From: Leisingera thetidis
GTDB taxonomy: Bacteria > Pseudomonadota > Alphaproteobacteria > Rhodobacterales > Rhodobacteraceae
Assembly (NCBI RefSeq): GCF_025857195.1
Contig: NZ_CP109791.1
Coordinates: forward strand, 57,781 to 121,780
Direction of reading: 5' to 3'
DNA: 64,000 nucleotides
Shown: piece by piece, positions 1 to 64,000 of the stretch
How the letters are laid out: each line of letters opens with the position of its first letter
Position numbering within the stretch: position 1 is the first letter of the stretch
The notes under the pieces: model-generated
What the model was told of the DNA's origin: nothing
Databases searched by the model: none
What the model saw: only the letters and a program-made list of their open reading frames with translations
Position numbers and translations under genes: made by a program

Positions 1-254
1 ACCAGGGTGAAGACTCCGGTCAGCAGATCGAACCCCAGCAGGCTGAGCATGCAGAAACCGACCGGAAACAGCAGCGCGCCAATCAGCGGGTTGCCGGTGT
101 TGACGGTGACGGTCACGGCAAACCCGGCGGCCAGGGCCAGGATCGCCCCTGCCATATAGGCCCGGATCAACGTGTCCTTGGTGGACAGGCCCACTTTGGA
201 GGCTCCGGCTTCGACCATGGCCTCGGCGAGTTCATGCGGTTTGAGATATGACAT
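1..254 (-). CDS. Formate/nitrite transporter family protein, N-terminal part
   Basis: The gene is cut by the left window edge; only the first 84 codons are present, starting MSYLKPHELAEAMVEAGA. The N-terminal amphipathic stretch, then a first membrane helix rich in Ala and Gly followed by the NTGNPLIGALLFPVG segment, are typical of the pentameric FNT channels (FocA/NirC) that move formate, nitrite or related small anions across the inner membrane. The start is the ATG at 254. The gene follows the RND exporter gene by 10 bp on the same strand, so it may be co-transcribed with it. The substrate cannot be told from this fragment. The rest of the protein is outside the window. Confidence 0.8.
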   Translation of the reverse strand, partial: MSYLKPHELAEAMVEAGASKVGLSTKDTLIRAYMAGAILALAAGFAVTVTVNTGNPLIGALLFPVGFCMLSLLGFDLLTGVFTL

Positions 255-264
255 CGGCGGTCCC

Positions 265-2655
265 TCAGCTTTGCGACGGGCGCACTGGATCAGGCATTTC
301 CAGCACCGGGCGGTAACCGTCCGGATCGGCGCTTGGCACCGGGTCCTTGGCGGTTCTGAGAGCGCTGCCGCGCGACAGCAGGATCAGCAGCGCAGGGGTG
401 ACGGTGAATTCAACCAGCAGACCCAGAAAGATCGTCGCCGTGGTGACAAAGCCGAATGTGGCAAGGCTTTGCACGGAACCGGTTGTGTAGACAATGAAGG
501 CCACCACCAGGATCAGGGTCTGGATGCCCATCGCCTTGCCTGCGCTTTGGAAGGTGCGGTGCAGGGCGGTGTCCAGATCCGCGCCCTGTCTGCGGCGGTC
601 CAGGAAGTTGCGGGCAAAGTGGATCGTGTCATCATCCAGCATGCCCAGGGCAATCGCGCCGATCAGGATGGTGAAGGGATCCAGGATGATCCCCATGTGC
701 CCCATGAAGCCCAGGACCAGCAGCACGCAGCAGACGTTGATTGCCGCCATCGTCAGGCCGATCACCACGGAGCGGGCGATCAGCATCATCACCAGCGCCA
801 CAACTGCGGTTGCCATCAGGAAGGAGGAAATCTGCGTTTCCGTCAGGAAGGTGCTGATTTCGAGCCACATCGGAACCACGCCTGTGACCACGACGGCGGC
901 ATCCGGATAACCCGCTTCGGCCATCATGGCTGCGGCCTCGGCCTTGATCGTTTTGACCAGCGGCGTATAGGCGCTGTAGGCGCGCGAGGGCACCAGGAAG
1001 GTCAGCCGGGCTTCGTCGAAGCCGCTATTGGCCACCCGCTCCATCTCGTCGTGGCCGGAACTTTCGAACAGCAGGATCAGCTGGGCAATGGCATTCCGGT
1101 CGTCCGGAATGGCGTAGCTGCCCAGGGTCTGTTCCGAAAGCTCCTTGACCACATCTGCCAGAGTGTAGGACTTGACCGGCACATCCTGGTCCACGGCAGC
1201 CAGTGCCTTTCGGGTGATGGCATCAACAGCGCGCAGCGCGGCAGGCTCTTTCAGGGCGTCCGTCCTGCCGAGCGAGATCAGCACCTCGATGGAGTTGGAA
1301 ACCGGAATGGCCGTGTTGGCGGCTTGATGCGCCTGGAACAGATCCGAGTCCTTCTTGAAGGTGCCCAGGTAGTAATAGTCCGTTTCCAGCTTGCTGACGC
1401 CCGCGATGGCGAAGGCCACCAGCACGGCAAACACCGCGAGGATCAGGCGAGGCGCGCCGATGGCGAAGCTGGCCATCGCGGCAAGCGCCGGGCTGTGCGC
1501 CGCGCGGCTGGTCTCCTGCCGGATGCGGTGGCCCCAGAGACTGGCCAGCAGCGGGAACAGGATCAGTGTGAAAATGCAGGCGGTCATCAGGCCGATCCCC
1601 AGGGTCAGGCCAACGTCGCGCACGGGCAGCACGCGCGAGCCGGAGAAGGCAAAGAGCGCACCGGCGGTGGTGATGTTCGCCAGCAGCGCGGGGCCGCCGG
1701 CCTCTTCCATGGTGTTGAGGATGGCCTTGTGCACCGCCTCGCCCCGGCGCCGGGCGCTGGTGAAATCCGACAGCAGATAAGCAGCGGTGCCCAGCCCGAC
1801 CGAAATCAGGAAGGAGGGGACAATCGGCGTCAGCAGGCCGGCGTCAGCGCCCCAAAGCCCCATCGCGCCAAGGGCGCAGGCGATCGACAGGCAGGCGACC
1901 AGCGGCGGCAGCGCCAGGGCCAGCCGGTGGCGGAAGGCGACGAAGAAGCCCGCCATCACCAGAGTAAAGGTAATGCTGCCGAATATGCCGCTTTCCATGC
2001 CGACGATGCGCTGCACGTCGGCGTCGAGGATGGGCGCGCCAATGGCGATGCCGTTCCACGCCGCATAGTCCGGCTGCGCAAGAATGGCGCGCACCGCCTG
2101 GGTGAAGCCCTCCTTGTCGGCGTTCGAGAAAGAGCTGACGGTTTCCACCAGCACACCGAATTGGGTGCCGCGGTCGTTCACGAACAATCCGCGGTAATAG
2201 GGGTGGGCGGGCGCCTTTTCCAGCCGTTCGGCGACTTCGGCCTGCGACAGGCCGGAGTGCAGGTAGTCGCCGACGTCGAGAATATCATCCCCGCCCGAGA
2301 TCGAGCGGACGTTGTGCAGCGCCGTCACCCGGTCGACACCGTCAATGCCTTCCAGCCTGGCTGCAAATCCCTCAAGCTCTTTGACAAAGGCCGCATTGGC
2401 CTGCGGCGGGGTCAGCACGATGAAGGAGAACTCGTCGGACTGGTACTTCTCCTTGAAGGCGTACCAGTCTTCGATGACCTCCGCCCCCTCCAGAAAGAAG
2501 CTTTCCGGAGAGGTGTCGAAGCCGAGGCGGGCCAGGCCGCTCATCAGGGTGGCGGACACCGCCAGCATAAAGACGATGGCCAATATGCGCTGCGCCAGAA
2601 CGAAGGATGCGAAGCGGCGCATGAACCTGGCGAGAAGGGGTTTTGAATGTGTCAT
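265..2655 (-). CDS. RND-superfamily (MMPL-type) exporter
   Basis: This 796-residue inner-membrane protein has the layout of MMPL/RND exporters of the hopanoid-transporter (HpnN-like) type. There is a first membrane helix at about residues 22-42, a long periplasmic loop beginning FDTSPESFF, a block of hydrophobic helices around 225-390, a second periplasmic domain, and a second helix block around 610-780. The DDDTIHFARNF segment near 680 is the conserved charged helix motif of the family. It lies 5 bp downstream of the three-domain fusion gene in a leftward operon with a LolA-like protein and pabAB. Such exporters commonly sit beside LolA-like proteins and move lipidic or aryl-lipid products to the outer membrane. 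Export of the locus product is therefore my inference; the substrate is unknown. Confidence 0.85.
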   Translation of the reverse strand: MTHSKPLLARFMRRFASFVLAQRILAIVFMLAVSATLMSGLARLGFDTSPESFFLEGAEVIEDWYAFKEKYQSDEFSFIVLTPPQANAAFVKELEGFAARLEGIDGVDRVTALHNVRSISGGDDILDVGDYLHSGLSQAEVAERLEKAPAHPYYRGLFVNDRGTQFGVLVETVSSFSNADKEGFTQAVRAILAQPDYAAWNGIAIGAPILDADVQRIVGMESGIFGSITFTLVMAGFFVAFRHRLALALPPLVACLSIACALGAMGLWGADAGLLTPIVPSFLISVGLGTAAYLLSDFTSARRRGEAVHKAILNTMEEAGGPALLANITTAGALFAFSGSRVLPVRDVGLTLGIGLMTACIFTLILFPLLASLWGHRIRQETSRAAHSPALAAMASFAIGAPRLILAVFAVLVAFAIAGVSKLETDYYYLGTFKKDSDLFQAHQAANTAIPVSNSIEVLISLGRTDALKEPAALRAVDAITRKALAAVDQDVPVKSYTLADVVKELSEQTLGSYAIPDDRNAIAQLILLFESSGHDEMERVANSGFDEARLTFLVPSRAYSAYTPLVKTIKAEAAAMMAEAGYPDAAVVVTGVVPMWLEISTFLTETQISSFLMATAVVALVMMLIARSVVIGLTMAAINVCCVLLVLGFMGHMGIILDPFTILIGAIALGMLDDDTIHFARNFLDRRRQGADLDTALHRTFQSAGKAMGIQTLILVVAFIVYTTGSVQSLATFGFVTTATIFLGLLVEFTVTPALLILLSRGSALRTAKDPVPSADPDGYRPVLEMPDPVRPSQS

Positions 2656-2660
2656 GGATC

Positions 2661-5600
2661 TTACTGCAGCCTGGTGGTTTCAAGGTTGATTTTGTCCTGG
2701 ACCATGTCCGAGAGGGCGAAGCGCTGCACCTTGCCGTTGCCGGTGCGCGGCAGCGCGTCGAGGAAGAAGATCTTGTGCGGGACCTGGGCCTTGGCGAACG
2801 TCTCGCTGATGACAGCCTTCAGGGCCTGCTCAAGCTCGGGTCCGGCGGTGGCGCCTGCGGCGGGAACCACAAAGGCATAGGGCCGCACCAGGGGTTCCGG
2901 ATGCTCGCGCAGGACCACTGCGCATTCCGCGACCAGGGGGTGCGCGTTGAGGAAGTTCTGGGTTTCCGCTGGTGACACCCAGACGCCGCCGACCTTGGTC
3001 AGATCCGTTGCCCGGCCCAGGTAGTGGAACCGGCCGTCGGCATCCATGCGCATGATGTCATCGGTCCGGTACCAGCCATCCTGAAAGGCCTTGGCGGTTG
3101 CATCAGGATTGCCAAGATACCCTTCGGCCACCGAATTGCCGCGGACCCAGGCCACGCCGGCTTCGCCCGCGCGGGTGACCTGCCCGTGCGCATTGCGGAT
3201 TTCGATGCTGAAGCCCGGAACGATGGCGCCGATGCTTCTGCCGCCGGGCTCGTCCTTGGGGGTGGCAAGGGCAAAGGACATGATTTCGGTGGCACCCAAA
3301 CCGTCCTGAATGCTGATGCCGCTGATCTGTTCCCAGGCGTCATCGACAAAGGGCGAGCGGGCCTCGCCGGCGGCGATGCACCGGCGCAGCGTGGACAGAT
3401 CGCGCGGCGGCTGCTTGACCAGAATGCTGTAGACGGTCGGCACCGAGAACAGCACGGTGGCCTTCTGCTGTTCGATCTGGTCCAGAATGGCTGCGGGATC
3501 GAACCGTCCGTTGCCCAGCAACAGGGCGGCGCCGTGATACAGCGCGGTCATCGACACCGAGAAGCCATAGGAATAGCTGAGCTTGGAGGTCACGATGACG
3601 TTGTCCTTCGGCGACAGCCCGATATTGTGGCGGCCATAATTCTCGGCCATATTGACCAGGTCGAGGACGGAGTGCGGCACCGCCTTGGGCAATCCGGTGG
3701 ACCCCGACGTGAAGATCACAACAGCCTCCGCCCCGGCGCTCGCGGCCGCGGACCGGGGCCCGGTTGCGGGTTGGCTCAGCAGCTGCGCATTGCTTTCAAG
3801 AACGGCCACCGGCAGCAGATCCGCCAGGCCCGCCTCCATGCCGGGGCTGCACAGCGCATGAACCGGCGCCGCGACCTGCATCATGGCGCGCAGGCGGTCC
3901 TGGGGCAGCGAGCTGTCCAGGGTGACCGGCACGGCGCCGATGCGCCACAGCCCTGCAACCGCCGCGATGTGGGCAAAATTGCCCGCCCCCGCCACAAAGA
4001 CCCGCGCACCCCGGCCGATGCCCAGCGTCAGGAAGCGGGCAGCCGACACACCGGCCGCATGGTCGAGATCCTTCCAGGTGAAAATCCCGCCCTCCATCTC
4101 CATGATCGCCGGATCGCTTGCGCCGATCCCTTCGGCACGCTGGCCGATCAGGCGGTGGTAGTAGTCGATGCTGTCTTCACTGGTCAGGGAGCGCGGATCC
4201 GCGGCCGCACTGGCCCGGGACAGAGCGGCATCGCTTCCGGCCGCGGCCGGGCTGCCGTCACCGATCAGGCTGCCCCAGTCGACCCGGCCGATCGGGCGGT
4301 CGAAGGCGCGCAGGTCCGCCAGCTCAAACCCGGTATCGGCGGCGATTTCGCGCAGCATGCTGACTTCGCGGTGCGACGGCGCGGCACCGACCGAGGTGTC
4401 TTCATAGTGCTTGCGCAGCGCCAGCATGACGGTTTCGGCGATGCAGGCAAAGGCAACCCCCTTGGGCATCGGAATGCCGAGGGCCAGCTGCGGGCGGCCG
4501 GGATAAGCAATGACGCCGCCGTCCATGATCAGCACATCATCGCGTTCTTCGCGGCAGCGGTAGCTGATGTTGCCGGGCCGGGACAGATCGCAGACCACGC
4601 TTTGCGGACGCAGATCCTCGGGGGTGATCAGCTTGTCGGTGGAGCTGGTGGCAGAGTAAATGATATCGGCGTTGCGCAGATCGCGGCTGCAATTGTCAGA
4701 GATCACGAAATAGCCGGGGTCGCGCAGCAGCTGTTCCGCCAGTTCCGCCGGGTCCGTCTGCCCGTCCATCAGCTTCAGCGCACGGTCCAGAACGGAGCCG
4801 GGCCGGGCCGGAAGCTCGCCGTCACGGGCCGCTTTCAGCCCCGCGGCCAGCGACCGCTTGAGCCGCAGGAAGGACTTTTCCATCGGCGTCGCCGGGTTCA
4901 CGAACAGATAGAGGCGCCGGGCGCGGGCCGAGATCATCTGCACCATGCCGCTGCCAATTGATCCCGCCGCGCCGATAATCGCCGCGGTGGCATCGCTTTG
5001 GCTGCGGCCCAGCGTGGTGGTGGCCCGGTCCGCGGCCATCAAGGCCGCTTCGATGGTGAAGCCATTGCCGGTAGTCACCGCCTGGCCCAGCGGGTCAATC
5101 CGGGACCCGCCCCGTGTCACGATCGAGGTGTAGCCGCCCAGACCGACAATCCGCGCACCGCGCTTGACAGCCAGGTTGACGCATTTCTGCACCAGCTCGC
5201 AGGCGTCGTCCTGCGGCATCGCCAGAAGCTGCCGGGCGCTGCGGGGCAGCAGGATGAAATCGCCGACCGCGCTTGAGCCGTCCTTGCCCTTGATCCGGGC
5301 GCGGCTCAGCAGGATGGGTTCGTCGAATTCGCCCAGAAGGTTGGTCAGCACATCCCTTTGGCTGCGGGTCACCTGCCGCAGCAGAGGGTCGAGGTTCTGG
5401 AGGTCGTCGGTTTCCAGCTGATGCACGATAAAGCCGAAGCGGCCTTCGTCCGGGCCGATTTCGCCGACCGGATCCGCCCCCAGGAAATCCACCGCGGATT
5501 CCCGTTCGCCGGCCTTGGTGGTGCCGGTGATATGCTTGGTGGCGCGCACCGTGTCCTGCGCGGCCAGCGCATCCAGGCATTCCCCGAGCGCGGCCGCATA

Positions 5601-6848
5601 GGTTTCGCATTCCTCGCCGGTGGTCAGGTAGCTGGGCAGGATCCGCAGCACCCCCTTGCAATTCGCCGCCGGCGTGACCCGGACACCGTTGGACAGCATG
5701 TGCCCTGCGGTCAGCGCCGGATACTGCTGGCTGGAACCGGCAAGGCCAAGGAAGGCGCCCTCCGATCCGGCAACCACATTGGATTGACGGCGGAATTCGA
5801 TGCCATGCAGCAGCCCGCAGCCGCGGGTCTGCGCGATCAGGTCCGGATAGGCGCGCTGCAGCCGCTGGTGAATGCTGTCCAGGGTGCTGCTGCGGGCGCG
5901 GATGCGGCGCAGCAGTTCGCCGTCGTTTTCCAGCAGCACGTCAAGCATGGCATTGGCGGCGGTTGCGGCATAGGCACTGCCGGCAAAACTGGACATCTGT
6001 TGAAAATCCAGCGACTTCGTCACTGCGCGGGGGCCAAGCAGGCACGCGGAGATCGGCATCACACCGCCCCCCAGCGCCTTGCCCAGAACGATGATATCGG
6101 GATTGCCGCCGGTCCATTCGGTTGCAAAGAAATGCCCGGTGCGGCCTGTCCCGGTCATGATTTCATCATGAATCAGCAGCACGCCGTGCTTGTCGCACAG
6201 GGCACGGACCGCTTCGAAATAGGCCTTGGGTGCCAGCTTGACGCCGCCCTCCGATTGCACCGGCTCCAGGATGACAGCCGCCATCGAGTCGCCCTCGGCC
6301 GCCAGGGCGCGGTCCATCGCATCAATATCGCCAAAGGGCACAAACACCGTGCCCGCCAGCTCGGCGAATTCATTGACCGGCGAGGTGTGCGTGACCGAGA
6401 GACCGCCAATGGATTTGCCGTGGGTGCCATTGACCGCAGCGACAAAGCGCAGCCGCCCGGTGGCGAGGCGGGCGGAATTCAGCGCGATCTCGATGGCTTC
6501 GGTGCCGGTGGTGGCAAAATTCACGCGCTCGGTGATGACCGGCGACAGGGAAATCAGACGCCGGGCAAGCACTTCGGCGGCCTCTGAAAAATACGGCTGG
6601 ACCAGATTGGTGAGCGGCAGTTTCAGGGTTTCCGAAACCGTTTCCGCAACCGGATTCGGACCATGGCCCAGCGGCAGGCAGCCGTGGCCGGGCACAAAGT
6701 CCAGCACAAGCCTGCCGCCGCCGCAATGCAGCTGGTTTCCGCTGGCACCGTTTACCTGGGTGTACAGGCCGCAGGTTCTGAGCTTGCGGTCAAGCAGCGG
6801 GTTGATGGGGTTCGGCTCGCTGGGATGTCCGAAATTTTCCAGAGGCAT
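2661..6848 (-). CDS. Trifunctional fusion: aminotransferase, acyl-thioester reductase, aryl/acyl ligase
   Basis: This 1395-residue protein fuses three enzymes. Residues 1-430 are a class III PLP aminotransferase, with the cofactor aspartate at D228 (LLIHDE) and Schiff-base lysine at K257 (VLGKALGGG). Residues about 465-815 resemble cyanobacterial long-chain acyl-ACP reductase (AAR). They carry the GLGGYTSI and TTGN blocks, a Rossmann GAAGSIGSG at 626-634, and a cysteine at C802 (AFACIAETVM) that aligns with the AAR catalytic cysteine. Residues about 890-1385 are an adenylate-forming domain closest by eye to benzoate-CoA ligases: TSGSTGLPK at 1047, GATEI at 1185, GVWVSPAE at 1288, and C-terminal lysine K1373 in GNGK. 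No carrier-protein domain (GxDS motif) is visible. The logical order is acid activation, reduction to aldehyde, and transamination to a primary amine. Substrate is inferred to be aryl (PABA-like) or fatty acyl. It is co-directional with the exporter and pabAB. Confidence 0.85.
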   Translation of the reverse strand: MPLENFGHPSEPNPINPLLDRKLRTCGLYTQVNGASGNQLHCGGGRLVLDFVPGHGCLPLGHGPNPVAETVSETLKLPLTNLVQPYFSEAAEVLARRLISLSPVITERVNFATTGTEAIEIALNSARLATGRLRFVAAVNGTHGKSIGGLSVTHTSPVNEFAELAGTVFVPFGDIDAMDRALAAEGDSMAAVILEPVQSEGGVKLAPKAYFEAVRALCDKHGVLLIHDEIMTGTGRTGHFFATEWTGGNPDIIVLGKALGGGVMPISACLLGPRAVTKSLDFQQMSSFAGSAYAATAANAMLDVLLENDGELLRRIRARSSTLDSIHQRLQRAYPDLIAQTRGCGLLHGIEFRRQSNVVAGSEGAFLGLAGSSQQYPALTAGHMLSNGVRVTPAANCKGVLRILPSYLTTGEECETYAAALGECLDALAAQDTVRATKHITGTTKAGERESAVDFLGADPVGEIGPDEGRFGFIVHQLETDDLQNLDPLLRQVTRSQRDVLTNLLGEFDEPILLSRARIKGKDGSSAVGDFILLPRSARQLLAMPQDDACELVQKCVNLAVKRGARIVGLGGYTSIVTRGGSRIDPLGQAVTTGNGFTIEAALMAADRATTTLGRSQSDATAAIIGAAGSIGSGMVQMISARARRLYLFVNPATPMEKSFLRLKRSLAAGLKAARDGELPARPGSVLDRALKLMDGQTDPAELAEQLLRDPGYFVISDNCSRDLRNADIIYSATSSTDKLITPEDLRPQSVVCDLSRPGNISYRCREERDDVLIMDGGVIAYPGRPQLALGIPMPKGVAFACIAETVMLALRKHYEDTSVGAAPSHREVSMLREIAADTGFELADLRAFDRPIGRVDWGSLIGDGSPAAAGSDAALSRASAAADPRSLTSEDSIDYYHRLIGQRAEGIGASDPAIMEMEGGIFTWKDLDHAAGVSAARFLTLGIGRGARVFVAGAGNFAHIAAVAGLWRIGAVPVTLDSSLPQDRLRAMMQVAAPVHALCSPGMEAGLADLLPVAVLESNAQLLSQPATGPRSAAASAGAEAVVIFTSGSTGLPKAVPHSVLDLVNMAENYGRHNIGLSPKDNVIVTSKLSYSYGFSVSMTALYHGAALLLGNGRFDPAAILDQIEQQKATVLFSVPTVYSILVKQPPRDLSTLRRCIAAGEARSPFVDDAWEQISGISIQDGLGATEIMSFALATPKDEPGGRSIGAIVPGFSIEIRNAHGQVTRAGEAGVAWVRGNSVAEGYLGNPDATAKAFQDGWYRTDDIMRMDADGRFHYLGRATDLTKVGGVWVSPAETQNFLNAHPLVAECAVVLREHPEPLVRPYAFVVPAAGATAGPELEQALKAVISETFAKAQVPHKIFFLDALPRTGNGKVQRFALSDMVQDKINLETTRLQ

Positions 6849-6872
6849 ACGCTTAGTTCTCCTGCAAGGGCG

Positions 6873-7673
6873 TCAAAGGCTTTGGGATCTGAAATGACCG
6901 CCGCCGAAATTCGGGCTGAAGTCGATTTTGCTCAGGCTGATCAGGGTTTCCCGGCCCTTGCCGTGCACAATCATGTGGCGCGACCGCAGGATGTGCTTGC
7001 CATCCGGCGCCTGGGCCGCCTTGGACATTTTCTGGGTCTTCAGATGGCGCCCTTTCTGGTCGAAGTAATCGATCTGGAACGGCACCATCGACCCGGCCCT
7101 GGCCTGGGTCACCGCGCGCGAATAGCCGATGCTGCGCCCGTATGAATCGCTGCGCACGGTGCTTTCCAATGTGATGCTGCTGCCGCTGCCGGCGGTGATT
7201 GCATGGGTGAAGTTTTCCAGCCGCATCGCCATCAGGTTGGCATAGCTGAAATCCGTTCCGGCAAAGGCATTGGCCTGTTTGGAGGCGGAAATGCGGCGCA
7301 CTTTGCCAAGGCTGGGAAGCATCAGCCAAAGGTCATTGTCCTTTCTGCTTTGCTCGTGCACCAGCAGCTTGGTGTCGCGCACATCCGCCGGCGCCAGAAA
7401 GACATAGCGGCGGTCGCTGAGGTCCTTGCCGCCCTGCCGGGCCGTGGAGACTTCCAGATCGCGGGTGCGCACCGGGGCGCCGGCCCGGCGCAGCTCGACC
7501 TTGGCCATTGCCGCCATCGCCCCGGTCAGCTCGATATTGTTGACCGCGGTTGCGGCTTCCAGCGCGTCCGGGGCCCCCAGCACCAGGCCGGGCGCCAGCA
7601 TTGCGGTTGCCAGGCTGCCGCCGCCAAGGGCAAGAAAGCCGCGGCGGGGAAGCCGTGAATGAGAAACGGGCAT
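6873..7673 (-). CDS. LolA-like outer-membrane lipoprotein-sorting family protein, secreted
   Basis: The 266-residue product begins with a Tat-like signal (LPRRGFLALGGG then a hydrophobic stretch to VLGAPDA). The mature part has the beta-rich pattern of the LolA-like family that accompanies RND/MMPL exporters, including RRYVFLAPADVRDTKLLVHE, DNDLWLMLPSLGKVRRI and the late FQIDYFDQKGRHLKT strand. I chose the ATG at 7673 because GAAAGGA lies about 8 bp upstream. A GTG at 7703, overlapping the pabAB stop codon as GTGA, is an alternative that adds ten residues. It probably shuttles or binds a hydrophobic product in the periplasm between the RND exporter and the outer membrane. That role is inferred from the pairing, since no ligand can be read from sequence. 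Confidence 0.75.
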   Translation of the reverse strand: MPVSHSRLPRRGFLALGGGSLATAMLAPGLVLGAPDALEAATAVNNIELTGAMAAMAKVELRRAGAPVRTRDLEVSTARQGGKDLSDRRYVFLAPADVRDTKLLVHEQSRKDNDLWLMLPSLGKVRRISASKQANAFAGTDFSYANLMAMRLENFTHAITAGSGSSITLESTVRSDSYGRSIGYSRAVTQARAGSMVPFQIDYFDQKGRHLKTQKMSKAAQAPDGKHILRSRHMIVHGKGRETLISLSKIDFSPNFGGGHFRSQSL

Positions 7674-7699
7674 GAGGGTATCCTTTCCGAAGTCCTGCG

Positions 7700-9847
7700 T
7701 CACTTTGCCAAGGTGCCTGCCGGCGCCGCCTGCAGGCCGTTTGAAATCCGGTAATGGTCTGAATTGCCGGTAAGATGTTCGGCCAACGCCCGGACCAGGG
7801 CCTGGCTTTTCAGCATGATCTCATCCAGTTCGGCCCTGGGGTCCGACAGGTAGGTGATGGCGCCGCCGCAGCCGATCGAGACGGATGCGCCCTGCTTCAC
7901 CACCGTGCGGATGACGATCGAAAGATCCGATTGCCCGTTGTAGCCGATCCAGCCGATGGCCCCGGAATAAACCCCGCGCGGGCCTTCCTCCAGCTGGTCG
8001 AGAATTTCCACCGAGCGGATTTTCGGAGCCCCGGTCATGGAGCCGCCGGGGAAGCAGGACCGGATGGCATCGACGCTGGTCAGGCCGGGTTTCAGACGCC
8101 CGCGGATGGTCGAGACCATCTGATGCACGGTCTTGTAGGTTTCTATCGCGCAAAGCTTGGGCACGTCGACCGAACCGGGAATCGCGGCAGCGGCAAAATC
8201 ATGCCGCACGAGATCGACAATCATGAGGTTCTCGGCGCGTTCCTTCTCGGTGGTCTGCAGGCGGCGCGCCAGCTCTGCATCCTCCTGCGGCGTGGCCCCC
8301 CGTCTGATGGTGCCCTTGATGGGTTTGCTTTCCAGCAGGCCGGACTGGTCAGCGCGCAGGAAGCGCTCCGGCGAAGACGAGACGACCTCGGTTCCGCCGA
8401 TGTTCAGAAAACCGCTGTAGGTTGCCGGGTTGCGCTGGCGGAGGACCTTGTAGAACTCCCAGGCATCCAGATCTTCCAGCTCGGCGGTGATCTGGTTGGT
8501 CAGGCAAAGTTCATAGCTTTCCCCGGCGCGGATCAGGTCCTGGCATTTGAGGATCCGGGCCAGATAGGCCTGGGGGTCGTGCCGCATGGTGAATTCAAGC
8601 GGCGGCCGCGATTTGGCCGGAGCCGGGGCCACATGCATCCTGGCCGCCTTGGCGTAGAGTTTCTGCAGGGCCGACAGGGCGTTGTCGAACCGGGCTTCCT
8701 CGGCGTCCTGCGGCAGGCACACCGCCGCATAGGCAGCCTCCTCAAGGTGGTCGATCACAAAGAACTGCGGCACATGGCGGAAGGCGGCATCTTCCGTCTT
8801 CGACGCCGGGGAGGCGACGCCCAGGAATTCCGATTTCAGCTCATAGCCCAGCCAGCCGATCAGGCCGCCGAGGAAAGGAAAGGGAGGATGCCCGCCGGGG
8901 CAGGACACAACGCCCAGGCAGCTGCTGAGGTAGTCCAGCACCGGGATGTTGCGCATCGAGGCCAGTGCGGTCCCCTCATATTCGCGGAGGGTCTGCGTTT
9001 GCACGCAGTAGGTCATGCTGCGGTCCGGATCCGCCGGCGCCTCGACAAAGGAGTAGCGCGACAGCCCCTCCTGCGCGAGGCTGCTTTCCAGAAGCAGCGG
9101 GCGGCGGCCATTGACCAGCCCCTGCGCTTCGACCAGCGCCGCCGGGTCGATGGCCGCGCCCAGCTTGTGCCAGTACAGGCTGCGGTCCGGGGCCGCGGCC
9201 GCTGCGTTGCTGCGGGCCTTGGCGGCGGTCCGGCCCTGATGCGCCTCGACCAGATTCAGGAAGTTGCCGAGAATCGCCCTGCCGTATTCCGTGGCAATCG
9301 ATTCCGGATGGAACTGCACGCCCCAGCGGGGGGATTCCGTGCTGCGGATGCCCATGACGATGCCGTCCTCGGTCCAGGCATCGCAGACAAAGCCGCGCGG
9401 CAGCTCCGGGTTCACGGTCCAGGAATGGTAGCGCATCACCTTCTGTGTTTTGGGCAGGCCGGCAAACAGCCCCTCGCCGCTGCAGGTGATCTGGCTGATC
9501 CGGCCGTGCATCGGTTGCGGCGCCAGTTCGACAACGCCGCCGGCTTCGACGATCATCGCCTGATGGCCCAGGCAGACCCCCAGCACAGGGCGGCTGTCCC
9601 GGCGCAGAATGTCCAAGGAGATGCCAAGATCCCTGGCGACGCCGGTGTTGCCCGGCCCCGGGGAAATGATGATGCCGTCATAGCTCAGGAATTCCGGGCT
9701 CTGCAGGAAATCGTAGCAGTCATTGCGGATGACATCGATTCGAAGACCCTCGCGCTGGCCGCGCAGAAAGTCCGCTATATTATTGGTAAAACTGTCAAAA
9801 TTGTCGACGAGGAGAAGTTTCAAGGCCTTGTATCCTTTTACTGCCAT
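7700..9847 (-). CDS. pabB: Aminodeoxychorismate synthase, fused PabA-PabB
   Basis: This 715-residue fusion makes 4-amino-4-deoxychorismate from chorismate and glutamine, the first committed step to 4-aminobenzoate. Residues 10-210 are a class I glutamine amidotransferase: DNFDSFT, ISPGPGN, nucleophile C92 in GVCLGHQ, and the catalytic His in VQFHPES. Residues about 250-700 are the chorismate-binding domain (LTNQITAELE, PERFL, PGGSMTGAPK, SGAIGW). The decisive residue is K511 in PIKGT. Aminodeoxychorismate synthases have lysine there, whereas anthranilate synthases have alanine (PIAGT). A chromosomal folate copy is to be expected elsewhere, so a dedicated copy next to a LuxI/LuxR pair suggests PABA supply for a secondary product. 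Its stop overlaps or lies just upstream of the LolA-like gene. Confidence 0.88.
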   Translation of the reverse strand: MAVKGYKALKLLLVDNFDSFTNNIADFLRGQREGLRIDVIRNDCYDFLQSPEFLSYDGIIISPGPGNTGVARDLGISLDILRRDSRPVLGVCLGHQAMIVEAGGVVELAPQPMHGRISQITCSGEGLFAGLPKTQKVMRYHSWTVNPELPRGFVCDAWTEDGIVMGIRSTESPRWGVQFHPESIATEYGRAILGNFLNLVEAHQGRTAAKARSNAAAAAPDRSLYWHKLGAAIDPAALVEAQGLVNGRRPLLLESSLAQEGLSRYSFVEAPADPDRSMTYCVQTQTLREYEGTALASMRNIPVLDYLSSCLGVVSCPGGHPPFPFLGGLIGWLGYELKSEFLGVASPASKTEDAAFRHVPQFFVIDHLEEAAYAAVCLPQDAEEARFDNALSALQKLYAKAARMHVAPAPAKSRPPLEFTMRHDPQAYLARILKCQDLIRAGESYELCLTNQITAELEDLDAWEFYKVLRQRNPATYSGFLNIGGTEVVSSSPERFLRADQSGLLESKPIKGTIRRGATPQEDAELARRLQTTEKERAENLMIVDLVRHDFAAAAIPGSVDVPKLCAIETYKTVHQMVSTIRGRLKPGLTSVDAIRSCFPGGSMTGAPKIRSVEILDQLEEGPRGVYSGAIGWIGYNGQSDLSIVIRTVVKQGASVSIGCGGAITYLSDPRAELDEIMLKSQALVRALAEHLTGNSDHYRISNGLQAAPAGTLAK

Positions 9848-10006
9848 AAGCTCATCAACCGGCTGGGAACGCCGTCAGGCTGAAATGAATTGCCCGGATA
9901 AGGCGGGAATTGCGGCCTGCCTGTCACCTATCGACATTGAGAGTTCCGGTATCGGCCGCCGCTATCTAGCGTCGGCGCGAAACAGCAAAGCGGAGCGGCA
10001 AACCCC
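9848..10006. promoter_or_regulatory. Divergent promoter region between the two arms of the PABA locus
   Basis: This 159-bp gap separates the leftward pabAB operon from the rightward hydroxylase operon, so both arms must start here or nearby. I see no confident -35/-10 pair and no clear dyad. A weak purine-rich GCGGAG sits about 10 bp ahead of the rightward ATG at 10007. No good match to the motif shared upstream of luxI and luxR was found by eye. Confidence 0.5.
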
Positions 10007-11173
10007 ATGCGCACGACGGTTGGTATTATTGGCGGCGGCCCGTCCGGGCTGCTTCTTTCGATTCTTCTGGACCGTCTGGGAATCGACAATCAGGTGCTGG
10101 AGCACCGCAGCCGCGCGCATGTGCAGCGCCGGGTGCGGGCGGGGCAGCTGGATCATGCCAGCGTCGCGTTTCTGCGCCAGGCCGGGCTGGCGGCGCGTCT
10201 TGACCGTCTGGGGCTGCCGCAACGGGGCATGAACCTGCGCTGGCGCAATCAGACGCGGCGGATTGACCTTGAGGCCTTGAGCGGCGGGCATTCCTGCACG
10301 GTGTACGGCCAATCTGCGCTGACCAGCGATCTGGCCGGAACCCTGGACGCGGCCGGCCGCAGCCCGGTCTACGGGGCCGAGGACATCCGGCTGTCGGATC
10401 CGGAGGCGGAACCGCATGTCATCACCTACCGCAAGGATGGCACCGGGCACCGGCTGGAATGCCGTTTTGTTGCCGGCTGCGACGGGGCGCACGGCCCGGC
10501 GCGCAAACTGGTGAACGGGGCCGGGGGCGGCAGCAGCAGGCGCCTGCCGTTTTCCTGGGTAGGGGTGCTGAGCGACACGCCTCCAGTGTCGCCCGAGCTG
10601 ACCTATGCCTACCACCCGCGGGGGTTTGCACTGTGGTCGATGCGCTCGGACTCGGTCAGCCGCACCTACCTGCAATGCGGCGCCGGCGATCAGGCCGGGG
10701 ATTGGTCCGATGACCGGTTCTGGAACGAGATGCAGCTCCGGCTGGGGCCGGATGCGAGCTTCCGGCCCGGCAAGGTGACGGAACGGCTGATGGTCCGGAT
10801 GCAGGGGTATGTGGCGGACCGGATGCAGCTTGGGAATGTGGTTCTGGCAGGGGATGCGGGCCACACCGTGCCGCCGTCCGCGGCCAAGGGGCTGAACCTG
10901 GCCATTGCCGACATCCGGGAGCTGAGCGAAAGCTTCCGCAAGCTGCTGTTCGAAGGCCGCCAGGATGCCTTGGCGGACTATGCGGAAAAGGCGCTGAATC
11001 GGGCCTGGGCCGGGCAGGCCTTCTCGTGGCAGATGACTGATCTGCTGCATGCGCCGCCGTCGGGCGATCCGTTTGAGAACAATCTGAAGCTGACCCGGCT
11101 GGACAGTCTTATGGCCTCGCCTGAGCAGCTGAGCCTGTTCTGCCGGAACTACACCGGGGCCGAGGCCGTCTGA
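10007..11173 (+). CDS. pobA: 4-hydroxybenzoate 3-monooxygenase-like flavoprotein, possibly a PABA hydroxylase
   Basis: The 388-residue protein is a class A flavin monooxygenase closely resembling p-hydroxybenzoate hydroxylase along its full length. It has the FAD-binding GGGPSG at residues 9-14, CDG at 158-160, and GDAGHTVPPSAAKGLNLA near 285. Aligning by eye with the Pseudomonas enzyme, as I recall its numbering, the carboxylate-binding and active-site residues are kept: Y200, S211, R213 and R219 here for Y201, S212, R214 and R220 there. The VPP proline and the NY near the C terminus (Y385 there) are also kept. The substrate should thus be a para-substituted benzoate. Because the locus makes PABA, 3-hydroxylation of PABA is as likely as 4-hydroxybenzoate hydroxylation; the sequence cannot decide. 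It heads an operon with 2 bp to the next gene. Confidence 0.85.
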   Translation: MRTTVGIIGGGPSGLLLSILLDRLGIDNQVLEHRSRAHVQRRVRAGQLDHASVAFLRQAGLAARLDRLGLPQRGMNLRWRNQTRRIDLEALSGGHSCTVYGQSALTSDLAGTLDAAGRSPVYGAEDIRLSDPEAEPHVITYRKDGTGHRLECRFVAGCDGAHGPARKLVNGAGGGSSRRLPFSWVGVLSDTPPVSPELTYAYHPRGFALWSMRSDSVSRTYLQCGAGDQAGDWSDDRFWNEMQLRLGPDASFRPGKVTERLMVRMQGYVADRMQLGNVVLAGDAGHTVPPSAAKGLNLAIADIRELSESFRKLLFEGRQDALADYAEKALNRAWAGQAFSWQMTDLLHAPPSGDPFENNLKLTRLDSLMASPEQLSLFCRNYTGAEAV

Positions 11174-11175
11174 CC

Positions 11176-12423
11176 ATGCTGCACGGGCTTTCTAAAACCG
11201 GCCTGGTCCTGGCCACGGTCCTCTCCACGGTCCTGGCCGCAGCGGCACCGGCCCGGGCAGAATTCAACGGGTATATTGCCACCGGGATACAAGGCGGCAA
11301 CCCCAACTTCACCGATAGCGGCACCGGCGTTTTCGGGCGTCTGGGCTATGATTTCTCCCACAGCCTGGACGCCGCCGACGGCACGCTGGATCTGTTTGCC
11401 GGCGGTGTTGTGCAGGGCAGCGGCCGGGAAGACCGGGCGATCAATGAAACCCAGGCCTTGCGCGAAGCATATGCAGAGTACCAGGCAGGCAGTTTTACGC
11501 TTGGGGCCGGGCGGCGCGTGCATGTGCAGGGGGTTGCTGACGGGTTCATCCCGACCGATGCCGTGTCGCCGCGCAATTTCCGCTTTGCCGTCTACGAAGA
11601 GCAGGGCAACCGGTTTGGTTCTGACGGGGTATGGGGCACGCTGTTTCTAGGGTCCGATGTCACGGTTTCGGCCTATGCCCATACCAACGCCCGCAGCAGT
11701 GTTCTGCCGCGGGGGATTTACCCCGGCGCCCTTTCGCTGCCGGACAAACCGGTTGAAGGCGGCGGCCGGGCCTATGGCGGGCGGATCACCTGGGCAGCAG
11801 GGTTCGGCGATCTGGGGATCAGCCTCCACTCCGGCCCGGCCAACCTGCCCTATCTGTCCGCCGCCGGAACCGGAGTGCAGCCGGTGGTGCCGCATCTGTT
11901 CATGGCGGGCGCGGATTTTGACCTGGTCCGCGGCGCCTGGCGGTTTTACGGCGAGGCGGCGCTGCATGAGTACAAATCCGGCAGTTTCGCGATTCCGGCT
12001 GCGCTGCTGCCGGAAAACGAGCTTCAGGCGGTTCTGGGCGCGGAACGCGAGCTGGCCGGCACCAGCAGGCTGGCCGCTCAGCTGTTCTTTCGCGATCTGC
12101 GGACCGCCCGCAGCACCGGCGCCGGGCCGCTGGCGCCCTTGGCGGCCGGCGTCAGGACTGTCTACGGGCAGCATGAAGACCGGCAAACGGGTTCCAGCCT
12201 GTCCTACACCTGGGAAAGCGGCGACACCCGCCGGTCCGCCGAAGCCACGGTTTCCAGCTGGTTTGAAGACGACCTGTATGTGCGGCTGCGGGGCAAGTAC
12301 CGGCTCGGCGCCCAAAGCGTGATTTACTTGTATGCCGATTGGCTGGAGGGCCCGGCAGGTTCGCCCTACGGCACTCTGGAGGAGAGCTCCAACATCGGTC
12401 TCGAATACCGGATTTTCTTTTAA
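11176..12423 (+). CDS. Outer-membrane beta-barrel protein of unknown function
   Basis: The 415-residue product has a clear Sec signal peptide (cleavage expected after APARA, about residue 29). It is followed by many alternating amphipathic strands rich in Gly and aromatic residues, and it ends in phenylalanine (LEYRIFF), the typical last residue of an outer-membrane barrel. It resembles DUF1302-like or porin-like proteins found with MMPL exporters, though I cannot assign a family firmly. The gene starts 2 bp after the hydroxylase stop and is followed 16 bp later by an acyl ligase, so it is part of the biosynthetic operon. It may be the outer-membrane step of product export together with the RND pump and LolA-like protein; this is inference. 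Confidence 0.7.
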   Translation: MLHGLSKTGLVLATVLSTVLAAAAPARAEFNGYIATGIQGGNPNFTDSGTGVFGRLGYDFSHSLDAADGTLDLFAGGVVQGSGREDRAINETQALREAYAEYQAGSFTLGAGRRVHVQGVADGFIPTDAVSPRNFRFAVYEEQGNRFGSDGVWGTLFLGSDVTVSAYAHTNARSSVLPRGIYPGALSLPDKPVEGGGRAYGGRITWAAGFGDLGISLHSGPANLPYLSAAGTGVQPVVPHLFMAGADFDLVRGAWRFYGEAALHEYKSGSFAIPAALLPENELQAVLGAERELAGTSRLAAQLFFRDLRTARSTGAGPLAPLAAGVRTVYGQHEDRQTGSSLSYTWESGDTRRSAEATVSSWFEDDLYVRLRGKYRLGAQSVIYLYADWLEGPAGSPYGTLEESSNIGLEYRIFF

Positions 12424-12439
12424 AGCAAGGGGCTTAACC

Positions 12440-14146
12440 GTGTTTCCGAAACGTCTGCAATTCATTCTCGACCGCACCGTCAATATCGCAACCCTGATGG
12501 ACACCGCAATCGCCGGGCGCGAAGAGGAGATCTTCTTCACCACCGACGAGCAGCTGCCGCAGTACGGCATCCCGGATGACGGGCTGAGCGGGGCCGGGCT
12601 GCGCAGCACCGTCAACCAGCTGTGCCACATGCTGCACAGCCGCGGTGTCCGCCGGTTTGACCGGGTGGCCATCTGGAAGAGCAATTCGCTGGATTATTTT
12701 CTGTGGAGCTATTCGGCCATGCGCCGGGGCGCAATTTCGGTTCCCGTCAATGGCCGGATGCCGGTGCAGAACTTTCTGAACTTCATCCGCCACAGCGGTG
12801 CCAGAACGGTTGTGACGGATTGCGCCGGGCTGCAGAACCTGCAGGACAGCGGCCTGCCGCTGGACGGGATCGAGCGGATCTTTTTGACCAACGGCAGCAC
12901 CGAGGTGCCGGGGATCGAAGTGATCCCGGTGCCTGACGCCTTTGCCCGGGCGCCAGCAGAATACGCCCCGCCGCATATGGACCGCGACCAGCATGTCATG
13001 ATCTGCCACACCTCCGGCACCACCGGATTCCCGAAGGGGGTCCTGCACGGCTCGGACAGTTTCATTCTTGCGGCCAAAGGCCAGATGCGGATCCAGTTCA
13101 TCACCCGGCGCAACCCGGTAATGTTTGCAGGCTGGATGAACCACCATATCAGCCAGGCCGGCTGCATCACCGCGCTGGCGGCCGGTGTGCAGACCCATGT
13201 CGTGACGGATCTCAGCGCCAATCACATCCTGCAGTCGGTCAGCGACTGGCAGCCGCGCCTGTTCTTTGCCTTTCCGGATATCTATCAGAATATGTGCCAG
13301 GCCGGCCTGGACAATTACAACCTGTCCTCGGTCCGGATGTGGATGTCCAGCGGCGACGCCATGCATGAGCACCACATCCGGCAGCTGACGGCCAAGGGCG
13401 CCTTTCTGCGCCTGTTCGGCAAACCGCTGGTCAGTTCCCTGTTCATGGAGTTTTTCGGGACTTCCGAAATCGGCTTTGCGGCATTGGTGAAGATCAGCGA
13501 ACGGCGGACCCGGAACTATGGGCGGCTGGTGGGGCGGCCGACACCGGCCAGCCCGGCGGTGAAAATAGCCGATGCCGAAGGGCGCCGCCTGCCGGCCCAC
13601 AAGGTGGGGCGCATGATGGTCAAGGGGCCGACGCTGTTCAAAGGCTATTGGAACCAGCATGACCGGACCCATGACGTGGTCCGCGACGGCTGGTGGTGGA
13701 CCGGCGATGTCGGGTTCCGCGACAATTTCGGGCGGTTCTACCAGATCGACAGGGATGTCGACACGGTGAACACGGGCCAGGGCCCGGTTTACGGTCTGCC
13801 GGTTGAGGAAGAAGCGCTGAAACTGCCGTCGGTGCGGGAAGCCGTGCTGGCGGCGCGCCCGGCCGCCGGCGCGGACGAGGCGGTGCTGCTGCTGCAGATG
13901 GCGCCGGGACATGCGGCCAGCCCCGCGGACCTGCTGGCGGCGCTGCAGGCAAACTGCAGCTGGGCGGCACATCTGTCGGAGGTGGTTATCATGCCGGAAG
14001 GCACCGTGCCGCCGCGCGGGCTGACAGGAAAGGTGCTGAAACGCGAAATCCGCGAACAGCTGCGGCAGCAGCCCGCAGCGGACGCCGCTGAGCCGCAGCC
14101 GCCGGCCGGCAAGCCTGCCGCTGCCAAGGACCTGGCCGATGCCTGA
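12440..14146 (+). CDS. Adenylate-forming acyl/aryl ligase
   Basis: This 568-residue member of the ANL superfamily carries the phosphate-binding loop CHTSGTTGFPKG, the FFGTSE adenine motif, DGWWWTGDVG with the adenylation Asp, and a C-terminal lysine in GLTGKVLKRE. It would activate a carboxylic acid as the adenylate and transfer it to CoA or directly to an acceptor. It is not of the benzoate-CoA-ligase type seen in the neighbouring fusion and looks more like fatty-acid ligases. The start is GTG at 12440, preceded by AAGGGG about 7 bp upstream; an in-frame ATG at 12332 would lie inside the previous gene. It overlaps the next gene by 8 bp, which points to coupled function with the acyltransferase-like protein. 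Confidence 0.83.
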   Translation: MFPKRLQFILDRTVNIATLMDTAIAGREEEIFFTTDEQLPQYGIPDDGLSGAGLRSTVNQLCHMLHSRGVRRFDRVAIWKSNSLDYFLWSYSAMRRGAISVPVNGRMPVQNFLNFIRHSGARTVVTDCAGLQNLQDSGLPLDGIERIFLTNGSTEVPGIEVIPVPDAFARAPAEYAPPHMDRDQHVMICHTSGTTGFPKGVLHGSDSFILAAKGQMRIQFITRRNPVMFAGWMNHHISQAGCITALAAGVQTHVVTDLSANHILQSVSDWQPRLFFAFPDIYQNMCQAGLDNYNLSSVRMWMSSGDAMHEHHIRQLTAKGAFLRLFGKPLVSSLFMEFFGTSEIGFAALVKISERRTRNYGRLVGRPTPASPAVKIADAEGRRLPAHKVGRMMVKGPTLFKGYWNQHDRTHDVVRDGWWWTGDVGFRDNFGRFYQIDRDVDTVNTGQGPVYGLPVEEEALKLPSVREAVLAARPAAGADEAVLLLQMAPGHAASPADLLAALQANCSWAAHLSEVVIMPEGTVPPRGLTGKVLKREIREQLRQQPAADAAEPQPPAGKPAAAKDLADA

Positions 14147-15521
14147 ACGCCATCGGATGACGACGCTGAACCGCATCTACATCTATTATGAAAAGATGCT
14201 CGCCCGGCAGGGGCTGAACGGCAATTCCTGCGATTGGTTCGAACTGGAAAACGCGCCGGACCTGGACATTCTGCGCCAGGCCGCGGCCTCGGTGGCCCGG
14301 CGGCATGCGGCGCTGCAGGCGGCCGGGTCCTTTGCCGGGGCGGCCGGGTGGAGCTGGGCGCGCAACCCCGAGGCACAGCCGGAGATACGCTATGTGCGCA
14401 CGCGGGGGCGGTGCCCGGAGCAGGCCGCCGACCAGCTGGTGCCGCAGAATGTCTGGGGAGAGCCGCTGGATCACGCCAACGGCCCGCCGTGGCGGATTTT
14501 TGTCACGGAATATGACGACCTGACCATCCTGCAGAGCGTCACCAGCCATATCTATACCTGCGGAAAATCCGCCAACCTGATCTCGGTTCAGCTGGTCAGC
14601 GCCTACGGGGCGCTGATGCGCGGGGAAAGCCCCGATGAAAGCCCGGCCGGGGTTGCGGACCGGGCGAATGCCAAACTGTTCATGCCCCGATGGTCCGCCT
14701 GGCGCCATCTGCGCTCCTTTGCGGCCACGATGCTGGACATGCTGCGCGAGACGGTGACGGCCCCGGTGGCCCTGGCGGGCAACAGCAGCAGCAAGCTCAG
14801 GCGCGGACGGACCCGGGTGCGCTTTGAAGACCTTGGCCCCGAGGTCTGGCAGCAACTGCGCCAGTTTGCCCGCTCCGAACAGATGAGCCGGCATCCATTC
14901 TACATTGCCGCCTGGGTTGAGGCGATCACGGCCTACAATGCCGCCCGGGGGCAAAAGCCAAAGGGCAAGGTCAAGCTGATCGACAATTTCTCGCTCAGAC
15001 CGTTCTCGGACCAGGACCTGAACGGCTACTACGACCTATGCGCCGTGCCTTACGCAATCGAGGTTCCGTCCGGCCCGTCGAACCGGGCGCAGCGTGAGCG
15101 GATTTTCGAAATGGTGGAAACCCTGCGCAAAGGCAAGGTGCTGGATGACCTTACCCGCTATGCCTTTTACCACAAGGTGATCGCCTTCCTGCCCAAGGTT
15201 CTGGCAACCAGGCTGGTGCTGATGCTGGTGGTCAAATCGCCGTTCATTCTGTCCAACATCGGCCCCGTTCCGCCGCAGATTCTGAACACGGGCGCGTTGC
15301 AGACCCGCCGGTACTTCAGCTTTCCGCAGCTGTTTCCACCGGGCAAGATCATGCTCTTGATCACCACGGCACCAGACAGTTTGCGGGCGGTCTTCCTGTG
15401 GGACGAGGACGCGGTGTCCTGTGCGGAAATGGAAAATGAAATGATCCCCGCCTTCAAGGACGCTCTGGCGCGCTCCATCGGGCTTGGAGCCGCCGCCAGC
15501 CGGCCGCAGGCTGCGGAATGA
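14139..15521 (+). CDS. Condensation-domain-like acyltransferase with altered HHxxxDG motif
   Basis: The 460-residue product has the outline of the CAT/condensation superfamily (NRPS C domains, wax-ester synthases, alcohol acetyltransferases). It opens with LNRIYIYYEKM, has RRHAAL at about 54-59, a motif region at 136-142, and a late LSNIGPVPPQ matching the SNxG strand of such acyltransferases. The usual HHxxxDG reads SHIYTCG here, so only the second (catalytic) His, H137, remains and the Asp is Cys141. Members join an activated acyl group to an amine or alcohol. Located between an acyl ligase and an aminotransferase, it is a good candidate for forming the amide or ester bond of the locus product. 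ATG at 14139 overlaps the ligase by 8 bp; ATG at 14157 is an alternative. Function is inferred. Confidence 0.65.
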   Translation: MPERHRMTTLNRIYIYYEKMLARQGLNGNSCDWFELENAPDLDILRQAAASVARRHAALQAAGSFAGAAGWSWARNPEAQPEIRYVRTRGRCPEQAADQLVPQNVWGEPLDHANGPPWRIFVTEYDDLTILQSVTSHIYTCGKSANLISVQLVSAYGALMRGESPDESPAGVADRANAKLFMPRWSAWRHLRSFAATMLDMLRETVTAPVALAGNSSSKLRRGRTRVRFEDLGPEVWQQLRQFARSEQMSRHPFYIAAWVEAITAYNAARGQKPKGKVKLIDNFSLRPFSDQDLNGYYDLCAVPYAIEVPSGPSNRAQRERIFEMVETLRKGKVLDDLTRYAFYHKVIAFLPKVLATRLVLMLVVKSPFILSNIGPVPPQILNTGALQTRRYFSFPQLFPPGKIMLLITTAPDSLRAVFLWDEDAVSCAEMENEMIPAFKDALARSIGLGAAASRPQAAE

Positions 15522-16393
15522 CCGGCGGCAAGTCGCTGCCGCTGCTGTGGTCGGACGGCGAATTCCTGTCGCCCGGCAGCCCGGTTTATGCCGCAACCGA
15601 ACGGGGCGCCGCGCTTGGCGATGCGGTGTTCGACACGGTGCTGTGCCTGGGCGGGAAGGCGGTGCTGCGGCAGGCCCACCAGCGGCGGCTGGAACACTCG
15701 GCCGATTTCTTTGCCCACCGCGCCGACGGCCGCCTGATCGCCGCCGCCTATGATCTCAGCGCGGAAACCGGCGAAGCCGCGGTCCTGCGGGTGTCGATCA
15801 GCCGCGGCGCGGGCGCGCGCGGGCTGGCGACCGACCTGTCGCAGTACAGCCGGGTGACAGCCATGCTGTCCCCCCTGCCGCCGTCGCTGCAATTCCAGCC
15901 GGTGGCTCTGGACATCGCCGCTGCCGCAAGAAACGAGACGTCGGCTCTCAGCCAGTGGAAAACCGCGTCCTCCTATCTCGACGCGGTTCTGGCCACCGGA
16001 GCGGCCCGCCAAAAGGGGCTGGATGATGCGCTGTTCCTGAACACCCGCGGCTTTGCCGCCTGCACCACGATGGCGAACATCTTTGCCGTCATGGGACGCC
16101 GGCTGATCACCCCGCCGGTGCATGACGGGGTCTTGCCCGGGGTGACACGGGGGCTGCTTTTGTGCCTGGCGGCCGACGCAGGGCTGGCCGCCGAAGAAGC
16201 CTCTCTCACCGCGCGGGACCTGCAGACCGCCGACGAGGTCTTTGCCTGCAACAGCCTGCGGCTGATCATGCCGGCAACCAATATGGGCGGGGCCTCGCTT
16301 CGGTTCCGCAGCGTCCTGGCCCGGCTGCTGCGGGACAGGATCGCACAGGAAACCGGTTCCATGCCGGCCCCGCCGGACTGGGCCGCGGATTAA
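15518..16393 (+). CDS. pabC: Class IV aminotransferase, aminodeoxychorismate lyase-like
   Basis: The 291-residue protein is a fold-type IV PLP enzyme. The probable Schiff-base lysine is K148 in SQWKTASSYLDAVLA. The family pattern RGAALGDAVFDTV near the N terminus, ALFLNTRGFAACTTMANIF around 170-190, and PPVHDGVLPGVTR are all present. With aminodeoxychorismate synthase in the same locus, conversion of aminodeoxychorismate to 4-aminobenzoate and pyruvate is the natural reading. D-amino-acid or branched-chain aminotransferase activity cannot be excluded from sequence alone. The start ATG overlaps the preceding stop (ATGA), and its 3' end overlaps the convergent SDR gene by 4 bp. Confidence 0.78.
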   Translation: MTGGKSLPLLWSDGEFLSPGSPVYAATERGAALGDAVFDTVLCLGGKAVLRQAHQRRLEHSADFFAHRADGRLIAAAYDLSAETGEAAVLRVSISRGAGARGLATDLSQYSRVTAMLSPLPPSLQFQPVALDIAAAARNETSALSQWKTASSYLDAVLATGAARQKGLDDALFLNTRGFAACTTMANIFAVMGRRLITPPVHDGVLPGVTRGLLLCLAADAGLAAEEASLTARDLQTADEVFACNSLRLIMPATNMGGASLRFRSVLARLLRDRIAQETGSMPAPPDWAAD

Positions 16394-17448
16394 TCCGCGG
16401 CCGCCAGTTCCTGCTGCATCAGCACGCGGCTGGTTTCCGCAATGCTTTCATCAATCGGGCGGAAGCTGAGGCCCAGCAGCGCCTGCGCGCGCGCGCAGGA
16501 GACTTCCGGTGCAGCGCCCAGATGCGGCAGGACATTCTGCAGAACCGGGTCGAATTTCGCCGCAGCCCGCACCATCGAATCCGGAGCAATGCCGGTTTTG
16601 ATGGCCCGGCTCGGGAACTGCTTGGCAATCACCCTTGCGATTCCAGCCATCGTCCGGGTTTCACTGGCCGCAATGATCCGTTGCCCGCAAGCGCCGTTGC
16701 GCAGCAGAGCCAGCACATGGGCTTCGGCCGCATCGCGGACATCGACACAGGGGAAACCGGCATTGGGCAGCGCCGGATCGCGGCCTCTCAGGAACCGCTG
16801 AATGACCCCGACAGAGGTCGCGCCGCTGCTGCCGATGGGCGGTCCGAAGGCAAGCCCGGGGTTGATCACGGTCATCTCCAGCCCCAGTTCGCCAGCCAGC
16901 GCCCAGGCCCGGCGCTCTGCGTTCAGTTTCGACAGCGCGTAGGCATCCGTGCGGGGATCATCGGGGCAGCTCCAGTCGCTTTCGTCGTACCGCAAACGCC
17001 CCGGCGCAAGCGGTGTCATCGTGACCGCAGCAATGGAAGACGTCACCACAACACGGCGTGTGCCCTGGGCTGCGGCCGCACGCAGCACCCGTTCGGTGCC
17101 TTCCGCCGCCAGTTTCACCAGATGCTGGGGATTCCGCGGCGGCCGGTCCGGAAAGGGCGAGGCCGTGTGAATGATGGCCCGGCACGAGTGGGCAGCCAGG
17201 TCCCAGCCGCTGTCAGCGGTCAGATCGGCCTCAATGAATTCCACCGGGAGGCTGTCCTTGCCCAGATATTCCTGCAGCGCGGCCCGCACCGGACCGGCTT
17301 TCCGGATGTCGCGCAGGGTGAGCACCACCCGGAATCCGCGGGCAAGCAGCGCCGCAGCCACATGGCGGCCAAGATAGCCGCCGCCGCCGGTGACGCAAAT
17401 GCGGTCTCCGGGCGCGATTGAAAAGTCCTCGAGGCTGTCCTCAGGCAT
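16390..17448 (-). CDS. NAD(P)-dependent extended SDR reductase, dihydroflavonol reductase-like
   Basis: The 352-residue protein is an extended short-chain dehydrogenase. It has the nucleotide-binding VTGGGGYLGRHVAAAL at about 19-34, an acidic ADLT motif, the TSSIAAV strand, the catalytic YALSK pair, and NPGLAFGPP. By eye it is closest to dihydroflavonol-4-reductase/aldehyde-reductase-type members that reduce ketones or aldehydes. It converges on the aminodeoxychorismate-lyase-like gene with a 4-bp overlap and lies 41 bp downstream of luxI on the same strand, so it may be transcribed with luxI. It could reduce an aldehyde or ketone intermediate of the pathway; the substrate is unknown. Confidence 0.78.
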   Translation of the reverse strand: MPEDSLEDFSIAPGDRICVTGGGGYLGRHVAAALLARGFRVVLTLRDIRKAGPVRAALQEYLGKDSLPVEFIEADLTADSGWDLAAHSCRAIIHTASPFPDRPPRNPQHLVKLAAEGTERVLRAAAAQGTRRVVVTSSIAAVTMTPLAPGRLRYDESDWSCPDDPRTDAYALSKLNAERRAWALAGELGLEMTVINPGLAFGPPIGSSGATSVGVIQRFLRGRDPALPNAGFPCVDVRDAAEAHVLALLRNGACGQRIIAASETRTMAGIARVIAKQFPSRAIKTGIAPDSMVRAAAKFDPVLQNVLPHLGAAPEVSCARAQALLGLSFRPIDESIAETSRVLMQQELAAAD

Positions 17449-17489
17449 ACGCGGTTTTCCTTTGTTGATAAACGCTGTCCGGACGCCGG

Positions 17490-18062
17490 TCAGGCGGTCA
17501 GGCGGATCGTGTTTTCGGCCGGCTCGACCCGGACCCGGGCAACGGCGATGGTCATATTGCCGCAGCGCCAGGGTTTGCCCAGAACCTGCAGATCATACCC
17601 GCGCGGGATCAGGATCCGCGCATAGATAAACAGCGGCATCAGCAGCAGGAACTCCGACAGACCCTGCCGCTGGCCAAACTGGTAGATCCGGCTGGTGATG
17701 GCGTCGATCGCCTCCGACCGCTCGGCGCTGTTCAGCGACCGGCAAACACCGAACCGGGTTGCCTCCCAGACGCGGTCGCTTTTGGGCAGCGGGCCGTCAT
17801 ATTCCTGCGAGAAACTCTTTTCGATCATATAGGTGCACGAGGTCGGCAGCAGGCGCGAGACGCCGACCACCTCATCCGCGTTGTTGATGCACAGCACGTA
17901 TTCCGTGGCCGGCGTGTCGAATTCGTCGAATTCCATGCCGCCGTAGCTGTTCAGATCCCAGCCCAGACGTTCGACGAAAATCTGATGCCGCAGCTTGAAA
18001 TGCGCGCGCCAGTAATGCGCGTATTTCCCGATATTCTGATTGTTCACGATGATAGTCCGCAT
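17490..18062 (-). CDS. luxI: LuxI-family acyl-homoserine-lactone synthase
   Basis: The 190-residue protein has the conserved LuxI residues: R25 and F29 in LRHQIFVERLGWDL, W35, acidic residues in EFDEFDTP, R70 in SRLLPT, and E100/R103 in WEATRFGV. It would make an N-acyl-homoserine lactone from S-adenosylmethionine and an acyl donor; the chain length cannot be read. I chose the ATG at 18062; a TTG three codons upstream is possible. The LuxR gene is 1.3 kb away in the opposite direction, separated by the hydrolase gene. A short motif at 18131-18150, about 70 bp upstream, recurs upstream of luxR and may be a LuxR site. Confidence 0.93.
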   Translation of the reverse strand: MRTIIVNNQNIGKYAHYWRAHFKLRHQIFVERLGWDLNSYGGMEFDEFDTPATEYVLCINNADEVVGVSRLLPTSCTYMIEKSFSQEYDGPLPKSDRVWEATRFGVCRSLNSAERSEAIDAITSRIYQFGQRQGLSEFLLLMPLFIYARILIPRGYDLQVLGKPWRCGNMTIAVARVRVEPAENTIRLTA

Positions 18063-18130
18063 GTCATCCAAGCCCCGCTTCCCGGAATTTGAATGGCAGT
18101 GTTAGGACGATCCCGGCAGCAGTAAACACT

Positions 18131-18150
18131 GTAACCTGATAGTTGCACGC
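18131..18150. promoter_or_regulatory. Candidate lux-box-like element upstream of luxI
   Basis: On the minus strand this reads as an imperfect dyad, GTGCAACTATCAGGTTAC, about 70 bp ahead of the luxI start. The half-site CGTGCAACT is repeated exactly at 19282-19290 upstream of luxR. A 20-bp imperfect dyad ahead of luxI is typical of LuxR binding sites, but the symmetry is weak (about half the positions) and the assignment is tentative. Confidence 0.35.
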
Positions 18151-18193
18151 GGGCCCGGCAGCCCTGACCGGGGATGCCGGGATTCGGCCCGCC

Positions 18194-19132
18194 CTATTGC
18201 TGCGAATCCAGAAAGGCGCGCAGCGCACGGCCTGACCCGGCCGGCTGGTCCAGCATCGGCACATGGCCGCACTCGTCCAGCCAGACCAGCTGCGCATCCG
18301 GCAGGGCCTTTGCCAGAACAGGCGCGCCGCTGGGATCGAAAATCCGGTCTTCGCGGCACCAGACGATCAGGCTCGGCTGTGTGATGCGGCCGGCAAGCTC
18401 CTGCAGCGGAACCGCAACCGAGCCGTTGACTTCCTTCCAGATCCGCCGGTTTGCCTTGGCATTGGCAATCTCCTGCCCTGCCCAGAGATCTTCAATCACT
18501 GCAGGCACATAAGGTTTTTCCGGGAACAGCAATGCGTTGCGCTGCTCAAAGGCTTCCGGACTGTCGGCCACCAGGGTTTTCTGCTCTGTCCGCATTGCCG
18601 CCTCAAACTTGCTTTCGCGCGGGGAACTGACGCCGACAGGGCTGCCGATGAAGGCAACACTGGCGACCCGTTCCGGAAACTGCGTGGCAAGCAGGCCGGC
18701 GATCTGCCCCCCCATCGAATTCGCTGCCAGATGAAAGCGCTCCACTCCGAGCGTGTCCAGCACAGCCATGAGGTTCTGCGCCTGCTCGGCATAGGCGTAT
18801 TCCCCTTCCGGCAGGACGGAATTGTCCCCGAACCCCGGCAAATCCAGCGCAATAACGTGGTAGTCTCCGCTCAGCTGCCGGGTCATGTCGATCCAATGTT
18901 CCTTTCGGGCGAAGATACCGTGCAGCAGGACAACCGTTTCCCCCTCGCCGCCTTCCAGATAGTGCACAGTTCCGGCCTTTGTTTCTGCCTGTTTCGCCGA
19001 CAGCCCGCTCACATAGACAAAGGCGGAGATCATCGCCCGGGCGCTCTGCGCCGGCCAGACCCGCAAGGCGGCGGCGGCGGCAAGGCCGGTCAGCAGGAGG
19101 GCGGTTGCAAGGATGAAGAGTTTCTTGGCCAT
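18194..19132 (-). CDS. Membrane-anchored alpha/beta hydrolase
   Basis: The 312-residue protein starts with a hydrophobic helix (LFILATALLLTGLAAAAAL) that should act as an inner-membrane anchor or signal. An alpha/beta-hydrolase domain follows: oxyanion strand VVLLHGIFA, nucleophile S139 in ANSMGGQ, acid in CREDRIFD, and His in CGHVPML. The ATG at 19132 is chosen because the longer in-frame extension to 19228 carries no hydrophobic signal and precedes this natural N terminus. The gene lies between luxI and luxR, transcribed with luxI. It could hydrolyse an ester, amide or lactone, including a homoserine lactone or the locus product. Sequence does not tell which. Confidence 0.75.
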   Translation of the reverse strand: MAKKLFILATALLLTGLAAAAALRVWPAQSARAMISAFVYVSGLSAKQAETKAGTVHYLEGGEGETVVLLHGIFARKEHWIDMTRQLSGDYHVIALDLPGFGDNSVLPEGEYAYAEQAQNLMAVLDTLGVERFHLAANSMGGQIAGLLATQFPERVASVAFIGSPVGVSSPRESKFEAAMRTEQKTLVADSPEAFEQRNALLFPEKPYVPAVIEDLWAGQEIANAKANRRIWKEVNGSVAVPLQELAGRITQPSLIVWCREDRIFDPSGAPVLAKALPDAQLVWLDECGHVPMLDQPAGSGRALRAFLDSQQ

Positions 19133-19270
19133 CTGAAGTCGGGTCTCCGCTGTGGGATGCTTTACCCAAAAGTGTGATCCTGACTCGGAAATGCAACCCT
19201 GAGTGATCAATTGCTGCTGCATCGGCATATTTCCCCGGCACCCCGCCTAGCAGATCTGCGCAAGGTCGCG

Positions 19271-19290
19271 CCACAATTATAAGTTGCACG
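19271..19290. promoter_or_regulatory. Candidate lux-box-like element upstream of luxR
   Basis: On the minus strand this reads CGTGCAACTTATAATTGTGG. It contains the same CGTGCAACT half-site as the element upstream of luxI and shows partial dyad symmetry. It lies 54 bp ahead of the luxR ATG and about 140 bp ahead of the divergent hydrolase gene, so it could serve either. The assignment is tentative. Confidence 0.35.
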
Positions 19291-19343
19291 GAAGGCCGGC
19301 CTGAAATACCTTGGCGTCAGATTAATTCATTTAGGATTTGGTG

Positions 19344-20063
19344 ATGCAGAATGCTGTTTCTAGCGGATGCAACCCGCGCAGTTCCATCGTGGACAGCCTA
19401 TTCAGCGAACTTCAGGAAAACACGGATTTCGAATATTTCGCCGCCTGCCACATAACCGCGGAAACCACGCGCGGCATCAATGCGGCGCAGCAGAACATGA
19501 AGACAAACTTCCCCGCCGAATGGACGGATCATTACCGCAGCTCCGGCCTGATCGGCTCTGACCCTGTTATCCAGTTCGCCCCCCGCACTAGCCGGGCAAT
19601 TTGCTGGCAGACGGTGCGGAACTGTGCAGCGTTCCAAAAGAAACATGATGCGGTTTACAAGGCGGCCAGCGATTTCGGCATTCATTCCGGGGTGCTGCTG
19701 TCTTCGCGCCAGTTCGATGGCAGCATTCAGATTATTTCCTTCTCAAGCTCGCGGAAGAAAGCATATTCGGACAAGGACTTGTCCCGTGCCTCCTACTACG
19801 GCCAGCTGATCGGGCACGCGGTAAGCAGCACAGTTCCGCCTGAAGACGAAGGCCAGGCAACCGGCGGGATTTCTCCCCGGGCACTGGAATGCCTGCAGCT
19901 TGCAGCATTGGGCAAATCTTCGGCGGAAATTGAGATCATACTCAACATCAGCCGGCATACAGTCGATTTCCACATCAAAAACGCGATGGCTGCCCTGGAC
20001 GCAAATACCAGAACCTTCGCCGTGGTCCGGGCGGTGCAGCAGGGCCTGATCCTTCCGTGTTGA
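19344..20063 (+). CDS. luxR: LuxR-family autoinducer-binding regulator
   Basis: The 239-residue protein has an N-terminal autoinducer-binding domain. The conserved W of the EWTDHYRSSGLIGSDPV segment and the later W in ICWQTV and GVLLS pattern are as in quorum-sensing LuxR proteins. A C-terminal helix-turn-helix follows (LECLQLAALGKSSAEIEIIL, then SRHTVDFHIKNAMAALDANTRTFAVVRA). The ATG at 19344 follows TTAGGA by about 8 bp; TTG and GTG codons just upstream are in frame but less likely. It should bind the lactone made by the nearby LuxI and control this locus. Base composition here looks less GC-rich than in the flanking genes, by eye. Confidence 0.92.
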   Translation: MQNAVSSGCNPRSSIVDSLFSELQENTDFEYFAACHITAETTRGINAAQQNMKTNFPAEWTDHYRSSGLIGSDPVIQFAPRTSRAICWQTVRNCAAFQKKHDAVYKAASDFGIHSGVLLSSRQFDGSIQIISFSSSRKKAYSDKDLSRASYYGQLIGHAVSSTVPPEDEGQATGGISPRALECLQLAALGKSSAEIEIILNISRHTVDFHIKNAMAALDANTRTFAVVRAVQQGLILPC

Positions 20064-20276
20064 CAGTGATCGGCCGGGTTGCTCCGCGGCAAAGGCCGGC
20101 GGCGGCCCATCGGCTTCGCTTTTGCCGGGCCAGCGGGACACGCTGCGCAAGGACCCGGCCCGCCGCGACCCGCAGGGCGAGATCCGGCGCCGCGCCGGAC
20201 AGGGCCGCGTCCGCGGCTTGCAGCCAGCCCCCCCGTCACCTACGGTCTGTTCTGCCAGATCTGCGCGAACCGGGAC

Positions 20277-21818
20277 ATGAAAGCACCACCTCCAGCCACC
20301 CTGCCGCCCGCCACCGCCCTGCGCCTGCTGGGCGGCTGGCTGGCCGTTCTGATCGTGGCAGCCGGGCTGTCGGCGCTGCTGGAACGCCACAAGCTGCTGG
20401 CCGAGCTGCAGACCGAGGCGCACAGCCTGCACCGCCTCGCGTCGCAGCGCGCCGACCAGCACGATGCCCATCTGACCTCCCTGTCGGCGCTGGCCACCGC
20501 CGGAGAGGAGGTGCGGCGCGACCTGTTCCTCGATGTCGGCGCCACCATCCTGCGGTTCTACCCGCGCATCACCGCCATTGATCTGGTGCCGCTTGCGGGC
20601 GGCGCCTCCCTGACCAGCCGCGCCGGCCTGCCGGAGGAAACCGCGGCCCTGATCGGCAGCGCCGCGCGGGCCTCCAGCGGGCAGCTGATGCTGGCCGCCG
20701 CCCCCGGCGCGCCGGACCACTACCTGCTGGTCAAGCGCAGCCCCAACTCTGACAACGCACGCTTCGGCCTGGCGCTGCAGATCGAGGCCGCCGCGCTGCT
20801 GGCCTCCGACAGCAGCTTCTGGTCCCGGCCTTCGGTGTTCAGGACCCTGCATCTGCCCGATGGCACCGCCCTGCCCGGCAGCGGCCCGGCCGCGGATGCG
20901 CAGTTCGCAAAACCGCTCGGCAGCGCCTCCCAGCCGCTGCGCTTCGCGGCCGGAATTTCGCCGGGCCTGGCCGACCTGCTTCCGCCGCACCGGCTGCTGG
21001 CGGTGGCGGGCCTCACCACCCTTTTGTACCTGATCACCGCGCTTGGCCTGCGCCAGCTGATGCGGGCGCGGCAGGCGGAAACCCAGGCCCGGCTGAGCGC
21101 CCAGGACGCCCGCCTCGCCCATGCCTCGCGGGTCAACGCCCTGGGCGAGATGGCCAGCGGCATCGCGCATGAGCTGACCCAGCCGCTGACCGCCATCCTC
21201 AGCCAGGCGCAGGCCGGGCGGCACCTGGCGGCCCGCGGCGGCGCGGACCAGACCGCCCCGGTGTTCGAGGGCATCGCCAGCCAGGCCAAACGCGCCTCCG
21301 CCATTCTCGGGCGGCTGCGCAACTGGACCCGGCCGCGCAACGACCCCGCCGGGCCGGTGCCGGTGCCCGAGGCCGTCCGCGGCGTCGAGCTGCTGCTGCG
21401 CCCCGAGGCCGGGCGCGCGGGCATCCGCCTCGCGGTGGATCCGGGGCCGCCGTCGCTGACCGTCCGCGCCGATCCCGTCGAGCTGGAGCAGATCCTGTTC
21501 AACCTGGTGCGCAACGCCATCGAGGCCGCCTCGGAAAGCGATGAGAAACAGGTCTCGCTCACCGCGCGGCACAGCGGCGGCGGGGTGCTGATCGAAGTTG
21601 CCGACAGCGGCCCCGGCGTGCCGCCGGACATCCGCCCGCACCTGTTCGAACCTTTCGTCACCGGCAAACCGGACGGCACCGGCCTGGGCCTTGCGCTCTG
21701 CCAGCGGCTGGCCGAACGCATGGGCGGCGATCTGTCGCTTGGTACGGATGCGCCGCAAACCCTGTTCCGCCTGCGCCTGCCGGACGCCCGGGCCCGCCCG
21801 GCGGAGGCCGCGGAATGA
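20277..21818 (+). CDS. Membrane sensor histidine kinase
   Basis: This 513-residue kinase has two membrane helices, at about 18-36 and 238-258, bracketing a periplasmic sensing domain. The dimerisation/phosphoacceptor domain has H298 in GIAHELTQPL, and the HATPase domain carries N (LVRNAIEAA), ADSGPGV, FEPFVTGK and GTGLGLAL boxes. The layout is DctB-like. The ATG at 20277 was chosen because it immediately precedes the first membrane helix; an in-frame upstream extension to 20079 is low-complexity. It overlaps the response regulator gene by 4 bp. The 213 bp between luxR and this start hold nothing I can name. The signal is unknown; the amine catabolic operon downstream is one possible target. 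Confidence 0.85.
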   Translation: MKAPPPATLPPATALRLLGGWLAVLIVAAGLSALLERHKLLAELQTEAHSLHRLASQRADQHDAHLTSLSALATAGEEVRRDLFLDVGATILRFYPRITAIDLVPLAGGASLTSRAGLPEETAALIGSAARASSGQLMLAAAPGAPDHYLLVKRSPNSDNARFGLALQIEAAALLASDSSFWSRPSVFRTLHLPDGTALPGSGPAADAQFAKPLGSASQPLRFAAGISPGLADLLPPHRLLAVAGLTTLLYLITALGLRQLMRARQAETQARLSAQDARLAHASRVNALGEMASGIAHELTQPLTAILSQAQAGRHLAARGGADQTAPVFEGIASQAKRASAILGRLRNWTRPRNDPAGPVPVPEAVRGVELLLRPEAGRAGIRLAVDPGPPSLTVRADPVELEQILFNLVRNAIEAASESDEKQVSLTARHSGGGVLIEVADSGPGVPPDIRPHLFEPFVTGKPDGTGLGLALCQRLAERMGGDLSLGTDAPQTLFRLRLPDARARPAEAAE

Positions 21819-22423
21819 GCGGTCCGGTCTATCTGGTGGATGATGACGACGCGGTGCGCGAGGCGCTTTCGCTGCTGCTGCGCACCGTCGGCATCGAGGT
21901 CCGCAGCTTTGCCGCCCCGGAATCGTTTCTCAGCGCTCTTGCCGCGCTGCCGCCGGGCTGCCTGATCCTCGACATCCGGATGCCGGTGATCTCCGGCCTC
22001 AAGCTGCAGGAACAGCTGCGCGCGCAGGGCGTGAACTGGCCCACCGTGGTGATCAGCGGCCACGGCGATATCGAGGCCTGCCGCCGCGCCTTCCGCAGCG
22101 GCGCCATCGACTTTCTCAGCAAGCCGGTGGACGAGCACGACCTGATCGACGCCATCCAGCGCGGCCAGGCCGAACTGGAGCGCAGCAGGCGCCGGGCCTG
22201 CGAAACCGGCGAGGCCCGGCGCCTGCTGGCGCGGCTCACCGGACGCGAGACCGAAGTGCTGGAGATGATCGCCAAGGGCCTGACCACACGGCAGATCGCC
22301 GGGGTGCTGGAGCTGTCGCCGCGCACCGTCGACAGCCACCGTGCCGCCATCGGCACCAAGGCCGGCACCACCTCCGCCGCCGAGTTGACCCGGCTGTGGC
22401 TGGAGGGGCGCGGCACGCCGTAG
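21815..22423 (+). CDS. FixJ/NarL-type response regulator
   Basis: The 202-residue protein has a receiver domain with the acidic pocket VDDDD at 8-12, phospho-acceptor D53 (LILDIRMP), T/S switch VVISGHGD and lysine in LSKPVD. A linker then leads to a LuxR-type helix-turn-helix (LTGRETEVLEMIAKGLTTRQ, then LSPRTVDSHRAAI). This is the usual FixJ/TtrR/StyR architecture. Its start codon overlaps the kinase stop as ATGA, so the two form a cognate pair. Target genes are not evident, but the neighbouring AraC gene and qhp operon are the closest. Confidence 0.88.
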   Translation: MSGPVYLVDDDDAVREALSLLLRTVGIEVRSFAAPESFLSALAALPPGCLILDIRMPVISGLKLQEQLRAQGVNWPTVVISGHGDIEACRRAFRSGAIDFLSKPVDEHDLIDAIQRGQAELERSRRRACETGEARRLLARLTGRETEVLEMIAKGLTTRQIAGVLELSPRTVDSHRAAIGTKAGTTSAAELTRLWLEGRGTP

Positions 22424-22557
22424 ACCCGCCTGAACCGCTGCAGGCCCTAACAATTGCCAGGCTGCGGACACGCCGGCGGCCTGCACCGGCCGCGCAGGCG
22501 GACGATGCCGCGGAAACCGCCGAAATCATCCGCGCCACGGCGCACGGGGGCAGACCG

Positions 22558-23583
22558 TCAAGATAGCTCAGTTAGCTGGTGCTGGCTTTTCCGGAACTGG
22601 CTGGGCGTTGCCCCCTCCTGCTGCCGGAAGGCGCGTTCAAACGCAGACACTTCGGAATATCCCAGCCGCTCGGATATATCGTGCAGCTGCGCCCCGGGCG
22701 CCAGCAGCATGCGCTTGGCAATCTCCATCCGGCAGCCTGCCAGCAGCCGGGAGAACCTCTGCCCTTCGTCCTCCAGCCGGCGCCGCAGGGTGCGGCGCGA
22801 CATGCCCAGGGCAGCGGCGATGGCGGTCTGCTCAAAGCTTTCGCGGCCGATCCGCATCAGCAGTTCGCGGCGCACCCGCACCGCAACCGGCGCCGCGCGC
22901 TCGCTTTGCCGGGCGGTGCGGACAATCGATTGCGACGCCGCCTTGAACGCCGGGTTTTCGCAGTCCGCCAGCGGCAGGTTCAGCACCCCGGCGGAAAACA
23001 CCAGCGTGTTCGACGCGGCGGCATACTGCACCGGGCAGTGCGGCCCGGCGGTGCTGCGGCTGTGCAATGCGCTTGATTCGTGCTCCAGCGACAGCCGTTC
23101 CGGCCGCCAGTCCGGCCCGGTGGCGGTGCGGATCAGACTGTGGAACACCGACAGCGTCAGCTCGGCATCCTGCTGCCGCGGCCAGATGCTGGTATCGAGG
23201 ATCCGGTAGGTCAGCAGCGCCTTGTCCGCCTCCACCGTCAGCCGCAGTTCCGAGTCGCTTTGCACCATCGGAAAGGCACTGCGGAACAGCGACAAGGCAG
23301 CCCCCAGCGTCGGCGCCTGCTTGATGAATTCCCCAAGCGTGCCAAGGTTTTGCAAATCGAAGACCGAGCCGACCCGCCAGCCGAAATCAGGCAGGCCGAG
23401 CTGTGCGGAAGCATGTTCACAGAAGTCCACGAACTTCTTCAGGCCGATCTCGCCATCCAGGTCCTCCGGGCCGATCCTGGCGCTGCGGAAAATACTGTCC
23501 GCATCGCCGTTCATGAATTCGACGGCCCGCAGCGGGTCGTTCAAGGTAGAGGCCGAAATCCGGGGCTGGTAGGTGTGTGGCAT
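22558..23583 (-). CDS. AraC-family regulator with OruR/ArgR-type N-terminal domain
   Basis: The 341-residue protein has a helical N-terminal sensing domain of the type found in OruR-like AraC regulators (LDGEIGLKKFVDFCEHASAQ, GDLQNLGTLGEF-like region). It ends in a two-helix-turn-helix AraC domain (AAALGMSRRTLRRRLEDEG and ISERLGYSEVSAFERAFRQQ). ATG at 23583 (MPHTYQPRIS) is chosen over an upstream extension to 23712 that would enter the divergent promoter. It is transcribed away from qhpG across a 160-bp gap, so it could regulate the amine dehydrogenase operon. The 134 bp between the response regulator and this gene's 3' end show no clear element. Confidence 0.8.
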   Translation of the reverse strand: MPHTYQPRISASTLNDPLRAVEFMNGDADSIFRSARIGPEDLDGEIGLKKFVDFCEHASAQLGLPDFGWRVGSVFDLQNLGTLGEFIKQAPTLGAALSLFRSAFPMVQSDSELRLTVEADKALLTYRILDTSIWPRQQDAELTLSVFHSLIRTATGPDWRPERLSLEHESSALHSRSTAGPHCPVQYAAASNTLVFSAGVLNLPLADCENPAFKAASQSIVRTARQSERAAPVAVRVRRELLMRIGRESFEQTAIAAALGMSRRTLRRRLEDEGQRFSRLLAGCRMEIAKRMLLAPGAQLHDISERLGYSEVSAFERAFRQQEGATPSQFRKSQHQLTELS

Positions 23584-23743
23584 CGCGCAGTTCCTCAGGA
23601 TTGCGCCAGAATACCGCAAAAACCCGGCATTCCAGAAAAATTGCCGCAAGCGGGACCTAGGCCGCCGATTCTGTCCGGAAATGTCGTCTTGTTGTCCGGA
23701 AGTGTCCGCCACAAGAGGCGGTCTGCCGGGGCACCCTGGCTGA

Positions 23744-25102
23744 ATGGCACCTCAAACAGGCACCTTTGATATTGCGATTGCAGGCGGCGGCCCGGCCGGG
23801 TCGGTGGCGGCGGTGCTGCTGGCCCGGGCCGGGTTCCGCGTGGCGCTGGCGACCCTGCCGCCGCGCGGCCCCCGGTTCGAGGGCCTGTCCGCCCGCGTCG
23901 CTGCGATCCTGGCGCGGCACCGCCTGCCGCTGGCCGGGATCGGCCCGGCGGCGCAGCGCCATGTCAGCTGGGGGGCGTTCCAGGGCGGGCAGAACAGCGA
24001 GCATCCGGCCGACCGCAGCCGGTTCGACGCCGGGCTGCTGGCGGCCGCGCAGGCCGAAGGTGCCACCGTTGTTTTTCAGGCGGTGGCCGGCGTGCACCCG
24101 GACAAGGGCGAAATCCGCCTGGCCAATGGCCAACGCCTTGCCGCCCGGCTGCTGTTCGAAGCCCGCGGCCGCCGCGCCCCGCGCCAGTCCACGGAATTGA
24201 ACCGGGCGGAGCTTATCGGGCCGGACACGATTTCCGTTGCTGGTTTTGTGCCGCCGCGCGCAGGGAGCATGGATTCTCCGCGGATCGAAGCGCTGCCCGG
24301 CGGCTGGATCTGGTCGGTGCCGATGGACGGCGGCCGGCTATGGCTGCAGGCGGTGGGCGGTGCGGCGTCGCTGGGCCGGACGCGCGGCAAATCAGCTGTG
24401 GCGGCACTGTGGAATACGGTGCAGCGGGACACTCCCCTGCCCCGCCGTCCCGCCGTGCACGCCATCGCGCCGCGGCTGGCGGCGCCGGATCTGGACCCGC
24501 GCTGCCCGCGGCTGGGCGATGCGGCAGTGGCGCTGGATCCCTTGTCGGGGCATGGCATGTTCTGGGCGGTATCCTCGGCGCTGATGGCGGTGCCCATCGC
24601 ACGGGCACTGCTGGCGGGGGAGGCGGCGCTGGCCCGCGACTTCTACCGCAACCGGGTGGCAGAGACCTTTTGGCGGCAGGCCCGGGTGGGGCGGGATTTC
24701 TACCGCGAGGCGCAGTTTCAGACTCCGTTCTGGCAGCAGCGCGCGGCCTGGCCCGATGATGCGCCGGCCCATGATACGGACATCCGCCCGCATGTCGGCA
24801 CCCGGGTTGTGGTGCAGGACGGGCAACTGGCGCGGCGCGAGGTGCTGATCACCCGCGAGGCCCCCGGCGGCGCGGCCTTTGCCGCCGGGCAGGAGATCGT
24901 GCCGCTGCTGCGCCGCCTGAATGGACGGCCGCTGCCGGACGCGGCCCGCTTTCACCGCTCAGTTCTGCCCGAGGCGCCGCCGCGGGCGGCCCGGGCGATC
25001 CATCAATGGCTTTTGTCGCAAGGCTTCACCGAGGGGGCGCAGATCCCCTGGGACACTGCAAACAGGGAGACTGATCCATGCAACTACGACCCCGCAGCCT
25101 GA
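23744..25102 (+). CDS. qhpG: QhpG-like flavin-dependent monooxygenase for CTQ biogenesis
   Basis: This 452-residue FAD enzyme has a dinucleotide-binding IAGGGPAGSVAAVLLARAG motif at residues 11-29, a GD-type motif (LGDAAVALDPLSGHGM) near 260, and overall similarity to tryptophan-halogenase-like flavoproteins. In described quinohemoprotein amine dehydrogenase operons, QhpG hydroxylates the tryptophan of the small gamma subunit that becomes cysteine tryptophylquinone. The assignment here rests on fold and on its position: it overlaps qhpA by 25 bp. It is the first gene of the operon here, whereas in Paracoccus, as I recall, qhpG lies near the 3' end. Confidence 0.82.
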   Translation: MAPQTGTFDIAIAGGGPAGSVAAVLLARAGFRVALATLPPRGPRFEGLSARVAAILARHRLPLAGIGPAAQRHVSWGAFQGGQNSEHPADRSRFDAGLLAAAQAEGATVVFQAVAGVHPDKGEIRLANGQRLAARLLFEARGRRAPRQSTELNRAELIGPDTISVAGFVPPRAGSMDSPRIEALPGGWIWSVPMDGGRLWLQAVGGAASLGRTRGKSAVAALWNTVQRDTPLPRRPAVHAIAPRLAAPDLDPRCPRLGDAAVALDPLSGHGMFWAVSSALMAVPIARALLAGEAALARDFYRNRVAETFWRQARVGRDFYREAQFQTPFWQQRAAWPDDAPAHDTDIRPHVGTRVVVQDGQLARREVLITREAPGGAAFAAGQEIVPLLRRLNGRPLPDAARFHRSVLPEAPPRAARAIHQWLLSQGFTEGAQIPWDTANRETDPCNYDPAA

Positions 25103-26601
25103 CGGCTGCACTTCTGATATCAGCCGCTGGCGCGGCGCCAGCGCTGGCCGGCGAAGAGCTGCTGCAGAACATCTGCACCGCCTGCCATACCGGCGAAGAC
25201 GGCGGATTGACCCGCATCAGCGGCCAGCGCAAAACACCCGAAGGCTGGATGATGACTATCGTGCGGATGCAGCAGGCGCACGGGCTGGAGATCAGCGCCG
25301 GGGACCGCCGCGCCATCGTGCAGCATCTGGCGGACAGCCAGGGCCTGGCGCCGTCCGAGGCCGCGCCGTTCCGCTATGCGCTGGAGAAAGACCCGAACGC
25401 GCAGGAGAGCTTTGACGAGCCTTTTGCCTCGATGTGCGCGCGCTGCCACACCGGCGCGCGGGGTCTGCTGCAGCACCGCACCGCGGAGGAATGGACGCTG
25501 CACATGGATTTCCATGTCGGCCATTTCCCCACCATCGAATACCAGGCGCTTGGCCGCGACCGCGAGTGGTACAAGATCGCCCGGACCGAGATCGCCGGTT
25601 ATCTGGCGGAACAGAACCCGCTGGAAACCGCCGCCTGGACGGACTGGCAGGCTGCGGAGAAGCAGCCGGTGGCGGGCGACTGGGTGGTGATGACCGACCT
25701 GCCCGGCATCGGCGAGGCCTACGGGCGGCTGACGGTGAGCGGTGACGCTTCCCCCTATCAGGTCTCGGGCGAATTCGTGACGGCGGACGGCACCGCGCAT
25801 CCCGCCTCCGGCCAGATGAACCTTTATACCGGCTATGAATGGCGCGCCAATCTCGACATCGGCGGCACCTCTTACCGTCAGGTGCTGGCGCTGTCGGAGG
25901 ATGGCAACGCCCTGCAGGGCCGCCAGTTCGACCGCAGCAACGACGCCCTGGGCGCGCCGCTGAGCGGTGTGCGGGAGGGTGCGGGCAGCGTCATTCTGGG
26001 CACCGTCCCCTCTGCCGTTCCGGCGGGGGAGGCTGAGGTGCAGGTGGTCGGCACCGGGCTGGACGGTCTGGACAGCTCCAGCGGCGAGGCAACGGCAAAT
26101 GGCTTTGGCGCGGCATTGTCGCTGGCGGCGGAGGGCAACGGCGTTGTCACCTTCAGCGCAGGCGGGGCCGAGGGGCAGATCGCGCATTACACCTCGGTCG
26201 ACAGCATCCGTGTGGAGCCGGAATTCACCATCGCCCGGGTCGGCGGCGGCGGCGGTGAAGGGCCGGAAGCGGTGCCTGCCTATTTCAACGCGGTTGGCAT
26301 GTGGAACGGCGCCGACGGCAAGCCCGGAACCGAGGACGACGTCCGCATCGGCCGCATTGAGGCGCAGTGGACCGTTGCCAATGCGCATGAGCACGCCGCC
26401 CACATGAAGGACACCGAATTTGCAGGCGGCATGCAGGCCAACGGCATCTTCATGCCCGCCATGGCCGGTCCCAACCCCGACCGCCCGTTCAGCGCCAACA
26501 ACGCAGGCGAGCTGAAGGTGCAGGCCGAGGCGATGGGCCAGCAGGCGGAGGCCATGCTGATCGTCACCGTGCAGCGCTTCATCGATCCGCCGATCCGCTG
26601 A
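25078..26601 (+). CDS. qhpA: Quinohemoprotein amine dehydrogenase, alpha subunit (diheme cytochrome c)
   Basis: The 507-residue precursor has a Sec signal (cleavage about after ALA, residue 24), so the protein is periplasmic. Two c-type heme motifs are visible, C33-TA-C36-H37 and C120-AR-C123-H124, in an N-terminal diheme cytochrome domain. Beta-rich domains follow in about residues 170-507, matching the four-domain alpha subunit. The complex oxidises primary amines to aldehydes and passes electrons through the two hemes to a soluble cytochrome or azurin-like carrier. An AGGGAGA ribosome-binding site precedes the ATG. The gene overlaps qhpG and is followed 18 bp later by qhpD. Confidence 0.93.
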   Translation: MQLRPRSLTAALLISAAGAAPALAGEELLQNICTACHTGEDGGLTRISGQRKTPEGWMMTIVRMQQAHGLEISAGDRRAIVQHLADSQGLAPSEAAPFRYALEKDPNAQESFDEPFASMCARCHTGARGLLQHRTAEEWTLHMDFHVGHFPTIEYQALGRDREWYKIARTEIAGYLAEQNPLETAAWTDWQAAEKQPVAGDWVVMTDLPGIGEAYGRLTVSGDASPYQVSGEFVTADGTAHPASGQMNLYTGYEWRANLDIGGTSYRQVLALSEDGNALQGRQFDRSNDALGAPLSGVREGAGSVILGTVPSAVPAGEAEVQVVGTGLDGLDSSSGEATANGFGAALSLAAEGNGVVTFSAGGAEGQIAHYTSVDSIRVEPEFTIARVGGGGGEGPEAVPAYFNAVGMWNGADGKPGTEDDVRIGRIEAQWTVANAHEHAAHMKDTEFAGGMQANGIFMPAMAGPNPDRPFSANNAGELKVQAEAMGQQAEAMLIVTVQRFIDPPIR

Positions 26602-26619
26602 AGCACAGGGAGAAAACCC

Positions 26620-28044
26620 ATGAAAGATTTCCATTATCAGCCAGCCAATGCGCACCGGGTCGCGATCGAAGGGCGCGAGGTGCTGTTCCATGTCCCCACC
26701 ACTTCGATCTTCGAGATGGACGGCACCGACCGCGACATCCTCGACTACGCCGCGCAGGAGCAGGCGTTCTCGATGGACGAGTTCGAGGCGCGGTTTGCGG
26801 CTGCGGATGCGGCGGCACGGCTCGACGGGCTGGTGCGGCTCGACATCATCAACGACGGCCGCCCGCTGCAGCCGGAACGCCCGCCGATCGAGATCGAGAA
26901 TTTTCCGCTGACGACCATCGTTCTGAACGTCAACACCGGCTGCAACCTGGCCTGCTCCTATTGCTACAAGGAGGATCTGGCGGTGCCCTCCAAGGGCCAG
27001 AAGATGGCCTTTGACACCGCGCGCAAGTCGGTGGAGATGCTGATGGCGGAAAATCCGGACCGCGACAGCTACAACGTGGTGTTCTTCGGCGGCGAGCCGC
27101 TGTCGAACCAGCCTCTGATCCGCCAGGTGGTGGACTGGGCCGAGCCGCATTTCGCGGCCTTTGGCAAGGCGGTGAACTTCAGCCTCACCACCAATGCCAC
27201 CCTGCTGACCGAGCCGCTGATCGACTGGCTGGACGCGCACAAGTTCGGCCTAACGGTGTCCATCGACGGCCCCAAGGCGCAGCACGACCTCAACCGCAAG
27301 ACGGTCGGCGGCAAGGGCACCTATGATGCGGTCGCCGCCAAGGCGCGGCTGCTGCTGTCGCGCTATAAATCCAAGCCGGTCGGCGCCCGTGTCACCCTGA
27401 CTGCGGGGATCACCAACATCGTTGAAATCTGGGACCACCTGATCAACGACATCGGTTTTGCCGAAGTGGGCTTCTCGCCGGTCACCTCGGGCGACATGGA
27501 TGCCTTCAACCTCAACGGTGCCGAGCTGCTGGAGGTGTTCGAGGGCATGAAATCCTTGGGCCGGCTCTATGTCGAGGAGGCGCTGAGGGGCCGCAACATC
27601 GGCTTTTCCAACATGCACCAGATGATGAACGACCTCTACGAAGGCCGCTCCAAGGCGCTGCCCTGCGGTGCCGGTGTGGGCATGCTGGCGGTCAATCACG
27701 ATGGCGCGCTGAACCTGTGCCACCGGTTCACCGGATCGGAAATGGACCAGTTCGGCACCGTCGACGAGGGCATCAAGCGCAAAGAGCTATCGGGGTTCAT
27801 CAAGGCGCGCTCCGACCGCACCGAGAAGGGATGCGCCAGCTGCCGCATCCGCAACCTGTGCGCCGGCGGCTGCTATCATGAAAGCTATGCCCATTTCAGC
27901 GACCCGATGATGCCGACCTACCACTACTGCGACCTGATGCGCGACTGGATCGATTTCGGCGTCGCCGCCTATGCCCGGCTGATCGCCCAGGCACCGCAGT
28001 ACTTCCACCAACACGTTGCGCCGAGGAGGGCGTTTGGAAAATGA
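26620..28044 (+). CDS. qhpD: QhpD radical SAM peptide-crosslinking maturase
   Basis: The 474-residue protein has the radical SAM cluster motif C108-NLA-C112-SY-C115. The C-terminal SPASM/twitch-type cysteines sit around [35 protein letters not shown] and YHYCDL, which would bind auxiliary iron-sulfur clusters. QhpD forms the intra-peptide Cys-to-Asp/Glu thioether bonds in the gamma subunit before export. It ends by overlapping qhpC by 4 bp (ATGA), consistent with coupled synthesis of enzyme and substrate peptide. FFGGEPL at about 153 is the usual GGEP motif. Confidence 0.94.
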
Positions 28045-28364
28045 AACCGCTCAATCAGAAAGCCGAACGCGTCCAGCAGGCCGCCGCCGAAGGCCAGATG
28101 GAAGAGGTCCGCGCCATGCAGACCGTGACCGCGGGCTGTGCCACCACCTTTGATCCCGGCTGGGAGGTCGATCCCTTCGGCGGCCTCGCCGCCCTGTGCC
28201 AGCCGATGGAGGCCGATCTTTACGGCTGCTCCGACCCCTGCTGGTGGCCCGCGCAGGTGCCTGACATCATGGTCAACCACCAGAACTGGGACGAAGGCGC
28301 CCCCAACGCCGCCAAGGACTGGCGCGCGCTTGGCACCACCTACCCCAATGACGCCGAAACCTGA
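28041..28364 (+). CDS. qhpC: Quinohemoprotein amine dehydrogenase, gamma subunit with CTQ cofactor
   Basis: This 107-residue ribosomally made peptide carries the catalytic quinone. An N-terminal leader of about 26-28 residues ([20 protein letters not shown] onward) precedes the core. With an offset of 26, every crosslinking residue I recall from the Paracoccus and Pseudomonas structures is present. C33 pairs with E42, C53 with D59 and C67 with D75 as thioethers, and C63 pairs with W69 as cysteine tryptophylquinone. This is a complete match, so the subunit should be functional. The leader is expected to be removed by QhpE and the peptide exported by QhpF. Confidence 0.95.
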
Positions 28365-28377
28365 GGAGACCCGCATC

Positions 28378-29457
28378 ATGAAAACCGCGCTTTTTGCTGC
28401 TGCCGCGCTGGTTGCCGGCGCCCTGCCGCTGGCCGCTGGCGACCTTCTGGTGACGGTGGCCCGGCCCTCTAACCTCTATGTTTTTGATGCCGAAGGCCGC
28501 TCGGTCAAATCCGACTGCGACCTGGGGGCGAATGTGACCCCCGGCGTCATTGCCATGTCGCCGGACAACCGCATCGCCTATGTGCTGCTGAACCACTGGC
28601 AGGACGTGGTCGGCGTCGATATCGAGACCTGTGAAAAGGTCTTTCACGCCGCCCAGTCCGAGGGCGATGTGACCCGCCGCTCGCTAGCCTCGCTCGCCGT
28701 CTCCAAGGACGGCAGCCAGATCTACACGGTGCGCAATCCGGTGCGCAAAAACATCGACCGCTACGAGGTGATGCAACCGGAATTTGCCGTCTATGACGCC
28801 GGTGCCGGGCTGGAGGCGCAGCCCGCTGCGGTGTTCGAGGCGCCGCGCCGCTCCACCCTGATGGCCAGCGACCGCACCGGCCAGGTCTATGTCGCGGGCC
28901 ATGAGATCTACCGGGTTGACCCCAGCAATGGCGAAACCGAGGTGGCGATTGCCAATGCCAGCTGGGACCGCCCGACCTACAGCCCGCCGGATGTGCTGGC
29001 CTTCTGGCCCACCGGCAGCCAGAACGACGAGATGCTGCTGATGTACACCGCGGCGGTCTTCAGCGACGAAACCCAACAGGAGATGGCAGATTTTGTCTGG
29101 GGCTACCAGTCGGTCGATCTGACCACCGGCGAGACCGAGATCGCCGATTTCGCCTCCTTCGAGGTGCTGATGTTCTCCGCCGTCCGCAGTGCCACGGACC
29201 CCAAGCACCTTTATGGCGTCTATACCCAGCTCTCCAAGCACAACCTGGAGACTCGCGAACTGGTCAAGCGGGTGGACCTGCCGCACACCTATTACGTCAT
29301 CAACGTGTCCAGCGACGGCAAGGAAATCTACGTCGGCGGCACCAATGACGACATCGGCATCTACGACAGCGAAACGCTGGAGCGCGTGGGCGAGATCCGC
29401 ATGCCCTCCGGCGGGGATATGTCGGTCTCCACCCTGCACGTCGTGCCGCAGGGATGA
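28378..29457 (+). CDS. qhpB: Quinohemoprotein amine dehydrogenase, beta subunit (beta-propeller)
   Basis: The 359-residue precursor has a Sec signal peptide (KTALFAAAALVAGALPLAAG) and a repeat pattern of a seven-bladed beta-propeller (VIAMSPDNRIAYVLL, LAVSKDGSQIYTV, YYVINVSSDGKEIYVGG, DDIGIYDSETLERVGEIRMP). In the described complex it is the periplasmic subunit that packs against the gamma subunit and contributes to the substrate cavity. The ATG at 28378 lies 13 bp after qhpC with GAGGAGA upstream. It overlaps qhpF by 4 bp. Confidence 0.93.
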   Translation: MKTALFAAAALVAGALPLAAGDLLVTVARPSNLYVFDAEGRSVKSDCDLGANVTPGVIAMSPDNRIAYVLLNHWQDVVGVDIETCEKVFHAAQSEGDVTRRSLASLAVSKDGSQIYTVRNPVRKNIDRYEVMQPEFAVYDAGAGLEAQPAAVFEAPRRSTLMASDRTGQVYVAGHEIYRVDPSNGETEVAIANASWDRPTYSPPDVLAFWPTGSQNDEMLLMYTAAVFSDETQQEMADFVWGYQSVDLTTGETEIADFASFEVLMFSAVRSATDPKHLYGVYTQLSKHNLETRELVKRVDLPHTYYVINVSSDGKEIYVGGTNDDIGIYDSETLERVGEIRMPSGGDMSVSTLHVVPQG

Positions 29458-31211
29458 GCGGGCCTGCCGCCAGACTCTCCCCCCAGCCGGGCGGCCCTGC
29501 TGCCGCCCGGGCCTGGCCGCGCCTGCGGTTCCGCGCAGGTGCGGCGCTTTTCACATCCTCCACCGCGGGCTGGCTGCTGCCGCTGCTGCACCCGCACCGG
29601 CGCCGGCTGGCGCTGCTCTTGCTGATCAGCTTTGCCGCCGCCGCCCTCGGCCTGCTGCCGCCCTATATCAGCAAGCTGGTGATCGACCGCGGACTGATGG
29701 CGGGGGATGCCTCGCAGCTCGTGGTCTGGTCGCTGGCGCTGTTTGCCATCGGCCTGCTGGCCACCGCCACCGGCGCGCTCAGCACTATCCTGCATATGCG
29801 CGCCTCGGTGCGGATGCTGGCACGGCTGCGGCAGAAACTGCTGTCGCGGCTGGCCGCCAAGCCGGCCGGCTGGTTTGCCACCCAGCGCGCGGGAGAGCTG
29901 CTGGCGCGGGTCGACGGCGACGCGGCCGAAGTGCAGAAATTTGCCTTCAACGCGGTGCTCGGCGGCTCCTCGGCGCTGATCCGGCTGATTGGCGGCTCGG
30001 CAATGCTGATGCTGCTGGACTGGCGGCTGGGGCTGCTGACGGCGCTCTTGGCCCCGGCTGAGCTGCTGTTCCTGATCTGGGCACGGCCCCGCACCGAACG
30101 CCATGCCGCCGCGGTGCGCGAGATGCAGGGGCGGTACAGCGCGGGTCTGTCGGAAGCCCTGTTCGGCCTGCCCGCGCTGCAGGCCGCCCGCGGCACCCTC
30201 TGGGCCGAGCGGCGCAGCCTGCGCGACCACGCCGGGCTGAACCAGCGGCTGATCGCCCAGAACCTCTGGGGCGAATTCACCCGCGCGGTGCCGGTGCTCT
30301 TGTCGGCACTGACCCGCTCCGCGGTGTTTCTGGCCGGCGGGCTGATGGTAATCCGCGGCGACTGGCCGCTGGGCTCGCTGATCGCCTTCATCGCCTATAT
30401 GGGTTTCATGACCGGGCCGATGCAATCGCTGCTGGGCCTGTGGCACGCGCAGGCACGGGTCAAGGTGGCCGCGGCGCGGCTGGACGCGGTGATGCAGCCC
30501 CCGGCCCGCGCAAAAACCGCCTGTTTCTCCCCCGCGGGCTATGCCCTGCGCCTGGACGCTGTGACCGTGGCACGCGGCGGGGCGGCGCCGATCGGCCCGC
30601 TCAGCCTGACTGTTCCGGAAGGCACCCGTTTGGCCCTCAAAGGCCCCAGCGGCGCAGGAAAAACCTCGCTGATCGCGGTGCTGTGCGGGCGCGCGCAGCC
30701 GCTGTCCGGGCGGGCCGCCCTGGGCGGCGCGGACCTGCGCCGGCTCGGCGGCGGCGCCCTGCCGGAACGGGTAGCCTACGCCGGTCAGCGGCCCTTCACC
30801 CTGCGCGCCAGCCTGCGCGACAACCTGTTCCAGAGCCGCGCCTTCTGGGCCACCCCCGGCAGTGAACCCCGGGTCTGGGAGCTGCTGGACCTGTTCGGCC
30901 TGGCCGGGCGGTTCCGCAGCGCCGATGGCCTCGACACCATGCTGGGCGAAAGCGGCCTGACGCTGTCGGGCGGCGAGCGCCAGCGGCTCTGCCTGCTGCG
31001 CGCCCTGCTCGCGCCCTTCGATATCCTGATCCTCGACGAGGCGCTGTCCGAGGTCGACCCCGCCACCGCCGCCCGGATCATGGGCTGCATCGACGAGACC
31101 TTCCCCCAAGCCACCCGCATCATCACCGCCCACGGCGGCGCCGCGGCTGCCGGGAAATTCGATATGGAAATCGATCTGACAAAGGCCGGAACATGCCCCC
31201 TGCCCCGCTGA
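29454..31211 (+). CDS. qhpF: QhpF ABC transporter for the modified gamma subunit
   Basis: This 585-residue half-transporter fuses a six-helix membrane domain (residues about 45-330) with an ATPase: Walker A GPSGAGKTS near 395, signature LSGGERQR near 505, Walker B ILILDEALSEVD, and an H-loop ITAHGGA. In the qhp system such an exporter carries the crosslinked gamma subunit across the inner membrane, since that subunit has no signal peptide. It starts in the ATGA overlap with qhpB and overlaps qhpE by 19 bp. Export specificity is inferred from operon position. Confidence 0.9.
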   Translation: MSGPAARLSPQPGGPAAARAWPRLRFRAGAALFTSSTAGWLLPLLHPHRRRLALLLLISFAAAALGLLPPYISKLVIDRGLMAGDASQLVVWSLALFAIGLLATATGALSTILHMRASVRMLARLRQKLLSRLAAKPAGWFATQRAGELLARVDGDAAEVQKFAFNAVLGGSSALIRLIGGSAMLMLLDWRLGLLTALLAPAELLFLIWARPRTERHAAAVREMQGRYSAGLSEALFGLPALQAARGTLWAERRSLRDHAGLNQRLIAQNLWGEFTRAVPVLLSALTRSAVFLAGGLMVIRGDWPLGSLIAFIAYMGFMTGPMQSLLGLWHAQARVKVAAARLDAVMQPPARAKTACFSPAGYALRLDAVTVARGGAAPIGPLSLTVPEGTRLALKGPSGAGKTSLIAVLCGRAQPLSGRAALGGADLRRLGGGALPERVAYAGQRPFTLRASLRDNLFQSRAFWATPGSEPRVWELLDLFGLAGRFRSADGLDTMLGESGLTLSGGERQRLCLLRALLAPFDILILDEALSEVDPATAARIMGCIDETFPQATRIITAHGGAAAAGKFDMEIDLTKAGTCPLPR

Positions 31212-31849
31212 TTGCCCTGATCGACGGCCCGCTGCCTGCAAGCACCCCGGGCCTCTCCGCCCGTGCAGATGTCTGCACGCTGCATCCGCGTGCCGCCGAA
31301 AGCCCGGCAGCGCTGCATGCCAGCCACATAGCCGCCGCCATCCGCGCCAATGCGCCGGCGGCGCGGCTGCTCGGGTTCAGCATCTTTCCCGGGCGGCTTG
31401 CCACCTCTGCCGCAACCGTGGCGGATGCCCTGCACCGCGCCGCAGAGTCGGAAGCGGCAATTGTCCACTGCTCCTTTGGCCATGCCTCAGCCAGCCCGGC
31501 GCTGGCTGAGGGTGTGGCGGCGGTGCTGCACACAGGCAAGCTGCTGGTCGCCTCCGCCCCCGCCCGCGGCACGCCGGTTTATCCGGCGGCCTGCGAGGGG
31601 GTTCTTGCAGTGCAGGGCGATGCCCGCTGCAGCCCGGGCCAGTGGTCGCTGTTGAACCTTCCGGGCGCGCGGTATGGCGCCTGCCCCGGCAATCCCGGCG
31701 CAGTGGTGCGCGGCGCCAGCCTCGCGGCGGCGCATTTCACCGGCCTGCTGGCCCGCGCCTGCGCGCAAGACGGACTTGAGAGCATGCTGCAAACCCCGGC
31801 CTTCACCGGCCGCGAACGCATCGGGGCGGGAGGCCCGCAGGCCGCATGA
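31193..31849 (+). CDS. qhpE: QhpE subtilisin-like leader peptidase
   Basis: The 218-residue protein is a small subtilase with catalytic Asp D11 (IALIDGP), His H45 (HASHIAAAI) and Ser S176 (RGASLAAAHF). It has no signal peptide, matching the cytoplasmic leader-removing protease of the qhp operon that trims the gamma-subunit leader after crosslinking. It overlaps both neighbours (19 bp with qhpF, 4 bp with qhpR). Confidence 0.9.
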   Translation: MPPAPLIALIDGPLPASTPGLSARADVCTLHPRAAESPAALHASHIAAAIRANAPAARLLGFSIFPGRLATSAATVADALHRAAESEAAIVHCSFGHASASPALAEGVAAVLHTGKLLVASAPARGTPVYPAACEGVLAVQGDARCSPGQWSLLNLPGARYGACPGNPGAVVRGASLAAAHFTGLLARACAQDGLESMLQTPAFTGRERIGAGGPQAA

Positions 31850-32841
31850 TCTGCTTTGACACCTGGAACAGCACCCTGCGTGCCAACTGCGGCCATTATT
31901 ATGCCAGCCCGGACCGGGCCGCGGCCGGCTGGATGGGGTCGTTCGAGCTGCACCGGCGCAGCGGCGTCGACGTGGCCGGGATCCGCTGCCCGCCCGCCCG
32001 CATCACCCGCACCCGCCAGGGCATCCTGCGCGACGATCAGGAGCATTTCTTTCTGCTGCACCAGCTGGAGGGCGAAACCGGCATCCATCACGCGGGCCGC
32101 GAGACGCTGCTGCGGCCGGGCGAATTCCTGCTGCTCGATTCCACCCGCGCCGCCGAGCTGAGCGTCACCGGCCGGCCCGCTGCCTTCCTGTCGGCGCATC
32201 TGCCGCGGGCGCTGGTGCTGGAGACCCGCCGGGAAATGCCGCAGGCGGGCTGCAAGATCGCCCCGCCGCATCCGCTGCACGCCGGCCTGCGCGGTCTGCT
32301 GGAGGCGGACGGGGCGCAGGACAATGCCGGCTATATCTTCGAACTGGTGCCGCTGGCCTTTGCCGCTGCCGGACCGCGCCCCGGTGCCGGCAGCCTCACC
32401 AGCCGCAAGCACCGCTTCCGGCTGGTGCGCGAGACGCTGGAGCTGCTCAGCGCCGATGCGCAGCTGACGGTGGACAGCCTTGCCGCCCGCACAGGGCTGT
32501 CGCGCCGCCAGCTGCAGCGCGAGTTTCAGGAGAGCGGCACCACCTTCACCGAATGCCTGACCCGCACAAGGCTGGCCGCAGTGGCCGCCAGCCTGCGCCA
32601 CGCCGCCCGCCAGGGCCGCCGCGTGCCCATCGCCCAGATCGCCTATGGCGCGGGATTCGGCGATATCTCCCATTTCAACCGCGTGTTCCGCCAGCGCTAC
32701 GGCTGCGCGCCGCGCGGCTTCCTCAGCAACTGTAATCTCAACGGATCCTTGGCGCAGGACGCAAACTCTTTGGCACCGCCGCCCAAGACCCCGCCGCCGG
32801 GCCGTGCTTGTCTTTTTCCATCAAACCCGGCTGACGGATAA
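31846..32841 (+). CDS. qhpR: AraC-family regulator, QhpR-like
   Basis: The 331-residue protein has an AraC-binding-like cupin domain in the first half and a C-terminal AraC DNA-binding domain (LAARTGLSRRQLQREFQESG, then IAYGAGFGDISHFNRVFRQR). In Paracoccus an AraC regulator at the end of the qhp operon activates it in response to primary amines, and this gene's placement matches. It starts in a 4-bp overlap with qhpE. The last 40 residues are Pro/Ala-rich and not part of the fold, and the gene ends 15 bp before the aldehyde dehydrogenase. A second AraC gene lies at the other end of the operon, so which one is the activator needs testing. Confidence 0.82.
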   Translation: MICFDTWNSTLRANCGHYYASPDRAAAGWMGSFELHRRSGVDVAGIRCPPARITRTRQGILRDDQEHFFLLHQLEGETGIHHAGRETLLRPGEFLLLDSTRAAELSVTGRPAAFLSAHLPRALVLETRREMPQAGCKIAPPHPLHAGLRGLLEADGAQDNAGYIFELVPLAFAAAGPRPGAGSLTSRKHRFRLVRETLELLSADAQLTVDSLAARTGLSRRQLQREFQESGTTFTECLTRTRLAAVAASLRHAARQGRRVPIAQIAYGAGFGDISHFNRVFRQRYGCAPRGFLSNCNLNGSLAQDANSLAPPPKTPPPGRACLFPSNPADG

Positions 32842-32856
32842 ACAGGGAGAACGGCA

Positions 32857-34260
32857 ATGGACTACCGCATGCTGATCAACGGCGAACAGGTTTCGGCGGA
32901 GCGCATGATCGAGGTGATCAACCCGGCAACGGAGGCGGTGTTTGCCCGCGTGCCGCATGCCTCCGAGGCGCAGATGAACCAGGCGGTGGCCGCCGCCAAG
33001 GCAGCGCAGAAAACTTGGGCGGAGACTCCTATGACCGAACGCCGCGCCAGGGTCGAGGCGCTGGCCGCCGCCATTGGCGAGGAGGCCGAGGAGCTGGCGC
33101 GGCTGATCACAATGGAGCAGGGCAAGCCGCTGCCCGAGGCGCAGGGAGAGGTTGCCTGGTCGCAAGGCTATCTGGCGCATACCGCGACGCTGGAGCTGCC
33201 GGACCGTGTGATCCAGGACGACGCCGAGTTCCGCATCGAGACGCGGCACAAACCCTTGGGCGTGGTGGCTGGCATCATCGCCTGGAACTTCCCGCTGCTC
33301 TTGTGCTGCTGGAAGATCGGCCCGGCGCTGATGGCGGGCAATGCCATCGTGCTGAAGCCTGCGCCGACCACCCCGGTCACGGCGCTGAAGCTGGGCGAAA
33401 TCTGCGCCCGCATCTTCCCGCCCGGCCTCGTGAACATCATCACCGACGCGAATGACCTCGGCCCCAAGCTGACCGCGCATCCGGATGTGGCCAAGATCGG
33501 CTTTACCGGCTCGTCCGAGACCGGCAAGCGGATCATGGCCGGCGCTGCCAACACGATGAAGCGGGTGACGCTGGAGATGGGCGGCAACGACCCCGCCATC
33601 GTGCTGCCGGACGTGGATGTGAAGGCGGCGGCGGAAAAGATCTATGGCGGGGCCTTCCTCAATGCCGGCCAGGTCTGCCTGGCGGTGAAACGCGCCTATG
33701 TGCACAGCGATATCTACGAGGCGTTCTGCGCCGAGCTGGCCGCCCTTGCCGAACAGGCGGTGGTCGATGACGGCATGAAGCAGGGGACCACGATTGGCCC
33801 GATCCAGAACAAGGCACAGTTCGACAAAATCAAGAGCTTCCTGGAAGACGCCCGCGCCTGCGGCCGGATCATTGCCGGCGGCACAGTCAAACACGGTCCC
33901 GGCTATTTCGTGCGCCCGACCATCGTGCGCGATGTGACCGACGGGCAGAAGATCGTCGACGAGGAGCAGTTCGGGCCGATCCTGCCGGTGATCCGGTTCG
34001 ACAATATCGACGACGTGATTGCCCGCGCCAATGCCTCCGATTACGGGCTGGGCGGTTCGGTGCATTCCGGCGATACCGCCAAGGCAGCGGAAATCGCCGG
34101 GCGCATCGACTCCGGCACCGTCTGGGTGAACCAGCAGCTGAACATCGGCCCGCATATCCCGATGGCCGGGTTCAAGGGCTCCGGTCTCGGCGTCGAGCAA
34201 TCGGTCGAGGGGCTGGCCGAATACACCCAGATGCAGGTGATCAACGTCGCCCGCGGCTGA
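32857..34260 (+). CDS. NAD(P)-dependent aldehyde dehydrogenase
   Basis: The 467-residue protein is a typical aldehyde dehydrogenase: PWNF-like AWNFPLLL with the conserved Asn, [16 protein letters not shown], general base Glu in LEMGGNDP, catalytic Cys in [15 protein letters not shown], and [10 protein letters not shown]. Directly after the amine dehydrogenase operon with AGGGAGA ahead of the ATG, it most likely oxidises the aldehyde released from the primary amine to the acid. The exact chain length is unknown; butyraldehyde-like substrates are plausible because Paracoccus qhp is induced by butylamine. Confidence 0.88.
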
Positions 34261-34331
34261 TCTTCCAACCCGAAACCCGGCCGGGCTGTCCCCGCGGCGG
34301 CCCGGCCCGCACTGCCAAGCAGAGACCATCC

Positions 34332-36032
34332 ATGACCGATCCGCATTCCAGCCTCACCACCCCCGCCAATGGCCTGTCCCATGTCCGCGGGCCCGCGCAG
34401 CCGCCGCTGCAGCACATCACCATCCCGGACCTGCTGCGGCAGGCGGTTGACCGGCATGGCAGCCGCGAAGCGCTGGTCTTTGCCGCCGCCGGGCTCCGGC
34501 TGACCTATGCCGAACTGGCGCAAAAGGCGGATGAGTTGGCGGCGGGCCTGCTGGAGCTGGGGGTCGCCAAGGGCGACCGGGTCGGCATCTGGTCCCCCAA
34601 CCGCTGCGAATGGGTGCTGACGCAGTTTGCCACCGCCCGGATCGGCGCCATTCTGGTGACGATCAATCCGGCCTACCGGCTGGCGGAGCTGGAATATGCG
34701 CTCAACAAAACCGGCTGCAAGGTGCTGATCGCGGCGGAACGCTTCAAAAGCTCCAACTACCTGGGGATGATCCGCGAACTGGCGCCCGAGCTGGCAAGCG
34801 CCGCCCCCGGCCAGCTGGCGGCGGCACGGCTGCCCGCCCTGCGCCATGCGGTGGTCATGGCGCCAGACCCCGGCCCCGGCATCCTGCCCTTCGAGACCCT
34901 GCAGGCGATGGGCGCGGGCGCCGGCCCGGCGGCGCTGGACGCACTCAGCGCCGGCCTGACACCGGAGGAGGCGATCAACATCCAGTTCACCTCCGGCACC
35001 ACCGGCCTGCCCAAGGGCGCGACGCTCACCCACTTCAACATCGTCAACAACGCCCGTTTCGTCACCAGCCGCATCAATCTGACCGCGGCCGACCGGCTGC
35101 TGATCCCGGTGCCGCTTTATCATTGCTTCGGCATGGTGATGGGGGTTCTGGGGGCGGTCTCCAAGGGCGCCGCGATGATCTTTGCGGATGAGGCGTTCGA
35201 GCCGGCCGCCGTGCTGGATACCGCCGCCGCCGAACGCGCCACCGCGCTCTATGGCGTGCCGACCATGTTTGTCGCCATGCTGCAGGAGCTGGACCGCGCC
35301 CCGCGCGACATCTCCTCCTTACGCACCGGCATCATGGCCGGCGCCCCCTGCCCGATCGAGATCATGCGCCGGGTCAGCCGCGACATGCACATGGATGAGG
35401 TGACGATCTGCTACGGCATGACCGAAACCGCGCCGGTCTCCTTCCAGAGCTTCACCACCGACCCCGCAGAGAAACGCTGCACCACCGTCGGCCGCGTGCA
35501 TCCGCATCTGGAGGTGAAAGCCGTGGACCCCGAAGGCCGCACCGTTCCCGCGGGCGAGCGCGGCGAGCTGCTGGTGCGCGGCTATTCGGTCATGCAGGGC
35601 TATTGGGACGATGCCGCTGCCACGGCGGCCGCCGCCACGGACGGCTGGATGCGCACCGGCGACCTTGCCACCATCGACGCAGAGGGGTTCTGCAGCATCA
35701 CCGGGCGGCTCAAGGACATGATCATCCGCGGCGGCGAGAACATTTACCCGCGCGAAATCGAGGACTTCCTGCTCCGCCACCCCGGCATCGGCGATGCCCA
35801 GGTCTTTGGCGTGCCGGACAAGACATTCGGCGAACAGATCTGCGCCTGGGTCGTTCCCGCCCCCGGCGCCGCCCTCACCGAGGACGCGGTGCTGGACCAT
35901 TGCCGCGGCCAGATCGCGCATTTCAAGATCCCGCACTATCTGCGCCTCGTGCCGGAACTGCCGATGACCGTTACCGGCAAGCCGCAGAAGTTCCGGATGC
36001 AGCAGGAGATGATCCGCCAGCTGGAGCTCTGA
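34332..36032 (+). CDS. Fatty acyl-CoA synthetase (AMP-forming)
   Basis: The 566-residue ANL enzyme has [56 protein letters not shown], and C-terminal catalytic lysine in TGKPQKFRM. By length and motif wording it belongs to the FadD-like/medium-chain acyl-CoA synthetases. It follows the aldehyde dehydrogenase by 71 bp and would convert the acid derived from the amine to its CoA thioester for beta-oxidation. Start ATG 34332. Confidence 0.87.
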
Positions 36033-36129
36033 CGCCGCGGCGTCCCGTGCCGCAATCCGGCCCGCTGCCTCGACAAGCTGCGGCAAAGCGGCGATAGTCC
36101 GCTGTGCCTTCCTCAGAACAGCGGCGAGT

Positions 36130-37488
36130 ATGACAGACACAGATTTGGCCCGGCTGACCGATCCGCTCGCATGCGCCAGCATCCTCATCGTCGATGACGA
36201 GCCCGGCATGCGCAACTTTCTGGTCAAGACCCTGCGCCCGCTGTGCCGGCTGGTGGACGAGGCCGAAAACACCGTAGCCGCCGCCGCGCTGCTCAGCACC
36301 CGGCAGTACGACGTGATGATCCTCGACAACATCATGCCCGGCCAGAAGGGGCTCGACTGGCTGGCAGAGCAGCGCCGCGACGGCGGCTTCACCGACACCA
36401 TCCTGATCACCGCCTATGCCGATCTGCAAACCGCCATCGACGCGCTGCGCGCCGGGGCCTCGGATTTCGTGCTGAAGCCGTTCCGCTCCAACCAGATCCT
36501 CAACGCCCTGCGCCGCTGCCTTGAGACCGCCCGGCTGAAACGCGAAAACATGCTGCTGCGGCGCGAGCTGGAAGCCACCGGCGTCGGGCGGCGGCGGCGG
36601 CGCGAGCTGGTCGGCACCTCGCCCGCCATCGCCCGGGTCTGCGCCCTGCTCGACCGGGTGGCGCAGGTCTCCACCCCGGTGCTGATCACCGGCGCCTCCG
36701 GCACCGGCAAGGAGGTCGCCGCGCGCCACCTGCACGCGCTCTCCAGCCGCGCCGGGGCGCCCTTTGTGCCGGTGCAATGCGGCGCCATACCGGCGGATGT
36801 GATCGAATACGAGCTGTTCGGCCACGCCCCCGGCGCCTTCCCCGGTGCGCCTGCAGGCCGCGAGGGCCTGCTGGCCTCGGCGCAGGGCGGCACCGTGTTC
36901 CTGGACGAGATCAGCGAGCTCAGCCCCTCGGCCCAGGGGGCGCTGCTGCGGGTCCTGGAGGACGGCCGCATCCGCCCGATCGGCACCGAGCGCGCGGTGC
37001 AGCTGGACCTGCGCTTCGTGATGAGCTCAAGCCGCCCGCTGGCCGAAGCCGTCGCCGCCGGCCGGTTCCGCGAGGACCTGCTGTTCCGCATCAACGTGAT
37101 CGAAGTGCCGATGCCGCCCCTGCGCGAGCGCGGCCCCGACATTGTCGAACTGGCCGACCTGTTCCTGGCCGAGATCGCCGCCCAGCTGCAGCTGCCGCCG
37201 CTGGAGCTGCCCGCCGGCGTCAAATCCGCCCTGCTGCGGCACGGATGGCCGGGCAACATCCGCGAGCTGCGGAATTTCGTCGAGCGCTCGCTGATCTTCG
37301 GCAGCTTTTCCCTCGACACGCTGGCGCCGCCCCGGCCCGCCGCCGCCATCCTGCCGCTGGAAGAGGTCGAGCGCCGCGAGATCCTGCAGGCGCTGGAGGC
37401 GGTCGGCGGCAACCGCAGCGAAGCGGCGCGGCAGCTGGGAGTTTCGCGCAAGACCATCGACCGCAAATGCGCAGCCTGGGGGCTCTGA
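36130..37488 (+). CDS. NtrC-family response regulator with variant GAFTGA loop
   Basis: The 452-residue protein has a receiver domain (phospho-acceptor D66 in VMILDNIMP, K in VLKPF), a AAA+ domain with Walker A GASGTGKE at about 188-195 and Walker B GGTVFLDEIS, and a Fis-type C-terminal helix-turn-helix (GNRSEAARQLGVSRKTIDRK). The loop that contacts sigma-54 normally reads GAFTGA; here it is G235-A-F-P238-G-A (codon 36841-36843), with proline in place of the key threonine. Regulation without sigma-54, as in Rhodobacter NtrC, is possible. It is followed 3 bp later by its sensor kinase and then by an OFA transporter, its likely target. Confidence 0.87.
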   Translation: MTDTDLARLTDPLACASILIVDDEPGMRNFLVKTLRPLCRLVDEAENTVAAAALLSTRQYDVMILDNIMPGQKGLDWLAEQRRDGGFTDTILITAYADLQTAIDALRAGASDFVLKPFRSNQILNALRRCLETARLKRENMLLRRELEATGVGRRRRRELVGTSPAIARVCALLDRVAQVSTPVLITGASGTGKEVAARHLHALSSRAGAPFVPVQCGAIPADVIEYELFGHAPGAFPGAPAGREGLLASAQGGTVFLDEISELSPSAQGALLRVLEDGRIRPIGTERAVQLDLRFVMSSSRPLAEAVAAGRFREDLLFRINVIEVPMPPLRERGPDIVELADLFLAEIAAQLQLPPLELPAGVKSALLRHGWPGNIRELRNFVERSLIFGSFSLDTLAPPRPAAAILPLEEVERREILQALEAVGGNRSEAARQLGVSRKTIDRKCAAWGL

Positions 37489-37491
37489 GCC

Positions 37492-39456
37492 ATGCGCCGC
37501 CTGCGCCCGCTGCTGCAATCCGTCCGGGTCCGGCTGCTGGTGATCGCGCTGCTGCCGATGCTGGTGCTGATGCCGCTGCTGCTGGGCATCGCCACCTGGC
37601 GCTGGTCGGACAAGATCGACGGGCTGCTGATCAGCAAGGTGACCGGCGACCTGACCATCGCCGACCAGTACCTGGCCCGGCTGATCGCCACCTCGGGCGA
37701 GCAGCTGGACGCGGTGGCGCAATCCGTCCGCTTCCGCGAGGCGCTGGCGGCGGGTGGCACCGCCGGTTTCCTGGCCCGGGAACAGGACCGGCTCGGCCTT
37801 GATTTCCTCTATCTCGCGGACCCTGGGGGGCGGCCCGGATTTGCCCCTGCGGACTGGCCCGTACTGGACAGCGCCCTGGGCGGCCAGTGGCACAGCGCCG
37901 TCGACATTCTGGACGCCGCGCAGCTTGACACGCTGGCCCCCGGCCTCGCCGCCCGCGCCGCCATCCCGCTGGTCGCGACCGAAGCGGCCGTGCCGACCAG
38001 CCGCAGCAGTGAAACCCGCGGCATGGTCATCCATTCGGCGGCGCCGGTGACGCTGCCGGACGGCCGCCGCGCACTGCTGGCCGGCGGGCGGCTGCTGAAC
38101 CGCAATCTCGACTTCATCGACACCATCAACGCGCTGGTCTACCGCGCGCAAAGCCTGCCGGAGGGCAGCCAGGGCACCGCCACGCTGTTTCTCGAGGACG
38201 TGCGGATCTCGACCAACGTGCGGCTGTTCGAAAACGTGCGCGCCCTCGGCACCCGGGTCTCGGCCGAGGTGCGCGGCCGGGTGCTGGGCCGCGGCGACAT
38301 CTGGCTCGACCGGGCCTTTGTGGTGAACGACTGGTACATCTCCGCCTATGAGCCGATCCTCGACAGCCGCGGCCACCGGGCCGGCATGCTCTATGTCGGC
38401 TTTCTGGAAACCCCGTTCCGCCAGGCCAAACGCCAATCGGTGCTGGCGCTCGGGGGCGCCTTCCTGCTGATCGCGGCGCTGTCGGTGCCGATCTTCCTGC
38501 GGTGGGCCGGGCGCATCTTCCGCCCGCTCGAAGGCATGACCCAGACCATCGCCCGGGTCGAGCAGGGCGACCTCGCCGCCCGCAACCGCCTGCAGGAGGA
38601 CAGCGGCGAGATTGCCCGGGTGGCGTCGCATTTCAACAGCCTGCTGGACCAGGTGCAGGAGCGCGACCGGCAATTGCGCCACTGGGGCGAAAGCCTCGAG
38701 GCCAAGGTCGAGGAACGCACCGCCGACCTGCGCGAGGCGAACCGGCGGCTGGAGCGGACCACCGAACGGCTGATCGTCTCCGAGAAGCTCGCCGCCGTGG
38801 GCGAGATCACCGCCTCGGTCGCGCATGAGATCAACAACCCGGTGGCGGTGATCCAGGGCAACCTTGACCTCGCCCGCACCGTGCTGGGCGATCAGGCCCG
38901 CCCGGTCGAGGAGGAGTTCCGGCTGATCGATGATCAGGTCTACCGGATCGGCGTGATCGTCTCCAAGCTGCTGCAGTTCGCCCGGCCCGAGGAATATTCC
39001 GGCGCCGCCGGGCTGATCTCCCCGGCCGAGGTGCTGTCCGACTGCCTGGTGCTGACCCGCCACCAGATCGAGGCCGCGGGCGTCACGGCAGAAACCCGCC
39101 TGACCAGCACCGGCGAAGTGCGGATGTCGCGCACCGAACTGCAGCAGGTTCTGGTCAACCTGATCCTCAACGCGGTGCAGGCGATGCCCGGCGGCGGCCG
39201 CCTGACCCTGACCGCCGAGGATGCCCCGGACGGCGTGCTGCTGACAGCCCGGGACACCGGCACCGGCATCCCGCCGGAGGTCCTGAGCCGCATCTTCGAT
39301 CCCTTCTTCACCACCAAGCAGGCGCAGGGCACCGGGCTGGGCCTGTCGATCAGCCACCAGCTGGTGAGTCGCGCAGGCGGCCGCATCAGCGCGCAGTCGC
39401 AGCCCGGACAGGGCAGCCGGTTCGAAATTTTTCTGCCCTCGCCTGCCGCCGCCTGA
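37492..39456 (+). CDS. Membrane sensor histidine kinase, partner of the NtrC-like regulator
   Basis: This 654-residue kinase has a first membrane helix at about 13-34, a large periplasmic Cache-like domain (about 40-300), and a second helix at about 312-336. A HAMP domain, a coiled coil of charged residues around 390-430 (QERDRQLRHWGESLEAKVEE), HisKA with H445 in SVAHEINNPVAV, and an HATPase (NLILNAVQAMPGG, DTGTGIPPEV, FDPFFTTKQ, GTGLGLSIS) follow. It belongs with the preceding regulator. By its extracellular Cache-like domain it probably senses a small carboxylate or amine outside the cell; the ligand is unknown. Confidence 0.87.
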   Translation: MRRLRPLLQSVRVRLLVIALLPMLVLMPLLLGIATWRWSDKIDGLLISKVTGDLTIADQYLARLIATSGEQLDAVAQSVRFREALAAGGTAGFLAREQDRLGLDFLYLADPGGRPGFAPADWPVLDSALGGQWHSAVDILDAAQLDTLAPGLAARAAIPLVATEAAVPTSRSSETRGMVIHSAAPVTLPDGRRALLAGGRLLNRNLDFIDTINALVYRAQSLPEGSQGTATLFLEDVRISTNVRLFENVRALGTRVSAEVRGRVLGRGDIWLDRAFVVNDWYISAYEPILDSRGHRAGMLYVGFLETPFRQAKRQSVLALGGAFLLIAALSVPIFLRWAGRIFRPLEGMTQTIARVEQGDLAARNRLQEDSGEIARVASHFNSLLDQVQERDRQLRHWGESLEAKVEERTADLREANRRLERTTERLIVSEKLAAVGEITASVAHEINNPVAVIQGNLDLARTVLGDQARPVEEEFRLIDDQVYRIGVIVSKLLQFARPEEYSGAAGLISPAEVLSDCLVLTRHQIEAAGVTAETRLTSTGEVRMSRTELQQVLVNLILNAVQAMPGGGRLTLTAEDAPDGVLLTARDTGTGIPPEVLSRIFDPFFTTKQAQGTGLGLSISHQLVSRAGGRISAQSQPGQGSRFEIFLPSPAAA

Positions 39457-39706
39457 TCCGGACAATATGGCGCAGATTTGCGGCACACCGCCGCCAGGGT
39501 GCAGACAGAATGTCCCGCAACTCGTGGCACAGGGTTGCCACTCCCGGACAAAGTGACCTAATAAGTTATTGTTATTGCTAAATTATTCATTTGACAGCTG
39601 GGCCAGTTCTCCGCCTTTGTCAAGCTACGGCGCATTGCCGCACGCCATTCCGGACAGCCGCAATAGGAGGTTGCAGCCGCCGGAACAGCACTAGGGAGGA
39701 CACCAT
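39457..39706. promoter_or_regulatory. Promoter region of the OFA transporter
   Basis: This 250-bp gap contains an AT-rich stretch at about 39558-39590 unlike the surrounding GC-rich DNA. A TTGACA at 39591-39596 is mirrored by TTGTCAA at 39617-39623 (an inverted pair centred 13 bp away), and GTGGCA is mirrored by TGCCAC at 39524-39541. These could be binding sites for the NtrC-like regulator just upstream. A TGGCAC-TTGC pair at 39525-39538 resembles a sigma-54 promoter but is one base too short. Confidence 0.45.
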
Positions 39707-41428
39707 ATGAGCAACCGATCACCCGGCCGGCTGGGTTTTCTGCACAAGGATCACATCACCGCCAAACCCGGCTTCAACCGCTGGCGGGTGCCGCCGGCAT
39801 CCATCGCCATCCACCTCTGCATCGGCTCGGTCTATGCCTGGTCGGTGTTCAACCCGCCGCTGACCCGCGAACTGGGGGTGGTCGCCTCCAGCGCCGACGA
39901 CTGGAGCCTGGCCTCGGTGGTCTGGATCTTCTCGGTGGCCATCGTCTGCCTCGGGCTGGCCGCGGCCTTTGCCGGCAAATGGCTGGAAGAGGTCGGCCCC
40001 CGCCTGGTCGGCGTGGTTGCGGCCCTGCTGTGGGGCGGCGGTTTCATTGTCGGCTCCTTCGGCATCTCCAGCCATCAGCTGTGGCTGGTCTACCTCGGCT
40101 ACGGCGTGCTGGGCGGCTGCGGCCTGGGGCTCGGCTACGTGTCGCCGGTCTCGACCCTGATCCGCTGGTTCCCCGACCGCCGCGGCATGGCCACCGGCAT
40201 GGCCATCATGGGCTTCGGCGGCGGCGCCATGATCGCGGCGCCGGTCAAGGGCTGGCTGCTGGATCTCTATGAAACCGCCCCCGCCTATCTTGGCGCCAAG
40301 GACACCGTGCAGACCGTGGTCGAGAACGGCCGGGTGTTTGCGGAAACCGCGCAGGGCAAAATCGAGGTGGTGATCGCCAGCGCCGCCCAGGCTGCCGAGT
40401 TCGGCGGCGAGGCCGGCGCCTATGCGGTCGGCACCGGCAGCACCGGCGCGGCGCAGACCTTCATGACCCTCGGCATCGTCTATTTCGTGGTGATGTTGCT
40501 GGCCGCCTTCCAGTACCGGGTGCCCGCCAAGGATTGGGCGCCGGAGGGCTGGCAGCCGAAACCCGCCGCCTCGGGGCTGGTGACGCAGAACGACGTGCAT
40601 ATCGACCAGGCCCTGAAGACGCCGCAGTTCTGGCAGCTGTGGGTGATGCTGTGCTTCAACGTGACCGCGGGCATCGGCGTGATCGGGGTGGCCAAGACGA
40701 TGATGTCCGAGATCTTCGGCTCGGTGATGCCGCTGGTGGCAACCGCCGCCTTCGCCTCGACCTACGTGCTGATGATTTCCGTGTTCAACATGGTCGGGCG
40801 GTTCTTCTGGGCCTCCGCCTCGGACTACATCGGGCGCAAGGCCACCTATATGTGCTTCTTCGTGCTGGGCACCGCGCTGTATCTGTCGATCCCCTATTTC
40901 GCCTCTGCCGCTGCGGCCAATCCGTCGCTGATCTATCTGGCGGGCTTCTACCTGGCGACGATGCTGATATTCTCGATGTACGGCGGCGGCTTTGCCACCA
41001 TCCCGGCCTATCTGGCCGACATGTTCGGCACCATGCATGTCGGCGGCATCCACGGGCGGCTGCTGACCGCCTGGTCGACTGCCGGCGTGCTGGGACCGCT
41101 GGCCATCACCTCGCTGCGGCAGATGTCGGTGACCAGCGCGGTTCAGGATCTGGCCGCCAAAGTGGACCCGGCAGCCTTTGCCGCAAAGTTCGGCGCGCCG
41201 GTGGCCCAGCTGGATCAGCTGACCGCGGCCAAGACCGTGACCATCGCCAAACTGATGGAGATCGCTCCGGCCGGCACCGTGGATCCGACTCCCGGCCTCT
41301 ACAATACCACGATGTATTGCATGGCGGCACTGCTGGCGGTGGCGTTCTTCGCCAACCTGCTGATGCGCCCGGTGAAAGAGCATCACCACCATGATGAGCC
41401 GGAACTGCAGGCCGTTCCCGGCGAATGA
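39707..41428 (+). CDS. OFA-family MFS transporter (OxlT-like)
   Basis: The 573-residue membrane protein shows about 12 hydrophobic helices and the oxalate/formate-antiporter family signature at the start (HLCIGSVYAWSVFNPPLTRE). RWFPDRRGMATGMAIMGFGGGAMI follows, and a later YGGGFATIPAYLADMFGT. An insert between helices 6 and 7 (about 190-245) is longer than usual. OFA members move small mono- or dicarboxylates by antiport or uniport, so the substrate could be formate, oxalate or another carboxylate. A two-component system lies immediately upstream and probably controls it. Confidence 0.87.
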   Translation: MSNRSPGRLGFLHKDHITAKPGFNRWRVPPASIAIHLCIGSVYAWSVFNPPLTRELGVVASSADDWSLASVVWIFSVAIVCLGLAAAFAGKWLEEVGPRLVGVVAALLWGGGFIVGSFGISSHQLWLVYLGYGVLGGCGLGLGYVSPVSTLIRWFPDRRGMATGMAIMGFGGGAMIAAPVKGWLLDLYETAPAYLGAKDTVQTVVENGRVFAETAQGKIEVVIASAAQAAEFGGEAGAYAVGTGSTGAAQTFMTLGIVYFVVMLLAAFQYRVPAKDWAPEGWQPKPAASGLVTQNDVHIDQALKTPQFWQLWVMLCFNVTAGIGVIGVAKTMMSEIFGSVMPLVATAAFASTYVLMISVFNMVGRFFWASASDYIGRKATYMCFFVLGTALYLSIPYFASAAAANPSLIYLAGFYLATMLIFSMYGGGFATIPAYLADMFGTMHVGGIHGRLLTAWSTAGVLGPLAITSLRQMSVTSAVQDLAAKVDPAAFAAKFGAPVAQLDQLTAAKTVTIAKLMEIAPAGTVDPTPGLYNTTMYCMAALLAVAFFANLLMRPVKEHHHHDEPELQAVPGE

Positions 41429-41434
41429 CCCCCC

Positions 41435-41459
41435 GCCGGGGCGCTCCAGGCGCCCCGGC
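41435..41459 (+). terminator. Hairpin terminator after the OFA transporter
   Basis: Arms GCCGGGGCGC and GCGCCCCGGC pair perfectly over 10 bp around a 5-nt loop, 6 bp beyond the stop codon. There is no T tract, so it may work as a weak or bidirectional terminator between this gene and the convergent MarR gene. Confidence 0.5.
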
Positions 41460-41557
41460 ACCATGCCCGGACTGCGCCGCGCCTGCTGCCAGCTGCGGCC
41501 GGCGGATTTCCCCAGGACATACGCAGATGTGCCAGCCCCGCCGCAGGGCCTCTGCCC

Positions 41558-42079
41558 CTAAAGCGATGCCGCGGCGCGGCTGGCCTGATCGTAATGGCCG
41601 GACAGCGCCCGCAGGCTGCGGGCCAGTTCCCGCAGGTCCTGGCCTGGCAGATCGGACCCCGCCAGACCATCCAGCAGGCATTGACGCCGCACATCGCGGT
41701 ACGCCGCGCACAGCTCCGCACCCTCGGGCGATGTGCGGTAGAACACTTCCTTGCCGCGCTTTTCCGAGGCCAGCAGCCCGGCCTTCAGCAGCTTGCGCAG
41801 CCCGTAGTTCACCGTGTGGCTGTCCTCGATGTTCAAAAGGAAGCAGATGTCGGACAGGCGCTTGTCCTTGCCGCGGTGGTTGACGTTGTGCAGGATCAGG
41901 ATTTCCAGCGGGTTGAGATCGGGCTGGCCGGCCGCCGCCATGCAGCGGGCGGTCCAGCGCGAAAAGGCATTGAAGGCGACGATCAGCCCGTATTCCAGTT
42001 CCGACATTTCCCAGCCCTCACCCTCGGCCAGGTGGCGGGAGGAGACGATTCGGCGGCCGTCCGGTTGGTTTTCAGCCAT
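41558..42079 (-). CDS. MarR-type winged-helix regulator
   Basis: The 173-residue protein has a winged-helix core (LNPLEILILHNVNHRGKDKR, then LSDICFLLNIEDSHTVNYGL for the recognition helix region and KRGKEVFYRTSPEG for the wing). It is transcribed away from a TRAP transporter and 5-oxoprolinase operon. Two perfect or near-perfect dyads in the 169-bp divergent gap are likely its operators, so it probably represses both itself and the uptake operon until the substrate or a product appears. Start ATG 42079. Confidence 0.83.
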   Translation of the reverse strand: MAENQPDGRRIVSSRHLAEGEGWEMSELEYGLIVAFNAFSRWTARCMAAAGQPDLNPLEILILHNVNHRGKDKRLSDICFLLNIEDSHTVNYGLRKLLKAGLLASEKRGKEVFYRTSPEGAELCAAYRDVRRQCLLDGLAGSDLPGQDLRELARSLRALSGHYDQASRAAASL

Positions 42080-42098
42080 CAGTTGACCCTTCCTTATT

Positions 42099-42120
42099 GA
42101 TAAAACCCCGGCGTTTTATC
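42099..42120. promoter_or_regulatory. Dyad operator upstream of the MarR gene
   Basis: GATAAAAC and GTTTTATC form a perfect 8-bp inverted repeat separated by 6 bp, only 20 bp upstream of the MarR start codon. The position fits autoregulation. Confidence 0.5.
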
Positions 42121-42182
42121 TGTGTGTGATCATAAAAATGCAAAGTTTCAGGGAGATCAAGCGGGCTTGCGGCTTACCTTAG

Positions 42183-42219
42183 CATAACGTTGACATTTTG
42201 TCAGCGTTATGGGTATAAA
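42183..42219 (+). promoter_or_regulatory. TRAP/pxp operon promoter with overlapping 29-bp operator dyad
   Basis: CATAACGTTGACA at 42183-42195 and TGTCAGCGTTATG at 42199-42211 are inverted with 12 of 13 positions matching and a 3-bp centre. The left arm contains a -35 TTGACA (42190-42195), and a -10 TATAAA lies at 42214-42219 after 18 bp. A repressor bound to the dyad would block this promoter. The operon ATG at 42249 follows GGGAGGA at 42238-42244. Confidence 0.65.
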
Positions 42220-42248
42220 GTGGTAATAAACCGCATTGGGAGGATAAA

Positions 42249-43220
42249 ATGCAGATCACGCGAATGCTGGGCGGCGCGGCCGTCCTGGTTGCCGGGCTGA
42301 CAGTTTCGGCGCAAGCCGCGACCTGGGACATGCCGACGCCCTATCCGGACGCCACGTTCCACACCAAGAACATCGCTGAGTTTGCCAGCGACGTTGCCGA
42401 GGCGACCGATGGCGGGCTGGAAATCAAGGTGCATTCGGCGGGCTCGCTGTTCAAGCACCCGGAAATCAGCAAGGCGGTGCGCAGCGGCCAGGTGCCCGCG
42501 GGCGAGTTCTTCCTGTCGCTGCTGGCCAATGACAACCCGGCGTTCGGCGCCGACTCGCTGCCGTTCCTGGCGACCAGCTATGAAGAGGCCGAACGGCTGT
42601 GGGCGGCGCAGAAGGATGTGATCGGCGGGCTGCTGGACGAACAGGGGCTGATGGCGCTGTACGCTGTGCCGTGGCCGCCGCAGGGGCTCTACACCACCAA
42701 GGAAATCAACAGCGTCGAGGATCTGGCAGGGCTGAAGTTCCGCACCTACAACGCGACGCTGGAAGAGTTTGCCAACCTGGCCGGCGCGGCGCCCACCCAG
42801 GTTGAGGTGCCGGACATTCCGCAGGCCTTCAGCACCGGCCGGGTCGAGGCGATGATCACCTCGCCCTCCACCGGGGTGAACTCCAAGGCGTGGGACTTCC
42901 TGACCCATTACACCGACATTCAGGCCTGGATCCCGAAGAACATCGTGGTGGTGAACAAGCGCGCCTTCCGCCGCCTGGACGAGGCCACTCAGACTGCGGT
43001 TCTGGAAGCCGCGGCAGCAGCCGAGGCGCGCGGCTGGGAGATGAGCCGGACCGAGACCGCCGAGCAGGTCGAGGTGCTGAAGGAAAACGGCATCACCGTA
43101 AGCGAGCCGTCGGAAGAGCTGCTGGACGGCCTGCGCGCGATCGGGGCGCAGATGCTGGAGAACTGGAAGGGCGAGGCCGGGGAGGCCGGCGCCGCATTGC
43201 TGAACGCGTACCAGCAGTAA
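42249..43220 (+). CDS. dctP: TRAP transporter substrate-binding protein (DctP family)
   Basis: The 323-residue precursor has a Sec signal (cleaved about after SAQA, residue 22). The DctP fold pattern is present: the conserved arginine in the LKFRTYN motif (DLAGLKFRTYNATLEEF) that clamps carboxylate ligands, FSTGRVEAMITSP, and NKRAFRRLDEATQ. It delivers a small organic acid from the periplasm to the membrane subunits encoded next. Because 5-oxoprolinase genes follow in the same operon, 5-oxoproline (pyroglutamate) is the likely ligand. The promoter and operator lie 30-66 bp upstream. Confidence 0.88.
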   Translation: MQITRMLGGAAVLVAGLTVSAQAATWDMPTPYPDATFHTKNIAEFASDVAEATDGGLEIKVHSAGSLFKHPEISKAVRSGQVPAGEFFLSLLANDNPAFGADSLPFLATSYEEAERLWAAQKDVIGGLLDEQGLMALYAVPWPPQGLYTTKEINSVEDLAGLKFRTYNATLEEFANLAGAAPTQVEVPDIPQAFSTGRVEAMITSPSTGVNSKAWDFLTHYTDIQAWIPKNIVVVNKRAFRRLDEATQTAVLEAAAAAEARGWEMSRTETAEQVEVLKENGITVSEPSEELLDGLRAIGAQMLENWKGEAGEAGAALLNAYQQ

Positions 43221-43278
43221 CTGCAACATGGCCGGGCGCCGTGGGCGGCGTCCGGTCTCCTGGGGAGGAGGAGCAGCC

Positions 43279-43827
43279 ATGCGGGTTGTGCTTGATTTCA
43301 TCTACCGTGCGGCCGGCGGGCTGGCAGCACTGTTCATCGTGGCCATCGTGGCGCTGGTATTCGCGCAGGTCTGCCTGAACCTCGCCGACAAGATCGCGGC
43401 GGCGGTGAGCGGCAGCGGCATTGGCCTGACCATTCCGTCCTACGCCGATTTCACCGGCTTTTTCCTGGCCGCCTCGACCTTTCTGGCGCTGGCCTATGCG
43501 CTGCGCGCCGGCGGCCATATCCGGGTGACGCTGCTGACCAACCGGCTGCCGGACCGCGGCCGCGCCGCGGTGGAGATTGCGGTGACCCTGCTGGCGCTGG
43601 CGATGAGCGGTTTTGCCACCTGGTACATGGGGCTGCTCTTGCTGGAATCGCTGGAATTCGGTGACCGCAGCGCCGGCATGGTGTCGGTGCCGCTGTGGCT
43701 GCCGCAGGCGCCGGTGGCTCTGGGCCTTGCCATCCTCACCCTGGCGCTGGCGGACGAGCTGGTCTGCATGTTGCGCGGTGCGCTGCCCTCCTGGGAGGGC
43801 AAGGGCGAAAATCTTCTGAGCGAATAG
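43279..43827 (+). CDS. dctQ: TRAP transporter small permease (DctQ family)
   Basis: The 182-residue protein has four membrane helices (about 9-30, 55-77, 95-118, 145-165) and the DctQ-typical helix pair with charged residues in ALRAGGHIRVTLL. The ATG at 43279 is preceded by GGGGAGGAGGAG; an in-frame extension to 43228 is not hydrophobic. It forms the membrane unit with the large subunit that starts 9 bp downstream. Confidence 0.86.
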   Translation: MRVVLDFIYRAAGGLAALFIVAIVALVFAQVCLNLADKIAAAVSGSGIGLTIPSYADFTGFFLAASTFLALAYALRAGGHIRVTLLTNRLPDRGRAAVEIAVTLLALAMSGFATWYMGLLLLESLEFGDRSAGMVSVPLWLPQAPVALGLAILTLALADELVCMLRGALPSWEGKGENLLSE

Positions 43828-43836
43828 GGGATCACC

Positions 43837-45132
43837 ATGTCGATTGCCGCGCTTTCCATCATTCTTCTGGTCCTTCTGTTCCTGTTCCTGGGGGCCGGCC
43901 TGTGGGTGGCCTTTGCCCTGCTGGGCGTGGGCGTCGCCGCGATGGCGCTGTTCACCGAGGCGCCGCTGGGGCTGGTGATGGCCACCACCATGTGGGGCCA
44001 CAGCAACTCCTGGGCCTTGGCGGCGCTGCCGCTGTTCATCTGGATGGGAGAGATCCTGTTCCGCTCGCGCCTGTCGGAGGACATGTTCACCGGGCTGTCG
44101 CCCTGGATGAACCGGCTGCCGGGGCAGCTCTTGCATGTGAACGTCTTTGCCTGCGGGATCTTTGCCGCGGTGTCGGGGTCGTCCGCCGCCACCGCCGCCA
44201 CCATCGGCAAGCTGTCGATCCCGGAGCTGTCGCGCCGCGGCTATCCTGAAAAGCTGGTGATCGGCACGCTGGCCGGTTCCGCCACGCTGGGTCTGCTGAT
44301 CCCGCCCTCGATCATCCTGATCGTCTATGGCGTGGCGACCGAGCAGTCCATCGCCCGGCTGTTTGTCGCGGGCGTGCTGCCGGGCGTGCTGCTGGTCGGC
44401 CTGTTCGTCGGCTATGTGGTGGTCTGGGCGCTGCTGAACCGCAGCCAGCTGCCGACCGAGGACATCGCCGCCACCTTCCGCGAGAAGCTGAGGCGCGCCC
44501 GCAGGCTGTTGCCGGTGGTGCTGCTGATCGGCGGCGTGATCGGCTCGATTTATGCGGGCATTGCCTCGCCCACCGATGCCGCTGCCGTGGGCGTGGTGCT
44601 GGCGCTCTTGCTGTCGTGGCAGTCAGGCTCGCTCACCCGCGAAAGCTTTACCGCGGGGCTGATGGGGGCGACCGTTACCTCCTGCATGATCGCTTTCATT
44701 CTGGCGGGTGCATCGTTTCTGACCGTGGCGATGGGTTTCACCGGCATTCCGCGCATCCTGGCGGAGTGGATCGGCTCGCTGAACCTGTCGACCTTCACAC
44801 TGCTGGCGGCGCTGACCATCTTTTTCGTGATCATGGGCTGTTTCCTCGACGGGATTTCGGTGGTGGTGCTGACCGCCTCGGTGATCATGCCGATGGTGCT
44901 GGAAGCGGGCATCGATCCCTTGTGGTTCGGCATCTTCCTGGTGATCGTGGTGGAGATGAGCCAGATCACCCCGCCGGTCGGCTTCAACCTGTTTGTGCTG
45001 CAATCGCTGACCGGGCGGGACATTCTGACCGTGGCCAAGGCGGCGCTGCCGTTCTTCTTCCTGATGGTCGTGGCACTGGTGCTGATCGTGCTGTTCCCGT
45101 CCATCGTGACCTTCCTGCCGGAGCAGATGTGA
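43837..45132 (+). CDS. dctM: TRAP transporter large permease (DctM family)
   Basis: The 431-residue protein has about 12 hydrophobic helices and DctM hallmarks: AVSGSSAATAATIGKLSIPEL around 109-129, GLLIPPSIILIVYG around 149-162, and ITPPVGFNLFVLQ near the end. It uses a sodium gradient to import the substrate bound by the DctP protein. Its stop overlaps the pxpB start (TGATG), which ties transport to 5-oxoproline hydrolysis. Confidence 0.9.
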   Translation: MSIAALSIILLVLLFLFLGAGLWVAFALLGVGVAAMALFTEAPLGLVMATTMWGHSNSWALAALPLFIWMGEILFRSRLSEDMFTGLSPWMNRLPGQLLHVNVFACGIFAAVSGSSAATAATIGKLSIPELSRRGYPEKLVIGTLAGSATLGLLIPPSIILIVYGVATEQSIARLFVAGVLPGVLLVGLFVGYVVVWALLNRSQLPTEDIAATFREKLRRARRLLPVVLLIGGVIGSIYAGIASPTDAAAVGVVLALLLSWQSGSLTRESFTAGLMGATVTSCMIAFILAGASFLTVAMGFTGIPRILAEWIGSLNLSTFTLLAALTIFFVIMGCFLDGISVVVLTASVIMPMVLEAGIDPLWFGIFLVIVVEMSQITPPVGFNLFVLQSLTGRDILTVAKAALPFFFLMVVALVLIVLFPSIVTFLPEQM

Positions 45133-45878
45133 TGGCTGAGGAACGTGTAGAAAATCCCACCCCCGAGATCCGCACGGTGGGCGTGGACGGGATGCTGGTG
45201 AGCTTTGGCAGCCGGCTGAGCGAGCCCGCCAACCGCGCCGCCCTGGCATTCCGTGCGGCACTGGCCAAGGAAAGCTGGGACGGGGTCGAAGAGGTGTCCA
45301 CCTCGCTGGTGTCGGCCTATGTGCGCTTTGACCTGCGGCATCTGGACCATACTTCGCTGCGGGCGCGGCTGAAAAAACTGCTGGCACAGCGCGACTGGTA
45401 CGCGGCAGAGCTGCCCGGCCAGCGGCGCCTGTGGCGGATACCGGCGGTGTTCGGCACCGATCTGGCGCCGCAGCTGCCGCAGGCGGCGGAGGCCGCGGGC
45501 ATGACAGAGGCAGAGGCGGTGGCCTCGCTGTCATCGGCGCGGGTGCGGGTGCAGACCATCGGCTTTGCCCCCGGCCAGCCCTATCTGGGCGAGCTGCCCG
45601 TGGCCTGGGATATCCCGCGCCAAACCCAGCTGACCAGCCGCATTCCCGAAGGCGCGCTGGCGGTGGCAATCCGCCAGCTGGTGCTGTTCTCGGTCGCCAC
45701 CCCCACCGGCTGGATGCACGCGGGCCAGACCGCGGTGCGGCTGTTCCGCCCGGATGCGGAGGAACCGTTCCTGCTGCGCCCCGGCGATGAGGTGCAATTC
45801 ACTTCTGTCACCCCGGAGGAGCTGCAGGGGCTGAAGCGCGATCCGCTGGGCGGCGCCAGGGCGGAGGATCTGTCATGA
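45132..45878 (+). CDS. pxpB: 5-oxoprolinase subunit PxpB (KipI-like)
   Basis: The 248-residue protein belongs to the KipI/PxpB family, with the conserved SFGFAPGQPYLG-like segment (VQTIGFAPGQPYLGELP), R-rich RQTQLTSRIPEGALA and GWMHAGQTAVRLF. Together with PxpA and PxpC it hydrolyses 5-oxo-L-proline to glutamate using ATP. The start ATG at 45132 overlaps the permease stop; upstream in-frame codons lie inside the permease gene. It overlaps pxpC by 4 bp. Confidence 0.9.
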   Translation: MAEERVENPTPEIRTVGVDGMLVSFGSRLSEPANRAALAFRAALAKESWDGVEEVSTSLVSAYVRFDLRHLDHTSLRARLKKLLAQRDWYAAELPGQRRLWRIPAVFGTDLAPQLPQAAEAAGMTEAEAVASLSSARVRVQTIGFAPGQPYLGELPVAWDIPRQTQLTSRIPEGALAVAIRQLVLFSVATPTGWMHAGQTAVRLFRPDAEEPFLLRPGDEVQFTSVTPEELQGLKRDPLGGARAEDLS

Positions 45879-46891
45879 GCGGCACATTGACCATTCTGCG
45901 CGCCGGGCCGGGGGTGACGGTGCAGGACGGCGGCCGCCCGGGCTGGCTGGAATACGGGGTCTCGCGCGGCGGCGCTGCCGACCGGCTGGCATTGGCAGAG
46001 GGCGCGGCGCTCTTGGGGCAGGGCGCCGAGATGGCCGCGGTCGAGATGGCCGGCATGGGCGGCGAGTTCCAGGCGGACAGCGATCTGCGCATCGCGCTGA
46101 CCGGCGCGCCGATGCGGGCGAGCATCGACGGCGCGGCGGTGGCCTGGAACGCCAGCCACCTGCTGCCTGCCGGGGCGCGGCTGGCAATCGGCGCGGCGCG
46201 CAGCGGCAGCTACGGCTATCTGCACGCGGGCGGCGGGTTTCAGACGCCGGAGCATCTGGGCGCGCGCGCGGCGCATCTGGCGGCGGGCATCGGTGCGCCG
46301 CTGGCCGAAGGCGACGTGCTGGAAACCGGCCCAGACAGCGGCCGCGGCACCGGGCTGGGCCTTGCGCCGGACGACCGGTTCGAAGGCGGCACCGTGCGGG
46401 TGGTTGCCAGCCTGCAGACCGCGCTGTTTCCAGAGACCGAACTGACGCGCTTCGAGCAGACCACCTTCCGCCGCGGCGCACGCGGCAACCGGATGGGTGT
46501 GCCGATAGAAAGCAACGGCGAGGGGTTCCGCACCGAGGGCGCACGTTCGGTGGTTTCGGAGGTGATCGTGCCCGGCGACATCCAGGTGACCGGCGATGGC
46601 ACGCCTTATGTGCTGCTGTCGGAATGCCAGACCACCGGCGGCTACCCGCGGATCGGCACGGTGGTGCCCTGCGACCTGCCGCGGCTGGCGCAGGCGGCGG
46701 CGGGGACCGCGCTGCAGTTCCGTTTCATCCCGCTGGAGGAGGCGGTAGAGCTGGAACGAGCCGAGGCGGAGCGGCGCGCCGGCCTGCGCAGCCAGTGTTA
46801 TCCGCTGATCCGCGATCCACGCAGCATGTCCAACCTGCTGTCCTATCAGCTGATCAGCGGCGCGATTGCCGGTGAAGAAGATGTCTTGTGA
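45875..46891 (+). CDS. pxpC: 5-oxoprolinase subunit PxpC (KipA-like)
   Basis: The 338-residue protein is of the biotin-dependent carboxyltransferase-like/KipA family: GVTVQDGGRPGWLEYGVSRG at the start, the RMG-type NRMGVPIE segment, and SECQTTGGYPRIGTVV. It is the second subunit of the 5-oxoprolinase complex. The start overlaps pxpB as ATGA, and pxpA follows 9 bp after its stop. Confidence 0.9.
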   Translation: MSGTLTILRAGPGVTVQDGGRPGWLEYGVSRGGAADRLALAEGAALLGQGAEMAAVEMAGMGGEFQADSDLRIALTGAPMRASIDGAAVAWNASHLLPAGARLAIGAARSGSYGYLHAGGGFQTPEHLGARAAHLAAGIGAPLAEGDVLETGPDSGRGTGLGLAPDDRFEGGTVRVVASLQTALFPETELTRFEQTTFRRGARGNRMGVPIESNGEGFRTEGARSVVSEVIVPGDIQVTGDGTPYVLLSECQTTGGYPRIGTVVPCDLPRLAQAAAGTALQFRFIPLEEAVELERAEAERRAGLRSQCYPLIRDPRSMSNLLSYQLISGAIAGEEDVL

Positions 46892-46900
46892 GGAGATGAC

Positions 46901-47674
46901 ATGACCCGAACTGTCGATCTGAATGCCGATATGGGCGAGAGCTTTGGCGCCTGGAGCCTCGGCGATGATGCCGGGCTGCTGGATATCGTGACCTCGGCGA
47001 ACATCGCCTGCGGCTATCACGCGGGCGATCCGGATGTGATGGCCGCGACGATGGAACACGCGGTGGCCAAGGGCACCGGCATCGGCGCGCATCCGGGCTT
47101 TCCCGACCTGCAGGGCTTTGGCCGCCGCCGGATGTCGGTGCCGCACGGGACGCTGGCCAATATGGTGCGCTACCAGCTGGGCGCGGCGCAGGCGATGGCG
47201 CGTGCTGCCGGAGGTGAAGTACGGCACCTGAAGCTGCACGGAGCGCTGGCCAACATGGCGTCCGAGGACGCGGCGATGGCGCGGGCCTGCTACGAGGCGG
47301 CCCTGTCGGTGGACCCGGATATCATCGTGATGGTGCTGGCGGGCACCGCGCAGCAGCAGGCGGCGCAGGAGCTGGGCTGCAAGACCGCCTGCGAGATCTT
47401 TGCCGACCGGGCCTATAACGATGATGCGACGCTGGTGGACCGCAGCCTGCCCGGCGCGGTGATCCACGACCCGGCAGAGGCCGGGCGGCGGATGGTGGAG
47501 ATGGTGCGCGAAGGCGCCATCATCACCGCCAGCGGCAAGCGCATCCCGGCGCGGATCGACACCATCTGCCTGCATGGCGACACGCCGGCCGCGGTGGCGA
47601 TTGCCGCCGATGTGCGCCGCGCGCTGCAGGACAGCGGCGTCGCGCTGGCCAAGTTCAGCGGCGCGGTGCTGTGA
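46901..47674 (+). CDS. pxpA: 5-oxoprolinase subunit PxpA (LamB/YcsF family)
   Basis: The 257-residue protein has the family signatures LNADMGESFGAW at 8-19, ANIACGYHAGDP, GIGAHPGFPDLQGFGRR, VRHLKLHGALAN, EIFADRAYNDDATLVDRS and ICLHGDTPAAV. It completes the PxpABC enzyme. It ends the operon that starts with the TRAP transporter; a strong hairpin follows 6 bp after the stop. Confidence 0.92.
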   Translation: MTRTVDLNADMGESFGAWSLGDDAGLLDIVTSANIACGYHAGDPDVMAATMEHAVAKGTGIGAHPGFPDLQGFGRRRMSVPHGTLANMVRYQLGAAQAMARAAGGEVRHLKLHGALANMASEDAAMARACYEAALSVDPDIIVMVLAGTAQQQAAQELGCKTACEIFADRAYNDDATLVDRSLPGAVIHDPAEAGRRMVEMVREGAIITASGKRIPARIDTICLHGDTPAAVAIAADVRRALQDSGVALAKFSGAVL

Positions 47675-47680
47675 CCGTTG

Positions 47681-47705
47681 CGGCGGGGGCCGCTGGCCCC
47701 CGCCG
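47681..47705. terminator. Bidirectional hairpin between pxpA and mdeB
   Basis: CGGCGGGGGCC and GGCCCCCGCCG pair perfectly over 11 bp around a 3-nt loop, placed between two convergent genes. No T tract follows on either strand, so intrinsic termination would rest on the stem alone. Confidence 0.55.
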
Positions 47706-47719
47706 GCTTCCGCCAGACC

Positions 47720-50116
47720 TCAGCTGCGCACCAGTGCGGCAAAGGCGCCGCGGGCAGCTTGCTTGCCTGCGGTGAGGCCGTTCACCTTTTCGACGATGGC
47801 GGCGGCGTCGATGCCGTGGTGGCGGTAAAGGTCGCCGATGGTGCCGGTCTGGCCGAAATGCTCGACCCCCAGCGGGATCGTCCGGTGGCCGGCCACCCCG
47901 CCCAGCCAGGCCAGGGTGGCCGGGTGGCCATCGATCACGGTGATGATCCTGCAATGCGGCGGCAGGTCCTGCATCAGCGTCTCAATGCGGGATACCGCGG
48001 CGGCATTGCCGCGCGAGCGCGCCCGCTGGGCGGCGGTCCAGCCCGCATTCAGCCGGTCGGCGGAGGTCACCGCCAGCACGCCCACGTCACGGCGGTCTTC
48101 GGCAATCATGCCCGCGGCCTTGATTGCCTCGGGCGCCACCGCGCCCTGGTAGGCAATCACCACCTCGCAGTTCGGCCCCGGCGGACGCAGCCAGTAGCCG
48201 CCATCGATGGTGCCCTGGCCGAAGGTGTCATCCACCCGCTTGCCGGGCTGTTCCACCGGGTTGGTGGTGAGCCGCAGATAGACCGAGCCGCCGGTCTCAT
48301 CCCTGAGCCAGGTGCGCTCGTCCGGGTCGCCCTCGCCATCGCGCTGCACATAGTCGAAGGCCCATTGCAGGATCACCGCCAGCTCATCGGCAAAGGCCGG
48401 TTCAAATGCCGCCAGCCCATCCTGGCTCATGCCGATCAGCGGCGTGCCGATGGACTGGTGCGCGCCGCCTTCGGGGGCCAGGGTGACGCCCGACGGGGTG
48501 CCCGCCAGGATGAACCGCGCGTCCTGATAACAGGCGTAGTTCAGCGCATCGAGGCCGCGGCTGACAAACGGGTCATAGACGGTGCCGATGGGAATCAGCC
48601 GCTTGCCGAACAGCGAATGCGACAGGCCCGCCGCACCCAAGAGCAGCATCAGGTTCATCTCGGCGATGCCCAGTTCGATATGCTGGCCCTCGGGCGTGAA
48701 CTCCCATTTCGCGGTGGAGGGGATGCGGTGCTCGATAAAGGCGTCGGCCTGGGTAGTGCGGGAGAACAGCTTGCGCCGGTTCACCCAAGGCCCCAGGCTG
48801 GTGGTACCGGTCACATCGGGCGAGGTGGTGACGATGCGGTCCGCCAGTTCGCTGCTGCCCTTCGACAGATCGTCGAGGATCCTGCCAAACGCCATCTGGG
48901 TTGAAATCTCGCGGCCGGTGGCGGCGGTAATTTCCGGCACCGGCAGCCGGGCATCTGCATAACGGCGGGTGCCCTTGGCAAAGAACGGCACCCCAGACAG
49001 GAATTTGTGCAGGGCTTCCGGGTCCTGCACGGTGGCGAAGGGCTCCCACTCCTGCCCCTCGGGCACGTTCATATGGGCCTGCCACCTGGCAAACTGGGTG
49101 GCATTCATCAACCCGCCGTGGTTGTCCTTGTGGCCCGCAATCGGCGTGCCCCAGCCCTTGACCGTGTAGGCGAGCAAACAGACCGGGCGGTCGTGGTCGA
49201 TGGCGGCAAAGGTTTCGGCCATCGTCTCGACGCAGTTGCCGCCGAGGTTTTCCATCAGCGCCGCCAGTTCGGCGTCGCTGCGCCGTTCGATCAGGGCGGT
49301 GGCGTCGCCCTGATCGCCAAGGTCGTCCAGCAGCCTCTGGCGCCAGACCGCGCCGCCCATAAAGGTGAGGGCGGAATATTCCTGGTTCGGGCAGGCGTCG
49401 ATCCAGCCGCGCAGCTTATCGCCGCCCGGCTCGGCAAAGGCGGCGCGTTGCAGCACGCCGTATTTCGCCCGCACTACATCCCAGCCGAAGGCACCAAAGA
49501 TCTTCTCGATCCGCTCGAACAGGCCTTCGCGGACGATGCCGTCCAGCGACTGGCGGTTGTAGTCGATGATCCACCAGCAATTGCGCAGATCGTTCTTCCA
49601 GCCTTCCTGCAGGGCTTCGTAAATGTTGCCCTCGTCCAGTTCGGCGTCGCCGACGAGGGCGACCATGCGGCCCATCGGGGCATCGGCGCCCCAGCTTTTG
49701 GCCTTGATGTAATCCTGCACCAGCGAGGCGAAGGAGGTGATCGCCACGCCAAGCCCGACAGAGCCGGTGGAGAAATCCACGTCGCAGGTGTCCTTGGTGC
49801 GGCTGGGATAGCTTTGCACCCCGCCGAAGCCGCGGAAGTTCTCCATCTTCTCGCGGGTCTGGTTGCCCATCAGGTATTGCAGGGCGTGAAAGACCGGCGC
49901 GGCATGGGGTTTCACCGCCACCCGGTCCTCGGGCCGCAGGGCGGAGAAGTAGAGCGCCGTCATGATCGACACCATCGAGGCCGAGGACGCCTGATGCCCG
50001 CCCACCTTGATGCCGTCCGCCTTGGGCCGGATGTGGTTGGCGTGATGGACCATCCAGTGCGACAGCCACAAGAGCCGCTGTTCAATGGTCTTGAGATGAT
50101 GCGTCTTCGAGGTCAT
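47720..50116 (-). CDS. mdeB: Homodimeric 2-oxoacid dehydrogenase E1, MdeB-like (2-oxobutyrate)
   Basis: The 798-residue protein is of the AceE-type homodimeric E1 family, with the thiamine-diphosphate region GDAELDEGNIYEALQ around 165-179 and the transketolase-like second half (SPDVTGTTSLG, HIELGIAEMNLML, GQTGTIGDLYRHHGID). It is somewhat shorter than the roughly 890 residues of AceE. In Pseudomonas putida, as I recall, methionine gamma-lyase (mdeA) is followed by an E1 gene (mdeB) thought to act on 2-oxobutyrate; the same gene pair with Lrp regulators occurs here. It would convert 2-oxobutyrate from methionine to propionyl-CoA with E2/E3 partners. An Lrp gene diverges from it. Confidence 0.8.
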   Translation of the reverse strand: MTSKTHHLKTIEQRLLWLSHWMVHHANHIRPKADGIKVGGHQASSASMVSIMTALYFSALRPEDRVAVKPHAAPVFHALQYLMGNQTREKMENFRGFGGVQSYPSRTKDTCDVDFSTGSVGLGVAITSFASLVQDYIKAKSWGADAPMGRMVALVGDAELDEGNIYEALQEGWKNDLRNCWWIIDYNRQSLDGIVREGLFERIEKIFGAFGWDVVRAKYGVLQRAAFAEPGGDKLRGWIDACPNQEYSALTFMGGAVWRQRLLDDLGDQGDATALIERRSDAELAALMENLGGNCVETMAETFAAIDHDRPVCLLAYTVKGWGTPIAGHKDNHGGLMNATQFARWQAHMNVPEGQEWEPFATVQDPEALHKFLSGVPFFAKGTRRYADARLPVPEITAATGREISTQMAFGRILDDLSKGSSELADRIVTTSPDVTGTTSLGPWVNRRKLFSRTTQADAFIEHRIPSTAKWEFTPEGQHIELGIAEMNLMLLLGAAGLSHSLFGKRLIPIGTVYDPFVSRGLDALNYACYQDARFILAGTPSGVTLAPEGGAHQSIGTPLIGMSQDGLAAFEPAFADELAVILQWAFDYVQRDGEGDPDERTWLRDETGGSVYLRLTTNPVEQPGKRVDDTFGQGTIDGGYWLRPPGPNCEVVIAYQGAVAPEAIKAAGMIAEDRRDVGVLAVTSADRLNAGWTAAQRARSRGNAAAVSRIETLMQDLPPHCRIITVIDGHPATLAWLGGVAGHRTIPLGVEHFGQTGTIGDLYRHHGIDAAAIVEKVNGLTAGKQAARGAFAALVRS

Positions 50117-50127
50117 GTCAGTCTCCC

Positions 50128-50200
50128 TTTGCGCAAGACTAGGCTTTTCTTCGCGGCTGCAGGCGCTAATTTCAGTGCTGTTTGACAGGTTTTGCGCAGG
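50128..50200. promoter_or_regulatory. Paired TTTGCGCA motifs between mdeB and lrp
   Basis: TTTGCGCAAG at 50128-50137 and TTTGCGCAGG at 50191-50200 are near-identical, lie 63 bp apart (about six helical turns) and fill the 127-bp divergent gap. They are candidate sites for the Lrp protein encoded next door; Lrp octamers commonly bind phased sites. Confidence 0.35.
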
Positions 50201-50243
50201 AATCCGGCGCCGATACCCGATTGCTTGAAGGAAACCGCCCCAG

Positions 50244-50708
50244 ATGAGCGATTTACTGGATGATACAGACCGCCGTATTCTTGCCGGGCTTCAGGCTGAC
50301 GGCCGGCTCTCCCACCAGGAGCTGAGCGACCGTGTCGGCCTGTCGCCCTCTCCCTGCGCCCGCCGGATCAAAAAGCTGGAGGCCGAGGGCTTCATCACCG
50401 GCTACAGCGCGCGCATCGACGAGGCCAAGCTGGGCTTCACCTTCAGCGTCTTTGTTTCGGTGCGGCTGGACCAGCAGATCGACGACCGGCTGGTCTCCTT
50501 CGAAAGCCAGGTGAAGCTCTGCCCCGAGGTGGTGGACTGCTGGCTGATGACCGGCAATTTCGACTACCTGCTGCGGGTGGCGGTGCGGGACCTGCATGAG
50601 TTCGAGCACTTTCTGACCGGCCGCCTGACCAAGATACCGGGCGTTGCTTCGCTGGAATCCTCGATCCCGATCCGCCGGGTCAAGGACCAGGCCGCGCGCC
50701 TGTACTGA
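50244..50708 (+). CDS. Lrp/AsnC-family regulator next to mdeB
   Basis: The 154-residue protein has the AsnC-type helix-turn-helix (LDDTDRRILAGLQADGRLSH, then SDRVGLSPSPCARRIKKLEA) and a RAM ligand-binding domain (VDCWLMTGNFDYLLRVAVRD). It diverges from mdeB and converges on the methionine gamma-lyase gene with 20 bp between stops. It probably senses an amino acid or 2-oxoacid and controls mdeB. Start ATG 50244. Confidence 0.88.
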   Translation: MSDLLDDTDRRILAGLQADGRLSHQELSDRVGLSPSPCARRIKKLEAEGFITGYSARIDEAKLGFTFSVFVSVRLDQQIDDRLVSFESQVKLCPEVVDCWLMTGNFDYLLRVAVRDLHEFEHFLTGRLTKIPGVASLESSIPIRRVKDQAARLY

Positions 50709-50728
50709 CAGAGCGCGGCCAAGGATCC

Positions 50729-51931
50729 TCAGGCCGCTTGCGAAGCTTCCGGGCCAGGCAGCGCCTGCTCCAGGTCGGCGATGATGTCTGCGGCGTCCTC
50801 CAGCCCGACCGACAGGCGGATCAGCCCGTCGCTGATGCCGTGTTCGGCGCGCTCCTCGGGGGTGTAGGTCGAATGGGTCATCGACGCCGGGTGCTGGATC
50901 AGGGTTTCGGCGTCGCCCAAAGACACCGCGCGCTGGATCATCTGCAGGCGGTTCATGAAGGCAATGCCGCCCGCCAGGCCGCCCTTGGCCTCAAAGGCGA
51001 TCATGGCGCCGGGCTGGTCCATCTGGCGCTCGGCGATGCCGTGCTGGGCAAAGCTGTCAAGGCCCGGGAAAGACACCGCGCCGACGGCCGGATGCGCTTC
51101 CAGATAGGCGGCGACGGTGCGGGCGGTGGCGCAATGGCGGTCCATCCGCAGGTTCAGGGTCTTCAGCCCGCGCAGGATCAGCATCGCGTTGAAAGGCGCC
51201 ATCACCGCGCCGGTCATGTCCTTCATGCCGACGAGGCGGATGTCGGCGATCTGTTCGGCGGTGCCGACGGCCAGACCGGCCACCACATCGCCATGGCCGC
51301 CGAGGTATTTGGTGGCGGAGTGCAGCACGATGTCGGCGCCGTGTTCGATCGGGCGGGTCAGATAGGGGGTGGCATAGGTGTTGTCGACCACCACCGTGGC
51401 GCCGGCGGCATGGGCGATTTCAGCAGTGGCGGCAATGTCGACCAGCCGCATGTTGGGGTTGGCCGGAGTCTCGAAATAGACCACGCGGGTCTTGTCCGAC
51501 ACCGCCGCGCGCAGGTTCTCCGGGTCGGTCATGTCGACATGGGTGATGGTGACGCCCCATTTCGCCAGTCCGTGGCGCATGAAGGCAAAGGTGCAGCCGT
51601 AAAGCGTCTTGTCGACGATGACCTCATCGCCCGGCGACAGCAGCGTCCACAGCACCGCGGTGATCGCGCCCATGCCGCTGGACAGGGCGAGGCCCGCCTC
51701 GGCGCCTTCCAGCACCGCGATGCGCTGTTCCAGCAGATCGCAGGTGGGGTTGGAGATGCGGCTGTAGATATGGCCCGCGCGCTCGCCCGCAAACATCTCG
51801 CCGCCGGCTTCGGCGGTCTCGAATGTGAAGGTCGACGTCAGATGCAGCGGCGGCGTCAGCGCGCCCTCGTTCTGTTGCGGGTCATAGGCGTGGTGAATGG
51901 CGCGGGTGGCAAATCCTGCGGAACGTTTCAT
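50729..51931 (-). CDS. mdeA: Methionine gamma-lyase (Cys/Met metabolism PLP enzyme)
   Basis: The 400-residue protein is of the cystathionine-gamma-synthase family: the PLP-binding YSRISNPT motif, ALSSGMGAI, VDNTYATPYLTRP, Schiff-base lysine in LHSATKYLGGHGD, and a C-terminal IRLSVGLEDAADI. The cysteine that marks methionine gamma-lyases is consistent with KTLYGCTFAF (C at about residue 113). It splits L-methionine into methanethiol, ammonia and 2-oxobutyrate. The neighbouring E1 gene and Lrp genes support this over cystathionine lyase. An Lrp gene diverges from it over 114 bp containing a perfect dyad. Confidence 0.87.
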   Translation of the reverse strand: MKRSAGFATRAIHHAYDPQQNEGALTPPLHLTSTFTFETAEAGGEMFAGERAGHIYSRISNPTCDLLEQRIAVLEGAEAGLALSSGMGAITAVLWTLLSPGDEVIVDKTLYGCTFAFMRHGLAKWGVTITHVDMTDPENLRAAVSDKTRVVYFETPANPNMRLVDIAATAEIAHAAGATVVVDNTYATPYLTRPIEHGADIVLHSATKYLGGHGDVVAGLAVGTAEQIADIRLVGMKDMTGAVMAPFNAMLILRGLKTLNLRMDRHCATARTVAAYLEAHPAVGAVSFPGLDSFAQHGIAERQMDQPGAMIAFEAKGGLAGGIAFMNRLQMIQRAVSLGDAETLIQHPASMTHSTYTPEERAEHGISDGLIRLSVGLEDAADIIADLEQALPGPEASQAA

Positions 51932-52014
51932 GGCAAGCTCCTTATACCTGTTGCCGCCATTTTACGCTTGATCGCGGGGCAACGGATTGCAAATCATGCC
52001 AGTCTGAGAGTATA

Positions 52015-52035
52015 TTTTGGCAGAATATGCCAAAA
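52015..52035. promoter_or_regulatory. Perfect dyad operator between mdeA and the second lrp
   Basis: TTTTGGCA and TGCCAAAA form a perfect 8-bp inverted repeat separated by 5 bp, ending 10 bp before the lrp ATG at 52046. Its position suggests autorepression and control of the divergent methionine gamma-lyase gene by the Lrp protein. Confidence 0.6.
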
Positions 52036-52045
52036 CGGGACGCCC

Positions 52046-52504
52046 ATGGACAGCAAGGACAGACAGATCATCCGCGCCCTGCAGCGCGACGGGCGGATGA
52101 CCAACCAGGATCTGGCCGAGGCGGTGAACCTGTCGCCCTCGCCCTGCCTGCGCCGGGTCCGCAACCTGGAGACCGCCGGGGTGATCCGCGGCTACAGCGC
52201 CGATGTGGACGCCGCCGCCTATGGCATGGCGATCACCGTCTTTGTGCGCATCCGGCTGGAGCGGCACAATGAAACCGACGTGCAGAGTTTCGAAGGAAGG
52301 GTGCGGCGGATGGACGAGGTGCTGGAGTGCCATGTGCTGACCGGGGCGATGGATTACCAGTTGCGGGTGCTGGTGCCGGACCTCGAGGCCTATGAAAGCT
52401 TCATCCGCAACCGCATTCACCCGATCGGCGGCATTGCCTCGATCGACACCAGTTTCGTTTACGGCACGGTCAAGCGGACGGCGGTATTCCCGCCGGTGTC
52501 CTGA
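52046..52504 (+). CDS. mdeR: Lrp/AsnC-family regulator divergent from methionine gamma-lyase
   Basis: The 152-residue protein has an AsnC helix-turn-helix (DSKDRQIIRALQRDGRMTNQ, then AVNLSPSPCLRRVRNLETAG) and RAM domain (LECHVLTGAMDYQLRVLVPD). It sits like mdeR of Pseudomonas putida, divergent from mdeA. The start ATG at 52046 opens directly onto the helix-turn-helix; longer in-frame readings run back through mdeA in antisense and are not credible. The perfect dyad lies just upstream. Confidence 0.86.
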   Translation: MDSKDRQIIRALQRDGRMTNQDLAEAVNLSPSPCLRRVRNLETAGVIRGYSADVDAAAYGMAITVFVRIRLERHNETDVQSFEGRVRRMDEVLECHVLTGAMDYQLRVLVPDLEAYESFIRNRIHPIGGIASIDTSFVYGTVKRTAVFPPVS

Positions 52505-52624
52505 CCGCCATTCCCCGAACCGGGTTCCGGGCTCCCGTGGTTCCCTCCCGGAACATTTGACCGGCCTGATTGAACCCCCCGGCACGTGCCGGTCCGGGCA
52601 ATACAATGGGCAGATCCGCAGCCC

Positions 52625-53983
<1,359 letters not shown>

Positions 53984-55255
53984 TCAGCCCTCGACAAACA
54001 GCATCGCTGGAGTTTCCAGCAGGGATTTCAGTTTCTGCACAAAGACCGCGGCGTCCCAGCCGTCGACCACCCGGTGATCGAAGGAACAGGACAGGTTCAT
54101 CATCTTGCGGGGCCGGAACTGCTGGCCGTCCCAGACCGGGCGGATCTGCATCTTGTTGACGCCGACAATGGCAACCTCCGGGTAATTCACGATCGGGGTG
54201 GTGGCGATGGCGCCCAAGGGCCCCAGCGAGGTGATGGTGATGGTGCCGCCGCTCAGCTCCTCCCGCTTGATCGAGCCGTCACGCGCCACTTCCGCCAGGC
54301 GCTGGATTTCCGCCGCATTGTCCCACAGGCTGCCCGCCTCGGCATGGTGCAGCACCGGCACCGTCAGCCCCTGCTCTGTCTGGGTGGCGATGCCCGCATG
54401 CACGCCGCCATGCCGGTGGATCACGCCGTCCTCATCATCGAACCGCGCGTTCAATCCGGGCTGCTCGCGCACCGCCTCGACAATGGCGCGCAGCAGGAAT
54501 GGCAGCAGCGTCAGCTTGGGGCGCTGGCCTTTGTGCTTCTTGTTCAGCGCCGCGCGCAGATCCTCCAGCGCGCCCATCTCCACCTCTTCAACGATGGTGA
54601 TATGCGGGATCTGCCGTTTCGCCAGCGCCATCTTCTCGGCGATCTTGCGGCGCATGCCGACAACCCGGATCTCCTCGACCCCGGTGTTGCGGCCGCGGGT
54701 CACGCCGCCCTGCCGGATGCCGCCCGAGGCGATCCAATTGTCCAGATCCTCATGGCTGATGCGCCCGGCCGGCCCGCTGCCGGGCACCTGCCGCAGGTTC
54801 ACACCCTCGGCCCGCGCCCGCGCCCGCACCGACGGCGCGGCCAGCGGCTTGGCGCCTTCCGGCGGCGGCAGCCGATGCCCCGCTTTCTTCGCAGCAGGCG
54901 GCAGGGCAGGCTCTGGCACGGGCTCTGTCTCTGTGGCCGGCTCAGGCTCCGGTTCCGGCGCAGCCGCTGGCGCGCGTGGCTCCGCGCCGGGGTCCGCAGC
55001 AGCATTGCCCGCGCCCGCCACCTCCAACCGCACCAGCACGCCGCCCACCGGGATCATCGCGCCGATCTCGCCGCCCAGCTCCAGCACCTTGCCGTCAGCT
55101 GAGGACGGCACCTCGACCGCGGCCTTGTCGGTCATCACCGCGGCCAGGATGTCATCCTCCCGCACCACATCGCCCGGCTTCACATGCCATTCGATCAGCT
55201 CCGCCTCGGCAACGCCCTCCCCCACATCGGGCAGCCGGATTTCAAACACGCCCAT
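53984..55255 (-). CDS. bkdB: 2-oxoacid dehydrogenase E2 (dihydrolipoyl acyltransferase)
   Basis: The 423-residue protein has one N-terminal lipoyl domain with the lipoylated lysine in VMTDKAAVEVPS (about residue 44). An Ala/Pro/Glu-rich linker (90-130) is followed by a peripheral-subunit-binding domain (APSVRARARAEGVNLRQVPG) and a catalytic domain ending in the DHRVVDG active-site motif. The length equals that typical of branched-chain E2 (about 423). It directly follows E1 beta, and E3 starts at the next base. Confidence 0.92.
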   Translation of the reverse strand: MGVFEIRLPDVGEGVAEAELIEWHVKPGDVVREDDILAAVMTDKAAVEVPSSADGKVLELGGEIGAMIPVGGVLVRLEVAGAGNAAADPGAEPRAPAAAPEPEPEPATETEPVPEPALPPAAKKAGHRLPPPEGAKPLAAPSVRARARAEGVNLRQVPGSGPAGRISHEDLDNWIASGGIRQGGVTRGRNTGVEEIRVVGMRRKIAEKMALAKRQIPHITIVEEVEMGALEDLRAALNKKHKGQRPKLTLLPFLLRAIVEAVREQPGLNARFDDEDGVIHRHGGVHAGIATQTEQGLTVPVLHHAEAGSLWDNAAEIQRLAEVARDGSIKREELSGGTITITSLGPLGAIATTPIVNYPEVAIVGVNKMQIRPVWDGQQFRPRKMMNLSCSFDHRVVDGWDAAVFVQKLKSLLETPAMLFVEG

Positions 55256-55258
55256 GGA

Positions 55259-56272
55259 TCAGTCCTCCATGACTTTTTTGAGCGCCTCGCCCACCCGGCC
55301 AGGCCCCGGGAAATACTCCCATTCCTGCGCATGCGGGTACGGCGTGTCCCAGCCGGTCACCCGGATCACCGGCGCCTCCAGATGGTAAAAGCAGTTTTCC
55401 TGCACCAGCGACATCAGCTCCGCCCCGAATCCGGAGGTACGGGTGGCCTCATGCACGATCACGCAGCGCCCGGTTTTCTGCACCGAGGCCACGATGGTCT
55501 CCAGATCCAGCGGCATCAGGCTGCGCAGATCGATCACCTCGGCATCCACCCCGGTCTCCTGCGCCGCGGCCTCGGCCACGAACACCATGGTGCCATAGGC
55601 CAGGACCGTCACCTCTGTGCCCTCGCGGCGGACCGCCGCCTTGCCCAGCGGCACAATCTCGTCCCCGTCCGGCACCTCGCCCAGCGGATGGGCCTTCCAG
55701 CTTTCGACCGGCTTGTCGTGATGGCCGTCAAACGGCCCGTTATAGAGCCGCTTGGGCTCGAAGAAGATCACCGGATCCGGGTCCGCGATGGCCGCCAGCA
55801 GCAGCCCCTTGGCATCGCGCGGATTGGAGGGCATCACCACCTTCAGCCCCGACACATGGGTAAACAGCGCCTCCGGGCTCTGGCTGTGGGTCTGGCCGCC
55901 GAAGATGCCGCCGCCGGTGGGCATGCGGATCACCAGCGGGCAGGTGAAATCGGCGTTCGAGCGGTGCCGCAGCCGGGCGGCTTCAGAGACGATCTGGTCA
56001 TAGGCCGGATAGACATAATCCGCGAACTGGATCTCGATCACCGGCTTCAGCCCATAGGCCGCCATGCCGATGGCGGTGCCGACGATGCCGGATTCATTGA
56101 TCGGCGCGTCAAAGCAGCGGGATTTGCCGTATTTCTCCTGCAACCCCGCAGTGCAGCGGAACACGCCGCCGAAAAACCCCACATCCTCGCCGAAAACAAC
56201 CACCCTGTCGTCCGCCGCCATCGCCGCGTCATGCGCCTCGCGGATGGCTTCGATCATCGTCATCCGCGCCAT
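55259..56272 (-). CDS. bkdA2: Branched-chain 2-oxoacid dehydrogenase E1 beta
   Basis: The 337-residue protein is of the transketolase pyrimidine-binding type: VFGEDVGFFGGVFR with the Glu that activates thiamine diphosphate, FDAPINESGIVGTAIGMA, and C-terminal VIVHEATRTSGFGAEL. With E1 alpha it decarboxylates branched-chain 2-oxoacids (from Val, Leu, Ile), and such enzymes also accept 2-oxobutyrate. It lies 1 bp after E1 alpha and 3 bp before E2. Confidence 0.92.
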   Translation of the reverse strand: MARMTMIEAIREAHDAAMAADDRVVVFGEDVGFFGGVFRCTAGLQEKYGKSRCFDAPINESGIVGTAIGMAAYGLKPVIEIQFADYVYPAYDQIVSEAARLRHRSNADFTCPLVIRMPTGGGIFGGQTHSQSPEALFTHVSGLKVVMPSNPRDAKGLLLAAIADPDPVIFFEPKRLYNGPFDGHHDKPVESWKAHPLGEVPDGDEIVPLGKAAVRREGTEVTVLAYGTMVFVAEAAAQETGVDAEVIDLRSLMPLDLETIVASVQKTGRCVIVHEATRTSGFGAELMSLVQENCFYHLEAPVIRVTGWDTPYPHAQEWEYFPGPGRVGEALKKVMED

Positions 56273-56273
56273 C

Positions 56274-57890
<1,617 letters not shown>

Positions 57891-58592
57891 TCAGCCCTGG
57901 GTGACCAATTGGTAGCCGGGGTGCGCAACCGCGCGCAGGCTGGTGATCGGGGCCTCGCCGATCCAGGTTGTGCGCTCCATGACAAACAGCGCATCCCCCA
58001 CCGCGCTCTGCAGCACCTCGCTGTCGCTGCCGGTGCCCGGGCGCGCGTACAGGCGCAGATCGCAGCGGCTGTAGGGGCGGTGCCGGACCAGCCACTCATT
58101 GGCGCTTTCGCGGGTCAGGTCGACGGTTTCGATTTCCGGCACGGTTTCCAGGCAGATCCAGCGGTCTTCGAAAATATAGGGGCGGCTGTCGGCCAGATGC
58201 AGCGCCTCGACGCGCAGCATCGGGCGGGTCTCATGCAGGCCGAAATTGGCCATGATGGCCGCCGGGGCCGGCTGCACGCTCTGCCGGATCAGCTGGTAGC
58301 GGTAGACGCAGCCCTTCTGCTCGACCTCCAGCCGGGTGATCGGGATATTCAGCGTTGCCCGGGTCACCGGGTCGCGCCGCACCATCGTGCCGCCCTTGCG
58401 GCGCCGTTCCACCAGCCCGCCTTCGGCCAGGTCCCGCATGGCGCGGTGAACGGTGGAGCGGGCGCATCCGAACCGGGCGGCGAACTCCTCGTCGCGCGGC
58501 AGCTTGTCCCCCGGCCCGTAGGTCGAGTTCAGAATCATCTCCCGGATACTGTCCCGGATGGCAATCCAGGAATGCCGCCGCTTCTCCGTCAA
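57891..58592 (-). CDS. GntR-family (HutC/UTRA type) regulator
   Basis: The 233-residue protein has an N-terminal winged helix (IREMILNSTYGPGDKLPRDE, then FGCARSTVHRAMRDLAEGGL) and a UTRA ligand-binding domain (EALHLADSRPYIFEDRWICL, ERTTWIGEAPITSLRAVAHP). It diverges from a TRAP transporter operon; a palindrome within that promoter is its probable operator. Effector unknown, presumably the TRAP substrate. Start ATG 58592. Confidence 0.87.
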   Translation of the reverse strand: MTEKRRHSWIAIRDSIREMILNSTYGPGDKLPRDEEFAARFGCARSTVHRAMRDLAEGGLVERRRKGGTMVRRDPVTRATLNIPITRLEVEQKGCVYRYQLIRQSVQPAPAAIMANFGLHETRPMLRVEALHLADSRPYIFEDRWICLETVPEIETVDLTRESANEWLVRHRPYSRCDLRLYARPGTGSDSEVLQSAVGDALFVMERTTWIGEAPITSLRAVAHPGYQLVTQG

Positions 58593-58683
58593 AATTCATC
58601 CCCCAGACCACACGGGACAATGGCCGCCGCCGCTCCATATTTCATCTTGCGCCAAAAGGCGAACGTGAACCGCGCAACCGTGA

Positions 58684-58711
58684 TTGACATTATTATGTAG
58701 CTACATATTAA
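58684..58711 (+). promoter_or_regulatory. TRAP promoter with a 14-bp palindrome between -35 and -10
   Basis: TTGACA at 58684-58689 and TATTAA at 58706-58711 are spaced by 16 bp. Between and overlapping them, TATGTAGCTACATA at 58694-58707 is a perfect palindrome. The dyad's location would allow the divergent GntR protein to occlude RNA polymerase. A second partial copy (TGTA then ACA) follows at about 58712-58725. Confidence 0.6.
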
Positions 58712-58795
58712 TGTAAAGCACCTACAAAACAAGGCTGAGTCTGCGCTGCCCGAATTCGCCCAACGCAGATGCCCGTCAGACGGAGGAATGGAGAC

Positions 58796-59881
58796 ATGGA
58801 AAGACGTGAGTTTCTGAAGGCCGGAGCGCTTGGCACCGCGGCGGCGGCGCTGGCCAGCCCCGCCATCGCCCAGGGCAAGATGCAGTGGAAGATGGTCACC
58901 GCCTGGCCCAAGAACCTGCCCGGACCGGGTGTGGCGGCGCAGATGCTGGCCGACCGGATCACCACCCTGTCGGGCGGCCGCATCGAGGTGAAGCTGTTCG
59001 CCGCGGGCGAGCTGGTGCCGGGCCGCGGCGTCTTCGACGCGGTCTCCGAAGGCACTGCCGAGCTGTACCACGCGGTGCCGGCCTACTGGGGCTCGAAATC
59101 CAAGGGCATCCTGCTGTTCGGCTCGCAGCCTTTCGGCCTGCGCGCGGACGAGCAGTTCGGCTGGCTGTACCACGGCGGCGGCCAGGCCTTGTATGACGAG
59201 ATGTACGGCCGCTTCGGCATCAAGCCGTTCCTGTGCGGCAATTCCGGCCCGCAGTGGGGCGGCTGGTTCAAGACCGAGATCAACTCCGCCGAGGATCTGA
59301 AGGGGATGAAGTTCCGCACCACCGGGCTGGCTTCGGAAATGGCGTCGAAACTGGGCATGGCGGCCGAGGCCACCAGCGGCCCGGCGATGTTCCAGGGGCT
59401 GCAGACCGGGGCGCTGGACGCGGGCGAATTCATCGGCCCCTGGACCGACAGCGCGCTGGGATATTACCAGGTGGCCAAGAACTACTACTGGCCGGGCGTG
59501 GGCGAGCCGTCCTCGGCCGAGGAATGCGGCGTCAATGCCGCCGTGTTCGCGGAGCTGCCGGAAGACCTGCAGCAGGTGGTGGCGATGGCCTGCGAGAGCC
59601 TCTACAACCCGGTGTGGACCGAATACACCACCAAGCACGCGCTGGCGCTGAAAACGATGGTGGACGAGCATGGCGTGCAGGTGAAGATGTTCCCCGAGGA
59701 CGTCATCGCCGCCATGGGCGCCGCCGCCAAGGAGGTGCTCGCCGAGCTGCAGGAAGACGAGGACGAACTGGTCCGCCGCATCACCGAAAGCTTCATCGCC
59801 TACCGCGACAGCGTCGGCGGCTACATGACCTATGCCGACAACGGCCAGATGAACGCCCGCGCCTCGGTGATGGGCTACTGA
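58796..59881 (+). CDS. dctP: TRAP transporter substrate-binding protein (DctP family), Tat-exported
   Basis: The 361-residue precursor begins MERREFLKAGALGTAAAALA, a twin-arginine signal, so it is exported folded. It has the DctP core, including DLKGMKFRTTGLASEMASKL with the ligand-clamping arginine, and belongs to the larger group that binds 2-oxoacids or aromatic acids (as in mannitol/chloroaromatic TRAP types). An upstream GGAGGAA fixes the ATG at 58796. A transcription hairpin follows it before the permease genes. Confidence 0.9.
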   Translation: MERREFLKAGALGTAAAALASPAIAQGKMQWKMVTAWPKNLPGPGVAAQMLADRITTLSGGRIEVKLFAAGELVPGRGVFDAVSEGTAELYHAVPAYWGSKSKGILLFGSQPFGLRADEQFGWLYHGGGQALYDEMYGRFGIKPFLCGNSGPQWGGWFKTEINSAEDLKGMKFRTTGLASEMASKLGMAAEATSGPAMFQGLQTGALDAGEFIGPWTDSALGYYQVAKNYYWPGVGEPSSAEECGVNAAVFAELPEDLQQVVAMACESLYNPVWTEYTTKHALALKTMVDEHGVQVKMFPEDVIAAMGAAAKEVLAELQEDEDELVRRITESFIAYRDSVGGYMTYADNGQMNARASVMGY

Positions 59882-59895
59882 TCTGAACAACACCT

Positions 59896-59929
59896 GCCGG
59901 CGCCCGGGAAGACCGGGCGCCGGCTTTTT
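59896..59929 (+). terminator. Intercistronic terminator or attenuator in the TRAP operon
   Basis: GCCGGCGCCCGG and CCGGGCGCCGGC pair perfectly over 12 bp with a 5-nt loop and are followed by TTTTT, a textbook Rho-independent terminator. It lies between the binding-protein gene and the permease genes, so it probably lowers permease expression or protects the binding-protein mRNA, giving an excess of binding protein. Confidence 0.8.
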
Positions 59930-59946
59930 GATGGGGAGAGAGCAGC

Positions 59947-60444
59947 ATGTTACGGGTTGCCGATGCGCTGGACGGGATCAACCGCGGGCTGGCGCATGTG
60001 ATACGCTGGCTGGCACTGATCATGGTGCTGGCACAATTTGCAATTGTGGTCGGGCGCTATGTGTTCGGGGTGAATTCCATCGCCGCGCAGGAAAGTGTTC
60101 TGTACATGCACGCCACCCTGTTCATGCTGGCCGCCGGCTACACGCTGCTGGTGGACAAGCATGTGCGCGTGGATGTCTTCTTTGCCAGTCTCAGCCCGCG
60201 GAGCCAGCGCCGCATCGACATCTTCGGCCACCTGGTGCTGCTGCTGCCCGCGATGGCCGCCCTGCTCTACTGGTCCTGGCCCTCGGTGCGCAATTCCTGG
60301 GCCATCTTCGAAGGCCCGATCGCCGTCGGAGGCCTTGAGGCCGTGTTCCTGCTGAAATCGCTGATCCCCGCCTTCTGCGTGCTGGTGATGCTGCAATCCG
60401 TTTCCCTGCTGATCCGCCTGTTTTCGGAGCGAGCCCCCCAATGA
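59947..60444 (+). CDS. dctQ: TRAP transporter small permease (DctQ family)
   Basis: The 165-residue protein has four membrane helices (about 18-38, 52-74, 93-113, 135-155) and the DctQ pattern RVDVFFASLSPRSQRRIDIF between helices 2 and 3. It overlaps the large permease gene by 4 bp (ATGA). GGGGAGAG lies upstream of its ATG. Confidence 0.88.
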   Translation: MLRVADALDGINRGLAHVIRWLALIMVLAQFAIVVGRYVFGVNSIAAQESVLYMHATLFMLAAGYTLLVDKHVRVDVFFASLSPRSQRRIDIFGHLVLLLPAMAALLYWSWPSVRNSWAIFEGPIAVGGLEAVFLLKSLIPAFCVLVMLQSVSLLIRLFSERAPQ

Positions 60445-61991
60445 CCGAATATCTCGACCTGATCATGTTCGCGGCCCTGATGGCCGCGATCCTCATGGGG
60501 TTTCCGGTGGCCTTCTCGATCGCGGGCATCGCCATCCTGTTTGCCTATCTCGGCTGGGCTCTGGGGGTGATGGACATCACCCTGCTGGGGGCACTCGGCC
60601 AGCGCGCCTTCGGCCTCCTGAGCAACCAGGTGCTGATCGCCATTCCGCTGTTCGTGCTGATGGGGGCGATCCTGGAGAAAAGCCGCATCGCCGAAGAGCT
60701 TCTGGACACCATGGGGCGGCTGTTCGGCCAGCTCAAGGGCGGCCTGGGCATCTCGGTGGTGCTGGTGGGGGCGCTGCTGGCGGCCTCCACCGGCATTGTC
60801 GGCGCCACGGTTGTGGCGATGGGCATGATCGCCCTGCCCGCGATGCTGCGGGCGGGCTATGACCCGCGGGTGGCCTCGGGCATCGTCTGCACCGCCGGCA
60901 CGCTGGGCCAGATCATCCCGCCTTCGACGCTGCTGATCATTCTCGCCGACGTGATGTCAAACGCCTATCAGCAGGCCCAGTACGAGCAGGGCAAATTCTC
61001 GGTCGAGGCCTTGTCGGTGGGCCAGTTCTTTGCCGCCGCGCTGATCCCCGGGCTGGTGCTGGTGGTGCTGTATCTGCTGTACATCCTGGTCCGCGGCGTC
61101 CTGCGCCCGCAGGACATGCCCTCGGCTCCGGCCGGGATGGCGCGGCCCAGCCGCGGCCAGGTGGTGCGCGCGGTGGTGCCGCCGATCCTGCTGATCTTTG
61201 CGGTGCTCGGCGCCATTCTCGGCGGCATCGCCACCCCGACCGAGGCCGCCTCGGTGGGCGGCATCGGCGCGCTGCTGATGGCAGGCGTGCGCGCAGGCGG
61301 CCCGGCCCGGCTGATCCTGCTGGGCGCGGCGGCGCTGATCCTGCTCGGCATCCTGTCCGGCCTGCATCCGGTCCGCCTGCAGCGCGGCGACCTCAGCAGC
61401 AGCGACTTTGCCGCAGGGCTGTTCTATGCGCTGCTGGCAGCGGCCGGCGCCATTGCCATCGCGGCGGCGCTGCGCAGCGGCCTGAAGCAGCGGATCCTGC
61501 ATGAGGCGGTGACCTCGACCATGACGATGACGGCGATGATCTTTGCCACCATCCTGGCCGCGGGCATGTTCTCGCTGGTGTTCATCGGCCTCGGCGGCGA
61601 GGAGCGGGTCGCCCATATCCTCGGCAACATGCCGGGCGGGCCGACCGGCGCGCTGATCTTCTGCATGCTGTTCATCTTCGTGCTGGGCTTCTTCCTCGAC
61701 TTCGTCGAGATCTCGGTCATCGTGCTGCCGCTGGTGACGCCGGCGCTGATCCTGATGGGCCATGATCCGGTCTGGCTCGGCATCCTGATCGCTATCAACC
61801 TGCAGACCAGCTTCCTGACGCCGCCGTTCGGCTTTTCGCTGTTCTACCTGCGCGGCGCCGCCCCCGCCGAGGTCACCACCCGCCACATCTACCAGGGCGT
61901 GGTGCCGTTCATCGGCCTGCAGGCGCTGGGGGTGCTGCTGGTCTGGCTGATCCCCGGTCTGGCAACCTGGCTGCCCGCAGCCATCTTCTGA
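60441..61991 (+). CDS. dctM: TRAP transporter large permease (DctM family)
   Basis: The 516-residue protein is a long DctM variant of the type used for 2-oxoacid and chloroaromatic/mannitol-like substrates. It has AASTGIVGATVVAMGMIALP around 114-133, LGQIIPPSTLLIIL around 155-168, an insert of about 70 residues (280-350) absent from shorter DctM proteins, and FLTPPFGFSLFYLRG near the end. It works with the Tat-exported binding protein. About 100 bp of GC-rich sequence with a bulged stem (62040-62070) separates it from the convergent rep gene. Confidence 0.9.
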   Translation: MTEYLDLIMFAALMAAILMGFPVAFSIAGIAILFAYLGWALGVMDITLLGALGQRAFGLLSNQVLIAIPLFVLMGAILEKSRIAEELLDTMGRLFGQLKGGLGISVVLVGALLAASTGIVGATVVAMGMIALPAMLRAGYDPRVASGIVCTAGTLGQIIPPSTLLIILADVMSNAYQQAQYEQGKFSVEALSVGQFFAAALIPGLVLVVLYLLYILVRGVLRPQDMPSAPAGMARPSRGQVVRAVVPPILLIFAVLGAILGGIATPTEAASVGGIGALLMAGVRAGGPARLILLGAAALILLGILSGLHPVRLQRGDLSSSDFAAGLFYALLAAAGAIAIAAALRSGLKQRILHEAVTSTMTMTAMIFATILAAGMFSLVFIGLGGEERVAHILGNMPGGPTGALIFCMLFIFVLGFFLDFVEISVIVLPLVTPALILMGHDPVWLGILIAINLQTSFLTPPFGFSLFYLRGAAPAEVTTRHIYQGVVPFIGLQALGVLLVWLIPGLATWLPAAIF

Positions 61992-62093
61992 CCCCGGCCG
62001 CCGGTTTCCGCCCGGCTCCGGACGTGCCGCAAAACACGCAGGGGGCCGCCGCGGAACCGGGCGGGCCCCTGCCCCGCTGCGGTCCCCATGCGC

Positions 62094-63410
62094 CTATCCA
62101 GGCCGCCGCGCGGCACCGCCGCTGCCCTGCCCGGCAAGCTCGTCGAACGCGCCCGGGATCAGCTCCTCCCAGAACGCCGTCATCTCGCCCGCCAGCAGCG
62201 CCGCGCTCCAGCCGCGGCGGCGGAATTCCTCGCGGTCGATCTCATCCTCCAGACGGCTCAGGAACAGCCGCTTGTCGGCATCGCGCTGGGTCGGCGACCG
62301 GCCCGCCGCCAGGTCCCGGATCCGCTCCAGCCGCTGCGCCCGCAACGCCCGCTCCCGCGCCTTGACGGCCTCCTCGGCCGCGGTCCGGCGCGCCGCGTCC
62401 GCCTCCGCCGCCTTGCGCGCCTCTGCCGCCGCCAGCACCTCGGGCGGAACCTCCTTCACCGCCTCGGCGGGAGCATCCTTGTAATCATCCCGCAGCGCCG
62501 CGCTCAGATAGCGCACCGGGCTGTCCACCCCCTTGCGCCCCTTCAGATAGCCGACCTTCTCGGCCACGTAATCCTCGCCATGCTCGGCAATCCACTGGCG
62601 CGCCAGCCGGTCGCTGACCCCCAGCTCCATCAGCTGGGTGTAAACCGCGCCCTGCCGCACCCCGGCGCCGTCGTCGATATCCAGCATCGCCAGCTGCGGG
62701 TTTTCCTTGATCAGGAACCGCACCTCCGCCACCTGCCGCCCCATTTTCTTGAACTCCGGCGTCAGCAGGATGTTCGACGTCTTGTTCACCTCCGCCACCG
62801 CCGGCTTGATGATCTTGGCGTTCAAGTGCTTGAAACTCTCGTAATAGGCACTGCCCTCAACCCCCATCAGGCGGCGGAACAGGGCAATGTCCCACCAGCC
62901 CGTAGAGCCGGTGCGCACAAACCGGTAGCAGTTCTCGTACAGCGCCAGCGCATGGCCGCTGGTGAACCGGCGCTGGATGTTCAGGTTGATCAGCGCAAAC
63001 ACCTTGGGATCGTGCAGCTTCTCCGCCAGCGCCGGGCTGTAGGCGTATTCGCACACCCCGCCCTGCAGCTTGGCATAGGACAGCAGCGAGCTGACGCCCC
63101 ATTCCTGCTTGCCGTTCTCGTCCAGCATGTCCCATTCCGCCACCGTCTCCGCCAGGCTGCGCAGCGACTGCTTCAGGGTTTCCATGTCGTTGGAGTTGTA
63201 GCCCACCATCATGCACAGCGTCTGCGCATCGATCTGGTGCTTGGGCTTCGAGATCAGCGCGTCATAGGCATTCAGCAGCAGCACATTGGACAGCTTGCGC
63301 TGCAGCAGCGTCAGCTTGCCCGACACATGGATCGCGGCCACGTTCTTCTTCACCGACTGGCGCCGCAGCGGCCCGGTCAGCTTGCTGTGCGGGATATCGT
63401 CTGAACCCAT
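62094..63410 (-). CDS. repB: Plasmid replication initiator, Rep_3/RepB type
   Basis: The 438-residue protein has the two winged-helix organisation of Rep_3 initiators. The first is seen in KLTLLQRKLSNVLLLNAYDA and LKQSLRSLAETVAEWDML, the second in RRFTSGHALALYENCYRFVR, RRLMGVEGSAYYESFKHLNA and VRFLIKENPQ. The C-terminal third is a charged, Ala/Arg/Glu-rich coiled segment. Such proteins bind iterons to start replication and as dimers repress their own gene. Upstream of its ATG at 63410 lie an inverted pair of 22-bp sites, four tandem sites and an AT-rich zone. No parA or parB is seen in the window; they may lie to the right. Confidence 0.85.
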   Translation of the reverse strand: MGSDDIPHSKLTGPLRRQSVKKNVAAIHVSGKLTLLQRKLSNVLLLNAYDALISKPKHQIDAQTLCMMVGYNSNDMETLKQSLRSLAETVAEWDMLDENGKQEWGVSSLLSYAKLQGGVCEYAYSPALAEKLHDPKVFALINLNIQRRFTSGHALALYENCYRFVRTGSTGWWDIALFRRLMGVEGSAYYESFKHLNAKIIKPAVAEVNKTSNILLTPEFKKMGRQVAEVRFLIKENPQLAMLDIDDGAGVRQGAVYTQLMELGVSDRLARQWIAEHGEDYVAEKVGYLKGRKGVDSPVRYLSAALRDDYKDAPAEAVKEVPPEVLAAAEARKAAEADAARRTAAEEAVKARERALRAQRLERIRDLAAGRSPTQRDADKRLFLSRLEDEIDREEFRRRGWSAALLAGEMTAFWEELIPGAFDELAGQGSGGAARRPG

Positions 63411-63502
63411 CGCCCTGCCCTCTTTCCCCTGGCGGCTTGATGCTCTTGCGGGGATTCTGCTCTGGAGAGACTATGGCGCAAAAGGAACCCGCGCTCAATC
63501 CC

Positions 63503-63556
63503 GGCTTGGGGACCCGTTTACAGGAGACCGCCATCCCGGAAACGGGTACCTCAAGC
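63503..63556. promoter_or_regulatory. Inverted iteron pair, candidate rep operator
   Basis: Two copies of the 22-bp iteron face opposite ways, 63503-63524 on the minus strand and 63535-63556 on the plus strand, separated by 10 bp. They share the core AAACGGGT followed by (A/C)CC. The pair lies 93-146 bp upstream of rep, where Rep_3 proteins typically bind as dimers to repress their own promoter. Confidence 0.65.
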
Positions 63557-63666
63557 GCCAGAACCCGCGCCAAGGCCGCAAATCGGCCTCGATACTCCCG
63601 GTTTGAAGGCTGAAAAGGCGCCGAAACGCCCCGTTTTGCCGCGCTTGAACCGCAGGTGCCTGTCTT

Positions 63667-63754
63667 CCCGCGAATCGGGCCCCTTGCTCCCGCAGACGGG
63701 TACCCATGGTCCTGCAAACGGGTTCCCTTGCGCCTGTTTCCGGGTACTCAAATA
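63667..63754 (+). repeat. Four tandem 22-bp iterons, replication origin
   Basis: Units start at 63667, 63689, 63711 and 63733, exactly 22 bp apart (about two helical turns). They share the opening CC(C/T)G and the central CGGG at the same offset; units 2 and 3 match best (GACGGGTACCC and AACGGGTTCCC), while the outer units diverge. Next to a Rep_3 gene and an AT-rich stretch, they should be the Rep-binding array of the origin. Confidence 0.75.
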
Positions 63755-64000
63755 CACTTAACTAATTGATTTATAATTACTTATATGACCCAAAGATTCT
63801 AAACTGAATCAAAGATTCACAACATTTCAATCTGTTTGTGCCATACTGGATTCGGGGAGAAAGACTCATATAACACACCGGATCAGGGCGGCTCCGGTCA
63901 AAGCGTGCGCTGCGATTATATGATTCACTCTCAAACCAGGATGTGCGACAAATGCAGTGATAACACCCGAAAAGGGCGATTTTACTGAGGCACATGAGAC
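63755..64000. other. AT-rich region beside the iterons, probable DNA unwinding element
   Basis: From about 63750 to 63840 the DNA is sharply AT-rich (ACTTAACTAATTGATTTATA and on), in strong contrast to the GC-rich window. CAAAGATTC is directly repeated at 63791-63799 and 63810-63818, and GATTC/GAATC form a small inverted pair between them. TTATATGA recurs at 63781 and again near 63916. This fits the melting region of an iteron origin. A 72-codon minus-strand reading frame (63777-63995) has no recognisable features, and I do not call it a gene. Confidence 0.55.

Follow-up and report, generated by a model that had tools for sequence, protein, structure and literature searches.

Introduction

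In the available extracts of the literature, aryl diazotases are described from actinobacteria, mostly acting on amines derived from 3,4-AHBA or 3-hydroxyanthranilate. The aromatic amine in these clusters is usually an aminohydroxybenzoate derivative (extracts of PMC11705231 and PMC10777205), and the substrate of Aha11 is an alkyl-bearing aromatic amine (PMC11705231, in extract). A different aromatic route, in which PABA is made and then hydroxylated, has been built by engineers as an artificial pathway in C. glutamicum (PMC10466732).

Here we describe a locus of Leisingera thetidis within a 64,000-nucleotide stretch of DNA (the window; contig NZ_CP109791.1). Judged from its sequence, there is an even chance that the product of this locus is a diazotized compound derived from 4-amino-3-hydroxybenzoic acid and exported by the cell. 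The proposed route would run from PABA to 4-amino-3-hydroxybenzoate, with conversion of the acid to an amine and a nitrite-dependent diazotization of the ring amine. A preliminary description of this DNA had proposed a PABA-derived product. The PABA core of that proposal stands, and its hydroxylation of PABA remains the likely next step; the proposed diazotization had been missed.

Results and Discussion

Layout and conservation of the locus

The cluster comprises 14 genes, including that of an FNT channel (Table 1). Every gene named in the preliminary description is present in its place with an open reading frame, and none of the 14 encodes a carrier protein, as it had said. The arrangement is more complex than the two divergent operons then proposed, since the transcription units number more than two. 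One minus-strand arm consists of the PabAB, LolA-like, fusion and MMPL genes, followed 10 bases on by the FNT gene. The hydrolase, LuxI and SDR genes, also on the minus strand, are convergent with the arm running from the PobA-like to the PabC-like gene, and the LuxR gene lies apart from the other units on the plus strand.

Table 1. Genes of the cluster, with positions in the window
Feature	Position	Strand	Basis or remark
FNT gene, 5' part	1..254	-	279 aa in full; remainder beyond the window; L031 12196-13035
MMPL/RND-type exporter, 796 aa	265..2655	-	PF03176 85.4 bits
Three-domain fusion enzyme, 1395 aa	2661..6848	-	Pfam; PigE/AAR alignments; PDB matches; motifs
LolA-like periplasmic carrier	6873..7673	-	PF17131 106.2 bits
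PabA-PabB fusion (PabAB), aminodeoxychorismate synthase	7700..9847	-	TIGR00553, TIGR00566, PIKGT
PobA-like flavin monooxygenase, proposed 4-aminobenzoate 3-hydroxylase	10007..11173	+	PRK08243; active-site residues
Outer-membrane-barrel-like protein	11176..12423	+	Leader and C-terminal Phe, by eye
Standalone ANL enzyme, 568 aa, proposed ATP-/nitrite-dependent arylamine diazotase	12440..14146	+	PDB matches, motifs, tree
Condensation-superfamily-like acyltransferase	14139..15521	+	PF00668 21.6 bits, cut-off 30.6
Class IV aminotransferase, aminodeoxychorismate-lyase-like (PabC-like)	15518..16393	+	PF01063 153.8 bits
Extended SDR, HpnA/SdmB-like	16390..17448	-	HpnA 115.8 bits, below cut-off
LuxI-type acyl-homoserine-lactone synthase, TraI-like	17490..18062	-	PF00765 91.6 bits
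Alpha/beta hydrolase with hydrophobic leader	18194..19132	-	PF00561 110.7 bits
LuxR-type regulator	19344..20063	+	PF03472 74.1 and PF00196 40.1 bits

The cluster is a selected, rare unit, because all 14 genes were found by tblastn in four of four Leisingera relatives (M527, NJS204, M658 and L. aquimarina) and dN/dS is 0.065-0.193 for every gene in the one pair compared (window versus M527). Both arms are conserved together in all four relatives, a point on which the preliminary description had staked its reading beforehand. The locus is on plasmids in four named records of marine Leisingera bacteria; this status comes from those records and not from the window's own 122-kb contig. Rfam gave no matches in positions 1-26000. 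No description of the cluster was found in the open-licence PMC literature, as judged by its listings.

Supply and proposed hydroxylation of PABA

Both parts of PabAB pass their family cut-offs (PabB, TIGR00553, 342.4 versus 328.4; PabA, TIGR00566, 140.2 versus 121.05), and the PIKGT lysine motif is at residue 509. The annotated start in the relatives is a TTG equivalent to window position 9823. Further PabB/TrpE-type loci of the genome are on contig C1, and with the PabB score this bears out the earlier PABA-based reading and supports a dedicated PABA supply. For the PabC-like enzyme, PabC models rank top among 23 families at 115.8 and 114.4 bits, below their cut-offs of 260 and 176.85 (the second being TIGR03461). 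These family scores suggest that PabAB and the PabC-like enzyme would together convert chorismate into PABA.

The PobA-like enzyme exceeds the cut-off of PRK08243 (437.7 versus 351) and stays below that of the 4-hydroxybenzoate 3-monooxygenase equivalog TIGR02360 (385.5 versus 538.7). It shares with PobA/PHBH the fold and residues S212, R214, Y222, Y201 and Y385, and the carboxylate contacts are retained. It differs in that Q47, Q72, S294 and A295 replace the V/I, H, T and G shared by 31/31 other PHBHs. Residue H72 of PHBH, replaced here by Q72, is presumably part of the proton relay. PMC10466732 names 12 active-site positions, and two of them differ here (V47Q and T294S). The latter, which also gives Ser294 in PABA-hydroxylating mutants, is an engineered change that raises 3-hydroxylation of PABA: CvPHBH T294S gives 98% 4,3-AHBA, and the wild type 47% (PMC10466732). 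The active-site changes fit PABA as the substrate, in line with the earlier proposal, and the enzyme would be expected to form 4-amino-3-hydroxybenzoate, an ortho-aminophenol.

A standalone ANL enzyme related to diazotases

The standalone ANL enzyme has the P-loop HTSGTTGFPK and the C-terminal catalytic-lysine motif TGKVLKRE. The best four of its 161 matched PDB sequences are 8ZTZ, 9XB8, 9BQ0 and 8TF7 (164.6-169.2 bits); the next is FadD13, at 106.8 bits. Entries 9BQ0 and 8TF7 are structures of Tri17; besides acting as an N-nitrosylase, this enzyme converts anilines into diazo compounds (PMC11705231, in extract). Among the rows of this lineage, a reported activity was found for Tri17 alone in the source extracts. 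Two motifs, which like the lineage labels derive from this analysis and not from print, mark the lineage: H[ST]SGTTG occurs in 14/14 lineage rows and GD[AST]xH in 13/14, and neither occurs in any of the 10 other ANL rows. The Leisingera enzyme has both (HTSGTTG and GDAMH).

In the tree, the standalone ANL enzyme and the Tri17 relatives split from the other ANL enzymes at 100/100 (12 rows versus 13). Within this branch, the Leisingera enzyme is sister to the diazotase/N-nitrosylase group and is not nested inside it. The tree leaves out the doubtful L044 and the near copies L043 and M527, which were present in an earlier tree of 14 versus 10 rows; it includes an Embleya row absent from the earlier one. 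Streptomyces NBC_00388 (L044) is a doubtful lineage member: the AvaA6 model does not match it at 1e-30, the G that opens GD[AST]xH is missing, and its branch is long. Structure models for a fold comparison were unusable, with mean pLDDT of 31.7 and 35.8 (two rows each).

Among 34 candidates scored in its own genome with the model of the 3-aminoavenalumate diazotase AvaA6 (NF058622), the standalone ANL enzyme reaches 206.8-206.9 bits and the next match 82.4. The equivalog cut-off of 975 is not reached, either by this enzyme or by four related enzymes (303-396 bits), and the model also gives matches under this threshold in 2 of 14 control genomes. These four relatives score 121-164 bits on a generic CoA-ligase model; the Leisingera enzyme is about equal on the two models.

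This near-equality, with the generic model slightly ahead (228.2 versus 206.9), is what would be expected under the reading of the preliminary description, in which PABA or 3-hydroxy-PABA ends up as an amide or amine and no N-N chemistry takes place. The ANL enzyme would then be a ligase that makes acyl- or aryl-CoA for the condensation-like enzyme, which would require an activated acyl donor, and the FNT channel, which is FocA-like, would carry formate or be incidental. The depositors' name for 9XB8, fatty-acid-CoA ligase, points the same way. However, four ordinary ligases reach 408-540 bits on the generic model, the lineage motifs are foreign to the other ANL rows, and both the tree and a plasmid search made with the Klebsiella relative put the enzyme with the diazotase lineage. 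We consider this conventional reading unlikely. The preliminary description was right in counting two adenylate-forming enzymes, but the standalone one is a sister of the diazotase lineage and not a typical acyl activator. Under the diazotization proposal, it would use ATP and nitrite to convert the ring amine into an ortho-quinone diazide.

That plasmid search, at 1e-40, found 17 of 72,556 records (Streptomyces 6, Sinorhizobium 6, Leisingera 4, Klebsiella 1). When the standalone ANL enzyme itself was the query, lineage members scored 155-178 bits and ordinary ligases 146 among the matches listed. Genes beside those of the relatives would supply aminohydroxybenzoate or nitrite: Klebsiella and Sinorhizobium have 3,4-AHBA-synthase-like pairs there, and in Streptomyces NBC_01022 a nitrosuccinate lyase passes its cut-off. 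That related loci lie on plasmids of Klebsiella and Sinorhizobium is a hint of wider proteobacterial diazotization than has been described.

A three-domain fusion for a proposed acid-to-amine conversion

Judged by its domains, the fusion enzyme is a TamH-like transaminase-reductase joined to an aryl-acid-type ligase. A class III transaminase (about 32-424, Pfam) is followed by an AAR-like thioester reductase (about 440-880, with GxxGxxG at 626 and Cys802), placed by alignment to PigE and cyanobacterial AAR, and by a benzoate/anthranilate-CoA-ligase-like adenylating domain (about 910-1385). The fusion resembles TamH and PigE of tambjamine and prodigiosin biosynthesis in having both their domains, the GxxGxxG motif and catalytic-Cys equivalents. 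The order is that of TamH and opposite to that of PigE, where the reductase precedes the transaminase; the fusion fails the PigE model NF053554 (384.1 versus 850). Unlike either enzyme, it carries the fused third domain. The preliminary description had foreseen amine formation, for which the domains are present, but had missed the thioester reductase in the middle and its TamH/PigE precedent.

The ligase domain would form a thioester, the reductase an aldehyde and the transaminase a benzylamine, as the domains and motifs suggest. One enzyme would be able in principle to convert an aryl acid into a benzylamine. TamH, with the same domain order, takes C7-C14 aldehydes (PMC9594044, in extract), and the gene after a transaminase-reductase-like one in Paraburkholderia phymatum encodes an ANL enzyme whose C-terminal domain is DIP2-like. 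The fusion could then act like TamA plus TamH, turning a fatty acid into an alkylamine that the condensation-like enzyme joins to 4-amino-3-hydroxybenzoate, with diazotization optional. We regard this as distinctly unlikely, given that the best PDB matches of the ligase domain are anthranilate- and benzoate-CoA ligases and that it groups with benzoate-type ligases at 100/99. Its nearest neighbour there (99/96) is a KN37 ligase whose gene is divergent from a diazotase-like gene. The domain fails the benzoate-CoA ligase model TIGR02262 (258.9 versus 375.25) and reads SF where benzoate ligases have HI.

Possible acylation, the SDR and likely export

The condensation-like enzyme does not reach the gathering score of PF00668, reads SHIYTCG at 136 where HHxxxDG is expected and has no sequence relative in the PDB. 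It could conceivably N-acylate the benzylamine to a capsaicin-like head-and-tail amide.

The extended SDR raises the prospect of a traceless diazotization, in which the ring nitrogen is removed as N2, as by AvaA6/AvaA7, and the product is a 3-hydroxybenzyl compound. AvaA7 is NADPH-dependent and is likened by its authors to sugar epimerases (PMC10777205, in extract). AvaA7-like SDRs occur near the Klebsiella relative (82.6 bits) and in Streptomyces NBC_00388 (210.4 bits), whose ANL gene is the doubtful lineage member. The Leisingera SDR, in contrast, scores 30.4 bits on AvaA7 (NF058621, cut-off 400) versus 115.8 on HpnA, both below cut-offs. AvaA7-type dediazoniation by this SDR is unsupported, and we consider the traceless reading very improbable.

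The MMPL exporter scores 133.7 bits on the HAE3 family (cut-off 351.9), the leader of the LolA-like carrier is Tat-like by eye, and the barrel-like protein has no Pfam or NCBIfam match. The three are a likely export set, in agreement with the dedicated export proposed earlier, and would export the diazotized product.

Possible nitrite supply and quorum sensing

The FNT gene (205.7 bits to PF01226; dN/dS 0.066, window versus M527) adjoins the cluster in four of four Leisingera relatives, and a 74-residue remnant match is present in Phaeobacter HF9A (tblastn). Cut by the window edge, it was not seen in the preliminary description. The protein is nearer FocA (109.8) than NirC (39.7), all below cut-offs (NCBIfam). 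Nitrite may enter through this channel. A precedent is the 8-azaguanine cluster, which contains a nitrate/nitrite-transporter homologue (PMC7674941). The aspartate-nitrosuccinate nitrite route was sought in the genome: a CreE query that recovers NBC_00388 in blastp (65% identity) had no match, and all relatives found by the CreD model were below its cut-off (best 217.2 versus 650; the model gives 774.2 on NBC_01022). Nitrite-making genes are also absent from 72 of 134 ava-related clusters (PMC10777205, in extract).

The LuxI/LuxR pair is over its cut-offs (PF00765, 91.6 versus 24; PF03472, 74.1 versus 23; PF00196, 40.1 versus 23.5), and LuxI scores 82.8 and 79.3 bits on TraI-type NCBIfam models, below cut-offs. 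For the AHL control proposed earlier, the linkage of luxI and luxR stands, but palindromes in three intergenic regions gave no conserved lux box. The palindrome GCAGATCTGC at about 19250, which we take to resemble a tra box, is altered in M527 and NJS204 and is not convincing as a lux box. From their linkage, LuxI and LuxR probably gate the product by cell density.

The most specific form of the proposal is an ortho-quinone diazide that Gram-negative cells secrete under the control of cell density. It would be a 4-diazo-3-oxo-benzylamide with a lipid tail, built from PABA, its distal nitrogen coming from nitrite through a dedicated FNT channel. We put it forward tentatively and think it somewhat unlikely as a whole. 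If true, the reactive product would be made solely when the population is dense and nitrite is available.

Comparison with known diazotase clusters

The locus resembles the actinobacterial clusters cre (cremeomycin), ava/cma, aha (tasikamides), pzm (penzonemycins) and tri (triacsin) in combining an aromatic amine with an ANL enzyme of one lineage (extracts of PMC11705231 and PMC10777205). It points to a Gram-negative counterpart that has an aromatic route of its own, possible nitrite import and a link to quorum sensing. Unlike the actinobacterial clusters, it appears to supply its aromatic unit by PABA and PobA-like hydroxylation and not by the 3,4-AHBA or 3-HAA routes, and it has an FNT channel gene in place of CreD/CreE. 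The Gram-negative export set, LuxI/LuxR and the acid-to-amine fusion are further differences, as are the lack of an AvaA7-like reductase and the position of the ANL enzyme on a sister branch.

A conserved and rare locus in Leisingera

All 13 genes that the preliminary description had placed at the left of the window are present as claimed. A 14th, encoding a formate/nitrite transporter (FNT), lies 10 bases past the MMPL gene. The contig bearing the window comprises 121,780 bases of a 5.47 Mb genome.

The dN/dS values between the window and strain M527 are 0.065–0.193 across 14 of 14 genes. By tblastn, the full set of 14 was found in each of the four Leisingera relatives examined (M527, NJS204, M658, and L. 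aquimarina). Strain NJS201 also has all 14 by annotation; its PabAB gene is annotated as three pieces and its three-domain fusion (transaminase, thioester reductase, ligase) as two, reflecting either decay or an assembly error. Phaeobacter sp. HF9A retains a remnant of 3 of the 14: MMPL, the C-terminal portion of the fusion, and FNT residues 1–74.

Named matches place the full-length fusion, at 94–95% identity, on four Leisingera plasmids and in L. aquimarina DSM 24565. Among 72,556 plasmid records, four match at least 80% of the fusion, all from Leisingera; the condensation-like gene likewise occurs in four records, all Leisingera. In genome searches, where few candidates per genome were scored with such long queries, the fusion (1e-75) and the condensation-like gene were each found in 1 of 398 genomes of the phylum, and the adenylate-forming (ANL) gene (1e-50) in 1 of 385 of the class, each time the genome of origin. 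A family-level search with the fusion at 1e-60 matched 17 of 149 genomes, the 16 besides the genome of origin by the ligase domain only. Within the genus, 4 of 21 genomes (the genome of origin among them) have the condensation-like gene; of 40 other genomes drawn, none does. Three loci came from a single scan of named genomes: those of L. aquimarina and HF9A and, in an Acidimicrobiaceae bin, a partial match at 38%. We conclude that the locus is genuine, under selection, and rare.

Positions of the features discussed, in the window or in loci of other genomes
Feature	Sequence	Position (strand)	Basis
13 genes of the preliminary description	window	265–20063	
FNT gene	window	begins 254 (−), continues past window edge	
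Fusion	window	2661–6848 (−)	
ANL enzyme	window	12440–14146 (+)	
Two-component system, then QhpG-like flavoprotein and quinohemoprotein amine dehydrogenase alpha subunit (amine-oxidation operon)	window	20079–26601	
Remnant in Phaeobacter sp. HF9A	L023	9976–13851	tblastn
Split PabAB and fusion in NJS201	L094	17028–24187	annotation
Possible diazotization locus, Klebsiella michiganensis BD177 plasmid	L038	4657–10590	
Transaminase-reductase-like and ANL genes, Paraburkholderia phymatum pBPHY01	L029	11662–17745	

An amine-oxidation operon adjoins the cluster in the window; its QhpG-like flavoprotein scores 364.6 bits, above the cut-off of 240. On this side of the cluster, glycosyltransferase genes are found instead in NJS204 and NJS201. 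Downstream of FNT, strains M527, NJS204, NJS201, and M658 (loci L025, L026, L094, and L095) carry a set of RidA, FAD and (2Fe-2S) oxidoreductase, and TRAP transporter genes that is probably catabolic and unrelated.

The ANL enzyme and the diazotase lineage

The ANL enzyme matched 161 PDB sequences. The top four (8ZTZ, 9XB8, 9BQ0, and 8TF7) scored 164.6–169.2 bits and the next, FadD13, 106.8 bits. Entries 9BQ0 and 8TF7 are Tri17, which also converts anilines to diazo compounds (PMC11705231); 9XB8 carries the name fatty-acid-CoA ligase. The motif H[ST]SGTTG is present in 14/14 lineage rows and GD[AST]xH in 13/14, and both are absent from the 10 other ANL rows. In a tree, the 12 lineage rows used split from 13 others with support of 100/100, and the Leisingera pair is sister to the remaining lineage. 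With the Klebsiella enzyme as query (1e-40), 17 of 72,556 plasmid records matched, from Streptomyces, Sinorhizobium, Leisingera, and Klebsiella; the tree took in only some of these, and the Embleya member of the lineage is not among them.

Three observations count against the assignment. The ANL enzyme scores 206.9 bits with the AvaA6 model and 228.2 bits with a generic ligase model, whereas four relatives score 303–396 and 121–164 bits, respectively. When the plasmids were searched with the Leisingera enzyme, ordinary ligases were listed up to 146 bits, close to the lineage members at 155–178. Two of 14 control genomes also contain AvaA6 matches, under the cut-off of that model.

The gene neighbors of ANL relatives fit the diazotase reading. 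Pairs of 3,4-AHBA-synthase-like genes adjoin them in Klebsiella and Sinorhizobium, although the Klebsiella synthase is under the BagC/FevH cut-off. Near the relative in Streptomyces NBC_01022 is a nitrosuccinate lyase above its cut-off, and near that of Streptomyces KN37 an annotated 3-hydroxyanthranilate-like gene set. Judged by sequence, the ANL enzyme is a divergent branch of the diazotase lineage, and diazotization by the cluster is probable.

The BD177 plasmid may carry a gammaproteobacterial diazotization locus: it combines 3,4-AHBA-synthase-like genes with an ANL gene of the diazotase lineage and an AvaA7-like SDR (82.6 bits, under cut-off). On Sinorhizobium medicae plasmids (L041 and L043), such an ANL gene has 3,4-AHBA-synthase-like genes and the gene of a large synthetase as neighbors.

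No match to CreE was found in the genome, in a search run without a positive control, and none to CreD above cut-off. FNT, whose family scores are nearer FocA, could supply nitrite. Nitrite genes are reported absent from 72 of 134 ava-related clusters in PMC10777205, whose authors give exogenous nitrous acid as one source option, and a nitrate/nitrite-transporter homologue is described in the 8-azaguanine cluster (PMC7674941). Nitrite import is our proposal.

Proposed precursor supply, reduction, and export

PABA supply and hydroxylation are the best-supported parts of the proposed pathway. The PabAB fusion carries PIKGT and is above the curated PabB and PabA-type cut-offs; further PabB/TrpE-type loci lie on contig C1. 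For the PabC-like enzyme, PabC models rank first, with scores under their cut-offs. The PobA-like enzyme retains S212, R214, Y222, Y201, and Y385. It has Q47, Q72, S294, and A295 in place of the V/I, H, T, and G of 31/31 comparison PHBHs (29 loci from a class-level search, the genome's other PobA, and the P. fluorescens enzyme). Position 72 is part of the relay that deprotonates the phenol group when 4-hydroxybenzoate is the substrate; an amine would have no need of it. PMC10466732 names 12 active-site positions, and the enzyme differs at two of them, 47 and 294. Among the active-site mutants reported there, T294S gave the top share of 4-amino-3-hydroxybenzoate (98%, wild type 47%), and M106A, outside the active site, gave 99%. 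The serine engineered in T294S occurs naturally in the Leisingera enzyme.

The putative acid-to-amine fusion shares its transaminase–thioester reductase order with TamH as described in PMC9594044, but has an extra ligase domain. Its reductase domain has GxxGxxG at 626, and in an alignment with cyanobacterial acyl-ACP reductase Cys802 falls at the FAC-AE stretch. In the PDB, the ligase domain is matched best by anthranilate- and benzoate-CoA ligases. Its partner in the tree, with support of 99/96, is a ligase of Streptomyces KN37 encoded divergently to the KN37 diazotase-like gene. From these matches we infer a probable aryl-acid substrate. On pBPHY01, the genes after a transaminase-reductase-like gene encode a P450 and an ANL enzyme whose C-terminal domain is DIP2-like; the arrangement resembles a split form of the Leisingera fusion.

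The condensation-like enzyme is under the Pfam cut-off and has SHIYTCG instead of HHxxxDG. By its scores the SDR of the cluster is HpnA-like and not AvaA7-like, so the diazo group may be retained in the product. The MMPL, LolA-like, and barrel-like proteins suggest export of the product. The LuxI and LuxR genes are intact, and no conserved lux box was found in three intergenic regions. A side chain and quorum control of the cluster are proposals.

The most economical reading is a locus whose product would be an exported, diazotized derivative of 4-amino-3-hydroxybenzoate. Under that reading, the cluster would be a new variant among diazotase clusters.
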